Assembly (NCBI GenBank): GCA_029339195.1
Contig: JAPTJF010000202.1
Coordinates: 39,273 to 103,272 of the forward strand
Reading direction: 5' to 3'
DNA: 64,000 nt
Source: Micractinium sp. NFX-FRZ
Lineage: Eukaryota; Chlorophyta; Trebouxiophyceae; Chlorellales; Chlorellaceae
Below the pieces are notes generated by a model. The model ran no database searches, was not told the origin of the DNA, and was given only the letters and a program-made list of their open reading frames with translations. A program made the translations under genes and the position numbers. Below, in pieces: positions 1-64,000 of this stretch. Numbering within the stretch: the first letter of the stretch is position 1; each line of letters starts with the position of its first letter.

Positions 1-1845
1 TTAAGACTGTCCCTCTCACCGCCGTGCAGCCGTGGTAGCGCCCGCCCTGTAGTCATGTAGCTGCTGCTTGGCTTGTACACACTATTCCAACTGAGAGCGC
101 AAGTTGAATGATGCAATGCAATGCAGCCTGGATGGTACCGGCATTCTTGGAAGCTCTCAAGGGCGTGCGGCAGACCTGCAGGCCCTGTTGGACGACGCCT
201 GCCCAGCTGGTTGTGGTGGAAATGCGCAGATGTCCGTCTGCGCCCGCATTTGTCTGCCCGGCAGGGGCACCCAGCTGTTGCAGATGTGCTGCTAGAAGTA
301 AGGCCAGGAAGGAGAAAAAAGGAGCATCCCACGACTGTGGCGGATCAAGGAGGCGAGACCCTACCTATTGCTAGTCGGGGCTCAAGTCGGGGCCAATGCC
401 CAGCAACAGCAGCGGCTGCTGTAGCCGAGTGAGGCGGAGCTGCTTGCAGCTGCCCCTGCCAAAGCATAGGCTGTGGATAAGCACGCCAGCTGAGGGGAGG
501 CATGAGATGGGTCACAGATTTCTGCTGACAGCAATGTCGGCTGCAGCTGATACGGCAGGTTTGGTTGAAACCGGCTCCCCATGCATGTTGCTTATAGGGG
601 CCAGCACGAGGGAGCAGCTGTTGCTGAACCATAACTGAGGAACGGTCTACGTGCCACAGTTTGCTGCGCCACGTGATTTGGCGCAGCACTTTTTGGCATC
701 CCTGCTGCCTGCACTCCTCGTACCGAGCGCGCCTTATGCAGCCTTTTCAGTGATGCCATTGTGGACGCTGCCACCCTATGGCAACACCCACCTGCCGGTA
801 ACAACAGTGAATCGAGGTGCCCGCATCCTGTCTGGGTATGGACCGTGCACTGCCGGCCGGCGCTGGCACTCTGCCCCTCAAGCTTGCCTGCGCACAACTT
901 TGTTGTGTGTGGTGTGCAAGCAGCGTTGGCTTCGCCCGCCCCTCCCCTCGCACTTTTGCGCCAGGTGTTGGCGTTGTCTCCGACCCAGTGAGAATTACTT
1001 GATGACTGTGCCTGTCTGCCTTCTTGCATGTTCAAGAAAACCACTCACGTTGCACCCATGCATGTCCATCTTTGGTGCAATCAATGCCAACAGCTTAGCT
1101 GCTGGCTGCCTCCCGTTGTTGATGTTGTGCAGAGTGCCTAAGTGGCTTTCGTACACGGCCAAAGCAGCCGGCGTAAGGGGGAGGTGGGGAGCTCTGTGGC
1201 AAGTGCATTTGCCACTGCACCTGGGCGGCAGCGCCGTGGCAGCTACCACCGCTGCAGTGGCGGCGGCAGCGGCGGCGCGCCAGCAGCTAGTGCCTCCCCT
1301 ACAGCTGCACCGGCGGCTCAGTTGCAGTTGCATGCATCCCCCAGTGGGCATGTGGACTTGCAGCTACAACAGTAGACGTTTGGGCTGGCCCCACTGGCAG
1401 GCCTGAGCGTGTTTGAGCGGGCAGAATCTCAGGAGCAAACACACATTTAGCGGGCAGTGCACACAGCTCAACAGACAGTGCAGCAAGTGGTGCAGGTCGT
1501 CCAGGCCCAACTACCACAACTGCATCAATTGATTCAACATGGGGCAACTGCAGCTGTGAAGCAATGCACGCACAGCACAAGCACCGACAGCGACATGCCC
1601 AACATGAGCCGCAACGGTAGTAGCAACAGCAGGCACTAGAGGCCTAGCAGCAGCAGCAGCAGCAAGCAGTTCAGCATGGTGCGGAAAGTGCTCTCGTTGG
1701 TGTTTGCCAAGCCGCTCACAGCGTGGGCAGAAGGGCAGCAGCAGGCAGCAGCAGAGGAGGAAGACGCGGAGGCAGAGGCAGCAGCAAGAGCGGCTGCAGC
1801 AGCCCGGCAGCTAGCGCCAGCAACTTGCCTTGAAGGCCGCCGCTC
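1..1845. other. No supportable gene; possible retroelement debris
   Basis: No reading frame here has a convincing domain, splice structure or codon pattern. The stretch around 1457-1660 is Gln/Ser-rich in translation and runs into CAG repeats just before the reverse transcriptase fragment, so part of it may be worn retroelement sequence. That is a guess. Reading frames of up to 251 codons (651-1406, plus) have low-complexity, unrelated composition and are expected by chance in DNA of this GC content. Confidence 0.3.
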
Positions 1846-3310
1846 ATGGAGTGCCAGTGCGGATTCAGGTCGCACCGCGGCTGTGGCGACCAGCTGTTTG
1901 TGCTGCGGCACCTCACAGCCCTTGCAGGCGCGCGGCAGATGAGGCTGTTTCTGTGCTTTGTGGATCTGCAGAAAGCCTTTGACAGCATCAACCGCGCAGC
2001 GCTGTGGGCGGTGCTGCGGTACCGCGGCCTTCCGGAGCAGCTGATCAGCGTGCTGCGTGACCTGCACAGCGACACCAGCTGCCGTGTGCGGATGGGCAGC
2101 AGCCTCAGCAGCAGCTTCAGCACGCAGTACGGCACGCAGCAAGGCGACCCGCTGGCAGGCCTGCTCTTCAACATCTACATGGATCATGTGGTGAGGGAGG
2201 CAGCGGTCACAGCCAAGCGGGAGGCAGCCAGCCTTGGCATGCAGCTGGGTGTGCAGGTGCGGGTTTCCCTGCCAGACACCCTGCCGTGGCTTCAGCCGGA
2301 GCCGCAGGTGAAGCATGACCAGCCGCTGCGCAGCGGCAACAGCGAGGGCAGTGTGGAAATGGTGCAGCTGCTGCTAGCGGATGATCTTGCAGCAGTAGCG
2401 AGCAGCGCTGTGGTGCTGCAGCTGTTTATGCGGCACCTGGAGGCAGCCTGCCAGCGCTGGGGCCTGGTCATCAGCGGCAGCAAGACTGAGTGCCTGGTGC
2501 TTGACCCGCGACAGCAGCAGTCGCCAGAGTGGTGGCGCCGCAGCCTCAGATGCCAACACTGCCACAGCCTGCAGCCGGAGACCAGCATGCTGGTGTGCAG
2601 CAGCTGCGACAGCGGCTGGCATACTGGATGCCTCCAGCCCCCGCTAGCAGCAGTGCCCGAGGGCGATTGGCAGTGCCCAGCATGCGAAGCAGCGGCTGCT
2701 GCCAGCGGCGGCACAGCAGAGCACACCAGTGTGCATCACCGTGGCAGGGCAGCCAGTCCCCTGGGTGCAGCGCTTCAAGTATCTGGGCAGCCAGTTCTCC
2801 AGCGACGGAGGCCTGGACGCAGAGCTCACCTACCGCAGCCAGCAGGCAGCCTGCGCCTTCAAGCGGCTGCACCGGCCGGTGTGGCGGCAGCGCTGCGTCC
2901 AGCTCAGCACCAAAATGCGCATCTACCGCGCCCTGGTGTCCTGTGTGCTGCTGTACGGCGGGCGCAGCTGGGCGCTCACGCCAGCGCAGCTGGAGCGGCT
3001 GGAGGTGCTGCAGCGCAAGCAGCTGAGGCAGATCTTGAAAGGCAGCAGGGCTGTGCAGCCTGACAGCAGCCAGTACATCTCTAATGAGGTGCTGATGGCG
3101 GCATGCGAGCAGCCCAGCATTGAGCTGCAGCTCACGCGCCTGCGAGGCTGCTGGGTGGGCCACGTCCTGAGAATGCCTAACTATCGCCTAGCTAAGCAGC
3201 TGTTTTTCGGAGACATTGTTTCGTCCTCCCCCGCACAGAGCCGCGCTACGCCCTCCCTCGTATCCCAGTATGCCGCTGACGTGTCCGCTAAACTTCCTGG
3301 TTCGTCCTGA
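1846..3310 (+). mobile_element. LINE-type retrotransposon fragment: reverse transcriptase with embedded PHD finger, frameshifted
   Basis: This is the reverse transcriptase part of a non-LTR retrotransposon. In frame 1 the motifs follow the usual order: a QCGFR start of the fingers, FVDLQKAFDSI (motif A), QQGDPLAGLLFNIYMD (motif B), LLLADDLAAVA (catalytic Asp pair, motif C) and GLVISGSKTECLVL (motif D). A PHD-type zinc finger then lies at 2551-2685, with spacing C-x2-C-x11-C-x2-C-x4-H-x2-C-x14-C-x2-C. The thumb region (FKYLGS, LLYGGRSWALT, GHVLRM) continues in frame 2 from about 2729 to 3310, so a one-base shift between 2686 and 2728 breaks the frame. No endonuclease domain is visible, and the frame stops shortly upstream of 1846. 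The copy is therefore 5'-truncated and probably dead. Confidence 0.88.
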
Positions 3311-3922
3311 AGTTGGATCCTCTTGGGGATGTGAAAAGCTGTAACGACTAGACTAGACCAGCAAGCAGTTAAGGCCTGGCTGCAGCAGCAGCAGGCACAA
3401 GAACAGCCACCGTCGCTGCGGTAACCAGCACAGCAGGTGCAACGGAAACCACAGCAGCAACAACAAGAAGTGCAGCTGGTGCGCAACCTGGCCGGCAGTG
3501 TCGACTGCTCAGGACGCGTGATGCGGCGGTTGCGCTCGACAACGGGTATCCATGCCTGCCCCCAACCACCCGCCGCCGCTGCCGGCGGGGGCGCCACCTG
3601 TGTGCCCGCCTCTTACCGCCCGATCGGCATTCTTCTTGCAGCTTTCTGCAGTTGACTACTGGCGACCAGCGGTCGGTCTTCTGCAGCCAGCAGGCGCTTG
3701 TGCAGTGACTGGCGTGAAGGCCCCAGCCAGCAAACAGTCGTCGATGGCCCGTTATCTGACAAGAGCTTAGTGGTACAGCAATGGAGATGAGATGCGCACG
3801 CAAATGACGGCGGTTCGGAGCAGAAAATCAGTGCATTCCTGCCGCCGCCGCCCCATAACCCACCTTTGGCCAGGTGCTTACCCCCGGTCGGGGCAGGTCT
3901 CTGGTCATTTCCCGATTCAAGC
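3311..3922. other. Gap between LINE fragment and U1 gene
   Basis: The 5' part is CAG/Gln-rich and resembles the low-complexity DNA left of the LINE. The last 100 bp should hold the U1 promoter, but I see no clear plant-type upstream sequence element or TATA box in it. No gene is supported. Confidence 0.35.
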
Positions 3923-4078
3923 ATACTTACCTGACCGAGGTGTGAGCACGATCAAGCAGGTGTTCCACCCTGCGGTTGAGGGCGTGCCTTGCACTACGCC
4001 CGCCCCGCCGCGGCGTCTGCCTTCGGGTGGGCGGCGGTTTCTTTTTTGTACAGCTGAGTTTGCGTGCGCGCAAAAAAC
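3923..4078 (+). ncRNA. U1: U1 spliceosomal snRNA
   Basis: This is the RNA of the U1 snRNP, which pairs with 5' splice sites. It starts with ATACTTACCTG, the invariant U1 5' end whose ACUUACCUG recognises the donor. Stem-loop I is GAGCAC/GTGTTC (3944-3949 with 3960-3965) closing the ten-base loop GATCAAGCAG, close to the U1-70K loop. Stem-loop II is GGGCGT/ACGCCC (3980-3985 with 3996-4001) with TTGCAC in its loop, as bound by U1A. Stem-loop III is a seven-pair stem capped by TTCG (4015-4032). Bases 3933-3937 can pair with 4035-4039 to form helix H. A U-rich Sm-type stretch (about 4038-4048) is followed by terminal hairpin IV, TTTGCG-TGCG-CGCAAA (4059-4074). The length of about 156 nt fits plant U1. 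The exact 3' end is inferred. Confidence 0.88.
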
Positions 4079-4521
4079 GTTCTTCAAAAACAATAGAGGG
4101 CAGGCATACTGTAGTGCCTGGCAACCTCAGGCCGCCATGGGCCAGCCTCTCGAAAAACAAAAAGCGGAACACCGCGCTTCAATTCTTTTCTTTTGGCATC
4201 CGTCGATGCCAGGCCATGCTTGCTGAGTTGTGAAACCTGGCCTGCATTAGGGAAAACTTGCTCCTGTGCCGGGCCTGTGCCGGGCGGCTGGCGCCAGCGG
4301 TACACCGCCACCAGTACAAGGAAGGGTGAGGCCCACAGGCCCCGCTGCCAGCAGTGCACTGCGCCAGTTAGCTTCACACATTCCCGCCAGCTCAAGCATT
4401 CAACGGCGTGTGCACAGCCTTCAACAACTTCGCTGCGGGCAGCTGCGTTGCCCGGCGGTGCCGCGGCAATCTATTGCACCTAGTTAGTGCTTCCCGCCGC
4501 CATACAACCAGCTGAGCTGAT
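4079..4521. other. Intergenic: U1 3' flank and sulfotransferase 5' region
   Basis: An A-rich stretch follows U1. The rest should be promoter and 5' UTR of the sulfotransferase gene. I see no further gene or RNA. Confidence 0.4.
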
Positions 4522-6424
4522 ATGAAGCTCAAGGAGCGGCCTGGGCGCCTTCGGCCCTTGGTGCTGGGCGGCCTGCTGGCCGCTCTGGGCATCGCTTGGG
4601 TGTGGCTGGTGCGAGATGGCTCCAACCCCAGCAGTGCCCGCGCTCCAGCGGTGCAGGCGCTCTGCGGCGCGGCAGCGGTAGCGAGCTGGCCGCCAGGTGG
4701 GCGGGAGCGGCGCCGGCGGTTGCGCCTGGGCTGTCTGTGAGACGCTTCACATGTCTGCCCAGCATGATGAGTGGTTTCACGACTGCACTTGTAGCAGCAA
4801 GGCCATGGCCTGCTCCCTGCCTGCAGCTGCCACCCTTGCCTGCGCACCCCCTTGCTCGGCATCGCCTGCCCACCCCGCCTTGCCCGCCACCTGCCCACCT
4901 GCCTGCACACCCTCCGCCCTTGTCCCTGCTCCCTGCAGACGTGGTGGCTGCGTCAACAGCAGCGTCTGAAGGCAGCGGCATGCGGCACATCTACGTTGTT
5001 GGCTGCGGCCACTCGGGCACCAGCCTGTTGAAGCGCACGATCGGCAACCTGCCCGGGCTGCGCTGCCTGCCCAAGGAGACGTGGCTGTATGAGAAGATGG
5101 GCAGCAAGCCGCAGCAGCTGAAGAACAAGCTGAAGAAGTGGGACCGGCAGGCGGCGGAGGGCAACTACACGGGATGGTGGGTGCAAGGAGGCAAGGAGGG
5201 GAGGGCAGCGGGCGGTTGATAGTGGCTGGTGGCAAGTGCGTTGCAGCTCTCAGCGGTTGGCAGCAGCGTCAGAGGTAAGCAGGCCGTCAGCTGTTAGCAG
5301 GCTGTTGTAATTTTGAGCCCATGCTAGGCCTTTGTGCATGCCACGTCACGACACCGGCTGTGCGCCGGCACCGGCTGTTCAGGCAGCTTGATGCCTCCAC
5401 TACCTCCACTACCCCCGCTCAGCCCCCATTCATCACAGGCGACGCTTGCCGATCGCCCTTGCAGGGTGGAGAAAACGCCGCGGCACGTGAACCACTTGCA
5501 CGAGATATTCAAGCACGACAAAGCGGCTCGGGTCGTGTTCGTCGTGAGGGATGGGCGGGACGTGGCGGCCTCTCTGTGGGAGCGAGGCTTTCCCTGGGCA
5601 GACTGCATGGGCAGGTGGGCACATGGTGATTGCTGTTGGCACAGGCGTTTGCTGGCCGGCATGTGGGGCAGGGCCTCAGGAACCGGCTGTGGAATCAGCA
5701 GGCAGGCAAGATGGCTTGCATGGTGGGCAGCCTTGTGCAGCAGGCAGTTGGGCTGAGAGTGCGGCGAACAGCAACGGTGCAGTGAGGGTCGGGCAGCAGG
5801 GCAGAGCACCGGTACCCAACAGCAATGGTGCAGTGAGGGTAGGGCAGCAGTGCAGGCCACCGCACCCCCCTTGCCTTCCACACTCACTCACCCTGCCACC
5901 ATCGCTCGGCGCCCCCTCGCCCCGCTCTGATGCCCCGCAGATGGGTCAAGGACAACAGCGCTGCGCTGCCCTTCCTGGACAACCCGCGGCTGCTGACGGT
6001 CAAGTTCGAAGAGTTTGGGAGCCCGGAGGGCGTGCTGGGCGTGCTGCGCCAGCTCAGTGCGTTTGTCGGCGTGCCGGCACCCACCGAGCGCCTGCTGCTG
6101 GCGCTGCAGCCGCCCACCGCACTGCTGACGGATGACGAGCAGTGTGTGGCTTACGACAGCGAGGCGGCCAAGCTTGCTGACCTGGCAAGCAGCTACATGC
6201 AGCAGATGGCGGCTGGTGGCGGTGCGGTGGGTGCCAACACAACGGCAGCCAAAGGCGACGCCCCCGACCCACGGGACCACAAAAACTTGCGGGCCTGGCA
6301 GTCCAGCCAGGCCTGGGCGCCGCAGAGCTCCAGCTGGAGGCAGCGGCTGGGCAAGGAGCGGCAGGACACGTTTGAGAGGAACGAGGAGTTCCAAAAGCTG
6401 CTGCGACGCTTTGGGTACACATGA
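4522..6424 (+). CDS. Membrane-anchored sulfotransferase (PAPS-dependent, Sulfotransfer family)
   Basis: Four exons join in frame: 4522-4696, 4939-5176, 5465-5614 and 5941-6424, giving 348 residues. Residues about 12-31 form one hydrophobic segment after a basic N-terminus, typical of a type II Golgi anchor. Exon 2 carries the PAPS 5'-phosphosulfate loop (VGCGHSGTSLLKR). Exon 3 carries the 3'-phosphate site (VVFVVRDGRDVAASLWERG). Exon 4 holds the C-terminal half with VKFEEF. Enzymes of this family move sulfate from PAPS to carbohydrates or proteins in the secretory pathway; the acceptor cannot be told from sequence. All introns are GT-AG and phases agree (1, 2, 2). The start codon is the first ATG of the hydrophobic exon. 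Assignment to the broad family is firm; a role in sulfating wall polysaccharide is only a guess. Confidence 0.88.
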
Positions 6425-6772
6425 TGCGAGAGCCGGCGGCGGGGCGCTGCGCTCGCGTGTTTTGCTTGCCACCTTGATACATCACCTAGCACTGCCAGTT
6501 TTCATAACGGATTGAGAAAAGCATCAACACGCTGACATGTGACGCAACTGACATCCGGTAGGCAGCTGGCAGGCCCTGGCAGATGTGCCGGCACCAATGC
6601 GTCGTCGGCGGGAGTGTGGCGGCGGCGCGGGACGACAGTACATGGCTGCTGCAGATGATCCTGCTGGATCGCGCATTGCTTGCGACAACCCCGCCGCATT
6701 CCATTGTGTTATCAGCACCCCGCTGCCCCATAGCAGGACTGCTTGTGCGGAGCTTGGGCGAGTGCCAGCACC
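6425..6772. other. Intergenic region between two plus-strand genes
   Basis: This should hold the 3' UTR of the sulfotransferase and the promoter of the coiled-coil gene. I see no other signal. Confidence 0.4.
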
Positions 6773-9700
6773 ATGTGGCTGTGGGTGGGCGTTGCAGCCT
6801 TCGCCCTGCTGATTTACAAGCTTTTGGATGATAGCAGGCGAGCGCGGGCATTGGGTAGCTGGGGGTATGGCCACCACCGCTTCATCACCCGCCTCGCGCG
6901 CCTCCAGCACGCTGGGATCCACCCGCGGCGGCTGGGAGCAATGCACAGGGGTGTAAAAAGCGAGGGCATCCGACCCACGCGCCGCAGAGTTCCCCGAGTT
7001 GGGGTCCGCCGCCACCGGGCAGGCACACCCGGTGGCTGAAGCCTCCACTGCACCTGCACTACACAGCTCCCCCTCCCAACGCCCGTGGCTCTGTCTGCTC
7101 CCACCCGCCTGCAGCGACATCAAGAAGCTGCGCAGGGCGGTGCAGGAGCTGCAAGAGGCGGAGGGGCGCGCCGAGACGCGCTGCCGACAGGCGCAGCAGC
7201 GCCTGAAGGTGTGCCGTGCTGGCAGCCACCTGCTCGTGTTCCATATGTGGTGGCGATGCACGGCACGGCGCTCGTTGCGATGCACGGCTGCAGGTGCACC
7301 ATGCTTGGTTCCGGGAGAGGCAAGGTAGCGAGCGGTGGTTTGGCCGGCCCATGCTCAATCCCCGCTGCACCAGCATCGATCCCTGGCGCCCCACTGCTCC
7401 CCTGAAGGTTCATCCATCCCCATCATCACCCTCAAACCTCGCAGGAAATTGAAGCGAGCACTGTGCAGCTTGAGGCTGCTGTGGATGCCCAGAGCACTTC
7501 CAAGAAGGCCAAGGATGTTGAGATCGCCAGCCTGAGGCGGCAGGTGGAGGACCTCAGGTGGGGGGGCGAGGCGGCAGCAGCACCTCGTCTGGGGGAGCGG
7601 GCAGGCAACCAGGAGGTTCAGCTTTGGCAGCTGTCAGCTGAAGTGCTGGAAGGTTGCTGCCGCTGCTGCTGTGTGACCCGGTACACACGCTAGGTGCCCC
7701 AGACAGCGCCGCCCAGCGGCATCGCGTGCCAGGTGGCAACGCTGCAGGCGACACCTGAGCCCTGGCGCCCACTCGGTTCCTGTGCAGGTCCCAGAAGGAG
7801 GAGGCGTCCCGTGCGCTGGCGCAGGCTGAGCTGGACGCCAAGCGGGCGCTGGGCAGCGTTGCCACCTACCACAAGAGCGCGCAGGTGAGGTGGTCTAGTG
7901 AAGTCACACCAAACTGTGTTTGTCAGGACAGCGCAGGGAGGATCACACTCCCCGGGCTTGCATTGTTGAGCGTGGACAGCGTGGACAGCTGTCACAAATT
8001 TGTGCACGTGTGCAAACTGGGGCGGGCAGGGCTGCCGCCTGGCTGGCGCCCGCCTGGCGAGGAGGCGATGCAGCTGGCCACCGCTGCATTTGTTTACCTG
8101 CTGGGGTGTGTGCCCCATCTGGCCCTGTCACATCGCCTGCTTCCGACGATACATGGTGGCCTGGCTCCCGCCCGCCCTTGCTGACCCATCCCCTGCTGTG
8201 CCCTCTTTGCAGGAGGAGGAGAAGCTGCGGCGCCAGGCGGAGCAGGACCGTGCCGCGGCGCTGGCTGAGCGGGAGGAGGCGCTGGCTGCGCGTGCGGCCG
8301 CAGAGCAGCGGAAGCAGGAGGTGAGATCGGTAGCTGTGGTGGGGGGTGTGTGGGAGCGCTTTGGCACCTGCTGGTGCAGCGTGCATGCGGGGGCCGGGTG
8401 GGGATGGATTCAGGGTGCCTTGCCAGTGCTGCAGACACCTCTGCAGAACAGCGCGCAGTGTTGTGTGGTTACCCGCGTTCCGCGCCCCACCCTGCACCCC
8501 CTCCCCCGGGTGGAGGGGGGGTTGCTTGCCTCCCCGCCCACCCGTTTACCGCAACTGCCTTTCCCTGGATCCTCACCTTGCGCTCGCCGCCCGGCCCTTT
8601 CCCTCCCGCCCCAACTTCCGAACTGCTTGCCCCACAGGCTGAGGAGGAGCGCGACCGCTTCCTGGAAGGCAAGGCTGCTGTGGAGGCCGCCGCTGCCGAC
8701 AATCAGCGCGTGCGTGCCGACGCCCAAGCTGCGTGGGAGGCACAGGCTGCGGCAGAGCAGCGCCAGCAGGCGGCGGAGGCAGCCCAGGCTGCCGCCGGGG
8801 CGGCCGCCGCAGCCGCTGCTGCTGCACAGGCGGCAGCCGAGGCGGCGGCGGCAGAGTCAGATGAGGCAGCGGCGGCGGCGGAGCAGCGCGCGGATGAGGC
8901 AGAACGGCAGCTGGCGGCGGCAGAGGAGGAGGCAGCTGCGCTGGCCCGTGGGAAGGAGTCCCTGGAAAGCGAGCTGGGCCAGGTGCAGCAGCAGCTGCGA
9001 GAGGCGCAGGAGTGGGGGCGGCAGGTGCAGGAGGAGCTGAGCGGACAGCTGGCAGCTGCTCGTGCTGAGCTGGCGGCTGAGTCAGCGGCTCGCCAGGCGG
9101 CAGAGGGGCGTGCAGCCGAGCTGGATGCTGCCATGGCCTCGGCGTTGGCGGATGCCGAGGCCACGTGTGGCGACGTGCAGGCTCAGCTGGACGTGATTAC
9201 AGGTGACAGGGACCAGCTGAGGAGCCAGCTGGAAGGCATGGCTGGCCAGCTGCAGCAGGCTCGTGAGGAGGTGGACAGGTTGGAAGCTGAGCTGGAGGGG
9301 TCAGCCGAAGAGCGGCAGCAGCTGATGGCTGCCGCTGACGCGGCGGCGGAAAAGGTGGCGGGCCTGCAGGCTGCGCTCAGCGCAGCCCAGGAGGCTGCGG
9401 CGGCGGCGGCGGCTGAAGCTGCGGCGGAGAAGCAGCGCGCCGAGGAGGCCGAGGCGGCGGCGGCGGGTGCTGAAGAGGCTGCGGCGGCTGCCAAGGCGGC
9501 AGCGGCGGAGGCTGAACAGCTGCAGCAGCAGCTGGCGGCTGCTCAGGAGGACCTGGCGGCCGCGCAGGATGCCGAGGCCACGGCGGCCGCCGAGGCAGCT
9601 GCAGCACAGCAGCGCGCCGAGCAGGCAGAGGCGCAGGCGGTAGCCGCCACAGAGGGGGCGGCCGCCGAGGCTGCCACGCTGAGGGAGCAGCTGGCTGCCG

Positions 9701-12606
9701 CTCAGGCTGCCGCTGAGGTCGCCTCTGGTGCTTCCTCTGCCGAGCTCCAGTCCCTCGAGCAGCAGCTGGCCGCTGCCAGCGAGGTGGCAGCTGCTGTGCA
9801 CACGCTGAGGGAGGATCTGGCCGCGGCTGAGCAGGCGGCAGAGCAGGCGGTGACGGATGCTGCGGCTGCCAGGTCAGCGCTTGAGGCGGCCCGGGCCGAG
9901 GCGGAGAAGGCGGCAGAGAGGCTGGCGCAGGCGCAGGAGGAAACCGATGCGCTGCAGGCGGCGGCAGAGGCGGGGCAGGTGTGTGCGGCAGCGGGCCGTG
10001 GGTTGCAACGTGGTGTAGCAGCGGTGCTGGACTGCCAGCGGTGCGTGTGATGCATGCACTGAAGGACAGGTGTCAGGCAGCAGAGGAATAACGAGCGTGC
10101 CGTCTTTCACCCTCATGCGCACTCTGCCCAGCAGAGGTGCTCACTCTTGCGCTGCTGCCTAAACAGTGCAGGTTGGGTATACCGTCTGGGACTGCGGAGA
10201 CGCTGGTGACGCCACCGCAGATTATTGAACCCCTGCGCTGCACCACGCCCCCTTGCTCCCCTACAGGCTCAGCTGGACAGCGCCCGCAGGGAAACCGACA
10301 ACCTGCGCCTCAAGTTTGAGCAGCTCAGGTGCGCGGGGGGGATACCATTTTCCTTGGTAGGGGGTGGGCAGCATTGGTGCCCCTTTAAACCGGTGTGGTG
10401 GCAGGCAGCAGCCGGGGTGGCAGCAAGTATCACGGCAGGCTGCAGCAAGCAGGCAAAACCGATGCTCGCAACTAGCCGCGTGCCCCGCACAATCCCCGCT
10501 CCACCCACCCCGCCATCGGCACGCTGCGTCTCTCATATCTGATTCAAGCCACACGCCAGCTCCCCCCCCCACCCACCCATACCGTTCTGTGCAGTGCTGA
10601 GCACGCCGAGCTGGAGCAGCAGCTGCGTGAGAGCCAGCAGCCGGGCGATGCAAAGGCGGATGCCGAGCACTTGGTGGTGGCCAATGCTGCGCTGAGGGAG
10701 CAGCTGCAGGAGGCGCATGCGCAGGTGAGGCCGGTTGGTTTGAATGAATGCTTGGGGGGCACGTGACAGGCGTGGGAGCAGTCGCAGGATGGCCACTCAC
10801 ATGGGACTGTGCTCTGCGTCCGGATCATCTGATGAGGCAGCGCTTGGGGGGCAGGAGTGGGCGGGGGGTAGGAAAGCGGGGTTCGGGAAGCGGTGTGGGA
10901 CACTTGGTTGATGGAAGGGAGCGCAGGGATGGGCAGCCAGGAGAGATGGACAGTGACCTGGTGGATATTGGATGCACTGTACAACCCCAGTGCACCGCTG
11001 TCTCGGCGCGCCGCCGCGCGGCGCCACACCCTTTCCCCCGCCGGGGGTTTGGGTGAGGCCCTCCCCCCGCCGGCTGGTGAGGTCCAGCGCGTGCCACAGC
11101 AGCCGCACCTGCACACCACGGCGCCAAGGCCTGCCCACTTTCTAGCCCCGCGCGGCCCGCGCCCCCGCGCCCCGCCCGCTGGGTTGTTCACAGAGCCAAC
11201 ACGCACGCACTGCGCGCCCATCCATCCACCCTGCATTGTCTTGGCCCCCAAGCTGCCCTCGGGCTTCAGCCTGTGTGCTGAAACCCTCTTAGTGCCGCCC
11301 CACCAGCACCTGCAGCGTGAAACCCAGCCCCCACGCTGCACTCCCCCTCCCCCAGTCCTTTACAACCCTTGCCGACTCGGAGCCCCTCCCTGCCTTTACA
11401 TGTCCCCGTCTCCGCTGTGCGCCCTCTGCCCCGCTGCCCTTGCCACCGCAGCTGGAGCGCCGCGCCGCCGCCCTTGCCGACAAGGAGCGCCTGGAGGCCG
11501 AGCTGCGAGCCCTCCTGGAGGCACAGCAGGCACAGCAGGCACAGCAGCACAACAGCGGGGGCAGCGGCGGGGACGGCGGGGGCAGCGAGCCAGCAGAGGG
11601 AGGGCAGGGGGATGAGGAGGAGGAGGCGGCGGCTGCGGCTGGGGAGGTGATTGAAGTGCTGAGGGGGCAGCTGCAGGAGGCGCTGGAGGCAGCGGCCAGG
11701 GTGAGTGGGGCCCTGCTGGGGGTGGCACTTTGTGGGCAGCGTGAAGGAGGCGTTGGGGTTGTGCAAGGGGGGAGGAGGGGGAGGGTGCCGAGTGTGCGGG
11801 TGGCGGTGGACGGTGGGCTGGGGCTGAGAAGCACGCGCTGCAGGAGAGAGGGAGCAGAGGGTATGCCGGCTGCTCGCATCTGGCATCTGGCGCGCACCTG
11901 GCGCGCTCTGCTCACTGCTCCCCCTGCCTGGCCCACCCCACCCTGTTGCGCGTCCCCTTCCTTACTCTGCCTGTTGGCAGGAATGGTGAGAGCATTCACG
12001 CCGCGGCACCCATCGATCTTGTTTCTAGATGGTCCGTCATTCTCACATCCATCTTACATGTGTGCCCTTCCTGGCAGGAGAAGGCGGAGGCCGAGGTGAT
12101 GCGGCAGGGCAACAAGCGGCTGCTGCTGTCGGCGCGCCAGAAGATCACGGCGCTCACAAAGTGAGGGAATGAGGGAGGCGAGGGGGCACACACGGCTGTG
12201 GCTTGTGGGAGCGCACACAGCCTAGTGCACAGCACAGCATGGAGCACAGGCGCATGGTCCCTTACCTGCCCCACCCTGCCTTGACTTGTGTTGCCTGCCG
12301 GCTGCCTGCACGCTCTCTGAGAGGCCCTGCTGGCAGTCAGCCGGGTTGTGCTTCCCTGCTGCCGTTCCTCCCTCGCCTGCCCCGCGCAGCAATACCCCCA
12401 GCCACCCCCGCCCCACCCCGCCCCACTCTACCCCAAGCCTGTCCCTTGCGCACTGCAGGGAGCGGGACGAGGCTCGTGCCCTGGCAAACCTCGCCTTAGA
12501 TGGCAACTCCCCACTGTCCCTGCGGTCCGCCAGCCCCGAGGACGAGGGAGGCATGACACCCGGCAGCAGCAGCCGGCGGGGCGACACCGCCAAGGCTGAG
12601 TCGTGA
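6773..12606 (+). CDS. Membrane-anchored long coiled-coil protein
   Basis: Eleven exons close in frame: 6773-6864 (or a GC donor after 6837), 7115-7208, 7445-7557, 7788-7884, 8213-8320, 8638-9978, 10267-10328, 10595-10724, 11452-11700, 12078-12160 and 12459-12606. The product is about 838 residues (829 with the shorter first exon). Residues 2-18 form a transmembrane segment (WLWVGVAAFALLIYKLL), followed directly by predicted coiled coil to near the C-terminus. Exon 6 alone encodes 447 residues of almost pure Ala/Glu/Gln/Arg heptads. Exon 9 contains a Gly/Ser/Glu-rich break, and the C-terminus is Ser-rich and uncharged-polar. The architecture is that of a tether or scaffold with one membrane anchor and a long cytosolic rod, but I recognise no family. 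The Ala bias means similarity hits to other coiled coils would mean little. Confidence 0.78.
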
Positions 12607-13021
12607 TGCCGCCGCCCTTTGCTGGCGGCGGGGCTCACGTAAAAACCCTCTGGCAAGGGCCCCAGGAGTAGCGGCAGCAGCGACACCGGCAAACTCTTGA
12701 GGCCTGACTCCGGAGGATAACTCGACCACTGCATGGCCGGGCAAGCCGTGATCTCCTTGAGGCCTTCCTGCTTATGGTTACATACAGCAGTTGTGGTTGT
12801 GCTGAGCGAGAAGAATGTGCACACTCTGTACATCAGACACTCACACAGAGAGGAAGCCGGGACAGAGAGAGGTGGGGGCGGTGTGCCACACTTACATAAG
12901 CTGCAGCCTGCTCCAGAGGCAGGATGTGTTGGGCATTGGGTCTGTGGTGAGGCGTGTCGGCTGCGCTGCCTCCCCTTGCGGCCAGAGAGTTGCTACCAGA
13001 AGTTGCTCAAGTCGGCTCCCA
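12607..13021. other. Convergent intergenic region
   Basis: The plus-strand coiled-coil gene and the minus-strand array end facing each other here, so both 3' UTRs and poly(A) sites fall in about 415 bp. Nothing else is recognisable. Confidence 0.4.
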
Positions 13022-15041
13022 TCACAAGGGCGTGCCTGTGCGGTACACATACTGGTCGTACAGCTGCCCCGCGGAACCCACCACGGCCGCAGCACCGCAC
13101 GCTGGCACGCCTGCCGCATCCGCTGCGGTCGCATAAGCAGCCAGCCACGCCTGGATGGAGGGCAGGTCTGCCACCGCACTGCTGAAGGTGCCAAGCGCGG
13201 CCAGGGCTACAGGAGCGGGGCAGGAGAAGGAGGGGCATGTTGAGGCATGCGCCGGCACTGCGGGCATCACCACCCCACTTTCTTATGATTGCTGCTTACA
13301 AGTCTCCAACCCAAAGCACGGCAAGTCAGCGCTCGAAACCTCAGCGGTGTAGCACGGCTGCTGCTTTGCAAGGGTGCGCCACCCAACGTAATCTGCCAAG
13401 GCCCGACCGCCTCACACTCACATGCCAAGGCCCGACCGCCTCGCACTCATATGCCAAGGCCCGACCGCCTCGCACTCACATGCGTTTGTGGCGGCGTCGG
13501 CATTGGGGCACTCTGCCTGGTCCAGCGCCGTCACTGCCACCTCTGCCGCCGCGCCGCCCTCCTGCACGGCGTCCCGGATTTGCTGGCCCGCAGCCGGTGT
13601 ATCACTGCAGATTAGCTGCTCCAGCTGGCCGACTGCTGCGGGGTCGGGCTGGGCTGTGCCGTTGGCGCCTGCAGCGCGGTGGGGCAGCATGGGAGCGGGG
13701 ACGAATGAGCCGGGCAGATTGGAGGGGCTGGAGCGCACGCTGTGCATGCTGTGTTCGTGAGCTGGCGGGCGATACCTCTGCGTGCACCCTTTGGGGAATC
13801 AGCCAGGCATGCTTGCCCGGTTCCCATGGCCAGCCTCCACCCCAGCCACCCACACACCTGCCCGGCAACCCACTGCCGCACACCCAAGCAGCACTCAACC
13901 CACGCACCATACTTGGTTGCGAATCGCACCCACTCCTGCCTGGACGGATCGTACTGGTAGCACTGCACGGTTTCGCCTCCCTGGGCGGTACGGATGCTCG
14001 TCAGGATGTGGGCGTCGGCAGGGAAGGCTGCATGCAAGGGAGGGGACTCGACCGTCGCGGGCTGGGAAGCAGGCAGTTGGGTGGTCATGTGGCGGGCAAG
14101 GCGGTGTCTAGCTGGCTGGCAACCAGGGAGGGAGGCAGGCATCAGGCCCCAGCAGGCAGCAGCCGTGCTTGCCTGGGGTGGGTGGCATGGGAGGGGCAGG
14201 CACTGAGGTGGGGGGTGCCTCGGGTGCTGGGGCGCCAGCAAGGGGGGCAGGAGCTGGGGTGGGGGCTGCCTCGGGCGCTGGGGCTCCGCCAAGGGGGGCA
14301 GGCACTGGGGCAAGAGGGGCAGGGGCTGGGGTAGGGGGTACTTCGGAGGCCGGGACGCCAAAGAGGGGCCCAAAAGGGGCCTCGCCCGTGGGAGCAAATG
14401 CGACTGGAACAGGGGCAGGCGGAGGGGGCATACCGACTGGGATTGGAGGCGGGACTTCCACGGCAGGGCCCGGGGGAGGCATGGCAGCCAGAGGTGGCGG
14501 AGCAGCAGGGGAAGGCAGGGGTGACACCCCGTCCACTACGGCAGGCTGGGCCGGAGGCGGGGCCGGGACAGGCGGGGGTGGCGGGGAGGTTGGCATCAAT
14601 GCGGCTTCAGGCACGACTGGGGCGGGTGTGGGGGGAGGCGGGGCGGCCGGGAGAGGAATGGTCAGCGGCGAGGGTGGCGGGGCGGGTGGGGTTGGTGGCA
14701 GCAGTACCGGGGGAGCTGGTTGGGCAAGCACCTCTGGAGTGAGGAGGCTCACGGCTGGACCCGAGGGAGCAGCTCCTGGCGCAGGCGGGGAGGGTATCTG
14801 GGCCAACCTCCTGCGAAGGGCATCGCTCTGCGCAGGGTGGTGGGGCAGCGATGCGCGGTGCGGTGTTCTGAGGTGTCACTGGAATTCCAGGGGTGGATTT
14901 GCTGCTCTTGCAGGTAACTTGCAGCATGGCATGCGCAGCGGCGCAGCTGAGCCGGCAGCAGGCAGCCAGGAGGGACGGTGTGCCGGCGGCAGACGCCGCA
15001 GTGCCGCAGCGAGGCGGCAACATCTTACCTCGTCGCCCAAA

Positions 15042-15074
<33 letters not shown>

Positions 15075-15136
15075 GTTGCACCGAGGAGGAAGGCGCAGAG
15101 CCAGCCGGCCCGCACCGCCTGGCTGTTCCGAGGCAT
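13022..15136 (-). CDS. Array member P: secreted 4-Cys protein with very long Pro-rich linker
   Basis: Five exons (15136-15029, 14827-14173, 14027-13908, 13668-13480, 13206-13022) give 418 residues, the longest of the array. The signal peptide has a run of ten alanines written by a GCA/GCT repeat. The linker exon opens with RRRLAQIP and continues for about 218 residues of Pro/Ala with imperfect repeats around APAPEA and PAPLAG, likely hydroxyproline-rich if secreted. Module 1 has VQCYQYDP and ends KYG. Module 2 has LICSD and AEC. Module 3 has VPACGAAAV and ends YRTGTPL, so His of the usual HTG is Arg here. Intron 2 has a GC donor (CCAG|GCAAGC), required by the frame. Intron 4 contains a repeated donor. 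The function is unknown; an extracellular matrix role is inferred. Confidence 0.82.
13395..13481 (-). repeat. 29-bp x 3 tandem repeat carrying copies of a 5' splice site
   Basis: Three 29-bp units begin at 13395, 13424 and 13453 on the plus strand. Read on the coding strand, the first unit begins at the exon 4 donor of member P (GCAT|GTGAGTGCGAGG). The next copy has mutated GT to AT, and the last keeps a usable GTGAGT. The exon 4/intron 4 junction has thus been multiplied inside the intron. Confidence 0.9.
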
Positions 15137-15603
15137 AGACGCGAGCAGACACGACAGCAGCGCGCCTCCGAGCCTTGGAACCTGCGGCTTTGCTGGTGGA
15201 GCCGGCGTTCTCATCGGTCCGTCTCCTTCAAGGACCTACCTTCATGGCGGCCGGCCACCTCAGCAGGTCTCCGAAGGAAAGCTGCTCTTGAGGTCGCAGG
15301 CAAAATGGCGTTCAATTTAGCGCAGGTTGATCAACGTATCACGTGTGCTCGGGGCTTGCTGGCTCGGCCGCGGTGAAGGAGCCCAGCGGGCACCGCAGCG
15401 GAGCCAGGCCTGCCTGCTTTGTCACCAGTGGGCCCATCTGTATTTACACGCATTCATGGTCATGCCTTGCAAGTTTTAACACATCGAAACCATCAGACGA
15501 GTGCTGGGCATCTTGGGTGGCTTCTAAGTGTCAGGCAAGCGTTACTGCATGGCACACGCACAGGGGCCCGGTCTGCCCCGGACCGCTCCCACTGCCCCTG
15601 GCG
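15137..15603. other. Spacer between array members O and P
   Basis: This should hold the 3' UTR of O and promoter of P. I see nothing else. Confidence 0.4.
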
Positions 15604-17399
15604 TCACACTGGGTTGCCGGTGTGGATCAGGTACTGCTGCACCAGCTGGCTCCCTCCCCCCCTCACAACAGCTATGCTGGCGCACAGCGGGAGGCCGATG
15701 GCGTCGGCAGCTGCCACTAGGCCGGAGAACCAGGCCTGGACGGCAGGCAGGTCCTCTGGGGCGCCGCTGTTGACGAGGTCAATGGCCGCTGAATCTGCAT
15801 GCCACACAAACCACATGAAGACGTCATTCACAGCAAAGGCGCGGTGATGATGGCGAGCGTCCTTTTGGGCAGCACACCCATCTACCCCTAGTCGTGGCAG
15901 CTTACAGCCACGACTGCAGTCTGACCAGTACTCAAGGCACACGCTTCTGGCCGGCCCAGCGCAGCCCACCAACCCGCCCGCACCCTCACATGCGTCGCCA
16001 GTGGCCTCCTTGTCGTCACACTGATCCTTCGCTTCCACAATCAGAACATGCACAGCCACTTGCGCCCGGCTGCCTCCCGCCTGAACGTCTGCAGCCAGCC
16101 GCTTGCCAGCCGCCTTTGCATCGCTGCACACCAAGTGCACTAGCTCGCTGACCGCTGCTGCATCTGGCTTGACGGCCCCGGTGGCGTCTGCAGGGCTTGA
16201 GGCCCGTGTGGGGTCCAGGTGAGAGAGCAAATGAGGCGGGGAGGGGCCAATGAGCACTGGCCCATGATCGAGTGCTGGAGAATGCAGTGGGGCAGATGCG
16301 CACCCACACCCGGCACGCCCACCCCTCCAGAGGGCTCACCATACGCCGGTGACCTCTGCAGCTGCCAGTCCAGCTTCTCGGGCACATATTCCTTGCACCG
16401 CACCACCAGCCCAGTGTCGTACTGAACAGTAGTCGTCACAGCTGCATCGGGGGGCAGCTCTCCGACTGCAAGAAGGCAAAGGGGAGGCGAAGGGGCACGG
16501 CGGCGTGGGTTCTACCTGCCTAGGCGCCTGCATGCCCGCACCCCTCCACTTGCCGGCTCCCCAGCTGCGCAAGCTGCCACCTGCGAGAGGGAGGTGGCTG
16601 GGCTGGCAGCAGCCGTCTGGCTTGGCTGTGGGTCTCACCTGGGGCAAAGCTAGGCGGCGGGAGAGGCGTTCCTGCTGCTGTCTCCACTCCAGGGGGAGGT
16701 GGCAGCACTTGAGGGGGCGGGGGAGCTTCGACTGGAGGGGGCTCTGCCTCCGGTGGTGAGGGAAGGGTGGCAGGAGCTGGGGGGCCGCCGCTGTCAGCCG
16801 GGAGTGGAGGGGTCACAGTGGGTGACAATGGAGGCGATGGGTGGTGCACCAGAGGAGGGAGAAGCTCAATGGTCGAGGGTAGAGGAACAGGCGCAGGGAG
16901 TGTGGGTGTGTCAGGAGCGGGAAGAGGAGCAGTGGGGACAGGAGGGGTGGGGACTGAAGGGGCAGGAGCGGGAGTGGCCACAGGTGGGCCGGGCGAAATG
17001 ACGGTGGCTGTGGCAGTTGTGACAGCGGTCACGCTGGCAGCGGTCGTGGCGGCATGGTCGGGCGGCGGCAGGAGAGGCACTTGTGCCAGCCGGCGTGGCC
17101 CGAGGGTCTGCGGGGCAGCAGCGCACGTAGCAGGCTCGGAGGAGGACAACAACACGGGTGCATTCCCCTTGCAACGCATGCTGCAACGCATGCACCATCG
17201 TTCCACAGGCAGCCGGGCAGGGCGGCAGCGGAAGGCCGGCGGCGCGGCGGCACGGCAGCAAGGCTGGAGAGCGGCGGCAGCGGGGCAGGGCGGTAGCAAT
17301 GTTTCGCACCTTGGGCACCACTCCGTCTGCTGCTGGACCCGCTGCTGCCAGACTCAGCACAATGCAAAGGAAGGCCAGCTCTTGCAGCCACCGAGTCAT
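15604..17399 (-). CDS. Array member O: secreted 4-Cys protein, Pro-rich linker
   Basis: Five exons (17399-17310, 17107-16639, 16465-16340, 16187-15990, 15794-15604) give 357 residues. The first 30 residues are a signal peptide with a Leu/Ala core. The linker opens with the shared RRLAQVP, then an AVTTATATVISPG segment also found in member N, then about 120 residues of Pro-rich repeats. Module 1 has VVRCKEYVPEKLDW and AYG. Module 2 has LVCSD and DQC. Module 3 has LPLCASIAV and ends IHTGNPV. All introns are GT-AG with phases 0,1,1,1; the last splits a Tyr codon (T|AT). Its closest relative is N, its neighbour. Secreted by prediction; function unknown. Confidence 0.83.
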
Positions 17400-17647
17400 G
17401 GGGCATGTGCGATCGCCTTGCACGCGACGTGCTTCCGTGTGCTACCCTCTCACGTCACTGACGCCTTGGATCCAAGGCCGTGACAACCTTGTCACCTTGG
17501 GGCGCGAACACGTCAGCAAAGGTAACCCACTTGCCCTATCTTCTTTGACGACATTGCCATCACGTTCAAACATTACACGTAGATAAGCAGAATATTTGCA
17601 AGGCCGGCGGAAGTGCGGCCATACACGCCTTATGTGTGTATGCCGTC

Positions 17648-19621
17648 TCAGATGGATCTGCCGGTGTGGATCTGGTACTGCTCCACCAGCTGGCTCCCCC
17701 CTCCCCTGACAATCGCTAGGCTGGCGCAGACCGGGGTCCCAACTCGGTCGGCGGCGGCCACCAGGCTCGAAAACCAGGCGTAGGAAGCCGGCAGGTCCTT
17801 TGGGCTTGGTGAAATGCTGACGTCGGCTGCAGCCGAATCTGCACATGACTCGTGTGGTCCAAGGGAAGGAGCAGCCGCGGCACGAGTTGAGAGGGGCAGG
17901 GACGCCCCAACTTACTGCAGTGCTGCTAGACGTGCAGTGTGTCAAGCTTGCATGCAGGCGGGCAGGCAGGCGGGCAGGCAGGCAGGGAACCAACACCAAT
18001 CAATCAAGCACATGCACATCCCTCCCAGCCCACGCCGCCAGCTCACATGCGGTGCCCACCGCATCGGCACACCGAGAGTCCGCTTCTTGTAGCAGCGCAT
18101 ACACCGCCACCTCGGCCTGGCTGCCCCCCGCTTGGACGTCTGAGGCAATCTGCTTGCCTGCCGCCTCAGGGTCGCTGCACACTTGCTCTGCCAGCACACT
18201 GACGGCAGCCGGGTCCGGCTTGGCTGAGCCAGAGGCATCTGCGCAGGGAGAAGGAGGGGAAGGTGGGGTGCAGGCGGGTGGTGCTCTGGGGGACACTGAG
18301 GAATGGCAGGGTGGTCCGCCAGCGGCAGGCTGCAGCATCTGTAGGTCCCTGGCTAAGCTCTGGTGCAGGCGCATGGGTGAGGGTCTCTGCAAGCCGGTTC
18401 AAAGCCGGCCCACTCTGGATCCGTATGTTAGGCTCGGGGTGCACAGCCCAACCTGAGCAGTCCCCAGCTGCAACCCCACAGGTCTGCCCAGCTTTCCCGA
18501 GATGCGCACACAGGCTCGCCCTCGACAGCTGCCCAGTCTGGGCCACAGGGGGGCCTCCAGCTTGCCACAATGTATGAATGCAACCCTCGGGAGCAGGCTG
18601 CAGCTCACCATACGACTGTGAGCTCCGCACCTCCCAGTCCAGCTTCACGGGCACGTACTCCTTGCAGCTCACAACCAGCCCGGGGTCAAACCGCAGGCTG
18701 GCAGTCACCGCTGCATCGGAAGGCAGGTCTGCAGGAGCAGCAGGGAGGGGAGGCAGGGAGAGGGTGGCAGGGTGGGCCAGGGAGTCGGTACAAAGCTCAC
18801 AACCGTGCAGAACGGTGGCAGGCATTTGGAGGCACCAGGAGGCAGCTCCTCGCCTGAGACAAGGGTGGGGGAAGGCGAGGAGGCACGCTATCGAGAGTGC
18901 AAGTGAACCATGGCTCAAGGAGGCACAGGTCTGCCCGTGGCGCCTGCCCTGCCCCCCGCTGCATGCTGCTGCGCAACAGACGCTCGCTCCACCCATCCCA
19001 TTACACGGAAGGCAACTGCTGGCTGCAATGGCCAACACAGATTGCACACCTGTAGGGAACTCAGGCGTGGGGGCATCTGAGGACAATGTTTGGGGAGGTG
19101 ACGATGCTGCGTCCGAAGGGGGCGCCTTCTGGCTGTCGGCTTCCGCCGGCGACGGCGGGGGACTGTCGCGAGGGGTCCTGGATGGGCGGAGCGGGGGCAG
19201 CAGCTCCACCACACCGGCTGGGGCAGCGGGTGAGATCACTGTGTCGGTGGGTGTGGTGACGGCTGTAACACCTGGGGGTGCGGGCACTTGCGCCAGTCGC
19301 CGTACGCGGGCCTGCGTGGGCGGTGCAGTGGGGGCATGGCCAGTGCACTGGGCTCTTTGCCAAGGGTATGCACCGCCAAACTGTGCCCTGGCAACAGGCA
19401 AGAAGCCCTGGCTGGCTGGGTAAAGCTGCATGCGTCTGCAGCCAGCTCTCTAGACGGCGGCACCCCCGCAGCGGCGGCACTCGCTACCGGCGGCACACAC
19501 AGTGCGCCGGCAGGCTCACCTTGGGTCCCTCGCCCTTGGCAGCTGGCCCTGCTGCTGCCATTGCTGCTGCCAAGGTCAGCGCAATGCACGACCAGGCGAG
19601 CGCTTGCAGTGCCCGAGCCAT
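17648..19621 (-). CDS. Array member N: secreted 4-Cys protein, Pro/Ser linker
   Basis: Five exons (19621-19520, 19311-19050, 18728-18609, 18238-18047, 17838-17648) give 288 residues. The signal peptide is followed by a linker with RVRRLAQVPAPP and AVTTPTDTVISP, matching member O. Module 1 has VVSCKEYVPVKLDW, nearly identical to O. Module 2 has QVCSD and SRC with AGGSQAEVAVYAL. Module 3 has TPVCASLAIV, a GGGSQLVEQYQ stretch and the end IHTGRSI. Phases are 0,1,1,1. The linker is less than half the length of that in O although the modules are close, so linker length changes fastest. Confidence 0.83.
18047..18238 (-). other. Representative module 2 exon of the array family (member N)
   Basis: Module 2 is mostly one exon with phase 1 at both ends. 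It runs from an acidic/Pro start (D-A-x-G-x-x-x-P) through VCSDPEAAGKQIASDVQAGG to the third cysteine and a Tyr codon split by the next intron. In members A, B, D and H-L the same module is cut into two or three exons at fixed points, before the third cysteine or after the second. Confidence 0.7.
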
Positions 19622-19959
19622 GGGGCGCGCACGCGGTGAGTTCGCACACACAAGAGCTGCCTCCGGCTAGTGCATCTCACCACAGGAGACGCCTCAGGGA
19701 GGCCGGTCAGGCTGAGGGCGGTGGGCGCGACAGCACGGAACACGTCAGCAGAAGGCTGCCTGGAACGTTGGCCGCCTCTTGCCCCTGCCTACTGGGGGGC
19801 ATGCGGCACACGTTGCATCCTTGCTCACAGATCCCACAAACATGAAAGTAAGAGGCATATAAAGGAAGGAAAATGTGTACAGCTGCAAAGGGGTGGGCCT
19901 TGGCGAGCAGGCCGGGTGGCATGCTGTTGCGGCCTCCTGCCTGCCGCCTCTCCTATTGC
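19622..19959. other. Spacer between array members M and N
   Basis: About 340 bp holding the 3' end of M and promoter of N. A TATA-like CATATAAAGG on the plus strand near 19856 points away from N. I assign it no role. Confidence 0.35.
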
Positions 19960-21672
19960 TCAGAGCTCCGTGCCAGTGTGGTATTGAAACTGGTCAAGGC
20001 GGCTGCCTGATCCGTCCACTACTGCAATCGTGATGCACAGGGGGACGCCGGCCGCATTGCCCGCTGCAACCATTGACTGGAAGAATGCTTTGGTGGCCTC
20101 CAAGTCCGCAGTGCGCCCGCTGTTGACGTCATTCACCGCCGCGAGATCTACAGAGCGGGTTGTGAGAGGTTCAACCGCCTTGTTGGCGACAGGGGCAATC
20201 AAATGGGCCGCAACGGAGGCACGCGAGCTGGGAACTGCAGCGGGCAGGGAGTGGGCAGGCATGGGGCAGGCATGTCCCCCAGGCAGCGCAGCCCTCCCAC
20301 ACTCACAGGCCTCACTGCCGCACACACAGGCATCCGCGGCACTCACAGGCAGTTTGTGTGGCTTTGGCGAATGGGCACTTTGGTCCAGCAAACAGCGCTG
20401 CCACTGCCACCTCGGCCTGCGAGCCTCCCCCTTGGATGGCGCTCTTGATCTGCTGCCCTGCAGCCTCTGCATCGCTGCAGATCTTCTCGCCCAGCGATGC
20501 CACCGCCCCGGCATCCGGCTTGGTGGTGCCGGCGGCATCTGCAGAAGAGCAGAGGGGAGACAGGAGGGGGAGAAGGTGAGGTGAAGGCTCTGGGCAAGTC
20601 TGCCGCTCAGGTCCGCCCCGCTCGTGTGAATGGGGTCGACTTGGGGATTCTGCGCCAAACCGCCGTGTTCCCTGGCGCGGCCGCTCAGGGCACATGCTGC
20701 AGCCAGCACCCCCATTGCTTGTGCCCCCCTTGCGCTGCCCCAAGCACCCACTGCCATCCCAGCCCTCACACCCAGGCGCCTCTCTGCTCACCGTACTGTA
20801 TGGAGGCCTCCTTGAAATCTTTGATGGATGAATCGTAGTCCTTGCACTTGACCACAATGTCGCCAATCTGAATCACCGTCTTCACGCTGGCATCAGAGGG
20901 GTACCCGCCTGCGGCGAAAACACACCCAGTGGGACGCCCGGCAAGGCAGGCAGGGGCAGGCAACAGTGAGCTTGCTGCAGGCCACATGGGGGTCATGGGC
21001 GGGGTGAGCAGCGCTGCCGGCTGGTGGCTGTTTGAACACACCTGGTGCGGGCGGGGAGGGCGAAGGGCTGGGCGTGGGCGGGCTGGAGCTTGGGCTTGGA
21101 CTGGGAGAGGATGGGGCTGGGCTGGGGCTGGGGCTGGGCGGTATGCCAGGCACCGGCGCTCCTGCCGGCACGACCACGACTGCGTGGAGGGAGACCGGGG
21201 CAGCAAGCTCGGGGGTAAGGGTGGAGCAGGCAACCCTGCCCGCAAGCAGGAAAAGCCAAGCAAGTCTGCTTGCCGGCAGATGAGGCCTGACTGCTCACAA
21301 CACAGGCTGCTCGCCTGTTGTTGTGGTGGTGGTAATGACCGCGGCGCCTGGCGGCACCGGAGGCGTGCCCGGAGGCAGCGGCACCGGCGACTGGGCAAGC
21401 CTGCGGCCGGCCCTCCAGTCCTGCAGGGTGGCGTAAGATATTGTTGCACAACAGAAGCTTTGCGCGAGAAATCAGTGGATACAGGGAGGCGCAGCACGAT
21501 GGGCGGCGGGCCGGGGGCAGGCGGCTGCCAGCGGCAGCGGCAGCGGCAGCGGCAGCGGCAGCAAGGTGCCTCCTCGCCTTCTTCCTACCTCGTAACCAGA
21601 AATCGCTGATGCTGCTGCCGCCGCTCCCAGGAGAAGCAGGCAGGCGGACGCCAAAGTCAGGGATAGCGCCAT
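19960..21672 (-). CDS. Array member M: secreted 4-Cys protein, Ser-Pro linker
   Basis: Six exons (21672-21589, 21420-21315, 21179-21042, 20908-20792, 20538-20347, 20147-19960) give 274 residues. The signal peptide is rich in Leu/Ala. The linker lies in two exons: the first with RRLAQSPVPLPPG and a TTTTTT run, the second a SerPro repeat (PSPSPSP type). Module 1 has VVKCKDYDSSIKDF instead of the usual DW and ends QYGE. Module 2 has ICSD and PKC. Module 3 has VPLCITIAVVDGSGSRL and ends YHTGTEL. Intron 2 needs a GC donor (ACAG|GCGAGC) to keep frame. Intron 1 contains a GGCAGC repeat (about 21533-21560). Single-exon module 2 and 3 place it with N, O and P. Confidence 0.83.
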
Positions 21673-22307
21673 CAAACCAAGCAGGCTCCGCGAGGAAGGC
21701 GGTCAAGCAGGCATGAGTTTGCAAGACCGCCCCAGGCAGCAGGATGCGGCAGCAAGCGCTGGGGGGAGTGGGCCGTGCGCGCCCAGCCCTGGGAGGGTTC
21801 TTGGTCGGAGCGAAGGCACGTCGTCGGTGGCTTGCTGAGGTCCCGGAGCAGCCAAATGGACTAGAACTGAGACGTTGAATACTTACGCGGCTCCTGCAGG
21901 AAATTGGGCAACCCACCGCAGCATGGCTCCGCACTCGCGGCACTCGCGTCATTGCGAAGTGGCGCCTGGCTGGGAACGCAAGGGTCTGTGCAGCCACCAA
22001 TCAGGATTCCATGTCCCGCTCTCCCTGCTCATTGATTTACTGACCGCCAGACACGATATATACATGCACATTTTGATGTATCAAGCTTGGAATAACCATG
22101 CAGGCTTGCATGCAGGAAGGCGCCAGGTGGGGCGGTGCGCTGTGGGCAGTGGAGTCATGTGGCGTTAGTGGATCCACAGGTCCAAACCGACTTGGCCGCA
22201 TGCCACAAGAGGGAGGTCAAGCCTTCCCATTCAGATTTTTTTGCTTTTGATGATGGACCTCTGCACATTGCACCCTTCTTCTGCTGCATTGCTGTGCCTG
22301 GCTGCCC
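21673..22307. other. Spacer between array members L and M
   Basis: This is the 3' flank of L and promoter region of M. It is locally AT-richer around 22055-22085 (a GATATATACATG stretch). No gene is seen. Confidence 0.35.
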
Positions 22308-25300
22308 TCAGCCAGTGTGGTACAGGCGCTCCTCAATGACAGTGTAGTCACTCTCATCAACCAGAGCAACGGTGGCACATACCTGTGGGGGCAGGGCACA
22401 AGGCAGGAAGCAATGCAGGCGGTCGGAAGTTGGTTGCCTGCCAAAACACATTCTGAACCGTCACGTGCCTCCCTTTTCTGGGCAACTGTTCCTGTCCATT
22501 GTTTTTTGTGCAATCCAAACCGGAGTGCCCCCGGAAGCGCTCCCTCTGTCTCGCCCTCCCACCCTCCCTCCCTCCCCGGGCCGAGGCATGGCCTCACCGG
22601 GATACCGACGCGATCTGCAGCCGCCACGAAGTTGGCCATCCAAGACTGGGTGCCCTCCCAGTCAGCTGGGTCGCCTGAACTTGGAAGGGGTGAGTAACAG
22701 TGCCGCGGTAAGCGACTGCAGCCCCGCCGTTGCCACCAGTTTCCCCCCATGTGTGGAGGCAAGCGGACAGATGATGTGCACAGCAGCGGTGTGGCGGACA
22801 GGGTGAGCTGCCTGGCTGCAGGCTGTGACAGAAGCTGTGTGGAGGAGCTCTGCTGTCACAGAGGCACCGCTGCTGCATGCTAGTGGCCATCCCAGAGGCA
22901 GTGCCGCTTCTCACCCGTGTTCACAGCATCTCCCGGGTGGCGCATTGCACAGGGGGAGAGGAGCCCATCAAGTGTGTGTATCAGTAGACATGAAAAGGCT
23001 GGGCCTCCCAGAGAGTGCAGAGCAGTCAGCCGCACCCACTGTAGGTGTACAGCAAGCCGCGCCAACCGAAGCCCCAACCCTGGCCAGGCATGACCCTGCA
23101 CCCTGAGCTACAGGCAGGCCTCCTGCCCGGCTCACCGATGGCATACTGCCGACAGCCGGTCCGTGAAGCAGCAAAAGGGAAGGTTGGGGCAGTGAGTGGG
23201 CGAGTGCGCACTTCTGAGCAAGCAGGCACCAGCTGCTGGTCTGCATGCCAGCCCTCGTGCAGGCGGAGCACACACTGGCTCCCACAAAATGCAGCGCCGT
23301 GTGCCACACGGCTAGCAGGCATCACCCTCTCAACCTTCCACCCAACACCACGGCCAGTGCTGACTCAGCCGGGCGCTGTCAGACAGCCCCTCGCCCTAGC
23401 TCTCCACCTGGTAAGTGTCGCTGGTTGCATATTCGTCCGGGCAATCCTGCAGGGGATGGCCGGCAGGCGGCATGGTAGGTGCAGAGCACAACAGGGGGCA
23501 GACAGACTTCCCCTGCTGCGCCTGCTGTGCCTGCTGTGCTTCTCCTACAGGAGCACAACAGCAGGAGGGGAGGCGGGCAGGCACGCTGGCGGCATCCGAC
23601 AGATGCACACACATGCTCACTTGACCATGCCAAAACCTCGTGGCAGCAACTCGTCCCCACTTGCTGCCCCACGCACCGCATTGAAGAGGGCATACACCCA
23701 CGCCTCGGCCTGCTGCCCCCCTGCCTCGACTGCTTGCACCAACTTCTTGCCGGCAGCCCTGGGGCTGTCACACATCTGTGAGGCAATATCGGATGCCTGC
23801 CCGACCTCGGGCACCTCGCTGCCTTTGGCGGCTGCAGGAGGATTGGGGAGCACCGGGGAGAGAAAGGGGGCGGCCCCCATGAGGGGCAGTGCAGGCAAGG
23901 CATAGCAGGCACTGGCAGACAGTGGGGCAAGCAGTGCACGCTAGTTGTATCAGGGATGCTTACTAGTACTAGCTCCTGCGGGTGTCAGCAAGTGGGCCGG
24001 CGCAAGCCATGCTGCCCTGCCGCAGCAGCGCCACCCCAGGGTCCTGTCCCTCCCTCCACCACCTCTTAATCTCTCTAATGCGCCCCTCCCCCCGCCCCTG
24101 TGCTCACCATACTCCTGGCTGATATCTGTGGCCCAGCCGGTGGCATCCTCCCACACGTCACAGGTCACCGAACCTTCACCCGTGCTGCAGGGGGCAGGGG
24201 GCAGGGGTGGCGGTGAGCAACGCACGAGCGGCAGCGGTGTGCAGTGCCAGACAAATGGGCAGAGCGGCAGGCAGCACGGCCAACGTGTGAAGCGCTGGGA
24301 GGGCACACACAGGCGTCCTCCCCAGAGTGCCAGCGCCCTAGCAAGCAGCCGCCTTGCCTGATGGTGGTGTACACGCCTGCAGTTGAGGGCAGGCTACCTG
24401 CAGAGGGGCCACAATATGGGGGGACAGTTGGTTGGTGACTTACCTTGGAGCCTGGCGGAAGAGCTCGACAGGAGCAAAGAGCAGAGCACCGCCGCTAGCA
24501 GATCCCCCACCACCAGCGGTGGCACATGAACAACCGTTTAGCAGCTGGCAGGGAGGCGTGCAGCCTGTGCCGACCTGCAGCCTCAGCTGCGGAGGGCGAG
24601 GGTGAGGGCTGCGTTTGGGCAGGGGGCGAGGGCGCCGGCTGCGGGCTGGCAGGGGGTGAGAGAGGTGCCTCGGCGCCGGGAGGGAGTGTGGGCAGTGGCT
24701 TCACATCAAAAGAAGGCACCGGCGACGTGGTGTTGGGGGCTGTGCCTGTGCCCGTGACGGCTGCAGGGCCACACGCGCAGGGATGGGGGGCGGGCAAGCA
24801 GGCAGGCTAAGTCCCAGTTCAGGCAAGCGGCAGCGGCGACATCTTGGCCTGAGGGGGCTTCCCGCTGCATGCATGCACACAAGCGATACGCGCGAAAGGA
24901 ATATCAAGCAATACAACAGCTTTAGAGACCAAGGACCCATGGCGGTCCCAGGAGCGCAGGCGTAGCGGCGGCGGCGGCAGCAGCGGCGGGCGGCAGCTGA
25001 GGGAGGTGGGCAGGCACCCACTCTGGAACTTGCGGACGGAGCTCCCGTTGCCCGAGTTGTGCTTCTTGGATTGCAGGGGAGCGGCAGGGAAAGTCACGAG
25101 GCGGGTTTGGGCCTTGAAGGCACACGCGGCCGCACCCACGGACCGCGGGCAAGAGCAAGTCGGAACGCTCCCTGTTGCTGCCCTGCACTACCCGGGGGCC
25201 TGCTGCAGTTTCGGGCAAGCTGTCGGCTCAAGTGAAGTGGACTTACCGGCTTGACCCCCGCCGCTGCCTGGGCCAGCAGCAGGCAGCCGAGCGTGAGCAC

Positions 25301-25315
25301 GAGAGTGAGCTTCAT
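22308..25315 (-). CDS. Array member L: secreted 4-Cys protein with two microexons
   Basis: Eleven exons close in frame: 25315-25247, 25064-25022, 24760-24575, 24397-24358, 24184-24108, 23831-23677, 23446-23408, 23145-23136, 22929-22915, 22674-22598 and 22382-22308. They give 261 residues. After the signal peptide comes the J-K-L type basic segment KHNSGNGSSVRKFQ, then a Pro-rich linker. Module 1 is split (LPSTAGVYTTIR | ...VTCDVWED...YG). Module 2 has QMCDSP and AEAWVYALFNA, then DCPDEYATSDTYQ. Module 3 begins with a 10-nt exon (YAI-G) and a 15-nt exon (DAVNT-G), then DPADW, PVCATVALVD and the end YHTG. The intron after 24358 has a GC donor (AG|GCAAGG). The exact frame closure supports both microexons. 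Confidence 0.8.
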
Positions 25316-25992
25316 GGTGTCAACAGAAGGCCCTAAGGCCACCGAACACGAGAGAAAAATGGCAGCCCGCTTGGTGGGTGAGCTTTCCACCTGCCGCGGC
25401 AACGCCGGCAGCCGCGTGACGGCCTGCAGAGGGGTGCACACCGAGCGGTACACTGCTCAACTTGATTGCGCAAGCAATCAAGTCAAATACTGGCTGGCTG
25501 CAATCAATTCACTCTTGCAGGCCGTGTGCGCTGTGTGGAGGCGGCGGGCGGCGCAGTCGGCGGCAGGGGGAGTGGCCAGCTGGCAGCCACGTGGGAGCGT
25601 AATTGTCAGTCAGCGGCTGGGCTGAGCTGCGAGAAGGTGTGGCTGTAAGGTGCAAGGCCCCCTTTGCATCTCGCTATGTGCATTACACCTCTTGCTCTGT
25701 GCAATATAATAGCAGCGGTCAACAATTGAAGGGTGCAAGCTTGCATGCAATGTGTGTTGTTAGCCAGGCGGCAGGGCAGGCTGCCTGCGAAAAAGTCAGG
25801 TGAACATGGGGAAGTGTTCTAATCAAGCAGCTGCGTCTACATCTAAAGGCACAAAGCAACGGCAGGTGGGGTATGTGTGTGTGGTCCTGGATTATTCATG
25901 GGCAGCACTGCTGCCCGTGAGGGGCGCCGCTTCGGTGCGCCCGGTGGCCGCGGCCGCAGCCCCCAAATACTGGTGGAAAGCTCAGCTTAAGC
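25316..25992. other. Spacer between array members K and L
   Basis: This is the 3' flank of K and promoter region of L. It contains an AAGCTTGCATGCA stretch near 25737, also present near 17943. Nothing else is recognised. Confidence 0.35.
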
Positions 25993-26665
25993 TCAGCCGG
26001 TGTGGTACTGGGTCTGCTCGATCACAGTGTAGTCGGCCTCGTCCACGAGCGCCACGGTGGCACAGATGGGGATGCCCACGGCATCGGCAGCCTTTGCCAA
26101 GTTCTCAAACCATGCCTTGGTGGCCGCCAGGTCCTCGGGGTCGCCTGGAGGGAGGGAGATGAGCGGGCACGGGGCATGGGAGGTGAGCAGGCACGGGGCA
26201 CGCAGGGTGAAATCAAACAGGGGGCGGGTGAAGCCGGGAGGCGGGGGAGACGAGCTGAGGGTGAAGCGGGCCAAGCCTCAGCAGAGGCAGCGGCGGCAAG
26301 TTCATGTGCGGCAAGGCAAGCGAGGCGGATGGCAACTCAGTCAGCCAGAGTGAGCGCTGCCCTAACTCACCGGTGTTCACAGCGTCTGTCGAAAGGGGTT
26401 GTGCATGGGAGCAACGGGGAAGGGAAGGGAATGAGGTCAGGCCAGCTCTTGGCAGCAAGCACCGCAAGTCAACCAGCTCCTGGCTGCCTGGCCATGCAAG
26501 GCATGCTGCTAAGGCAGAGGCAAAGTGGGCTGCAGGCACCGTGCCCGCTCGGCTTACCAATGGCGTACTGGTAGGTGTCGCTGGGGGCGTACGAGTCGGG
26601 GCAGTCCTGCAGAGGGGAGGGGGAATGAAGCAAGAGGTGCCTTAGGCAAAGGCAGATGCCTACCA

Positions 26666-26700
<35 letters not shown>

Positions 26701-28529
26701 GAACGTTGTGGCAGACACACAGGCAGGAGAGGCCACGTTTCTGCCTGCCTGCGACTACGAAGACAGCGCTTTATCCGCGCGCAGTTACCCCTCCCAGCGG
26801 CATGCGCACATCCTGCCCTGGCGCTCCAGGAACAAGCCCGCCCCGCCCCACTCACTCACCCCTGCCCCCTCTGCGCCACCACCCACTGCCCGCCAGCCCC
26901 ACTCACCGCGTTGAAGAGTGCGTACACCCACGCCTCGGCCGCCTGCCCGCCATCCTTGATGACCTGAATCATCTCCTTGCCGGCCTTCCTGGGGCTGTCG
27001 CACATCTTCTTCTCCACCGCGCTCAGCTCGCTGGCCTCGGGCATCTTGCTGCCCTTGGCGGCTGCAGGGAGGGAGGGCGGGTGGGTAGGGCGGGCGGGCG
27101 AGCTGTGCAAATGGGTGTGGGCAGGCGAATGTGTGGGCAGTGGAAGGAGCTCCGCGTCTGAACCTCGAGAGCTATGCAGCCCTTGGCGGCTGCAGGCACG
27201 GATGCCAGGGGGAGGTGCAGGCGGGCACGAGGTGGGCGTTGCTAGGAAAGGCGGGATTTGAGGCAGGGAAGAGGCTTGCTCAGTGGTCTGTTGCTCATTG
27301 TCAGGAGAAACAGTGTGTTGCTTATTGTTAGGAGAAGTATAGGGAGTGCCACGATGCACTCACGTCTGGCGTCTGCGGCACGCGGCTCCCGGGGGCAGGG
27401 CAGCAGAGGATGCAAGCACACCCAGCGCACACACGCTTCACTGCAAATGCCAGAGGGGCGTGCCCATCCATCCACCCCGTGCTCACCCCGCCCCGCCGCC
27501 GCCCGCTCTCCCTCCCTGCCTCCTCCCTGCTGGCGACTCACCATGCTCCGTGGCGTTCAGGGGCGTGTCCCACATGCCAATGCTGTCATCCCACTCGTCG
27601 CAGACCACTGTGTCTTCGCCGCCGCTGCGGAGGGGCAGGCACAAGGTGAGGAGGGTAAGCGGCGGGCACAGGGGGTTGAAGCTGGCACACAAGGGGGAAG
27701 GTACCCACTGGAGCCGTCGGAACCGAGAGCTGGAAAGGGAGTGCGCGCTGCTCAGCTAGCACCCCCACACTACTCAAGCGCAGGACCCCTGGGCACCTGA
27801 TGGTTGTGAAGACGCCCGCGGTTGAGGGCAGCTTGCCTGCAGCAGAAGGGAGGCAGGGAGGGCAGGAGGGAGGGAAGGATCGAGGCAGGGCTCATTTTGG
27901 AACCCTGCACAATGCAAGCTCTCCAGCAGAGAAGCAGCAGCAGCAGCAGCCGTAACACCGGCGGGGGGAAGGCTGGGCACAGGGCGACGCGACAGGACGC
28001 AGTGCGTGCAGCAGTGCTGACCTGACGCTCCATCCGTCGCCTGCCCGTCGGTGGCGGCCGCCTCGGAAGCGGGGGCGGGCGATGCGGCGTCAACAGCTGA
28101 ATTGCGGGTTTGTGTTGCGGGACAGCAGGCAAGGTGGTGTGAGGCTAGGTCAGAAGCGAGCAAAATGCGCCAAGCAGACATGGCAGTGGCGGCGGAGGCT
28201 GCGGCAGAGGGGAGGGAGGCGGGCGGGCACCCACCCTGCAGCAGCTTGCGGATGGAGCGCCCTTTGTGCGAGTTGTGTCCCTGCGTGCGTGAGGGGGGCA
28301 GAGAGGAGGGCGCTGGTTACGGTTTAAGGCCAGGGCACGTGCCAACAAGTCCTCCCTCGCACACGGGGGCAAGGGCAGAGCGGGGCTGCACCCGGGCTGC
28401 ATGAGCACTGCCCCCAGGTATGTGGACAGGATAGGGCACATGTGCCCTGTAAGGGCTCACCGAATTGGCCCCCGCGGCTGCGTGGGCCAGCAGCAGGCAG
28501 GCAAGCGCGAGCGCAAGGTATCGCTTCAT
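25993..28529 (-). CDS. Array member K: secreted 4-Cys protein
   Basis: Nine exons (28529-28461, 28280-28235, 28096-28022, 27836-27797, 27624-27542, 27061-26907, 26606-26558, 26385-26371, 26144-25993) give 227 residues. A classic signal peptide (LALALACLLLAHAAAG) is followed by GHNSHKGRSIRKLLQ and a short Ala/Ser/Pro linker. Module 1 is split at TTIR; the second part has VVCDEWDD. Module 2 has KMCDSP and AEAWVYALFNA. The exon DCPDSYAPSDTYQYAIG holds in one piece what J and L split into two exons. A 15-nt microexon encodes DAVNT. The last exon merges two exons of J and L, with PICATVALVD and end YHTG. Comparison with J and L shows intron loss or gain at two sites. Confidence 0.83.
26667..26699 (-). 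repeat. CTG/CAG microsatellite in intron of member K
   Basis: Eleven CTG units on the plus strand (CAG on the transcribed sense strand) lie in intron 6 of K, about 60-90 bp upstream of the exon 7 acceptor. The repeat adds many AG dinucleotides upstream of the real acceptor. Confidence 0.9.
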
Positions 28530-29501
28530 GGTTCTGGAGTTGCTGAAAGGAGGAATGCTATTGGGAAAGGGGTGGGGAGGGTGAATATGCAGTCCACAAC
28601 CCACCTTCTTTTGACAGTTCCGCGCAGCCTACCTTCAGTGAACGTCTCCTCAAATGCAGGGGAACATTCACCCTCTGTGCACATGTGCCAATACTATGCC
28701 AGGCGCCTTGCGGGCGGGTGGCAAGGAGTAGGCGAGGAGGCCACTGGCACCCGCCAGCGGCATGGGCCGCCGGCGAGCGGCAGCGGCGAGTGGCAAGCGG
28801 GATACGCCACCTGGCACCGCCGCCCAGCTTTGGCACCGCCCACGGTATGTACTTCCTTTATGCCCAAGCCCTTGCGTGGTGCCACCCGTCAGGCTTGCTT
28901 TTCAGGTGCATGCGCATGCTTGGCGCACGGCTGGCTTGAACTGGCGCGGCCGCACAGCCGACGGGAGGTGGGAGGGTCGACGGGTCGACCTGGTGCCAGA
29001 AGCACACACGGGAGCGGTCCTGCTTTTCTGTGGAGAGGTGGGCGGGGCATGCGTGCCGATCCTAGAGGGCCTCGGGTCCCTTTGCTTGTCTGTCAGCCAT
29101 TCTCTCTATACATTACAGAAGCGGCGCTCGCAACTTGAAGGGGGAAGAGGCGCGTCTGCGCGCTTTGCTGAAGGCTGTCTGAAACCGAGTGCTCTGGGCG
29201 GGATGCGACTAGTGTCAACGGATGCGACTAGTGTCAACTCTGGCAGCAGACTGCCCAGTGCAGAAGGTGGATATGCATGTGGGTGGTTGGAATTGAGAGG
29301 CAAGCACTGCTCAGCATTCTGTGTGCAGCGCCGGCTGGCGGCAGGCGGGAGGCCAGAGTCTGAGTGCAGCGCCGCTTGTGCTGAAGGCACGAGGGCAGAG
29401 CCCTGGAGAGCCTTTCTGAAGGGTGGCCAGCATGTGTGTCCGGCGGTGCTCGGCTGGCAAGGCCTGCTCTGCTCAGCAGGTGGGTGCTGTCCTGGCCACG
29501 C
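28530..29501. other. Spacer between array members J and K
   Basis: The longest clean spacer of the array (972 bp), with the 3' flank of J and promoter region of K. It contains a perfect 19-bp tandem duplication at 29201-29238. No coding region is supported. Confidence 0.4.
29201..29238. repeat. Perfect 19-bp tandem duplication
   Basis: GGATGCGACTAGTGTCAAC occurs twice in a row (29201-29219, 29220-29238) in the J-K spacer, about 670 bp upstream of the K start and 265 bp downstream of the J stop. Each unit contains the palindrome ACTAGT. It could be a regulatory duplication or replication slippage. Confidence 0.9.
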
Positions 29502-32500
29502 TCAGCCGGTGTGGTACTGGCTCTGCTCAAGCGCGGTTGAGTCGTCCACCAGAGCCACAGACGCACAGATCTGGAGGGGGCAGGAGGGGGACGCAAGCAT
29601 CAGGGAAGGAAGGAGGAAGTGAGCCGAGCACGCGGCTGCACAGAGGCGCGCCTCGCCCTGCCAAGCAGCGCACCTCCTGCACATGTGCCACCCCTCCCCA
29701 CGTCTCTTGCAAGCTAATTGTTTTCTTTCTGCACTTTCTTTCTGCATGCGCCCTTCCCTCCTCGAGCACAGCGGCTTACCGGGATGCCCACGGCGTCTGC
29801 CGCCTGGGCGAAGTTGGCAAACCACGCCTTGGTGGCAGCCAGGTCGGCGGCATCGCCTGGTGGTGTGACAGGTGCACGATTGAACTCTCAGGGGTGGGCA
29901 AGCGAGGGGGGGTGCAAGAAGGGGAGTACAGGAGGGCAGGCAGGGGCAGGGCAGGTGTGGAGGACAGGCAATGAGGGCCGGGCACTTGGGCTGGGAGTGC
30001 AGAGGGGGTGCAAGCAAGTGCTCTTGGCACGCATGCAGATGCACTCGAGAGGCAGATGCGGCAAGCCAGCAAAATCCACACGGGCAGCCACACAGGAGCC
30101 CACCGGAGTTCACAGCATCTGCCAGAAGCCGCCGCGTTGCATGGGGTCAGAGGAGGGAAGGGCCAGGAAAAAGGGTGAGCAGAAATAAAGGGGCGGGGGG
30201 GGAAAGAGCGCTGTGCCAGGCACGGCATGTCGCTGGATCACCAGCTGGATCATCAGCATGAGGCAAGCGGGCATGCCGGCACCCCACCGGCCCTGCTTAC
30301 CGATTGCATACTGCGGGCAACGAGGAGGAGATCGGGTGCAGGCAAGGGAGGGGGGAGAGGGTGAGATGGGGCAAGGGGGGCAATGTCATTCCTTTGAATC
30401 GCAGCACAGGCGGCACCCTGCTGCTGCCTGACCCGTGCGTGCCTGAGTGCCAGGCCGGCCCTCCCAGCGGCTCTGAGGCAGCAGTGCGCGCTATCCTCGC
30501 CATCGTGGCCAAGGCGGCGACTCTCCCTTCCCGCACACCTGATAGACGTCGCTGGCGGCTTTCGAGTCGGGGCAGTCCTGCAGGCAGGCAGGGGAGGCAC
30601 GGGGCAGGGGTTGTGTGGAGTGGGACTGGGTAGCGGGCAGATTTGCTGCCACGCCGTTCCAGTGCGCTGCCCCTCTCCCCCCCACCACCCTCTGCTGCCA
30701 GTGCCTGCAAGCCCACCCACCGCGTTGAAGAGTGCGTACACTGCGACCTGCGCCTGCTGGCCACCCGCCTTGATGGCTGCCAGGAAGTCCTTCCCGGCTT
30801 GCTTGGGGTTGTCGCAGATCTGTCGGCCAAGGGCGGGGTGCAGCGGGGTGAACAGGGAAAGGGCGGGTGCGGGAATGGAGCAGGCGGCCCCTTGACTGCT
30901 GACAGGGCAAGACTCCACCAGCACGGCCACCCAATGGGCACAGTGTCCCGCCCAGTCACTGTTTACCGCCATCCGTGGAAGGTGCGTGCGCTGCAAAAAT
31001 GAGCAAGACGCCCGACCCTGCCTCACCTCAGAGGCAAGTGTGGAGACCTGGCTGGCCTGGGGCACCTGGCCACCCTTGGCAGCTGCAAGCGCCGGGGGAG
31101 GAGCAGGTGGAAAGGTTGGCGAGGGGAGGGGAGGGGAGGGGAGGGGAGGGGAGGGGAGGGGAGGGGTTCAAAGGCACGTGTGTGCCATCAAGTCGGGATA
31201 TGTGAGGCATAAGGCCGGGAGAAATGTATATGGGAGGCATATGGTGGGTCGGGTGCTGTGGTAGGCACTCTGCGATCGAGAGCAAAATGCTTTTGTGGCG
31301 AGGGGTGAGGGTGCATGATATGCTGCCTTCCCCAGCACGAGGCATGGAGGGTGCCGCAGCCGTCTGTTACAGCCCCCCGGCCCGCCCGGCCACGAAGCAG
31401 GGCAGGCAGATGCAGTGGCACATCTTGGCTCTGTGCCACTGCAGTGCAGCCCTGCTGAACCGGCAATCACCTCGCTGCCCAGACCCCCTCGGGGCCCCAA
31501 ACCTCCCCAAAAGCACTCACTGTACTCGGTGCCGTTCTTAGGGGTGTCCCAGCTCCCCACGCTCTCGTCCCAAACGTCGCACACCACTGAATCAGCGCCC
31601 ACGCTGCAGAGGAGGGGCGGGAAACAAAGGAAAGGTGCACAAGGCGGGGGCATGAGGGCAGGAACAGCAAGAGGCGGCCGGTTGGGGAACAGGGCTGCCC
31701 GTGAGATACTGCCAGCACCACGTTGCGCGCAAGCAGCCCTGGAGTGGCAGGCGTGCACTGGCCAAGTGAGCGCCCAGCACGAATTGCAAGCGGGTGGCTT
31801 ACGAGATGGTGGTGTAGACGCCGGCGGTAGAGGGCACGCTGCCTGCGGGGAGGAGCAGCGGGAGGGAAAGGCCGGGTGCGCTTGTGCGGTTGGCGGCACG
31901 CTGGCGCAGGCCGGAGGGTTCAGGGCCAACAGCACAACAGCGGGAGGGGCCCCGTGTACTCACAGAGTTCTGCCAGCAACCTGGGTAGAGCCTAACTCAC
32001 ACTACCCTCACCGGCTGGTGCAGGAGAGGTGGCGTCGCTGCCAGCTGCAGCAGTTGTACACGGGGAGCGGACCGAGGGGGGATGGGCCAAGGCAAGTTGC
32101 AGGGCAGAGGCACCCACCTGGAGCAAATCCAACCTTCCTCCCAAGCCCACTAATCAATTAAAGACCCAGGCTTGCGCCCGCCACAGTGCAAACAAACGCG
32201 AGGCACAGAGGTGCGGCAGGCGCTAGGCATACGACGGCAGGTGTGTGGTGAAGGCGGCGGCAGGTGTGTGGTGGAGGCGGCGGCTCCGGCGGCTGGGGGC
32301 AGAAGCTGAGCGGGCACCTACCCTGCTGAAGCAGCTTGCGGATGGAGCGCCCGTGGTTCGAGTTGTGCTTCTGGGGCCATGGTCAAGGGAGCAAACCGAA
32401 GCTAGTGGGCGGGTTGAAGGGTGACGCGGCTCGGGAGGGACCTCGGACTGCGACACGCGGGCCACCCCGGCCTGGCTCAAGTTGCGCTGGCCTGCACCCG

Positions 32501-32611
32501 TTGTACCTCCCTCGACCCTGCACTGCCCTGAGGCGGCCTCACCGGATCGGCTGCCGACACGGCGCAGGCCAGCAGCACGCAGGCCAGTGCCAGCATGAAG
32601 GAGCGACGCAT
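29502..32611 (-). CDS. Array member J: secreted 4-Cys protein, most fragmented gene of the array
   Basis: Twelve exons (32611-32543, 32370-32322, 32044-32012, 31842-31803, 31603-31521, 31082-31027, 30819-30721, 30577-30539, 30310-30301, 30118-30104, 29856-29780, 29570-29502) give 212 residues, the shortest protein with the most introns. Signal peptide, then KHNSNHGRSIRKLLQQ and an 11-residue linker. Module 1 has VVCDVWDESVGSWD. Module 2 is cut into three exons (TAKGGQVP..., ICDNPKQAGKDF..., DCPDSKAASDVYQ). Module 3 uses a 10-nt and a 15-nt microexon, as in L, then PICASVALVDD and end YHTG. The intron before the 31082 exon holds a long CCCCT tract. Closest to K and L. Confidence 0.8.
31121..31166 (-). 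repeat. GGGGA tandem repeat (about nine units)
   Basis: On the plus strand GAGGG/GGGGA repeats run for about 45 bp. In the sense of gene J this is a CCCCT tract about 40 bp upstream of an acceptor, so it forms an extended polypyrimidine region. The G-rich strand has many runs of four G and could form a G-quadruplex. Confidence 0.9.
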
Positions 32612-33059
32612 CTTGGTTGCAGGTGCCTTGTGAAGGTTGGGTCAAATAATGAGGAAGCACGCGTGCTTGGGACACAAGCACACCGCGTGCTTTCCACCTG
32701 ACGGCAGCTACCTTCATGAGAGTTCACCATCTGGGATACCTTCATCCTGCACGTCTGCGTTGCTGCTCGCACTTGCATGGCCTCCATTTACATGCACATC
32801 CCAGCATGTGCATGCGAGCTCCAGCGAACAAACGATCAGTATTGGGTCGCAGCTCACAAGTTCTGGGAGTGGCCACATTGTTCCTGTACAGAGACCCACC
32901 CACCCGACGCCAAGCGGGCAAGGGCTGGGATGCCACCAGACTGTCCCCATTGCTACATTCCAGTGCCAAGTCGAGCAGGCCCCTTTTGCCTTTGCTAAAC
33001 GTTTGGCCCAAAGCTGAGCAGGGCTGCGGCACTGCCAAGAGGTCCCACGCCTCCTTGTG
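32612..33059. other. Spacer between array members I and J
   Basis: About 450 bp of 3' flank of I and promoter of J. I see nothing else. Confidence 0.35.
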
Positions 33060-35322
33060 TCAAATTGCAGTGCCGGTGTGCAGGTCCTCAGTATACAGCA
33101 CCTTCCCAGTGGCTGGGTCAAAGACTGCAAGCGATGCACAGGCCTGCAAGCATGCCGGGTCAACAAGATGGAGAGGACGTGATGGTGTGGGGGTGCTGGT
33201 TTGCAGCGCCCCTTGCATGGCCGCCGGCGCACTCGCAGTCGCACCACAGGCAGTGGCGGCAGCGCAGCGCTGCAACGAGGTGTGGCCAGCACGGCATGCT
33301 GCATCGTGCATCTGACTGCTATGCATGGCATGGCATGTGGCAGGCAGAATCCAACTACCACAGGAGGCAGGCAGCCAGCAGCACGCAGGCGGCAGGCTAG
33401 CGACCACCACTCACAGGGATGCCCACGGCATCGCTCGCCGAGATGATTTTGGCAAGCCATCCCTTCACAGCGGGACGGTCTGCTGGGTCGCGACCACCGT
33501 TGATCGCAGCGACAGCGTAGCCATCTGAGGTGGGTTGGGATGGCAGAAGTTGAGTGGGCAAGTGCAAGAAGTGCCGCTCCACGGAATTGGGGCCCCGGCT
33601 GCTGCCAGCATTGCGTGTTCGCTGTTGAAGTGCAGCTAGCGGCTCATGTGCCCTGTGGGGCCATGCAGGCCACAGCTGTGCCACTGGCAGGCAGGCAGTC
33701 CCGTCACACCCTACCCGCAGGTCCCTGGTACTCACATGCGTCGTTGGATGCTTCCGTGCACTTCTGCAAGGCGGAAAGCGGTGTTCAGAGGGTACGCAGA
33801 GGGTGCATGGTTAGGCAAGGGACAGTCGGAGGCGGGCCAAGGAGCTTACCAGCCGATGCAAGGTTTGTCTGTTTCTGCCAGCCATGAGCGAGCAACGCAC
33901 CCGTACCCCTGGTCCCGTTTTGAACCCGCTAACCCAGCAGCCTTTGAGCATTCCCATGCAGCTCCTCTCACCGCTGTGAGCATTGCGTAGACTGCCACCT
34001 GGGCCTGGCTGCCGCCGGCCTGCATATCCTTCAGGAACTGCTTGGCCCCCTCCTTGGGGTCGTCACAAATGAGGGTGGTGAATGTGGTGACCTTGGAAGT
34101 AGGGGGCACAGCTGAGCCAGCAGCGTCTGGAAGAGGGAGAGGGGAGAGGAGTGGGCACTGCTGAGCTTAAAAAGGGATGAAGCAGCGTCTAGGTGGGGGC
34201 AGCAGCCGGGTGCCGGCCTGCCTCTGCTCATGGGGGCTCACACAAAAGTGCCGTGTGGCACCCACTTCAATGGGCGGGCAGGCTGGGCATTCATACCGGC
34301 GGGCCGCGGGACAAGTCGGCAGAAGGCGTCATGCTGCTGCCGTTGCTGTCACCTTCTACTTCCCTTCCACCTTCAACCCCCACCCAGCTCAGCTCTCCCA
34401 CCCCCTGCTGCCCCCTCACCGTATCGAGCCCTGCGCCCCCGCACCCACTCCAGGGTTTTGGTGTCCAAGGCACTGCAGGTGGTGACCACAGCACCAGGGG
34501 CGTAGGCCAGGTGGGTCACCAGCTCAGCGCCGCGAGGGAACTTCTTCGTGCTGGCTGCATGGGGGGCGGGAAGGATGAGAGAGGCAGGGACAGGGAGCAC
34601 ACAGCAGCCAAGTTGACCGCTGAAGGTGACTGTGCTCTGCAGAGCAGGGCAGGGCACAACATGTACTGGTGCGGTGGGACGGTAGTGGGAGAGCACTGGT
34701 GGCAGGCAGGGACACCGGCGGCGGTGCTCCTGCAGTGCAGCGCAGGAGGAAGGCCGCCAAATGCATACGAGGCCGTCGGCGGCATATGCATGGCTGCTGG
34801 GGGAGGCAAGGGCAGGGGGCATGCCTTTTGGTTGGGGGCGGGGAGCGGGCTGGAGAGGGCGGTGGCGGAGGCTGGCCCTGGCACGCACTCTTGGAAGGTG
34901 AGGGCAGAGGGGGAGCAGGTGGGCCCTGCCGCGCAGTCTTGGGCGGGGAAGGCGGCGGGGAAGGCTGCCCGCCCTGCTGCCCGTCTTGGGCAGTTGACGT
35001 GGGGCTCTGCAGCAGCGCCCTCCTCCTCAGCGGGCCGTGTGTAGGTGTATCCCTGGCGATGCTTGCATCTAGGTCCTGAAAAAGACAATGTGGGCAGTGT
35101 GCAGAGAGGAGAGTGGCAACCCCTGGCGCTGCCCATCCTGGCCAGTGCACACGCCCTCATCCACAGCCGTCGGCGCCTGCGTCCAAGGCGTCCTTGCTGG
35201 CCTGCCGCTGCCGCAGCGGCGTGCCCCGCCTCCCGCGCTAACCTGCCCCGCACCTCACTGCCCGCTGCACCTGCCGCCAGCAGCAGGAGCGCGGCCACGA
35301 GCACCGCCCGCCTCGAGGCCAT
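33060..35322 (-). CDS. Array member I: secreted 4-Cys protein, Pro/Ser linker
   Basis: Seven exons (35322-35254, 35075-34889, 34554-34420, 34126-33972, 33763-33736, 33524-33415, 33143-33060) give 255 residues. Signal peptide LLLLAAGAAGSE; linker with LRRRALLQSPTSTAQ then Pro-rich blocks. Module 1 has FPRGAELVTHLAY, VTTCSALD and EW, ending RYG. Module 2 has LICDDPKEGAKQFL and AGGSQAQVAVYA, with Cys3 in a separate 28-nt exon (KCTEASNDA). Module 3 has GYAVAAINGGRDPADRP, GIP|ACASLAVFDPATGKVLY and end HTGTAI. Phases are 0,1,1,0,1,0. It resembles H most in module 2. Secreted by prediction; function unknown. Confidence 0.82.
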
Positions 35323-35991
35323 GGCTGCCCCTGCGTATGCCACACTTCAAGCTGAACCCAAGGGACGCAGACACAAGCGCACCCAGATCCGTTGAAAAGA
35401 TGCAGGTCAAACCGCAGGGGTCGGGAATGCACGGTCACTCAGCTTCTCCTGGCTGTGCCGCGCCTCTGCATGGGTGCCGCCTTTCCACCTGCGGTGACCG
35501 CCTGCTCTGCGCGAGCATATCTGGGCATGCTGCGTGGCCATTACACGGCCACATTTGTTACAAGACGTATGTCTTTGCCTCTGCCAGAACTCGGTTCCAA
35601 AACAAAGCACACATCAGGGCACATGGCACATGGGGACATTTGAAGCGCATGGCACATGGCTCAACGGTTGACTGTGCAAGGGGCTGCGGGGTTGGGTAGT
35701 TGCGCACCGGCTAGGTGCAAGAATAAAAGCTGCATGGCACATCTATGCACTGCGCAGCCGCGTCTGAATCATCTCCCCCCTTGGTAGCCAGCACAGGGCC
35801 CCCCACCGGAAACCATGGCGGCCCGCACCTCCGTTGCTCTACTCCAACCACCCCTGCTGCTGGGTGTCGGGTGCTGCCGGGCAAGCCCTCCGGGCCCCAC
35901 GCCCAGCAGGCCTCGTGATTCCTCCACGCCCAACAGCACGCCCAGCAGGCCTCCTGATTCCTCCACGCCCAACAGCACGAGGCTTCCCTCT
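35323..35991. other. Spacer between array members H and I
   Basis: This holds the 3' flank of H, with a 39-bp tandem duplication (35902-35979), and the promoter region of I. No gene is supported. Confidence 0.4.
35902..35979. repeat. 39-bp tandem duplication in 3' flank of member H
   Basis: Two adjacent 39-bp units (35902-35940 and 35941-35979), each starting CCCAGCAGGCCTC, differ at one base. They start 13 bp beyond the stop codon of H and so probably lie in its 3' UTR. Confidence 0.9.
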
Positions 35992-38880
35992 TCACTGCTG
36001 CGTGCCCGTGTGAATCTCCTCCGCCTGCAGCACCTCCCCAGCGTCTGGGTCAAACACTGCCAGGGAGATGCACACTGGGATGCCGACCTGGTCAGCCGCA
36101 GCCACCAACTTCTGGAAGAACCTGAGAGAGTGTTAGGAACGGAAGGGGAAGGGTGGGGTGGTTGGGGGGGCACAGTGCGTTTGGCATGGAAGGCGGTAGG
36201 GTGGGGTGGTTGGGGGTGCACAGGTGGGCAGTGCAGCAATGTGGCACACGCAGGCATGTGGCAGGCAGCAGTGGTGACTGGTTGTGGGCGTTTGGGGAGT
36301 AGCGAGGGCAAGCCAGTTCTGCAGGAAAGGCCCTGCCCCCCTCCCCCCACTTACTCCCGCGTTGCCGGCAGGTCCGCCGGGTCTCCGCTGCAGGTGGAAA
36401 GTGGGCGGGCAGGAGGGCAGGGAGGAGGAGGGCAGTTTATGAAGGGATGGGTGGGGGAGGTATGCAGAATGGCTGGTGAAGGGACCCTCCTGCCACTGGC
36501 ACTCTCTGTGTTGGGAAGCCCAAGGGCGAGGCATGCAGGCTGCCATGCACCCACAGGCCCAGCGGCTCCTCATGACCACAGCATGCAGCACCCCAGCATG
36601 ATGCGCCCCTCAGCTGTGGATAGCGTGCTGGTGCTGTCTTTCTTTCTTCCGCACCTGTTGATGGCCGAAATGGCGTAGTTGTCTGCGGAGGGCGGGGAGG
36701 TGAAGAGGCCGAGAGGTGGGTGGAAGGGGTTCAGGGCAGGGCAGAGCGCACCGGCTGATGAGCACACTGCAACCGTGGAGGCCTCCGCTGGCCAGGTAAT
36801 GAAGCAGGGCACGCAAAGCGCTGATCCTCTCGACAGCCCAGCATGCACCCGGCCGGCCGGCCATGGGCGGGCCACCGGCGCACGAAGTGCAACAGGAGCA
36901 CGTCAGCATGGCAGGTGCGCTGCGCACCCCCTGGGCGGCTACAGCTGGCAGAGGGCTTTGCAGTATGGGCATGGGCTGGCAGAGGGCTCAAATGCACGGC
37001 CTCACTCACAGGCATCCTCCACGGCGCTGGCATCGGTGCAGTTCTGCAGGGGGCCCGGAGAGGGAGTAGAAAATCATGGCAGGGGAGAACGTAACAGCAG
37101 GGGAGCATGGGTGGCAGGAGTTCGCGAGGAGGGGGAGATGAGGGGCGGGACGCTGTGGTTACAGGCGTCTAGAGCGGCGCCCGCAGAGCGCCCCTGAGCG
37201 CCCCAAGCAGGCAGAACAGGGTAATCTCCCGCTCCTCTTGCTCTGCTGCTCGCTTTGTGCGGGCATCGCAAGCCAACGTCTATACTGCAAAGAGCCTCAA
37301 CCGTTTGGCTGGCCACACTCGCCACTGTTGCCTGAAAGCCAATTCTGCACTCGCCAACCAGCCCTGGGCGCTCCCCTACCTCCCTCCTCGTCCCTTCCTG
37401 CCATGCCCAACACCAATGGATGCCCCGCCACTCACCGCGTTCAGCAGGCCGTACACCACCACCTGCGCCTGGGAGCCGCCGGCCTGCACGTCCCTGAGGA
37501 AGCGCTTGGCCCCCTCCTTTGGGTCGTCACACAGAAGCTTCTGGTAGTCGGAGACCTGGGAGGTGGGCGGGGCGGTGGACCCCTTGGCATCTGCGGGGAG
37601 GAGAGGGGAGAGGGGACGGCCGCTTGAGCACGTGATTGGTGATAGAAGGGTCAGGGGCGAGGAGCGTTGAGGCCTGTGACAGAAAGGTTGGCACGGGGTG
37701 CGCGTCAGGCGCAAGGGGAAGACGGGCGAGCCGGGGAGGCGAGCGCAAGCGGGGGCGGGGCGGGGGCAGGTGAGGCGTGCAGTGGGGCGGGTCGCGGGGA
37801 AGCGTTGCAGTAGCACGAGGGGCGTGGCTGGGCGTGCGGGGGGCAGATGTCATCTAGTAGAGGCGGGTAGGCGGGTGGGCAGGCCGAGCTGGTTCGCACG
37901 GCAGCTCGGTCCTGTGCGCCTGCTTGGTGTGCCCCCCATGCCCCTCAGCCTCCGAGCGACACTGCCCGGCACCCCACTCGCCGCAAAGGACGGGGGCGGA
38001 CCTGCACACAACCCTACTCCACTCACCGTAGCGTGTCTTGCCGCGCGTCCAGTCGGTGACTTCCGGGTCGAACTCACGGCAGGCCGTCACCAGCCCGTCG
38101 CTGTAGCTGAGGTAGCTGGCGAGCTCGGCACCAGACGGGAAGCTGCCTGCACACAAGGATGCATGGCAGCAGGGGTGGCGTGGGTGGCGGCACACGGGGC
38201 GTGGGTAGGTGGGTCGGGGGTGTGTTGAGGGCAAGCCATGGCCGCTGAGGAGACGTAGCAGCGCAGACCAGCAGCACAGTTGTCGTACTGCTCTGCTTGG
38301 GCCAGGGCAGGACAAGGGGCCCGCAGTAACACTGCAGTAAGGCACCTGCAGCCTGCATGACAGGCTTGTGCCGCGTGCCCTGTCAGCACCCGCCGCCAGG
38401 TGGGTGCTCACCCGCCGTAGCGGGGCTTGTCCCCGGTGAGGGCGAGGGGCTTGGGGAGGTGGCTGGAGAGGGCGAAGTGGTTGGTGAGGGGCTGGGTGAT
38501 GGCGAGGGAGAAGGCGAGGGGGACTTGCCCGGCGAGGGGGAGGGGGAGGCAGAGGGGCTGGGCGAGGGCGAGGGGGAGGCGGGCGGGGTGCCGCCTCCGT
38601 CGGTGCCCTGCCCAATGCTGGTGGGGCGGGCCTGCAGCCAGAAAGAGGCAGACCGACGGCAGCTGAGCTCCGCAAGTGCGCCACGCACTGACTTGTGGCA
38701 AACCAAATGCAGGCATCCAGGCGCCGGGCTGGGGGCAGTGCTCGTGTGGCGGCGGCGCACAGCCGACGGACCCAACAAGCGCGCTGGTGCATCAGCCCCA
38801 CGCCATTCCTCCCGGCAGCTCACCTCGATGCCTGCCGCCAGCAGCACGGATGCCAGAAGGAGCGCCAGCCCTCGGTTCAT
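35992..38880 (-). CDS. Array member H: secreted 4-Cys protein, Ser-Pro dipeptide linker
   Basis: Eight exons (38880-38824, 38631-38412, 38146-38027, 37590-37436, 37043-37010, 36682-36655, 36387-36355, 36121-35992) give 258 residues. An in-frame upstream ATG at 38895 would add five. I prefer 38880 because it gives a standard signal peptide. The linker begins ARPTSIGQGTDGG and becomes almost pure SerPro repeats. Module 1 has SFPSGAELASYL, VTACREFDPEVTDW and RYGE. Module 2 has LLCDDPKEGAKRFL, with Cys3 in a 34-nt exon. Module 3 is split by two short exons (28 and 33 nt) and has IPVCISLAVFDPDAGEVL, ending HTGTQQ. A SerPro arm of this type is usual for hydroxyproline-rich wall proteins. Confidence 0.82.
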
Positions 38881-39840
38881 CGCAGTCCGAGACAAGTGAG
38901 CGGCTTGCCAGAAGGCGAGGAGGCACTGCGAGGCCGGTCGAGAGAGAGCGGTCTAGCCTTGGTTTTGCGGCCTCCAGTTTCACTCGCCGTTCCGTTTCTA
39001 ATCGAGCACAGAAAGTCTTACTCACCTGCACCGTTTCGGCGAGAAGGTCCCTTTGGCAAACAGAAAGACAAACAGCTATCTAGATTCAGAGAACGCAGAG
39101 GTGAACGTTCCATGTGGAAGCTTTCCTCTGCCAGGGTGGCGGCGGCGCCTCATGCTCAGCGGTGCCGAACCTTCCGCCAGCGGTGCAAATCCCACTGCTT
39201 TCCTTAGGAGCTGCTAGCAGCTACGGAGATGGTACACATCCAAATACACGGTCTGCTTATGCTAACACACAGCCGCCGCACCCTGCTAGGTGGCGGCAAC
39301 CAAAGGCCGCTTCGCCCCGTTCAGGCCGCAGCGTCACCGCTCACCCTCAACACGCTCACCGCTGTATTCTCATCTCCCAGATCAAAACGAGATGTGGATA
39401 TTTGATTGTTTGTGGGCTTACACGAGAGCTTGCTCATTTCATTGCAAACAGCTGCCCGGCATGAATTACGGCAGCGGGCAGCGGGGGTCCGTGCAGGTGC
39501 TGGCACGCCTCAGAGAGCCAGCAATTCAATCCAAGAACGACTCGGAGGTGGGACCCTCCAGCCTGGCAGATACTGGACCCACATCAGCAACGGCAACAAC
39601 ATTCCTCTATCAAATGTGTCAAGGCAATAAATGGCATGATGAACGAGGAGGGGCGGAGCAAGTGTCGGCAGGGATGAAGTGCCCAGCGCAGGGGGGAACC
39701 TGTGCAGTGCATTTGTCTTTGGAGCTTGCAGAGGAGCCTGGCAGCGGCTCCCAGATGAGGCGCGACTCCCACAAGAGGGCGGCGGAGTGCGGGCAGGCCC
39801 CTGTACAGGGGCTATGCGGTCAAGGGTTGCCACCTCAGTG
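38881..39840. other. Spacer between degenerate copy G and member H
   Basis: About 960 bp with the promoter region of H. No reading frame or family exon was recognised; no trace of modules 1 or 2 was seen. Confidence 0.4.
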
Positions 39841-40172
39841 CTACCTGCCGGTGTGGATGAACTCGGTGTGCAGCACGCTCCTGGTGGAGGGGTCGAAGAC
39901 TGCCAGCGTGGCGCAGGCAGGGACACCCAGGGCATCGTAGGCTTGCACCAGAGCATGGTAGAACCTGGAGCCGGGGGCCGGGGGAGGTGAAAGGGGTTCT
40001 TTGATACGATGGCCAGGCAGGACGGTGCGGCGAGGCAGGGGAGCAGAGTACCTTGCACGGCATGGCCTTCATCCCGGGCCCTCACTGCACACTGCTGTGT
40101 ACGAGGCCTCAGGGCAGCTGCTGGAGATGCATGCAACAGCAGCAGCGACAGAGCGAGCCTGAACGCCGCCAT
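39841..40172 (-). pseudogene. Array member G: truncated copy with signal exon and module 3 only
   Basis: A good signal peptide starts at 40172 (LALSLLLLHASPAAA). Only 160 bp later comes a module 3 segment (about 39967-39841) reading FYHALVQAYDALGVPACATL...IHTG-Arg-stop. Linker, module 1 and module 2 are missing. No donor I can find joins the two parts in frame: the strong donor after 40172 (CAAG|GTACTC) leaves phase 1, while the acceptor needs phase 2. The module 3 intron of E and F, between GIP and ACAS, is absent here. Most likely a deletion remnant. A minimal expressed protein with an unusual splice cannot be excluded. Confidence 0.7.
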
Positions 40173-40654
40173 CGCTGTACAGCTGGAGGCAACGGCCCCC
40201 AATCCTCGAGCCGGTTGGTGTTGCAACTGCAAAAGGTTGATGCGCCTCAGGAAAAGGCAGGCGGCACTCGGGCATGCAACTTTACAGGGTGCCTGCTGCG
40301 CTGCCTTATCTGCCTGCTGCCATGCTGGCAGGCGATGGGAGACCTAGGGGTACTCTTGCGTCCTTTTATGCTCCCCACAGTCTGCTTTACATCGGATCTG
40401 ATAATGACGTCTTCATATGGCGACATGAGCAAGGTCCACAAATGCCTGGACCCGCGTGCAACGAACTGCACTCGTGATCGTGCCGTGCGGCGGCTTGCTC
40501 ACAAGGCATACACACACAATTCAATCTGGCGCACATAAGTGCACACCTTCATCCCTGTTTGTCTGCATGTATGCACGGGGGCGTGATCGGCTTGACGAGC
40601 CTGCCTCTTCCCCCAACCCCGGGCCGCTCCCTCTGCAGCGTGTTGCCGCCGCCC
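40173..40654. other. Spacer between members F and G
   Basis: About 480 bp with the 3' flank of F. I see nothing else. Confidence 0.35.
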
Positions 40655-43569
40655 CTACTGTGCAGTGCCGGTGTGGATTGACTCGGTGTACAGAACCTCC
40701 TGGGCTTCTGGGTCGTACACAGCCAGCGAGGCACAGGCCTGCAGCAGCAGCAGCGGCAGTGCCGGGAACACGGGGTAGGCAGTGCAGGCATACGGGGCAT
40801 GCAGTGCATTAGTGCAGGCCACTGGCACGGGGCAGGCAGGGCACTGCGGTCGCTCGCAGGCGTACGTGGTGTGCGCTGCTGGTAGCGCTGCACGGCAGTG
40901 CAGGCGAGCGTCTGCCATGCACACAGCGCATGCAGCCAAGCTGTTTGGACAGGCCTCGGGACAAGACCAGAAGAGCTCATGTTCTCACCGGGATGCCCAG
41001 CTCTTCATATGCGACGATCAGGTTGGTGAACCACCTGTTCACATGAAGGCAGGTGGCACTGTTGGTGAGACGTGTGATGCCAGGTCGGCAGTGCAGCAGG
41101 CCGTGCACGTGGCACTTACTCGCCTCATGTGCCAACAGAGGTGAAGCTGAGCATCAACGCTGCTGCCGCCGTAGGATGGCATCCTACGCCGGCTGAAGCA
41201 CCATGCCACCCCGTCTCCGCACCCGCTGTGTCAGTAGACTGGCGCCATTAAAGTCAAGCCAAGTCGAACATCCAGTTAGTGCAGCCCCCAGAAGCCCTCA
41301 GCAGCGCCCCACTCACTGGCGGGCATCCGGCAGGTCACGTGGATCAAGGATTAGGCCGTCCACAACGTAATGGTCTGCAAGCGCGGCAATGGAGTGCATC
41401 AATGTTAGCATGATACAGCACATCACAGGCCGGGGCAGAAGAGCACATCTGCCTGGGCCAGCAACCGCATGCCCCCCCCGCCTGCCTGCCTGCCGTACCC
41501 CAGGTTAAGAACAGCATGACCAATGCCGGCATGGCAAACTGCTTAGTGCTAAGGCAGGCAGTGCAAGCCGCACCTGTCCACAGCCACACACACTTTCGCC
41601 TGAAGGCACAGTCAGGCTGCCGCTAGCAGCGCGGGCTTGCCCCACTGCTGCCTCGGATCACAGCACCCCAGCCGCCGCCTGCCTCCGCCCTGCCACTCCG
41701 CGACACCCGGATGCTGCATCTCTCCACCCCCGCAACAAGAAGATGGCACCGTGGCCATGAACGAGCAGAGCAATTCTACACCCGGGGTGCACTCACAGGT
41801 ATCGATTATGAGGTCGTCGGTTCCGTTGCACTTGCCGGTGGCCATAGCGTCAGTGGCCACCAGTGCCTGCTCGCCTCCCGCCTCAACGTCCTTCAATATC
41901 CTCTTGGCTGCCTCCTTCTGGTCGGAGCAGATGAGGTCCACAACCTCTTGGACCGCTTCGGCATCTGGCTCAGATTCGCCGGTGGCGTCTGCAGGATACA
42001 TTGGGTGGAAGCAGAGCGCCAAGAAGAAGCAAGGGCTTAGAGGGGGTACCTAAGGTGTACTATACCTCTTGCACAATGATGTCGGCATGAGGCACCATGG
42101 AGCGTGCACTGGCTGCGGGGCAGGGATGTGGGCTGGGCAGATTGTGGGGAGGGAGGGGTGTGCATGGGATGATATATGGGCAACCAAGCGGCTGCGGGCC
42201 AGGGCTGAGGGGCAGGTGAGGGAGATGAGCGGACACCCCATCCGTGCGCAGAGGGGTGCGGCAGGGGAAGGGGCAGCAAGACAAGCAAGGCTCCATGCTG
42301 CCCTTTTGCATACGTTGCATTTCCCTCCCGCTGGCTGGTTATTGGCACGGGGCAGGTGGGCAGCGAGGCAGCTCGCCGCCTGCCAGCTGCCATGAACCTC
42401 CATGCACGGCACCGCTTGCGCCCTCTCAGTCCCCAGCCTGCCTCACCGTAGCGGGTGCGCGTGCGAACCCACTCGTACGCGATGGGGTCGAGCTCGCGGC
42501 ACGTGGTCAGGAGCTCTCCAACCTGCAGGGGTGCCAGGCACCTTCTCACTGTTGTTGGGTGTGCCAAGCACCACAGCTGTGTGGGTGCACTCTCAGTAAG
42601 CGGCACGCTGTGCCAAGCAGCAGCAGCGGTAGCCAGCCATGGCCAGCTCTGTTGGGAGTGCCTGTCCTCCTGCCAAACAGGGCTAGCTGGACGATGCAGC
42701 GTTGTGCCAGATCAAACAGTGGGCAGGCTCGTGGCACGCCGGAGCAATGCAAGGCAACACGGCAGGAGAGGGCAGGAGGCAGGAGGGCGCAGGAGGGGGC
42801 AGGAGGAGAAGGGATCAGCACGCACCTGGAGGTAGGAGAAGAGCTCGGCATCGGCAGGGAAGGAGGCTGCAGGGCGGGAGGTGGGAGGTGGGACAGGGGA
42901 GGATTGGAGGGCTCATGTTGCAGGCGGGACAACAACATGTATGTTCATTAGCTTGAAGGTTTGGGTGGCCAGCAGCTCCGTTCCAAGTCTGATCCTGCTT
43001 ACCCAAGAGCAGGTGTTAAGAGCAGCCGCAGTGGCAGCAGAGGCAGGTGGGCAGTACTGGCAGCAGCGAAGCTGGAAAAGGCAACAGGGCCCAAGCCGCA
43101 CGAAAATGCAAGTTGCAAAGGAAGCTGAGGCAGAGACAAAGGAGAAGGGGGGCCTACGGGGGGCTGGCTCGGCGGCGGGCTCGGCAGGGCGGTGCACATC
43201 GACAGGGGGAGCCTCCTGCCCGCCCTCATCGGCGGTGGCAGCCGCAACGGGGCTCCGCAGCAGCGCCCGCATGAAGGGGCGATCTGCAGTCGTTGTAGTG
43301 CCGCCAGCTCCGAGGGCTCGATTGCCCTGCGTGTGCGGGAGCAAATGGAGGTGCATGTCGCTTTACAATTGAATGAATCTTGAATCAAGCTTGGGGCCGG
43401 CTTGCAGGTGCGGAAGGTTGGCAAGCTTCATGGCCGGGACACCCAAGGTGCCTCCCCAGCTCCCCCAGCCCCAGGCTCTCCCCACCTCGGCGTGGGCCAG
43501 GCCTGCCAGGGCCCCCAACGCCAGCAGCAGCGGCAGGGCGAGCTTGAGTGCAGGAGTGCGCGCCGCCAT
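40655..43569 (-). CDS. Array member F: secreted 4-Cys protein
   Basis: Eight exons (43569-43486, 43326-43158, 42866-42826, 42522-42447, 41988-41797, 41374-41317, 41034-40989, 40738-40655) give 249 residues. The signal peptide is strongly hydrophobic (LALPLLLALGALAG). The linker has RALLRSP and is Ala/Pro/Glu-rich rather than SerPro. Module 1 is split by an intron found only in F and E (SFPADAELFSYLQ | VGELLTTCRELDP...W...RYG). Module 2 has LICSDQKEAAKRIL, AGGEQALVATDA and GKC. Module 3 is split before WF and before ACASLAVYDPEAQEVLY, ending HTGTAQ. The closest relative is its neighbour E. Confidence 0.83.
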
Positions 43570-44344
43570 GGCTGCGGGAGGAAGTCGCAAACCTCCAAGC
43601 CGCGTTGGAAGGGACAGGATGCTCACTGTGAGCCTGGAGAGGCAAGGAGAGCACGCGAGCTCAAGTGCAAAGGGGGGGAGGAAGGTGGGGGGAGGGGGGG
43701 GGGTGCCTTCTGCACTCCCCGGGTGTGCCTTCGTGCTGCCAGCAGGGTGTTCTTTCCTGCTGACCTGGATTGATCCATTGTCCAGCACGTGTAGCAAATC
43801 CATGCCGTGCCTGAGGTACACGCGCCGGTAACTGTGCTTGATGGGGCACAGAGAGCAGCTCTGCAGCGCGCGGTGCGGCGCCGCCCACTACCGCCCCGGC
43901 GGCCCAGTCACCTTCTAGGTCGTTCACGTCCTAGGGCGCTCCCTTCCAAGTGTGCCTGTGTCACATATCTCCTTCACATGTCTATTTCATGCCAAAATCA
44001 GAGCATGGCTTTGGGGTCCGCCCAAGGTGGGTTCCAGCTGCATCGCAAGAGCCGGCTGACCCCAACAGCTCCATGGAACAGCATGCATACATGAATATAC
44101 AGGTGGCTAGCTGTGAATCAATAGGGATGGTGTGCAGCAGCAGTGGACAGACCACCGCTGGCCAGAGGTTGCTGTGCATGGGTGAGTGTGTTGTTTGTTG
44201 ATGTACGGGCCCACTGGGAGGCCTCAAGCCTCTTTCAGCAGGCAAAGGCTGATTTAGTGGCTGTGCCTGGTGCACTTCCTACAGCAGCCGTGAGCCAGCA
44301 AAGGCCCGGCATGGGGTGCCCCTTCTAGTGACTAGCCGTCTCCC
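43570..44344. other. Spacer between members E and F
   Basis: About 775 bp. A long G tract on the plus strand (about 43675-43710) lies about 110 bp upstream of the F start. No gene is seen. Confidence 0.35.
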
Positions 44345-47300
44345 TCACTGCGCAGTGCCTGTGTGCAACTCCTCGGTGTACAGAACCTCCTGGGCTTCCG
44401 GGTCCCACACGGCCAGCGACACACACGCCTGCGGCAGCAGAAGCGGCAGCAGCGGCGCAAGCACAGGGGCAGGTCAGACACGGTGGGACGGCAGCGTGCG
44501 GAGCAGGCATCTGGCGCAGCACGCGCTGCGCAAAACATACACACATGCTTCGCCCTGCTAGAGCGCCGCTGACGGCTGATGCAAGCCTGCTTCCCACTGC
44601 CTGCAACCTGATGCAACAGGCCACTCGTGCACGTTTGGCGTGGCCAGCCAAAACGGAGGAACCTGGCCCACTCACCGGGATGCCGAGGGACTCGTAGGCA
44701 GCAATCAGGTTTTGGAACCACCTGGAGGAGGGAGACATGAGGGCGAGGGTTGTTACATATGTCCAGGCACAAGCAGCAGCATGCCGTGGCACACCAGCTG
44801 TGATGTCATCCCGTGCCAAGCCCTCCCTACCAGCGGAGCCACCCAAGCCACCCAAGCCCGCCCTACCAAGGTCTAGCATGCACGCAGCAGTCAATACTAC
44901 TCTGTGTGGGGAAAAGAACCACCTGGAATCAAAAACTCTGTTGTTGGTAAATGTTTACGGGCACGCAGTGCCTGCACACGCACTGCATGGACCGAGCAGG
45001 CCGCCGCACCCCACCCCCCGTGCTCATGCGTGCCCCCATGGCCTGGGACCCAAGCTCACTGGCGGGCGTCGGGCAGCTCGTCGGGAGCTCCGCTGATGAG
45101 AGCACTGATGATGTACTCGTCTGCAGTGACAGGCGGGTTGGTGCACCGAGTGCCTTGAACAATGGTGGCGCAGGCGACGCAGGTGGCGGGGAAGGGCAGC
45201 GCGACTTCTCAGGGCACCAACCAAACCCCAAGCATGCACTGCGAGCCCACTGTTGCGGGATGCCCGTAGCACAGGCAGGCAGGCAGGCGGGCAGGCAGGC
45301 ACTGTGCTTGTAGCACACACAGCTGCTGCACCTGTTGCCCGCCTCTGCCTGCATCGCTACCCGGGCTGCCGCCTCCTGCAGAACCAAAGGCCGCCCCCTC
45401 CCCACCCTCCCCTCTTCCCAGGTGACACTCACAGGTCTTACCGACGAATCTGCCCCCTCCTGCAGTTAGCCCGCCCCCTCCCGCCCTCCCCTCCCCCCTG
45501 AGGCACTCACAGGTCTTGGTGATGAGGCTGCCCCCATCAGCAGCAGTTTCATTGCACTGCCCCGTGGCCATGGCGTCCGTGGCAACCAGTGCCTTGTCGC
45601 CTCCCGCCGTGACGTCCTGCAGCACCCGCTTGGCTGCCGCCTTCTGGTCGGAGCAGATGAGGTCCACCAGCTCCTGCACCGCTGAAGCGGGGGGCTCGGT
45701 GCTGCCGGTGGCGTCTGCGGGCAGGGGTGGGGCGGGAAGGCGGGCCAAGGTCTGCCAGAGTTGTGAGCGGGGGGGCTACAATCGCTAAGAACTGGGCTTT
45801 TTGCTGCCGGAGGCGCCTGCAAAAGAGGGGGCAGCTGCAGAAGGAATGAGGCAGGGTGTGGATAGGCGCACAGCGTTCGAGCGTGTTTTGTGCTCTATAG
45901 GCTCTGACATAGACGTTGAGGGAGGCAGGGTTCTTGGCTGATGCCCAAGGGAACGAGAAGATCACGGGCGGGAAGGGCAGGAGGCAGGGGCGGTGAAAGG
46001 GGCCTCCTACACAACTGCAGCGCTGCGGTTTTGTGGTGCCAGTGGCGGCTGCAGATGAATGAGGCGGGGCAGCTGCAGGTGGGCATGTGAGCGGATGCCC
46101 GGCTCAACCTTCGCTTCACGGCATGCGTGCATCCTCCGGCCCCTGCCGCGTCCCTGCCCTGCCCACCGTAGCGGGTGCGCGTGCGAACCCAGTCCACGGC
46201 GATTGGGTCGAGCTCTCGGCAGTTGGTCAGCAGCTCGCCAACCTGAAGGAGGGACAACACACACAGATTGGGAAGGCAAGCGAGCCTTTAATAAAGCACC
46301 TGGAGCAGTGGCAAACGACGCAGCAGCAGCAGCAGCAGCAGCAGCCTCAGCAGGCATCAAGCCGTAGTCCCAAGCGTGCACGCCCGTGGGATGTGGCACA
46401 GGCAGTGCGACCTGCGCCCAATGGCACGTTCACAGAGCGGCGCAGGGAGCTGAGCGGTGCCGAGTAGGTGCCTACAACTTGCATGCCTGGTAGCGAATAA
46501 CGGGTGTAACTTGTAAATAAAATATGAGAATAAAAGGTGGTGTGGAGCTCACCTGGAGGTACGAGACCAGCTCGGCACTACTGGGGAAGGAAGCTACACG
46601 CGGAAGGGTTTCAGGAGAGGAGAAGAGGGCAGAGGTTGAGACAACGCCTGTGAGATGCGACCACGGTTGAACAGCGGGACACGAGGCGGCAGGGGGGAGG
46701 TGGGGGGACCACAAGGGAGGGCAAGCAGGGGCGACTCGCCGCCACAAGGGTGTGCTGGCAAGCATGCAAGTCAGGGTGAGTGGGGAGCACCCAGCAAAGC
46801 CGAGAAAGCAGCGCAAGCGCAAACGGGGCACTGGGCGGCGCAAGCAATGGCAGGCGGCAGGGCGCTGCAGGGCGACCTACTTGGGGCAGTCTCCGCTTTG
46901 GGGGCAGGCGCAGCCCCCCGAGTGGCAGAGGGGGAGGGTGGAGGCGGGCTCTGGCCCCCAGAGGGGGAGGGCGGAGGCGGGCTCTGGCCCCCAGAGGGGG
47001 ATGGTGGCGGGGGCGAGGCGCCGTCCCCGCCCTGCTGGCCGCCTTGGCCAATCGAGCTGGGGCGCTGCAGCAGCGCGCGACGCGTGACCGCGCCACCACC
47101 GGCGGCGGCATTGCCCCAGCTGAGGGTGTGGGCTTCCTGCATGGTGGGAGCTGTGGAGGGTTGTGACCCGCGGGAGCTTCTTGGCAGGCGAGGACCTGAC
47201 AGACGTAAAGGTGCACGCCTCGGATGAGGCCAGATACGTTCGACCCTAATCCGCCCGAGGCGGCGGCGGCAGCGGCAGCGGCAGCGGCAGCGGCAGCCAG

Positions 47301-47427
47301 GCGGCCTCCTGGCTGCTGCAACAGCAGTGCAACACCCTCGCACCTTCGCACCCAGCTCGTCGTTGCCTGCTGCAGCCGCCGCCAGCAGCAGGAGCGCGAC
47401 GGTGGTCAGCGCACGCCTCGGTTCCAT
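44345..47427 (-). CDS. Array member E: secreted 4-Cys protein, Pro-rich repeated linker
   Basis: Eight exons (47427-47344, 47136-46881, 46593-46553, 46242-46167, 45714-45511, 45120-45060, 44721-44676, 44428-44345) give 283 residues. The linker starts with VTRRALLQRPSSIGQGG and contains three copies of an SPPPPSPSGGQ-type unit. Module 1 has the extra E/F intron and VGELLTNCRELDPIAVDW. Module 2 has LICSDQKAAAKRVL and GQC, with a longer tail (GGSLITKT) before the split Tyr codon. Module 3 has EYIISALISGAPDELPDARQ, WFQNLIAAYESLGIP and ACVSLAVWDPEAQEVLY, ending HTGTAQ. A 27-nt potential cassette exon lies in the intron after module 2. Phases match F throughout. Confidence 0.83.
45433..45459 (-). 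other. Possible 27-nt cassette (poison) exon in member E
   Basis: Downstream of the true module 2 donor (45511) the intron contains a second copy of the exon end (GGGGGCAG...GGTAAGACCT|GTGAGT), preceded by its own acceptor with a branch-like CTAAC (CTAACTGCAG). Inclusion would create TGA at once, because the upstream exon ends in T and this exon starts with GA. It would therefore truncate the protein before module 3. Confidence 0.5.
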
Positions 47428-47972
47428 GGTCCTTCAGGTGTAGGCACGATGATACCTGGAATCAGGGTGGGCGCAGGAGAGCGGAAGGAGCGAGGAAGGC
47501 AGAACGAGGCAGGCGGGGCTTGGGTTCGCCCCAGCGAACGCCACGCGTGCAGTGCCTACTCACCTCCCATGCAGAGGGCTGGACCCTCTCTCCAATCGTA
47601 CAGTGGTACGCTGCACCTCCCTCTAGTTGACGTTGTAACGAACAGCAGGCCTACTGGTGTGGTGCGTGGTGAAGCTTCTTGGTCTGCTCATCCCGCTGCT
47701 CTGCCGCTGCCGCTGCCGCTGCCACACTGCCCGAGCTCCGCCCCACCACCATTTCTTAAGCCCTCCCTTGCGCTTGCACGTACTGCCCTCAACCAGCCCC
47801 ATCGACCCCGGCGTGTTAACAGTGGCCTTGCTTGTTTGTTGAAAGAGTAACAATTGGCAGCAGAGAGGCGGCAGGGGGCACAAGAGGAGGGGCAAAGCCA
47901 CACGGATGCAGGAGAGGAATGATCGACTACAGCCAGCGCAGCCGGCCGGCGCTTGAGAGAAGGTGCCTGCCC
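47428..47972. other. Spacer between members D and E
   Basis: About 545 bp with the 3' flank of D and promoter of E. I see nothing else. Confidence 0.35.
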
Positions 47973-50031
47973 TCACGGCATGGCTGCCTGAACTTGAGGC
48001 TCGGGGCTGGAAGCGACTGCGCCCAGCGCCTCTGCTCCCGTGTGAAGGTCTTGCGAGAAGAGCACTGCCTTGGCAGGCGGGTTCCACACCGCCACTGTCG
48101 CGCAGGTCTGCGGGAGTAGGGGCCAGCGGCAGGTCAGAAGGATGAAGCTTTTGGGGGGCAGTTGTGGGAGGAAGCAACCAGTACCAAGTTGGCAGGATGG
48201 TACCGGGGTATGGTACTGGGGCTAAATTCACAGTAGAGCCTGTGGTCGGCGACCTCTGGGCCCGCTAGCATTTCTGCTGTCCCTGGCGCTGGCCAGAAAG
48301 AGCAGTTGCATTACCCACTTGGCAGGCACATGCACCCGAAGCCCATCTCGATTGCACCGCCTTACCGGGATCCCAACGGCGTCTGAGGCAAGCACATAGT
48401 TCTCCAGCCACTGCTTGGCCGCCGGCATGTCCTCGGGCAGGCCAGTGTCCACCACACTTGCAGCCAGCTGGTCTGCACATGGACACGGTTGGAGGCATGA
48501 TATTGTGGTTCACGGTTTGGATGACAAGCACACGGCATGCGGACAGGAAACCAAAGCAGAAAAGAGAGTACAGAGCAAGAGCAGCCCTTCATCCAGCCAT
48601 CAGCCCAGGGCGCCACTCACAAGTGTCGTCCGCAGCGCTCAGGTCGCCTGGGCAGTCCTGCTTTCAGGGAACACGGGGCCGGGGGATATGGGTTGGCAGA
48701 AGTGGCGCCTCCAGGCGGGCCTTCCCACCAATCAAGCCACCCGACCGCCTCGCCGCAACCAATTAGGTGCAATGGGACCCATTGCCGCCCTGGTCCACCT
48801 GCCCAACCCCACCCACACGCCTTCCCAGCCATGCGCCAACGCGCACATACTGCCCCAGCCTGCCCAGCCCTCACATCTGCACACGTAACTGTCCCACCCA
48901 GGCAGCCTCAGCCCCACCTCCGACCCGCTCACCGCATTCATCAGTCCGTACACCGCCACCTGCGCCTCGCTGCCGCCCGCCTCCACAGCACTGAACAGCC
49001 GCTTTGCTGCCGCCTCGTGGTCGCTGCAGATCTGCTGGATGAACTGCACCACCTCCTTCACGCTCGGTGTCTCGGTGCCAGCGGCATCTGCATCACAGGG
49101 TGAGGGTTGTTGCGAGGCAAGGTACACGGCTCACTGGTACATGTTGGAGCTCCTTTTACTACAAGGGGAGATGTGCAGGCACCCCCTACAGCGAGCTGCT
49201 GCACCATTGCGCGGTGCACGACCGCATGTGCTCCACTGCTGTCATCCCCACCGGACGCACTGGCATTCCCTCCCTCCGCAATGCAAGTTTTGACAGAGTG
49301 CGTCTTACCGTACTTGACGGTGCTTCGCTGCCAGTCCCCAGTCTGCGGGTCAAACTCGAGGCACATGGCTGGCTCGTCTGTCCCCACACTGACGTAGGTC
49401 ACAAGCTGTGCTGTGGCGGGGAACTGTGAGGCAGTGCCTGCAAGCGAGTAGTGGCAGAGGGCAGGCAGGCAGTGTGAGTTACCAGCGAGAGGCAGGGCCG
49501 GGCCCAGGAGGCAGGGACGGTGGGCTGGGAAAGGTGCCCGCTGGCCTCCCTTGTCACAAGTGTGTCTGATGGGCTCCCTGCATGCCTCTGCATGCCTGAG
49601 GTGTGGCCCTGAAACATGCATTGGTAAAAGCAATTCCCCACCTGACTGTGCCGCTTCAGCTGCAGGGGGAGGCGGTTTGGAGTCAGCGGTGGTGTCTGCT
49701 TGCAGAAGTCCACGTGCAGGTGGGAGGCTGTGCCTTGCTGAGGGTGAGCTGCTCACCTGCAGCGGGCACATATGTTTGATAAGTGAGAGGAGAGGAAAAT
49801 GAACCGGGGCAATAGGGAGAACAGGCGGTGGCGTGCAGGGAAGCTGAGGAGGCACGCCCGGCATTAGCGAAGGCTCCCTGGCAGGCCGCCTGGCTGGCGG
49901 CGGCGGCGGCGGCTGCACCACGGCGAGCATATGGCCGCGCTCACTTGGCGCAGGACGCGGCCTGATGCAGACACAACCGCGGCTAGCAGCAGGCAGGCCA
50001 CAAAGCCCGCTGGTTTGCGGGTGCGGAGCAT
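47973..50031 (-). CDS. Array member D: secreted 4-Cys protein with C-terminal extension
   Basis: Seven exons (50031-49945, 49756-49642, 49437-49309, 49087-48933, 48657-48621, 48472-48366, 48107-47973) give 254 residues. Signal peptide FVACLLLAAVVSASG; short linker with LPPARGLLQADTT. Module 1 has FPATAQLVTYV, AMCLEFDPQTGDW and KYG. Module 2 has QICSDHEAAAKRLF and AGGSEAQVAVYGLMNA, with Cys3 in a 37-nt exon (DCPGDLSAADDT). Module 3 has QLAASVVDTGLPEDMPAAKQW, GIP|TCATVAVWNPPAKAVLF and HTG. Unlike all others it continues for about 18 residues after HTG (AEALGAVASSPEP and onward) before the stop. The start was chosen as the ATG of the hydrophobic exon. Confidence 0.82.
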
Positions 50032-50846
50032 GGTGACTGGGTGGAAGGCTGATTGATGGTTGAGGGCTGGGTTGAGTGTGAGATCCTCTGAGTGTTTGGT
50101 TCTTGTGTAACAAATGGCCGGTGTATAGTTCGGAGACAGGGAACATACGCCTTCCCTTTTGAAGGTTCCTTTCAAGCTGGCAGTGCCCAGCAGAAGGTAC
50201 ACTGTGTAAGTGGAGGCATCTTTCCGCATGTGTGCTTTGCCACATCCCTCGGGCAACCAACACACTTGTAGCAACCGAGACATGCTGCGAGATGAGGCGA
50301 AGAGGCGTGGCTTTCCTGCGGTTGCCCCAGACCGGCCGGGAGCGGAAGCGCTACCGCACCCGGCTTAGCGTGCACAGGGCCTCTGGCAGATTTCTTACAA
50401 AGTTAGGAAGGCACCTCAACGAGTCGTTTTCCAAATGCCCACTGGTATCATTTGTGCGGTTGTGGTGACCTCGGAATGTAAAAGCTCCCCAAGCAAGCGC
50501 TTGCGGCCAGCTCTGAGAGCCAGGCACTGACAGCCGACAGCTCAGCCGCCGCCTGGCACACGTCCTGCCTGCCGGCTCCTTATGGTCGCCGGACACAGCA
50601 GGTACATTATCTTCCTCATGTCCATGTTCCTAGCACTAATGTTACATTATATAGCCATTATATAGCCATGAAATGCACTGCATTGATTCTGATTTGCCCA
50701 GCAGGCCTGTGCCTAAACACAACAGAGCAGGCAGACCATGTACGTTCAACAAACATGTCGGCCAGCATTGAGAGATGTATATCCCTTTCCCCCGTTGTGA
50801 AACGGGCAGAAGGCAGGAGAAGGCATTGGCAAGCCCTGTGGCTCTT
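50032..50846. other. Spacer between members C and D
   Basis: About 815 bp. At 50645-50666 an 11-bp unit (CATTATATAGC) is repeated twice, which reads GCTATATAATG twice in the sense of the array. No gene is seen. Confidence 0.4.
50645..50666 (-). promoter_or_regulatory. Duplicated TATA-like element upstream of member D
   Basis: GCTATATAATG occurs twice in tandem on the minus strand, about 615 bp upstream of the D start codon and 180 bp past the C stop. It is an AT-rich island in GC-rich DNA. A promoter role is inferred from sequence only; the distance would require a long 5' leader or an intron. Confidence 0.3.
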
Positions 50847-52861
50847 CTACTCCTGCTCCGTGCCGGTGTGCAGGTCTTGGATTGTGAGCACGGTGGTGGT
50901 TGCCGGATCATACACAGCCACAGTGGCACAGGCCGGGAGGCCCAGCTGGTCGGCCGCTGCCACGAAGTTTGCGAGCCAGCTGCATCGCACGATGGAGGGC
51001 ATGCAGCAGCAGCATGGTGAGTGTGCTGCCGCCCTGGCATACCAATGGGCTGGTGGGGTAGTGGACAGGCACCGGGGTGAAGAGGAAGCTGAGCAGGCAC
51101 CCCTCGCCCTGCAAGTTGCCTCTGCACCCACACAACGCTCCACCCGTGCTGCTGGTCACCTGGTGACTGAATCCAGGTCTGCTGGGTCCCCAGAGTTCAG
51201 AGCGGACAGAGTGTAGTCGTCTGAAGCATGGGAGGGGACGGCAGGTGTGGGCAGCAAGGACAAGTTGAAGGGTCGAGGCTCATGAAGCGGGCCTGGGCTG
51301 GGGCACCGTAGGGCTGGGTGCGCCGCACTGCAACCACTCTTCCAGGCGCGGCAGGGGCAGAGAGCTCTTCTGCCCACGCCCCTCCTGCCCAAGCAGCTTG
51401 CCCCCTCATGCATACACCTTTGAGTCGCCCCCATCCTGTGCACAGCACAGGGCACAGCAAATGCCTGCCCAGCACCACTCACAGGTCTGGCTGGATGCGT
51501 CGTTGTCGCTGCAGTCAGCAGTCATGAGCGCCATGACTGCCACCTGTGCCTCCTCGCCTCCCGCCTTCACCCCTTGCAGCAGCTGCTTGGCAGCTGCCTT
51601 CTGGTCGGAGCAGATGAGGCTGCTCAACTGGCTGACATCTGAGGTGGGCGGCTTGGTGTTGCCAGTGGCATCTGCATTGGGGCAGGGCCAGGCGAGTGAT
51701 GGCGTTGAATAGATGGGTTTCAGTGGGTCGAGCAGGAAGGCGAACCAAGCAGCAAGTGCGAGGCGCAACAGGGCACGTGCATCATGGGGCGGCCGGCAAC
51801 ACAGCATGCTGACATGCCAGGCCTCCCAGGACCCCAACACGATCATGCAACTGCTCATTGCCCTGTTGTTCACATGCCCTCATCTCTCTGCCCCTGCTGC
51901 TCCTTGCTGCCACATGTCCCCCTCCCTCCCTCCCTCCCTCCCCCTCACCATACTTGAGGCCAGAGACGGTCCAGCTCTGTGCGATGGGGTCGTAGTAGGA
52001 GCAGGTGGCAAACAGCTGGTCAGAAATGCTCAGGTGCGTGACCAGCACCGAGCCCTTTGGGAACTCCTGGGTGCCTGCAGCGGGCCGGGGTTGGGCAGGG
52101 AGGCGGCGCACAGGGGGTGCAGTCTCAGTCGAGAGTGTGTGGCCAGAGTGTGTGGGCAGCGGGACGGGCGAGAGGTGCTGGGTGTCAAGTGCCTGCTCGC
52201 CTCCCCGGCCCGGTGCGCCTCGCTCTTGCTTGCACGGCTCTGCTTGGCCATGGCACAACCATCGGCAGTCCTTACTGTGCCCCTCGGCCATATGGCGGGT
52301 GCCGGGCCCTGCCCTAGCACTGCCTGAGCCCAGCACAGGCATGTGCAGAAGTGCAGCCCACCTGGCTTGGGCGCTGGGCTGGTGGCGGGCGAGGGGCTGA
52401 CGGCTGGGGACGGGCTCAGGGCAGGGGAGGGGCTGGCAGCTGGCACCACAGCAGCCGGGGAGGGGCTGGCAGCTGGCACCACAGCAGCCGGGGAGGGGGA
52501 GGGGCTGGGAGGCGGAGAGGGGGAGGGGCCAGGGCTGTCGCCGGCCGGCACTGTTTTGCCCGCTAGGTCTGAGGGCCTGGCCAGCAGCCTGCGCCCCCCC
52601 TGTGCAGCCGATGTGGCGGCGTTGTTACGGGCGCGGGCACCCTACAACACACCAAGAAATGGAGGGCAGGCAAGCGGATGGGTTGGGGGCAGCATGACCC
52701 TTGAGCTGCCGCCGCCCACCCGCCGCCAGTTGGGTGTTAACATCAACGCCTCTGGCAAGCACTTTGGCTGGGGAAGCGCCTACCTCGCTCATGAGCCTGC
52801 TTGCCACGCACTGCGTGGCCAGCAGCAGCAGGGAAACGTATACGGCGTGCGTGCGGGTCAT
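50847..52861 (-). CDS. Array member C: secreted 4-Cys protein, Ala/Ser-Pro repeat linker
   Basis: Six exons (52861-52784, 52641-52362, 52074-51949, 51671-51483, 51220-51160, 50979-50847) give 288 residues. Signal peptide VSLLLLATQCVAS. The 93-residue linker has GGRRLLARPSDLAGK followed by two copies of a PAAVVPAASPSP unit and SPSP repeats. Module 1 has FPKGSVLVTHL, LFATCSYYDPIAQSW and KYG. Module 2 in one exon has LICSDQKAAAKQLL and ADC. Module 3 has DYTLSALNSGDPADLD, WLANFVAAADQLGLPACATVAVYDP and end HTGTEQE. The intron after module 1 begins with GGGA repeats right behind the donor. Confidence 0.83.
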
Positions 52862-53398
52862 GTTTGCAGCGAGCTGGGGCGGGTAGGGCGTTCACTGCTG
52901 TTCCGGGAAATGATGTGTGCATCGTGCTCCATGCTGTCAACAGGTCGAGCCATGGGGAATGCACGGGGGCGGAAGGTTGCTCCTGAGGTGCTTGCCACGG
53001 TACCTTCCTCCTGCTCATGTTGCGGCATGCCTTCCACTGAATGCAGCGCCAGCTGTGGCTGACGGACCCACTGTTCACAAGGCGCTTTACAGGAGGGCAG
53101 GAGGGTCTTGCCGGAGGCTGTTGCCTGCGCTGCCGCCTGCCGTTGTGCTGCCGCCTTGGCTGCCGCCTGCTGCTGTGCTGCCACCTTGCTTCATCTGATC
53201 CAGGCCCCTTTGATCGACTTACAACGACAAAGGTGCATCTGAGCTCTTCAAAAAGGACATGTGTGACGCATAGCAGGGCAGGCCAAGGCATTGAGCAGGG
53301 CTGAAGGGCCAACAGCCGAGGCCGGTTGGCGACGGAGAGTGGTGTTTTATGGTTGTGTCGCATCGACGTCCTCGACAAGGAGGCAGCAGGGCGCTTGC
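52862..53398. other. Spacer between members B and C
   Basis: About 540 bp with CTGCCGC-rich imperfect repeats near 53120-53185. No gene is supported. Confidence 0.35.
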
Positions 53399-55628
53399 TC
53401 ACACCCTGCTACCAGTGTGGTACTGCGTAAGGAGCAAGGGTGAGAGGCGGGGCAGGCCAGGGTGGGTTATTTTGAGCGCCTCGCTGGCAGGGGGCAGCCT
53501 CGCTGCCTGCACCGTCCCACAGTAGCAGGCATGTTGGAAGCACGGGTTCCCTGCCACAAGGCTGCCCCACCTGCTCCTGCGAGTAGATCTCAGAGCCATC
53601 TGCCGACACAAGCGCCAGCGAGGCGCACACGGGCACGCCAACGGCATCGGCTGCAGTGACAAAGTTCTTCATCCACGCCCTCATGGCGTCCAAGTCCGCA
53701 GGGTCCCCGGTGTTCACAGCATCAGCTGCATACTGCAGGCAGGGGGGCGGCGAAACACAGCTTGAGGCAGGAGCGCACGCGGAGAAACGTAATCGTTCGT
53801 CTCGCTTAAGGCGGTCGAGCAACTGGCTGCAGTAGAGCAACTGGCAGCGGCAGAGCACCCGGCTGCAGAGCAACTGGAAGCAGCAGAGCAACTGGGGGCA
53901 GCACAGCAACTGGGTGCTGTCCCCCCTCAGCTGCCCCTCACCGAGTAGGCATCACTGGCATCCGAGGTGCAGTCGGCCTGGTCGTACGCGGCAGCCGCCA
54001 CCTGGGCAGCACTGCCGCCCTGCCGGATGCTCGTCAGCAGCTGCTTGCCTGCAGGGGAAGGAGGCGGCATGGCACCAGCCCCGGAGGGGAGCCTGGTAAA
54101 GAGGCACAACCAAATGCGAATCCAGATTATGCCCCGAACGAAAACGGCAGAATGTCTTGCTGTGTTCCATGCACTGCCCCTGCCGCCCGCATGCACATGC
54201 GGCGGCACCAGCAGCCCCCCGCATGGACCGTGCCCCGCAGCACACTGTGCAACCAATGAACTCCAGCATGGGCCTCTCCAGCCCATGTACCTCCGGCTCT
54301 TGGGTCAGAGCAGATGAGGTCGACCAGCTTCTTCACCTCCTCTGCACTAGGCTTCGAAGTACCCTTCGCATCTGCTCATGAGGGTGGCGTGGTTGGGGAC
54401 CGTCACGCTGGCCTGCTCGGCGTGTTGCTACGCCAGGAATGCAGCAGCAGAGCAGGCAGGGGTTGCGCCAGGAAGGGCGGCTCTTCCTCCATGCACCCAT
54501 GCATAGCGCACACACAGTCCGGTGGGGTGCACCCACACAAGCAAGGCTTCCCTTGCTGGAGTGTGGCCCCACACTGTGTTCTGCTTCAGGGATTGTTTGC
54601 ATCTCTGGGCCCTCCCCACCCCTGGAGTCCCCTCACCAGGTCGGGCTGAGCTCCCCTCGCTCAGTGGCAAAACCGCTCGGTGGCCGAGGGCACAGCCTGC
54701 CAAAGTCACCCCTCCTCTTGCACCCCTCCCCCCCCGCATAAATCACGGCCCCTCGTCCCCACACCCTGCACCATCCTCTCCCTCACCATATCGGGTTGAG
54801 GTTGGACTCCAGTCGCTGGAGGCTGTGTCCCACTCTGAGCACGTTGTCACGATGCCACCAGCAGACAGGTAGGTTGATAGGCGGGCACCGCTGGGCACGG
54901 GGCCCGCTGCACAGCAGCCAGGCGGACACAGGCCGAGCGGTGGGAAATGGATAAAGAGGGTGAATCAGCCAGACAAACGTGGCCCAGCAAGAGGGATGTC
55001 AAGACGGGGTGTCTCAGGCGGGGTGCCTGCTCGTCTTCCGACAAGCCAGAAAGAATCCCCACTGCCTGCTGGCATGAGAAGCCCTCCCCCCGCATTGCTT
55101 GCTTGCTTACGTGCGGGCCCAGGTGAGGGAGGCGTGGGAGAGGTTGTGGAGGGAGAGGGTCTGGGCGAGGTGGGGGATGGGCTAGTGGTCGGTGGTGAGC
55201 TGGGCGGGGCAGCAGGGCGCGGTGGTGAGCTGGGAGGGGAGGCAGGGCGCGGTGGTGAGCTGGGTGATGGCGAGCTGGGCGGAGCACCGCCCTGACCGAT
55301 GCTGGTGGGGCGGTCCAGCAGTGCACGGCCATGGGTGCTCTGTGAGGGAGGCATCAAAGGGAGGCTCTGGGAACAAGGCAAGAGCATGTGGCAGGGACCA
55401 TGTCACAGGAAGCGGCTCCAGCAGCCAAGTGCCGCGCCCAAAGTATGGGTGGGTGTGCGGGCGGGCAGGCGGGCGGCGCTGGCAGGGGGGACTGCTTCTA
55501 GGCGGCCTCTGAGGTCGTTCCCAGCCTCCTTTCCATACCTGTGCTACCTCGGCAACAGCAGAGCTCGCCAGCAGCAGCAGGCAGACAAGTGCGGGTGCAG
55601 GCAGCGAGGCGCGTTGGCAGCGACCCAT
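53399..55628 (-). CDS. Array member B: secreted 4-Cys protein, Pro/Ser linker
   Basis: Seven exons (55628-55539, 55339-55111, 54906-54787, 54371-54291, 54048-53942, 53732-53571, 53422-53399) give 270 residues. The linker starts STHGRALLDRPTSIGQGG and holds Pro/Ser repeats (SPPRPA and similar). Module 1 has RLSTYLSAGGIVTTCSEWD, DW and RYG. Module 2 is split after the second cysteine (LICSDPRAG | GKQLLTSIRQGGS), with ADC following. Module 3 has YAADAVNTGDPADLD, VPVCASLALVSADGSEIYSQEQ and a final 24-nt exon coding YHTGSRV. B and A are clearly the most recent pair by exon order and motif identity; B has lost the intron that A keeps before WLQ. Confidence 0.83.
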
Positions 55629-56252
55629 GGTTCCGAGGCTGCGGTGACCTAGTTGACAAGTGTGCAGGGCAGGGTGGCTTGTGAAAAGATGTCGAAAGTC
55701 GCGCCCGAGGCTGCACCCGCAAGTGACGGGACGGAAGGGCAGCAGGCTGGGCAGCTGCCACCTGACGCTGTGACGCTGCCGCAGACAGGTGTGCCGCCAT
55801 GGCCTGTCTACCTCTCACAAGTTCGCCCCACTGTGATTTGATTTTAACAGAGAAGGTGCATCAGAAGTGTAAACGTGGAGGTTGAAGCGCATAGCTGGAT
55901 GCGCGGCCAGGTGAGGACTTCGGGTAATGAAAGGCTGAGGGGCTGGGTCTGGTGACAACGGCAGGTGCTGCAGGGCATCTGAACCGCAGCCATGCATCTG
56001 GAGTGGCGGCGGCTCCCTCACACCTGACTGCCTGAGTGGAGCTGCAGGTGGGGCAGGAGAAGAGGAGGGAGGCATGGCATGGTAAGCGACCGAGCCTTGA
56101 GGCCACCCCCACTCTGCACGGCCGCTTGCAACTTGCCTTCAAGGGATGGCGGCTGCGCCTGTGCATCACCCCTCGCATGTCGGCTTCACAGTCATGGGCA
56201 GCCAGGCGGCACTTCCTTCCTCACTGAATGAAACGATCTCATGCACCCTGGT
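55629..56252. other. Spacer between members A and B
   Basis: About 620 bp that should contain the last exon (YHTG) of A, as in B. I could not find that exon. The rest is 3' flank of A and promoter of B. Confidence 0.4.
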
Positions 56253-58431
56253 TTAACACCAACCTGCTTGCCCCACCTGCTCCTGCGAGTACACCTGTGA
56301 CCCATCCTGCGACACCAGCGCCAGCGAGGCGCACACGGGCACACCCACGGAGTCCGCCGCGCTCACATAGCTCTGCAGCCACCTGCAGTGGACACGGGAG
56401 AGCACGATTAAGAGATGCATTCTATTTATGTGGGGCGGAGCGAAGGTGAGGTGAGCATGCAAGCGACTACAAGGTTTGCCGCCAAGCCCGCCTCTAGCCA
56501 CCACCCGTCGACTCGGCACCACCACACCACACCACCAAGCTCACTTCCGCATTGCATCCAAATCTGCCGGGTCGCCGGTGTTCACCGCATCTGCCGCATA
56601 CTGCCAAGTTGGAGGAGGGAGGCAGACATGCCACAGCCAGTGAGCCAGAAGGGAGGCTTGCTTGAGGCCGTTCTAGCTAGGCCTGGCTGCCAGTCCCAAG
56701 CGCTGGCAGCCGTCTGCACACACAGAAGCAGGCTGCACCGCCAGGCACCCCTGGCTGAGAAAATCGCAACCCACACCAATTGATGTCTTGGATCCCACTG
56801 CAAGCACAGCACTCCACCTCCACCCACAGTGCACACACCACGGCAGCGCAGTAGCTAGCACACACCACGGCAGCGCAGTAGCTTGCACACACCACGGCAG
56901 CACAGTGGCTTCCCCTCACCGAGTATGCCTTGCTGGCCTGTGAGGTACACTTGGCTTCGTCATAGGCGGCCGCCGCCACCTGGGCAGCGCTGCCGCCCTG
57001 CTGGACTCCCTGCAGCATCTGCTTGCCTGCAGGCGCCATAATCATAAAACAAGGCGCCGCGCACTGCTCAGAGGGCCGCAGGCAGGCTTGGGTAGAAAGT
57101 GCAGGTAGCTGGTAGAAAGCAGGTGGCAAGTGGCGGGTGACTGGTAGCAGGCAGGCAGCGCGGCACCTTGTGGCGGGCAGAAAGGCACGTGGTCAGGCGG
57201 CATGACCCCAGATGGACACGGCCCCCTTGCTGCGGTGATATGCCCTAACCTCCTCAGCGCACATGGCATGCCCCAATGCTTGCTGCCCAATGCACGCAGT
57301 TCGCCCCACGTACCCCCGGCTCTTGGGTCTGAGCAGATGAGGTCGACCAGCTTCTGCACCTCCCCGGCACTAGGCTCCGAGCCACCCTTGGCGTCTGCAT
57401 GCAGGGCGCCGGCACACAAGCGCAGCATCAGGGTACTGGTGGAAGCAGGGGCACAGCCAGCTGTCCAGTGCAGCCGGCCGCAGATTCTAGCTGGGGCAGC
57501 CTGCTGAGCCTGCTGAGCCTGCTGAGCACCCTTTCACAGGCCCTCCCTTTCTTCTGAAGCGCGCCCGCCCGCGTCCCTCGCTCTTTACTTATCGGCCTCA
57601 CCATACTTGGTCGGGGTTGCGCTCCAGTCCTTGCGGCTGGTATCCCACTCGTAGCAGGTGGCCACGATGCCGCCCGCAGACAGGTAGGTGGAGAGGCGTG
57701 CATCGCTAGGCAGGGGTCCGGCTGCACATCAGCGGCCAAAGGTCAGGCAGTCGGGCGGGGGGTGAGAGAGCGGCGGAAGGCAGCAGCAGATGAAGGGGCA
57801 CACAGAGGAGGTGCATCATCCAACCAGCATCAGCCAGCTTCTCTCCATCCCAGTACTCCTGCTGCGGTGAGAGGCAGGTGGGGTGCCTCCTCCACTTCCT
57901 GCCACCCTGTGCTGGTGAACGGCAGTGCCTGAGGGCGTGCCCAGACGCCTCCCCCAACACTTGCTCTCACGTGCAGGCCCAGGTGAGGTTGGAGGGGATT
58001 GGGGAGGGCTGGGGGATGGGGGTAGAGCGGTGGGGGAGGGGCTGGGCACCGCCGGTGGGGAGCTGGGCGGGGCAGAGCTGGGGGCAGGGGAGCTGGGGGG
58101 CGCGCCGCCCTGGACTATGCTCAGGCCTTGCATCAGTGCCCTCTCATGGCTTCGGCGGGAACCCTGAAAAGCCTTGACAAGCCATGGAATTTGTCAACAA
58201 AGAGCAGGGTGGAGGAATTCCAAGGCAACGGTGGTCGGCCGGTTACCGCGGCGGGCGGACGGGGCGGGGGGCGCCGGGCAAGGGTGCTTCCTGCTGTGTT
58301 CAGGGCTGCATTCGACGCCTTCCTCGGCTTGCTTTCCGCACCTGTGCCACCTCGGCAGCTGCAGGATTCGCCAGCACCAGCAAGCAAGCAAGTGTGAGCG
58401 CAGTGAGCGCGCAGCTCTGGGAGCGACCCAT
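56253..58431 (-). CDS. Array member A: secreted 4-Cys protein, terminal exon not found
   Basis: Exons 58431-58342, 58163-57971, 57721-57602, 57394-57314, 57026-56920, 56600-56545 and 56382-56277 encode 251 residues in frame. Signal peptide LTLACLLVLANPAAA; linker with HERALMQGLSIVQGG and Pro/Ser repeats. Module 1 has VATCYEWD, DW and KYG; module 2 has LICSDPRAG | GKQMLQGVQQGG and AKC; module 3 has YAADAVNTGDPADLD and VPVCASLALVSQDGSQVYSQEQ. In B a short exon YHTG follows. Here I find no such exon: either the donor after 56277 is read through to a stop at 56253 (as drawn), or it is spliced to an acceptor that gives TGA at once (56223-56221). A may lack the conserved C-terminus or be decaying. 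Confidence 0.7.
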
Positions 58432-59097
58432 GGTGTCGGGTGCTGCCGGGAGGGGTAGAGAGGCTGAAGGGCCAGGCAGGGATGCAGGACAGGCATAGGC
58501 GTGTTCAGGGGAGTGCTGGAGTCTAGGGTCCAGCGCTGCTGGCGGGGCACAGCACGACGGCACAGCCCAGCGCAGCAGTTGCTCGCGCCTGGTGGCCCCC
58601 GTCCCTACATGTGTTCATTTGCGGGACCGGATGTTCTATCTGGACAGCAGGTTATGGCACACCATTGCTGCCTGATCCTCACGATCATGTGCTTCCAGCC
58701 ACTATTGCACATGCATCATGCGCCAACTGCGCATGGTCCAGTGCCTTTCACCCGCCACCCGTCCTCCGTGCTGCTGTCTCGATCGCGGCAACGATACCAC
58801 CACTTTAAAAAAGGGCGTCGCAGAGTCGAGCAGCAAAACCATAAATGAGGCGAGCAGGTAGGAAAAGGGCAATGAAAGGGGGCGGGGGCGGCGGGTAGCA
58901 AAGGGGCATGAAAGGGGGGCGCAGCCCTCCAGAGGGAGTCATTTGGAGTTGAGGCTGGCGCAGACCCAGGGCCGGGTGGCGCTGGTGCCGTGCTGGCAGC
59001 TGCAGCTTGCTGGCAATTGCCGGCGTGGCTGCCGTAGGGGACCTGGAGTGGCGCATAGTGTAACTACTAGACTTGACTAGCCGACGCAGGGAGCGCT
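58432..59097. other. Spacer between hemB and the array
   Basis: About 665 bp with the 3' UTR of hemB and promoter of member A. I see no further gene. Confidence 0.4.
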
Positions 59098-62000
59098 TTA
59101 CCGCCACTTGGCGTCGTCTGCTGCCATCCACTTTGCCGCCTCAGTTGCGTAGTAGGTGAGGATGAGGTCTGCAGGGGCGGGGAGGGGGGGGTGGCCGGTG
59201 AGGGGCAGGCGGGTGGAAGGGCAGGCAGGTGGGTGTGTGGCAGGCAGCGGATAGGGCAGACTGGGAGAGGCCGGGCAAAACAACAGAGGAAGCACAGGGG
59301 CAGGGCAGGCACTTGGGCCACTGGATCAGAGAGCCTCCACATTCCCCAGTCCGGGGCAGGGCGCCGTGTGCGCACCCCTGTGTAATACGCCCCGCACCCC
59401 ACAAATCCCGCCCCGAACCGCAGACCCACTAGAGCCGGCGAGCTCGGGACCGGGAAGCGCCTCTAGTACTGCACAGCCCACCTCACAAACAACACCCGCC
59501 CACCCCGGAGGCACAGCTGCCGCCCACGCACCCGATCCGGCCCGCTTCAGGCACAGCAGAGCCTCGAGCACCGCGTCCTTCTCGTTCAGCCAGCCGCGCT
59601 CAGCAGCCGCCTTGAGCATCGCATACTCGCCTGCAGCAGCAGGAAGAGGAGGGAGCGGTTGAGGGGCGAAGGCAAGTGGGGGTGGACAGCAGGGAACCGC
59701 GGGTGGGGGCAGTAAGAGGGCGGGGCAGGGCCGGGGTCGGGCAGGCTCGTGTGTCAACCACCCCTCTCCGTGCCCCGCGAGCCCCAACTGCCTGCCATCC
59801 ACCTCTCACCCCCCCAATGCACCCGCTTTCCCTAAATCCTTTTGCAACCTGGCCCACCCACCCGACACGTGGTAGGCGGCGATGGGCAGCGGTGAGTTGT
59901 CGCGCAGCAGGCGGATGACATCCAGGTAGGGCAGCCCCGGCTTGACCATCATGATGTCGGCACCCTCCAGCTCATCCAGGCGTGCCTCACGCAGCGCCTG
60001 CACGCATGGCGGAGGACCAGGTCGCAGGGAAGGTCAGCGACAGGAGGCGGAGTGTTTGGGTCTCGCGCAGGAAATCTGTTGCCGTGCTACTGTGTCAACA
60101 ACACAAGCTGCAGAACAATACATGGACAACCCAGTTGCACCCGTGCAACAACCAGCACCGGTGCCCGCCCCCCCGTGCCTCCTCACCTCCCGGAAGTTGG
60201 CGGGGTCCTGCTGGTACGTCTTCTTGTTGGGCGGGATGCGGCGGTGGGCGGCGCCAGCCTTGGGCGCAGACGCCAGCGCATCACTGCAGCAGCGGAGGGA
60301 CGGCGCGGCAGGGCGGGCGGGCATGGGGCAGGGGCGGAGGCGCGCCTTGGGCATCACGCGTGCGCAGCTGCCATCCACGCCGCCGCTGCCGCCTCGTCTT
60401 CCTGTGTGTGCTTTGAGTGGACGTTGCAGCAGCTAGCCTACCCTTCTCCTCCTAGACTGCATCAATTGCCCGCTGCTCATTGCCACCGCTCAATGCTGCT
60501 GTCTGCCACAGCTGCATCGGTCTGTGCCTCGACTCTGTTTTATCCATATGTTGCTTTCCCCCCAGCATGTTGATTTAACTCGCTCACCGGAAGGGTCCGT
60601 AGAAGGCGGAGGCGTACTTGGCGGTGTAGGCCATGATAGAGACTGCACAGGGGGGGAGGGAGATACAGGGGTGGGGTTTGGTACAGTTGGGGAGGAAGGG
60701 AGAGAGGGACGGGGGGTCTGACAGCAGGGTTGAAGACAAGGCGGCCGAGCGGGCAGGCAACCTGATAGGGCAGGGTAAGGCAGCCACCACCACACCGCCG
60801 CTGCACCGCCTGCATCCCCCGCCATCCAACCATGCAACAAAACCAACTAGAGCCACCCACCGTTGGTGAAGCCCTCGGAGTCGAGGGCGGCGCGGATGGC
60901 GGCCACGCGTCCGTCCATCATGTCAGAAGGGGACACGCAGTCGGCGCCAGCACGCGCCTGGGGAGCACAAGATTGGCGGATTGAGTACCAGTAAGAGCAA
61001 GGCACCGTGGAGGGGCAGGAGAGCAGCGGCCGAGGGTGTGTGCACTGCCTGTCCGGTCGGGGCCAAAATACGCCTGCGCCGAACCACTCTGCTCAGCACA
61101 CACCCGTTCCAGCGCAGAAAACTCTTTTCTGCCGCTGCTGATCAACTGTGTTTCAGCAGCTGGCTACTGCGCTGCACAGAGGGGTGCCATCAGCCCACCT
61201 GGTACACCGGCCTGGTCTGCTACCTGCTACTCCTGCCCCTCAGCACCCCCCAAGCATGCACCCCTATGCCCTTCCCCCCAGCACTGCACCGCACCTGGGA
61301 CACGGCCTGGCGGCACAGGTACTCGATCGTCTCGTCGTTCAGGATCACGCCCGCGTCGCTCACAATGCCGTCGTGGCCGTCAGAGTTGTAGGGGTCAAGC
61401 GCCACGTCGGTGTACACCTGCGGGGGCGGCAGCAGGCGTGTGCGTGAGAGTCACTCAGTACTGTACTGTGTGAGCACTGGTGGTGGTGTGGAGGGATGGG
61501 GACACGGTTGCTGTCTGAGCATGAGCACACACCCCACAAACAAACTCCAGCCACCCCCCTCGCATGTACCCCAACGGCAAGCCCTGCCGCCGTCGCACCC
61601 TATCCTCCAGGTTGGGGTGACCTGTCCTTGAGCAGGGAGATGGTGCGCACGGGCCCGCTTTACCCACCACCCTTCAATTCGTCAGCACCCACCTCCAGGT
61701 CGGGGAACTTGTCCTTGAGCAGGGAGATGGTGCGCTGGGCGAGGCCGTTGGGGTTGAAGGCCTCCTCGGCAGTGGGGGTCTTGAGCTCCTCGGGTGTCTT
61801 GGGGAAGATGACCACCTGCAAGCCCGGGGAAGGGGCAGCTCAGGTGTGCTTAGGTTAGCAGGCAACAGGTGCAGAGGGCGAGAGGGAGGGAGGGGCTTTG
61901 CGGCAGGGGCGACCACCCTGCAACGGGGTGCAGACACGCAGCGACGAGACACGCAGCGACGAGGTTGACATGCTTTGCGGGGAGGCAAGAGTGTTCCCCT

Positions 62001-62813
62001 CCTCCCCCTGCAGGTGCTGCAAGGCTCATTGCCTCCGGGCAGCGGCGGCAGCAGCCTCAAGCGGCGGCGGCAGCAGGGGCACACCTGGTTGACGCCCACC
62101 GAGCGCGCCTCAGCCACGGCGTCAATCAGGCCGTGCTGCCAGCCCAGGCGGGAGACGCCGGGCATGGAGTCGATGGGGATGTTCTTCTCGCCGTCGTGCA
62201 CAAACACGGGCATGATGAAGTTGGCTGCGGGGAGGCGGGGAGGGCGAGACAGGTGGGCAAGCCGCACGGGGTTCCGAGCACAGCACGACGGGAAGCAGTT
62301 GTCCTGTTGCATTATCCAGCAGTCAGATACACTGCCGCGCATGCGCTGCTGCAGAATCGCCTCAATCACAAGCCATTTGCAGCGCGCGGGGCGCCAGTCG
62401 GGCAGGAACCGCAGCCCGGGCACCCACCGGGGTGCAGGAAGGTCTCGCTGAAAGCGCGGCGCACAGTCTCGCTCTTGCGGTTGCGGCGCGGGCGGGAGGG
62501 CAGGTCACGCACCGGCACCACAGGGGTGCCCTCGGGCACGCCGCGCTGCAATGGCAGCCAGGCAGAGAGCAAGGTCAAGGCCGGGGCGGTGCTGGGACGG
62601 CAGCGGCGGCAGGCGGCGGCGGCGCGAGCAGGGCCGCCTGCTGCTTCACCCTGGCCCCGCGACTCTAACCCGGCTCACCCGGGCGCTGCCGTTGGTCGCC
62701 ACACGCTCCACCTCGGCAACTGCGCTGACACGCAGCTGGGAGCGCGCCCGGCGGGGGGCAGCCACGCCCTTGGCGCTGGTGAAGGCGGCAGTCGCCTGCA
62801 GCTGGGCCGCCAT
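59098..62813 (-). CDS. HEMB: Porphobilinogen synthase (5-aminolevulinate dehydratase), chloroplastic
   Basis: This enzyme joins two 5-aminolevulinate molecules into porphobilinogen, the second committed step of haem and chlorophyll synthesis in the chloroplast. Eleven exons close exactly: 62813-62679, 62545-62428, 62224-62085, 61815-61693, 61417-61295, 60957-60861, 60642-60588, 60283-60187, 59997-59862, 59630-59532 and 59168-59098, giving 397 residues. Residues 1-45 are a basic, Ser/Ala-rich transit peptide. The metal site DVALDPYNSDGHDGIV is Asp-rich, the Mg-dependent plant type rather than the Cys-rich Zn type. The two active-site lysines lie in YTAKYASAFYGPFR and MMVKPGLPYLD. The end TYYATEAAKW is typical. 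The start is the first ATG, in a good context (TTTACCATGG). Confidence 0.97.
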
Positions 62814-62988
62814 GGTAAATTAGAGTGTAGGCCGAGCGGGACGGACCGGAAGGCCGGGGTGCCGAGCGTGAAGGCGCTGGGAAATGCAGAGGAGCGCTAC
62901 GGCGGCCGGCGGTGCTGCTGGGAGAAGCTCTGAGGACACAGATAGCGTGTGTGACAACCGGAGCACGCATGCGTTCGCTGAGAAGTGG

Positions 62989-64000
62989 ATGATGAGCGAG
63001 CCGCAGCAGGGCCAGCACGATCAGGTGCTCACTTGTGGAGTGCGCACGATACGGGACTTGCTGCATCCGGATGGTGCCCGCTTGCTCTCCTGGCAGCAGT
63101 TTTCTCAGGCTCGCCCCCGGGCGGGAGTGCAGCAACGGGGCGCGTTGGAGCGTGTCACTGATTTGGTGTGTGCTGTACCTGGGGTCCCAGGGGAGCACGG
63201 CAACAGGGTGCCAGCCCATCTCCACCCCTTCGCACGCCCACTGCGGGGGCCAACAGGCAAGCTTGACCACATGCAGATAGATGCTTGCCTGGGTACCCGT
63301 ACCGCGCCACTAGGGGAGGAGTTTCTCATCAAATGGGCCCCTAGCACGGCCTTGCCACATGCCACCTTCCTGCACCTGCAGGCCTTGGGTTGTGTGCCCC
63401 GTGCAGTGACACCTGAGCCTCCCGGCCCCTCGTACGATGTTGTTTGGTGTGATAGCTGGGAGTCAGCTCGGACGTTGCAGCTGCCTGACACAAGTGCGAG
63501 CTTGAGGGATGCGCGTACAGCCATTTCCGCGTGTCTCCAGAGGGAACAACCAATTGACACTAAGGTGGTGGCCCCCCCAATTCCAATCCCTGCAGGCTCC
63601 CTGCGCATAGACTTTGATGAGGTTAACCCTGATGTGGATGTTCTGCCAACACATGCCCCCTCAGTGGTGGTGGATGCAGGCAAGGCATGGTGCTACACAT
63701 CGGAGGGCCGTTGTATGGCCGCCTTCCCACCGCCCCTTCTGGACTCACTCTTTACTGACTACGTCGCGACAGGCGGCTCGAGCGACGACACTCCCGGCTT
63801 TGCCTCTGCGGTAGTTGCTCTGGCCCAGGACCACTTTGTGAGATATGCCACCAAACTGCCCCGCCGACTGTGTGGCACGGACTCCCTGGTTGTCCCGGAT
63901 GGGGTGCTGCGGGAGCTTGTGGGTGCTTTCAGCTTGAGAGTGCATTGGGACACCACACCCCTCACCCGGTACCGCCAGATACCTCACTTCACCGCTGCCG
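62989..64000 (+). CDS. Retroelement-like open reading frame, partial (runs off window)
   Basis: From ATGATG at 62989 the frame stays open for 337 complete codons to the window end; without regard to a start codon it is open from 62872. I see no intron. The opening (GVRTIRDLLHPDGARLLSWQQF) resembles the region downstream of the reverse transcriptase in LINE proteins, where a DG..LSW.QF pattern is common. Further on are FLIKWAP and VVWCDSWESARTL, faintly chromodomain-like. No RT motifs or RNase H acidic residues are recognisable in the part seen. The codons use more A/T at third positions than hemB or the array genes, suggesting a recent arrival. It diverges from hemB with only about 60-175 bp between starts, so its 5' end may be a truncated insertion. 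Host-gene identity cannot be excluded. Confidence 0.55.
   Translation, partial: MMSEPQQGQHDQVLTCGVRTIRDLLHPDGARLLSWQQFSQARPRAGVQQRGALERVTDLVCAVPGVPGEHGNRVPAHLHPFARPLRGPTGKLDHMQIDACLGTRTAPLGEEFLIKWAPSTALPHATFLHLQALGCVPRAVTPEPPGPSYDVVWCDSWESARTLQLPDTSASLRDARTAISACLQREQPIDTKVVAPPIPIPAGSLRIDFDEVNPDVDVLPTHAPSVVVDAGKAWCYTSEGRCMAAFPPPLLDSLFTDYVATGGSSDDTPGFASAVVALAQDHFVRYATKLPRRLCGTDSLVVPDGVLRELVGAFSLRVHWDTTPLTRYRQIPHFTAA

Follow-up and report, generated by a model that had tools for sequence, protein, structure and literature searches.

What do the genes of a 45-kb array in the green alga Micractinium sp. NFX-FRZ encode, when they resemble one another and no named family? We analyzed a 64,000-nt stretch of contig JAPTJF010000202.1 (the window; positions below count from its first letter), in which an earlier note had described sixteen same-orientation loci of an unrecognized secreted protein family. 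The array is real and its outer coordinates agree exactly: the stop codon of g1 ends at 13022, and the ATG of g16 starts at 58431. Its genes lie on the minus strand, which that note did not state. Fifteen loci yield complete gene models; the sixteenth, g10, holds only a signal-peptide-like exon and a last exon. The products are most likely cell-wall or cell-surface proteins.

g1: 13022..15136, minus strand, 5 exons, 409 aa; Pro-rich linker of 208 aa
g2: 15604..17399, minus strand, 5 exons, 357 aa; signal exon 17399-17310, Pro-rich exon starting at 17107, A 16466-16340, B 16187-15990, C 15794-15607
g3: 17648..19621, minus strand, 5 exons, 288 aa
g4: 19960..21672, minus strand, 7 exons, 297 aa; linker exons uncertain
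g5: 22308..25315, minus strand, 11 exons, 269 aa; microexons 23145-23136 (10 nt) and 22929-22915 (15 nt)
g6: 25993..28529, minus strand, 8 exons, 193 aa; microexon 26385-26371 (15 nt); linker poorly modelled
g7: 29502..32611, minus strand, 10 exons, 204 aa; microexons 30310-30301 (10 nt) and 30118-30104 (15 nt); linker poorly modelled
g8: 33060..35322, minus strand, 8 exons, 241 aa
g9: 35992..38880, minus strand, 8 exons, 258 aa; (SP)n linker
g10: 39841..40172, minus strand, short copy; signal-peptide-like exon (ATG 40172) and last exon 39964-39841 only
g11: 40655..43569, minus strand, 8 exons, 227 aa
g12: 44345..47427, minus strand, 8 exons, 259 aa
g13: 47973..50031, minus strand, 7 exons, 229 aa; linker poorly modelled
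g14: 50847..52861, minus strand, 6 exons, 274 aa; looser criterion used for the signal exon
g15: 53399..55628, minus strand, 7 exons, 279 aa; last exon 53422-53399
g16: 56018..58431, minus strand, 8 exons, 240 aa

Iterated HMMs run over the six-frame ORFs of the window returned 14 rows for module A, 18 for module B (these represent 15 gene loci, with introns dividing the module at three of them), and 24 for module C. Of the module C rows, 23 were on the minus strand, including a weak one at 50552-50496 (E 0.051); the only plus-strand row (E 0.11) was discarded. Taken together, the rows of the three modules define 16 gene loci, every one on the minus strand. An HMM of the whole domain gave 54 matches at E ≤ 0.01 in the window, all on the minus strand, with none on the plus strand, in any of five dinucleotide shuffles, or in the reversed window. 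Since this HMM was trained on these same copies, the controls, rather than the matches, are the real test. Splice-aware models closed for all 15 full copies, in line with the earlier count of 15 closing frames, and gave proteins of 193-409 aa; they contain 5-11 exons, not the 5-12 first reported. GC content by codon position was 0.65/0.50/0.77, versus 0.64 in introns.

The predicted proteins open with a signal-peptide-like first exon, a hydrophobic stretch after the ATG called by hydrophobicity count and by eye, which supports the proposal of a shared signal peptide in 15/15 full copies and also in g10. The Pro-rich linker ascribed to all loci was recovered in 12 of the 15 models, where it spans 34-208 aa with 24-45% Pro, but not in g6, g7, and g13 (6, 19, and 10 modelled residues); because the scoring used to choose linker exons favors Pro-rich composition, these exons are the least certain part of the models. 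With a putative signal peptide in all 15 and a Pro-rich linker plus folded domain in 12, the proteins have the predicted make-up of chimeric hydroxyproline-rich glycoproteins.

The linker is followed by a C-terminal domain of ~165 aa, composed of modules A, B, and C, that contains exactly four cysteines in each of the 15 array proteins. Thirteen further copies of this domain lie outside the array, elsewhere in the 66.07-Mb assembly, so the family is not limited to the array. In all 28 aligned copies the four cysteine columns and a GGxxA motif are conserved, although for the cysteines the count is biased in this direction, because the family profile guided the fitting of the gene models. A phase-1 intron marks the A/B junction in 15/15 genes and the B/C junction in 10/15. 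Although the three modules described earlier are all present, each carries part of one four-cysteine set, and thus they look like parts of one intron-split domain rather than separate modules.

Neither Pfam nor NCBIfam contained a match at E ≤ 0.001, which agrees with the earlier view that this is no named family. There were only isolated weak matches, to HpaB (the best, E 0.0039, in 1 of 15 array domains), PhageMin_Tail (3/15, best E 0.024), and GarL (E 0.037, 1/10), and all three were set aside. A profile search of a 5.8-billion-protein set, which was not exhaustive, found a single homologue, the hypothetical protein ABPG77_000691 of Micractinium sp. CCAP 211/92 (E 7.9e-48). A second search, with an alignment including ABPG77_000691, returned no match and so missed even that protein; these searches scored only the 7999 and 7996 candidates with the most words in common, and relatives can be missed. 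Scans for short exact peptides, which detect close relatives only, found no relative in prokaryote genomes with ABPG77_000691 or in viral contigs with ABPG77_000691 and one B exon. We found no description of the family in the literature within reach, which included few subscription papers. The family is real and conserved, and apparently without a name.

ABPG77_000691 shows homology across the domain, with 55% identity to g7 along 145 aa, and, by eye, has a signal-peptide-like start, as do the array proteins; it differs in lacking a long Pro-rich linker and has no assigned function. Its record also lacks a conserved stretch (YAI, DAVN) that microexons carry in g5-g7, so the annotation has probably gone wrong at this point. 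Microexons of 10 and 15 nt probably contributed to the family being overlooked by annotators. The AlphaFold model of ABPG77_000691 is partial (mean pLDDT 63.8, pTM 0.47), with a core of three helices followed by a helix and hairpin; module A alone gave a low-confidence hairpin. PDB sequence searches and fold searches with this partial model yielded no convincing relative, and BFVD contained no fold match at E ≤ 0.001.

Two resemblances nevertheless had to be considered. The family profile matched TAL effectors among PDB sequences (best E 9.7e-8, and 3.9e-9 against a designed TALE structure). However, the latter value is summed over six repeats with i-Evalues of 3.1-76 alone, as examined in the best of eight listed chains, and no TALE family appears in the Pfam lists for the 15 array domains and 10 family members. 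We rejected this relation; the match is a look-alike helical pair. The helix-GIPxCATLAVVD-hairpin of module C recalls GlcG/HbpS-like proteins; no such family appears among the Pfam matches at E ≤ 1 for these domains and members, and the fold model available for comparison is too partial to settle the matter.

The reading we favor, with somewhat better than even confidence, is that the array encodes secreted, probably hydroxyproline-glycosylated chimeric Pro-rich proteins whose linker would lodge in the wall while the domain would bind a partner. The signal peptide, the sole content of exon 1, is predicted to direct the protein into the secretory pathway. The linker, rich in Ser/Thr/Ala-Pro, would be hydroxylated and O-glycosylated to form a stiff tether in the wall or extracellular matrix. 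The domain, predicted to consist of a hairpin-like A, three helices in B, and a helix plus beta-hairpin in C, and presumably held by two disulfides between its four cysteines, may face outward and bind, most simply, a wall polysaccharide, an exopolysaccharide, or another matrix protein. A cell-surface or matrix location, as the earlier note suggested, would fit the signal peptide, the linker, and the conserved cysteines.

Pherophorins are secreted, have many paralogues, and carry a Pro-rich linker with a globular domain on each side, whereas the array proteins have a single domain, after the linker. Together with other volvocine hydroxyproline-rich glycoproteins (PMC10762512), they are among the closest known systems. 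The Pfam pherophorin domain was not among the families at E ≤ 1 for the 15 array domains and 10 family members. Green algal nsLTPs (PMC9832785) are small, secreted helical proteins whose cysteine motif has eight cysteines, in contrast to the four in each of the 15 array domains.

The proteins might instead be soluble and freely secreted, binding a nutrient, metal, lipid, or small ligand in the medium, with the linker as a spacer. Besides the signal peptide, two features are consistent with this: 14 of the 15 array domains are net negative, and inspection of the translations by eye revealed no C-terminal membrane or GPI-like tail, so that wall retention would depend on the linker alone and free secretion could occur. 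There is also a precedent, as Chlorella sp. HS2 secretes MAPS, an abundant orphan protein without a conserved domain that is similar to nothing but hypothetical proteins of green algae, one of them from Micractinium sp. CCAP 211/92 (PMC12213679). However, the N-terminal residues printed for MAPS occur in none of the window's six frames, so MAPS, to the extent of those residues, offers no direct homology, and the (SP)n-type linkers of g9, g12, g14, g15, and g16 resemble wall-type modules. We consider this alternative unlikely.

The gene spread through local tandem duplication, with some dispersal. Array neighbors are most alike (mean adjacent distance 0.47 versus 0.59 for all pairs; 0/5000 permutations as low), and the tree groups g2-g3, g5-g7, g11-g12 with C416, and g15-g16; as adjacent paralogues on the same strand, the loci form a tandemly arrayed gene family. 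Large copy number, domain identity that falls to 28% between array paralogues, and widely varying linker lengths could also point to a diversifying recognition or decoy family, in which paralogues show different surfaces to a virus, a symbiosis host, a mate, or self; endosymbionts and virus hosts do occur in Micractinium and Chlorella. Yet in the seven closest paralogue pairs, whole-domain dN/dS was 0.21-0.33, and the 21 per-module values (0.12-0.68) never exceeded 1. The domain is under purifying selection, with no arms-race signature in these pairs. The short-peptide scans of viral contigs, which reach close relatives only, found no relative, and BFVD had no fold match at E ≤ 0.001. The arms race raised by the earlier note is not supported, and we regard a recognition role as decidedly unlikely. 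A bolder version, a long shot, is that an unnamed, Chlorellaceae-only extracellular domain, possibly of a new fold, forms a surface family of at least 28 copies for variable recognition toward viruses, ciliate hosts, or mates, and was hidden by its microexons, which disrupt automatic gene models.

Secreted enzymes of a class not known are likewise improbable. The domain has a conserved W (25/28 copies) and H (23/28), and HpaB and GarL were among the weak matches, but these enzyme matches do not recur among members, and no column holds an invariant residue of catalytic type in the 28 copies, a pattern more in keeping with a binding or structural role than with catalysis. That the array is non-functional, whether decayed repeats or a low-complexity artefact, is hardly credible and already contradicted, since apart from the incomplete g10 all 15 copies yield open models, dN/dS is low in the closest pairs, introns and cysteines are conserved, another genome has an annotated relative, and shuffles yield no matches.

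Virus attachment, symbiosis, and industrial cell breakage are all affected by the walls and surfaces of Chlorella-like algae, and to our knowledge the wall proteins of these algae are little known. A four-cysteine domain that occurs at least 28 times in one genome and has no Pfam family is a concrete candidate, open to testing, for a major family of surface proteins, and its microexons illustrate how annotation can miss such families.

GC content across the window is 0.59-0.72 per 2 kb. The two exons of g10 can be joined in frame through one 128-nt GT-AG intron to encode 67 aa; this copy is either a pseudogene or a mini-gene.

Modules A, B, and C were traced outward from gene 2 in the raw sequence by tblastn and iterated HMMs and were recovered throughout 13-58 kb, with the repeated coding pieces on the minus strand. 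Domain models of g1-g16, numbered from low coordinates, were built with a purpose-written splice-aware aligner; the 15 full domain models contain 62 introns, 60 with GT-AG and two with GC-AG borders, the only types that the aligner permitted. The array proposed in an earlier note held up on this raw-sequence check; complete models of all 15 full copies close (193-409 aa), with 5-11 exons rather than the proposed 5-12. Signal-peptide-like exons were found in 14 copies, in g14 by a looser criterion, and in the short copy g10. In 12 of 15 models, linkers are 34-208 aa long and contain 24-45% Pro, and those of g6, g7, and g13 were modelled at 6, 19, and 10 aa; linker exons, picked by Pro-favouring scores, are the least certain part of the models. 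Every full model has a phase-1 intron at the A/B junction, and 10 of the 15 have one at B/C; other introns are patchy between subgroups. GC3 is 0.77 in the array models, compared to 0.64 in their introns.

Short exons and the short copy are located as follows:
23145-23136 and 22929-22915, minus strand: microexons of g5
26385-26371, minus strand: microexon of g6
30310-30301 and 30118-30104, minus strand: microexons of g7
39841-40172, minus strand: g10, limited to one signal-peptide-like exon plus the last exon

The microexons occupy matching positions and are flanked by AG/GT; the 10-nt exon encodes YAI (g5, g7) and the 15-nt exon DAVNT/S (g5, g6, g7). The stretch that they restore sits inside longer exons in copies such as g2, g15, and g16, and is missing from the record of P0001, a homologue from Micractinium sp. 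CCAP 211/92 (hypothetical protein ABPG77_000691). The two exons of g10, joined across one GT-AG intron (128 nt), give 67 in-frame aa, and g10 is perhaps a mini-gene and not a dead fragment. Its likeness to the domain is confined to the last exon, and its spliced-aligner score was set aside as evidence.

A whole-domain HMM gave 54 minus-strand matches in the window and none on the plus strand, in five dinucleotide shuffles, or in the reversed window. Domain dN/dS was 0.21-0.33 for the seven closest array pairs (0.12-0.68 across their 21 per-module values) and 0.25-0.53 for the other pairs among the 16 listed of 105; the ratios are rough, since dS of the seven closest pairs is 0.67-1.38. We found no positive evidence here for the arms race that had been suggested.

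Four Cys, a GG, and an A three residues on were kept across 28 aligned copies from the array and elsewhere, with W retained in 25, a near-terminal H in 23, and one G in 27; modelling against the family profile favours such conservation, and module A of the copy on contig C84 is doubtful. Within the array, the Cys count is exactly four in every domain. AlphaFold on P0001 together with window exon pieces gave, with good confidence, helices at 86-98, 100-113, 115-127, and 153-172 and a hairpin at 178-185/191-198; module A alone gave a low-confidence hairpin. The three modules noticed earlier are probably not separate units but parts of a single small alpha/beta domain held by disulfide bonds. Family, sequence, and fold searches, the last with a partial model, returned no convincing match, and our literature search found no description of the family. 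This is a new domain family within a familiar architecture.

Because a signal peptide and Pro-rich linker precede a Cys-conserved domain without invariant catalytic-type residues, the best fit, judged from sequence, is a chimeric, Pro-rich protein of the wall or matrix that carries a binding domain. Such a protein is predicted to be secreted; its linker prolines would be hydroxylated, the protein would be placed in the wall, and the domain would bind a partner.

Searching 5.8 billion proteins with three queries returned one homologue (P0001), P0001 again, and none; the search was not exhaustive, since the last query included P0001 as a row yet missed it. The single Micractinium homologue supports lineage restriction but falls short of proof. 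Scans of viral and prokaryotic contigs, able to detect close relatives only, found none.

Spliced-aligner scores of 13 copies outside the array were 186.5-409.9, compared to 90.7-109.4 for 12 random 1.9-kb same-contig pieces. These copies, whose counts are lower bounds, and their clusters are:
Left end of the array's own contig: three copies
Contigs C239, C52, C84, and C416: one copy each
Contig C260: four copies
Contig C155: two copies
C202:1-9999 (L024), 826-3982, same strand: position of the three left-end copies, which are divergent and form a small second cluster at the contig's very start
L029 (C260), about 5042-7495: C260_3 and C260_4, two of the four C260 copies, as tandem family domains behind a single signal-peptide-like start

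The C202 cluster may extend past the contig end, and the C260_3/C260_4 arrangement, modelled in part, suggests a two-domain protein.

A tree of 20 rows, strongly supported on 6 of 17 inner branches, grouped g2-g3, g5-g7, g11-g12 with the C416 copy, and g15-g16. As P0001 clusters with g5-g7 (support 83/85), subgroups may predate the split from its Micractinium. Adjacent genes are more alike than expected (0/5000 permutations; Mantel rho 0.35, 12/5000; 15 genes, g10 omitted). The history of the array is one of ordinary tandem duplication and dispersal.

Left of the array, an ORF at 1834-3060 (plus strand) carries a reverse transcriptase (Pfam RVT_1, E 1.6e-17) together with a PHD finger (E 1.2e-8) and is a retroelement, perhaps LINE-like. 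A 593-aa open frame at 8269-10047 (plus strand), within a 72% GC stretch, had no Pfam match at E<=0.01. Directly upstream of g16 and on its strand lie pieces of delta-aminolevulinic acid dehydratase (62504-61677 and 59805-59329, minus strand; Pfam ALAD, E 2.9e-6 and 2.7e-9), usable as a synteny marker.
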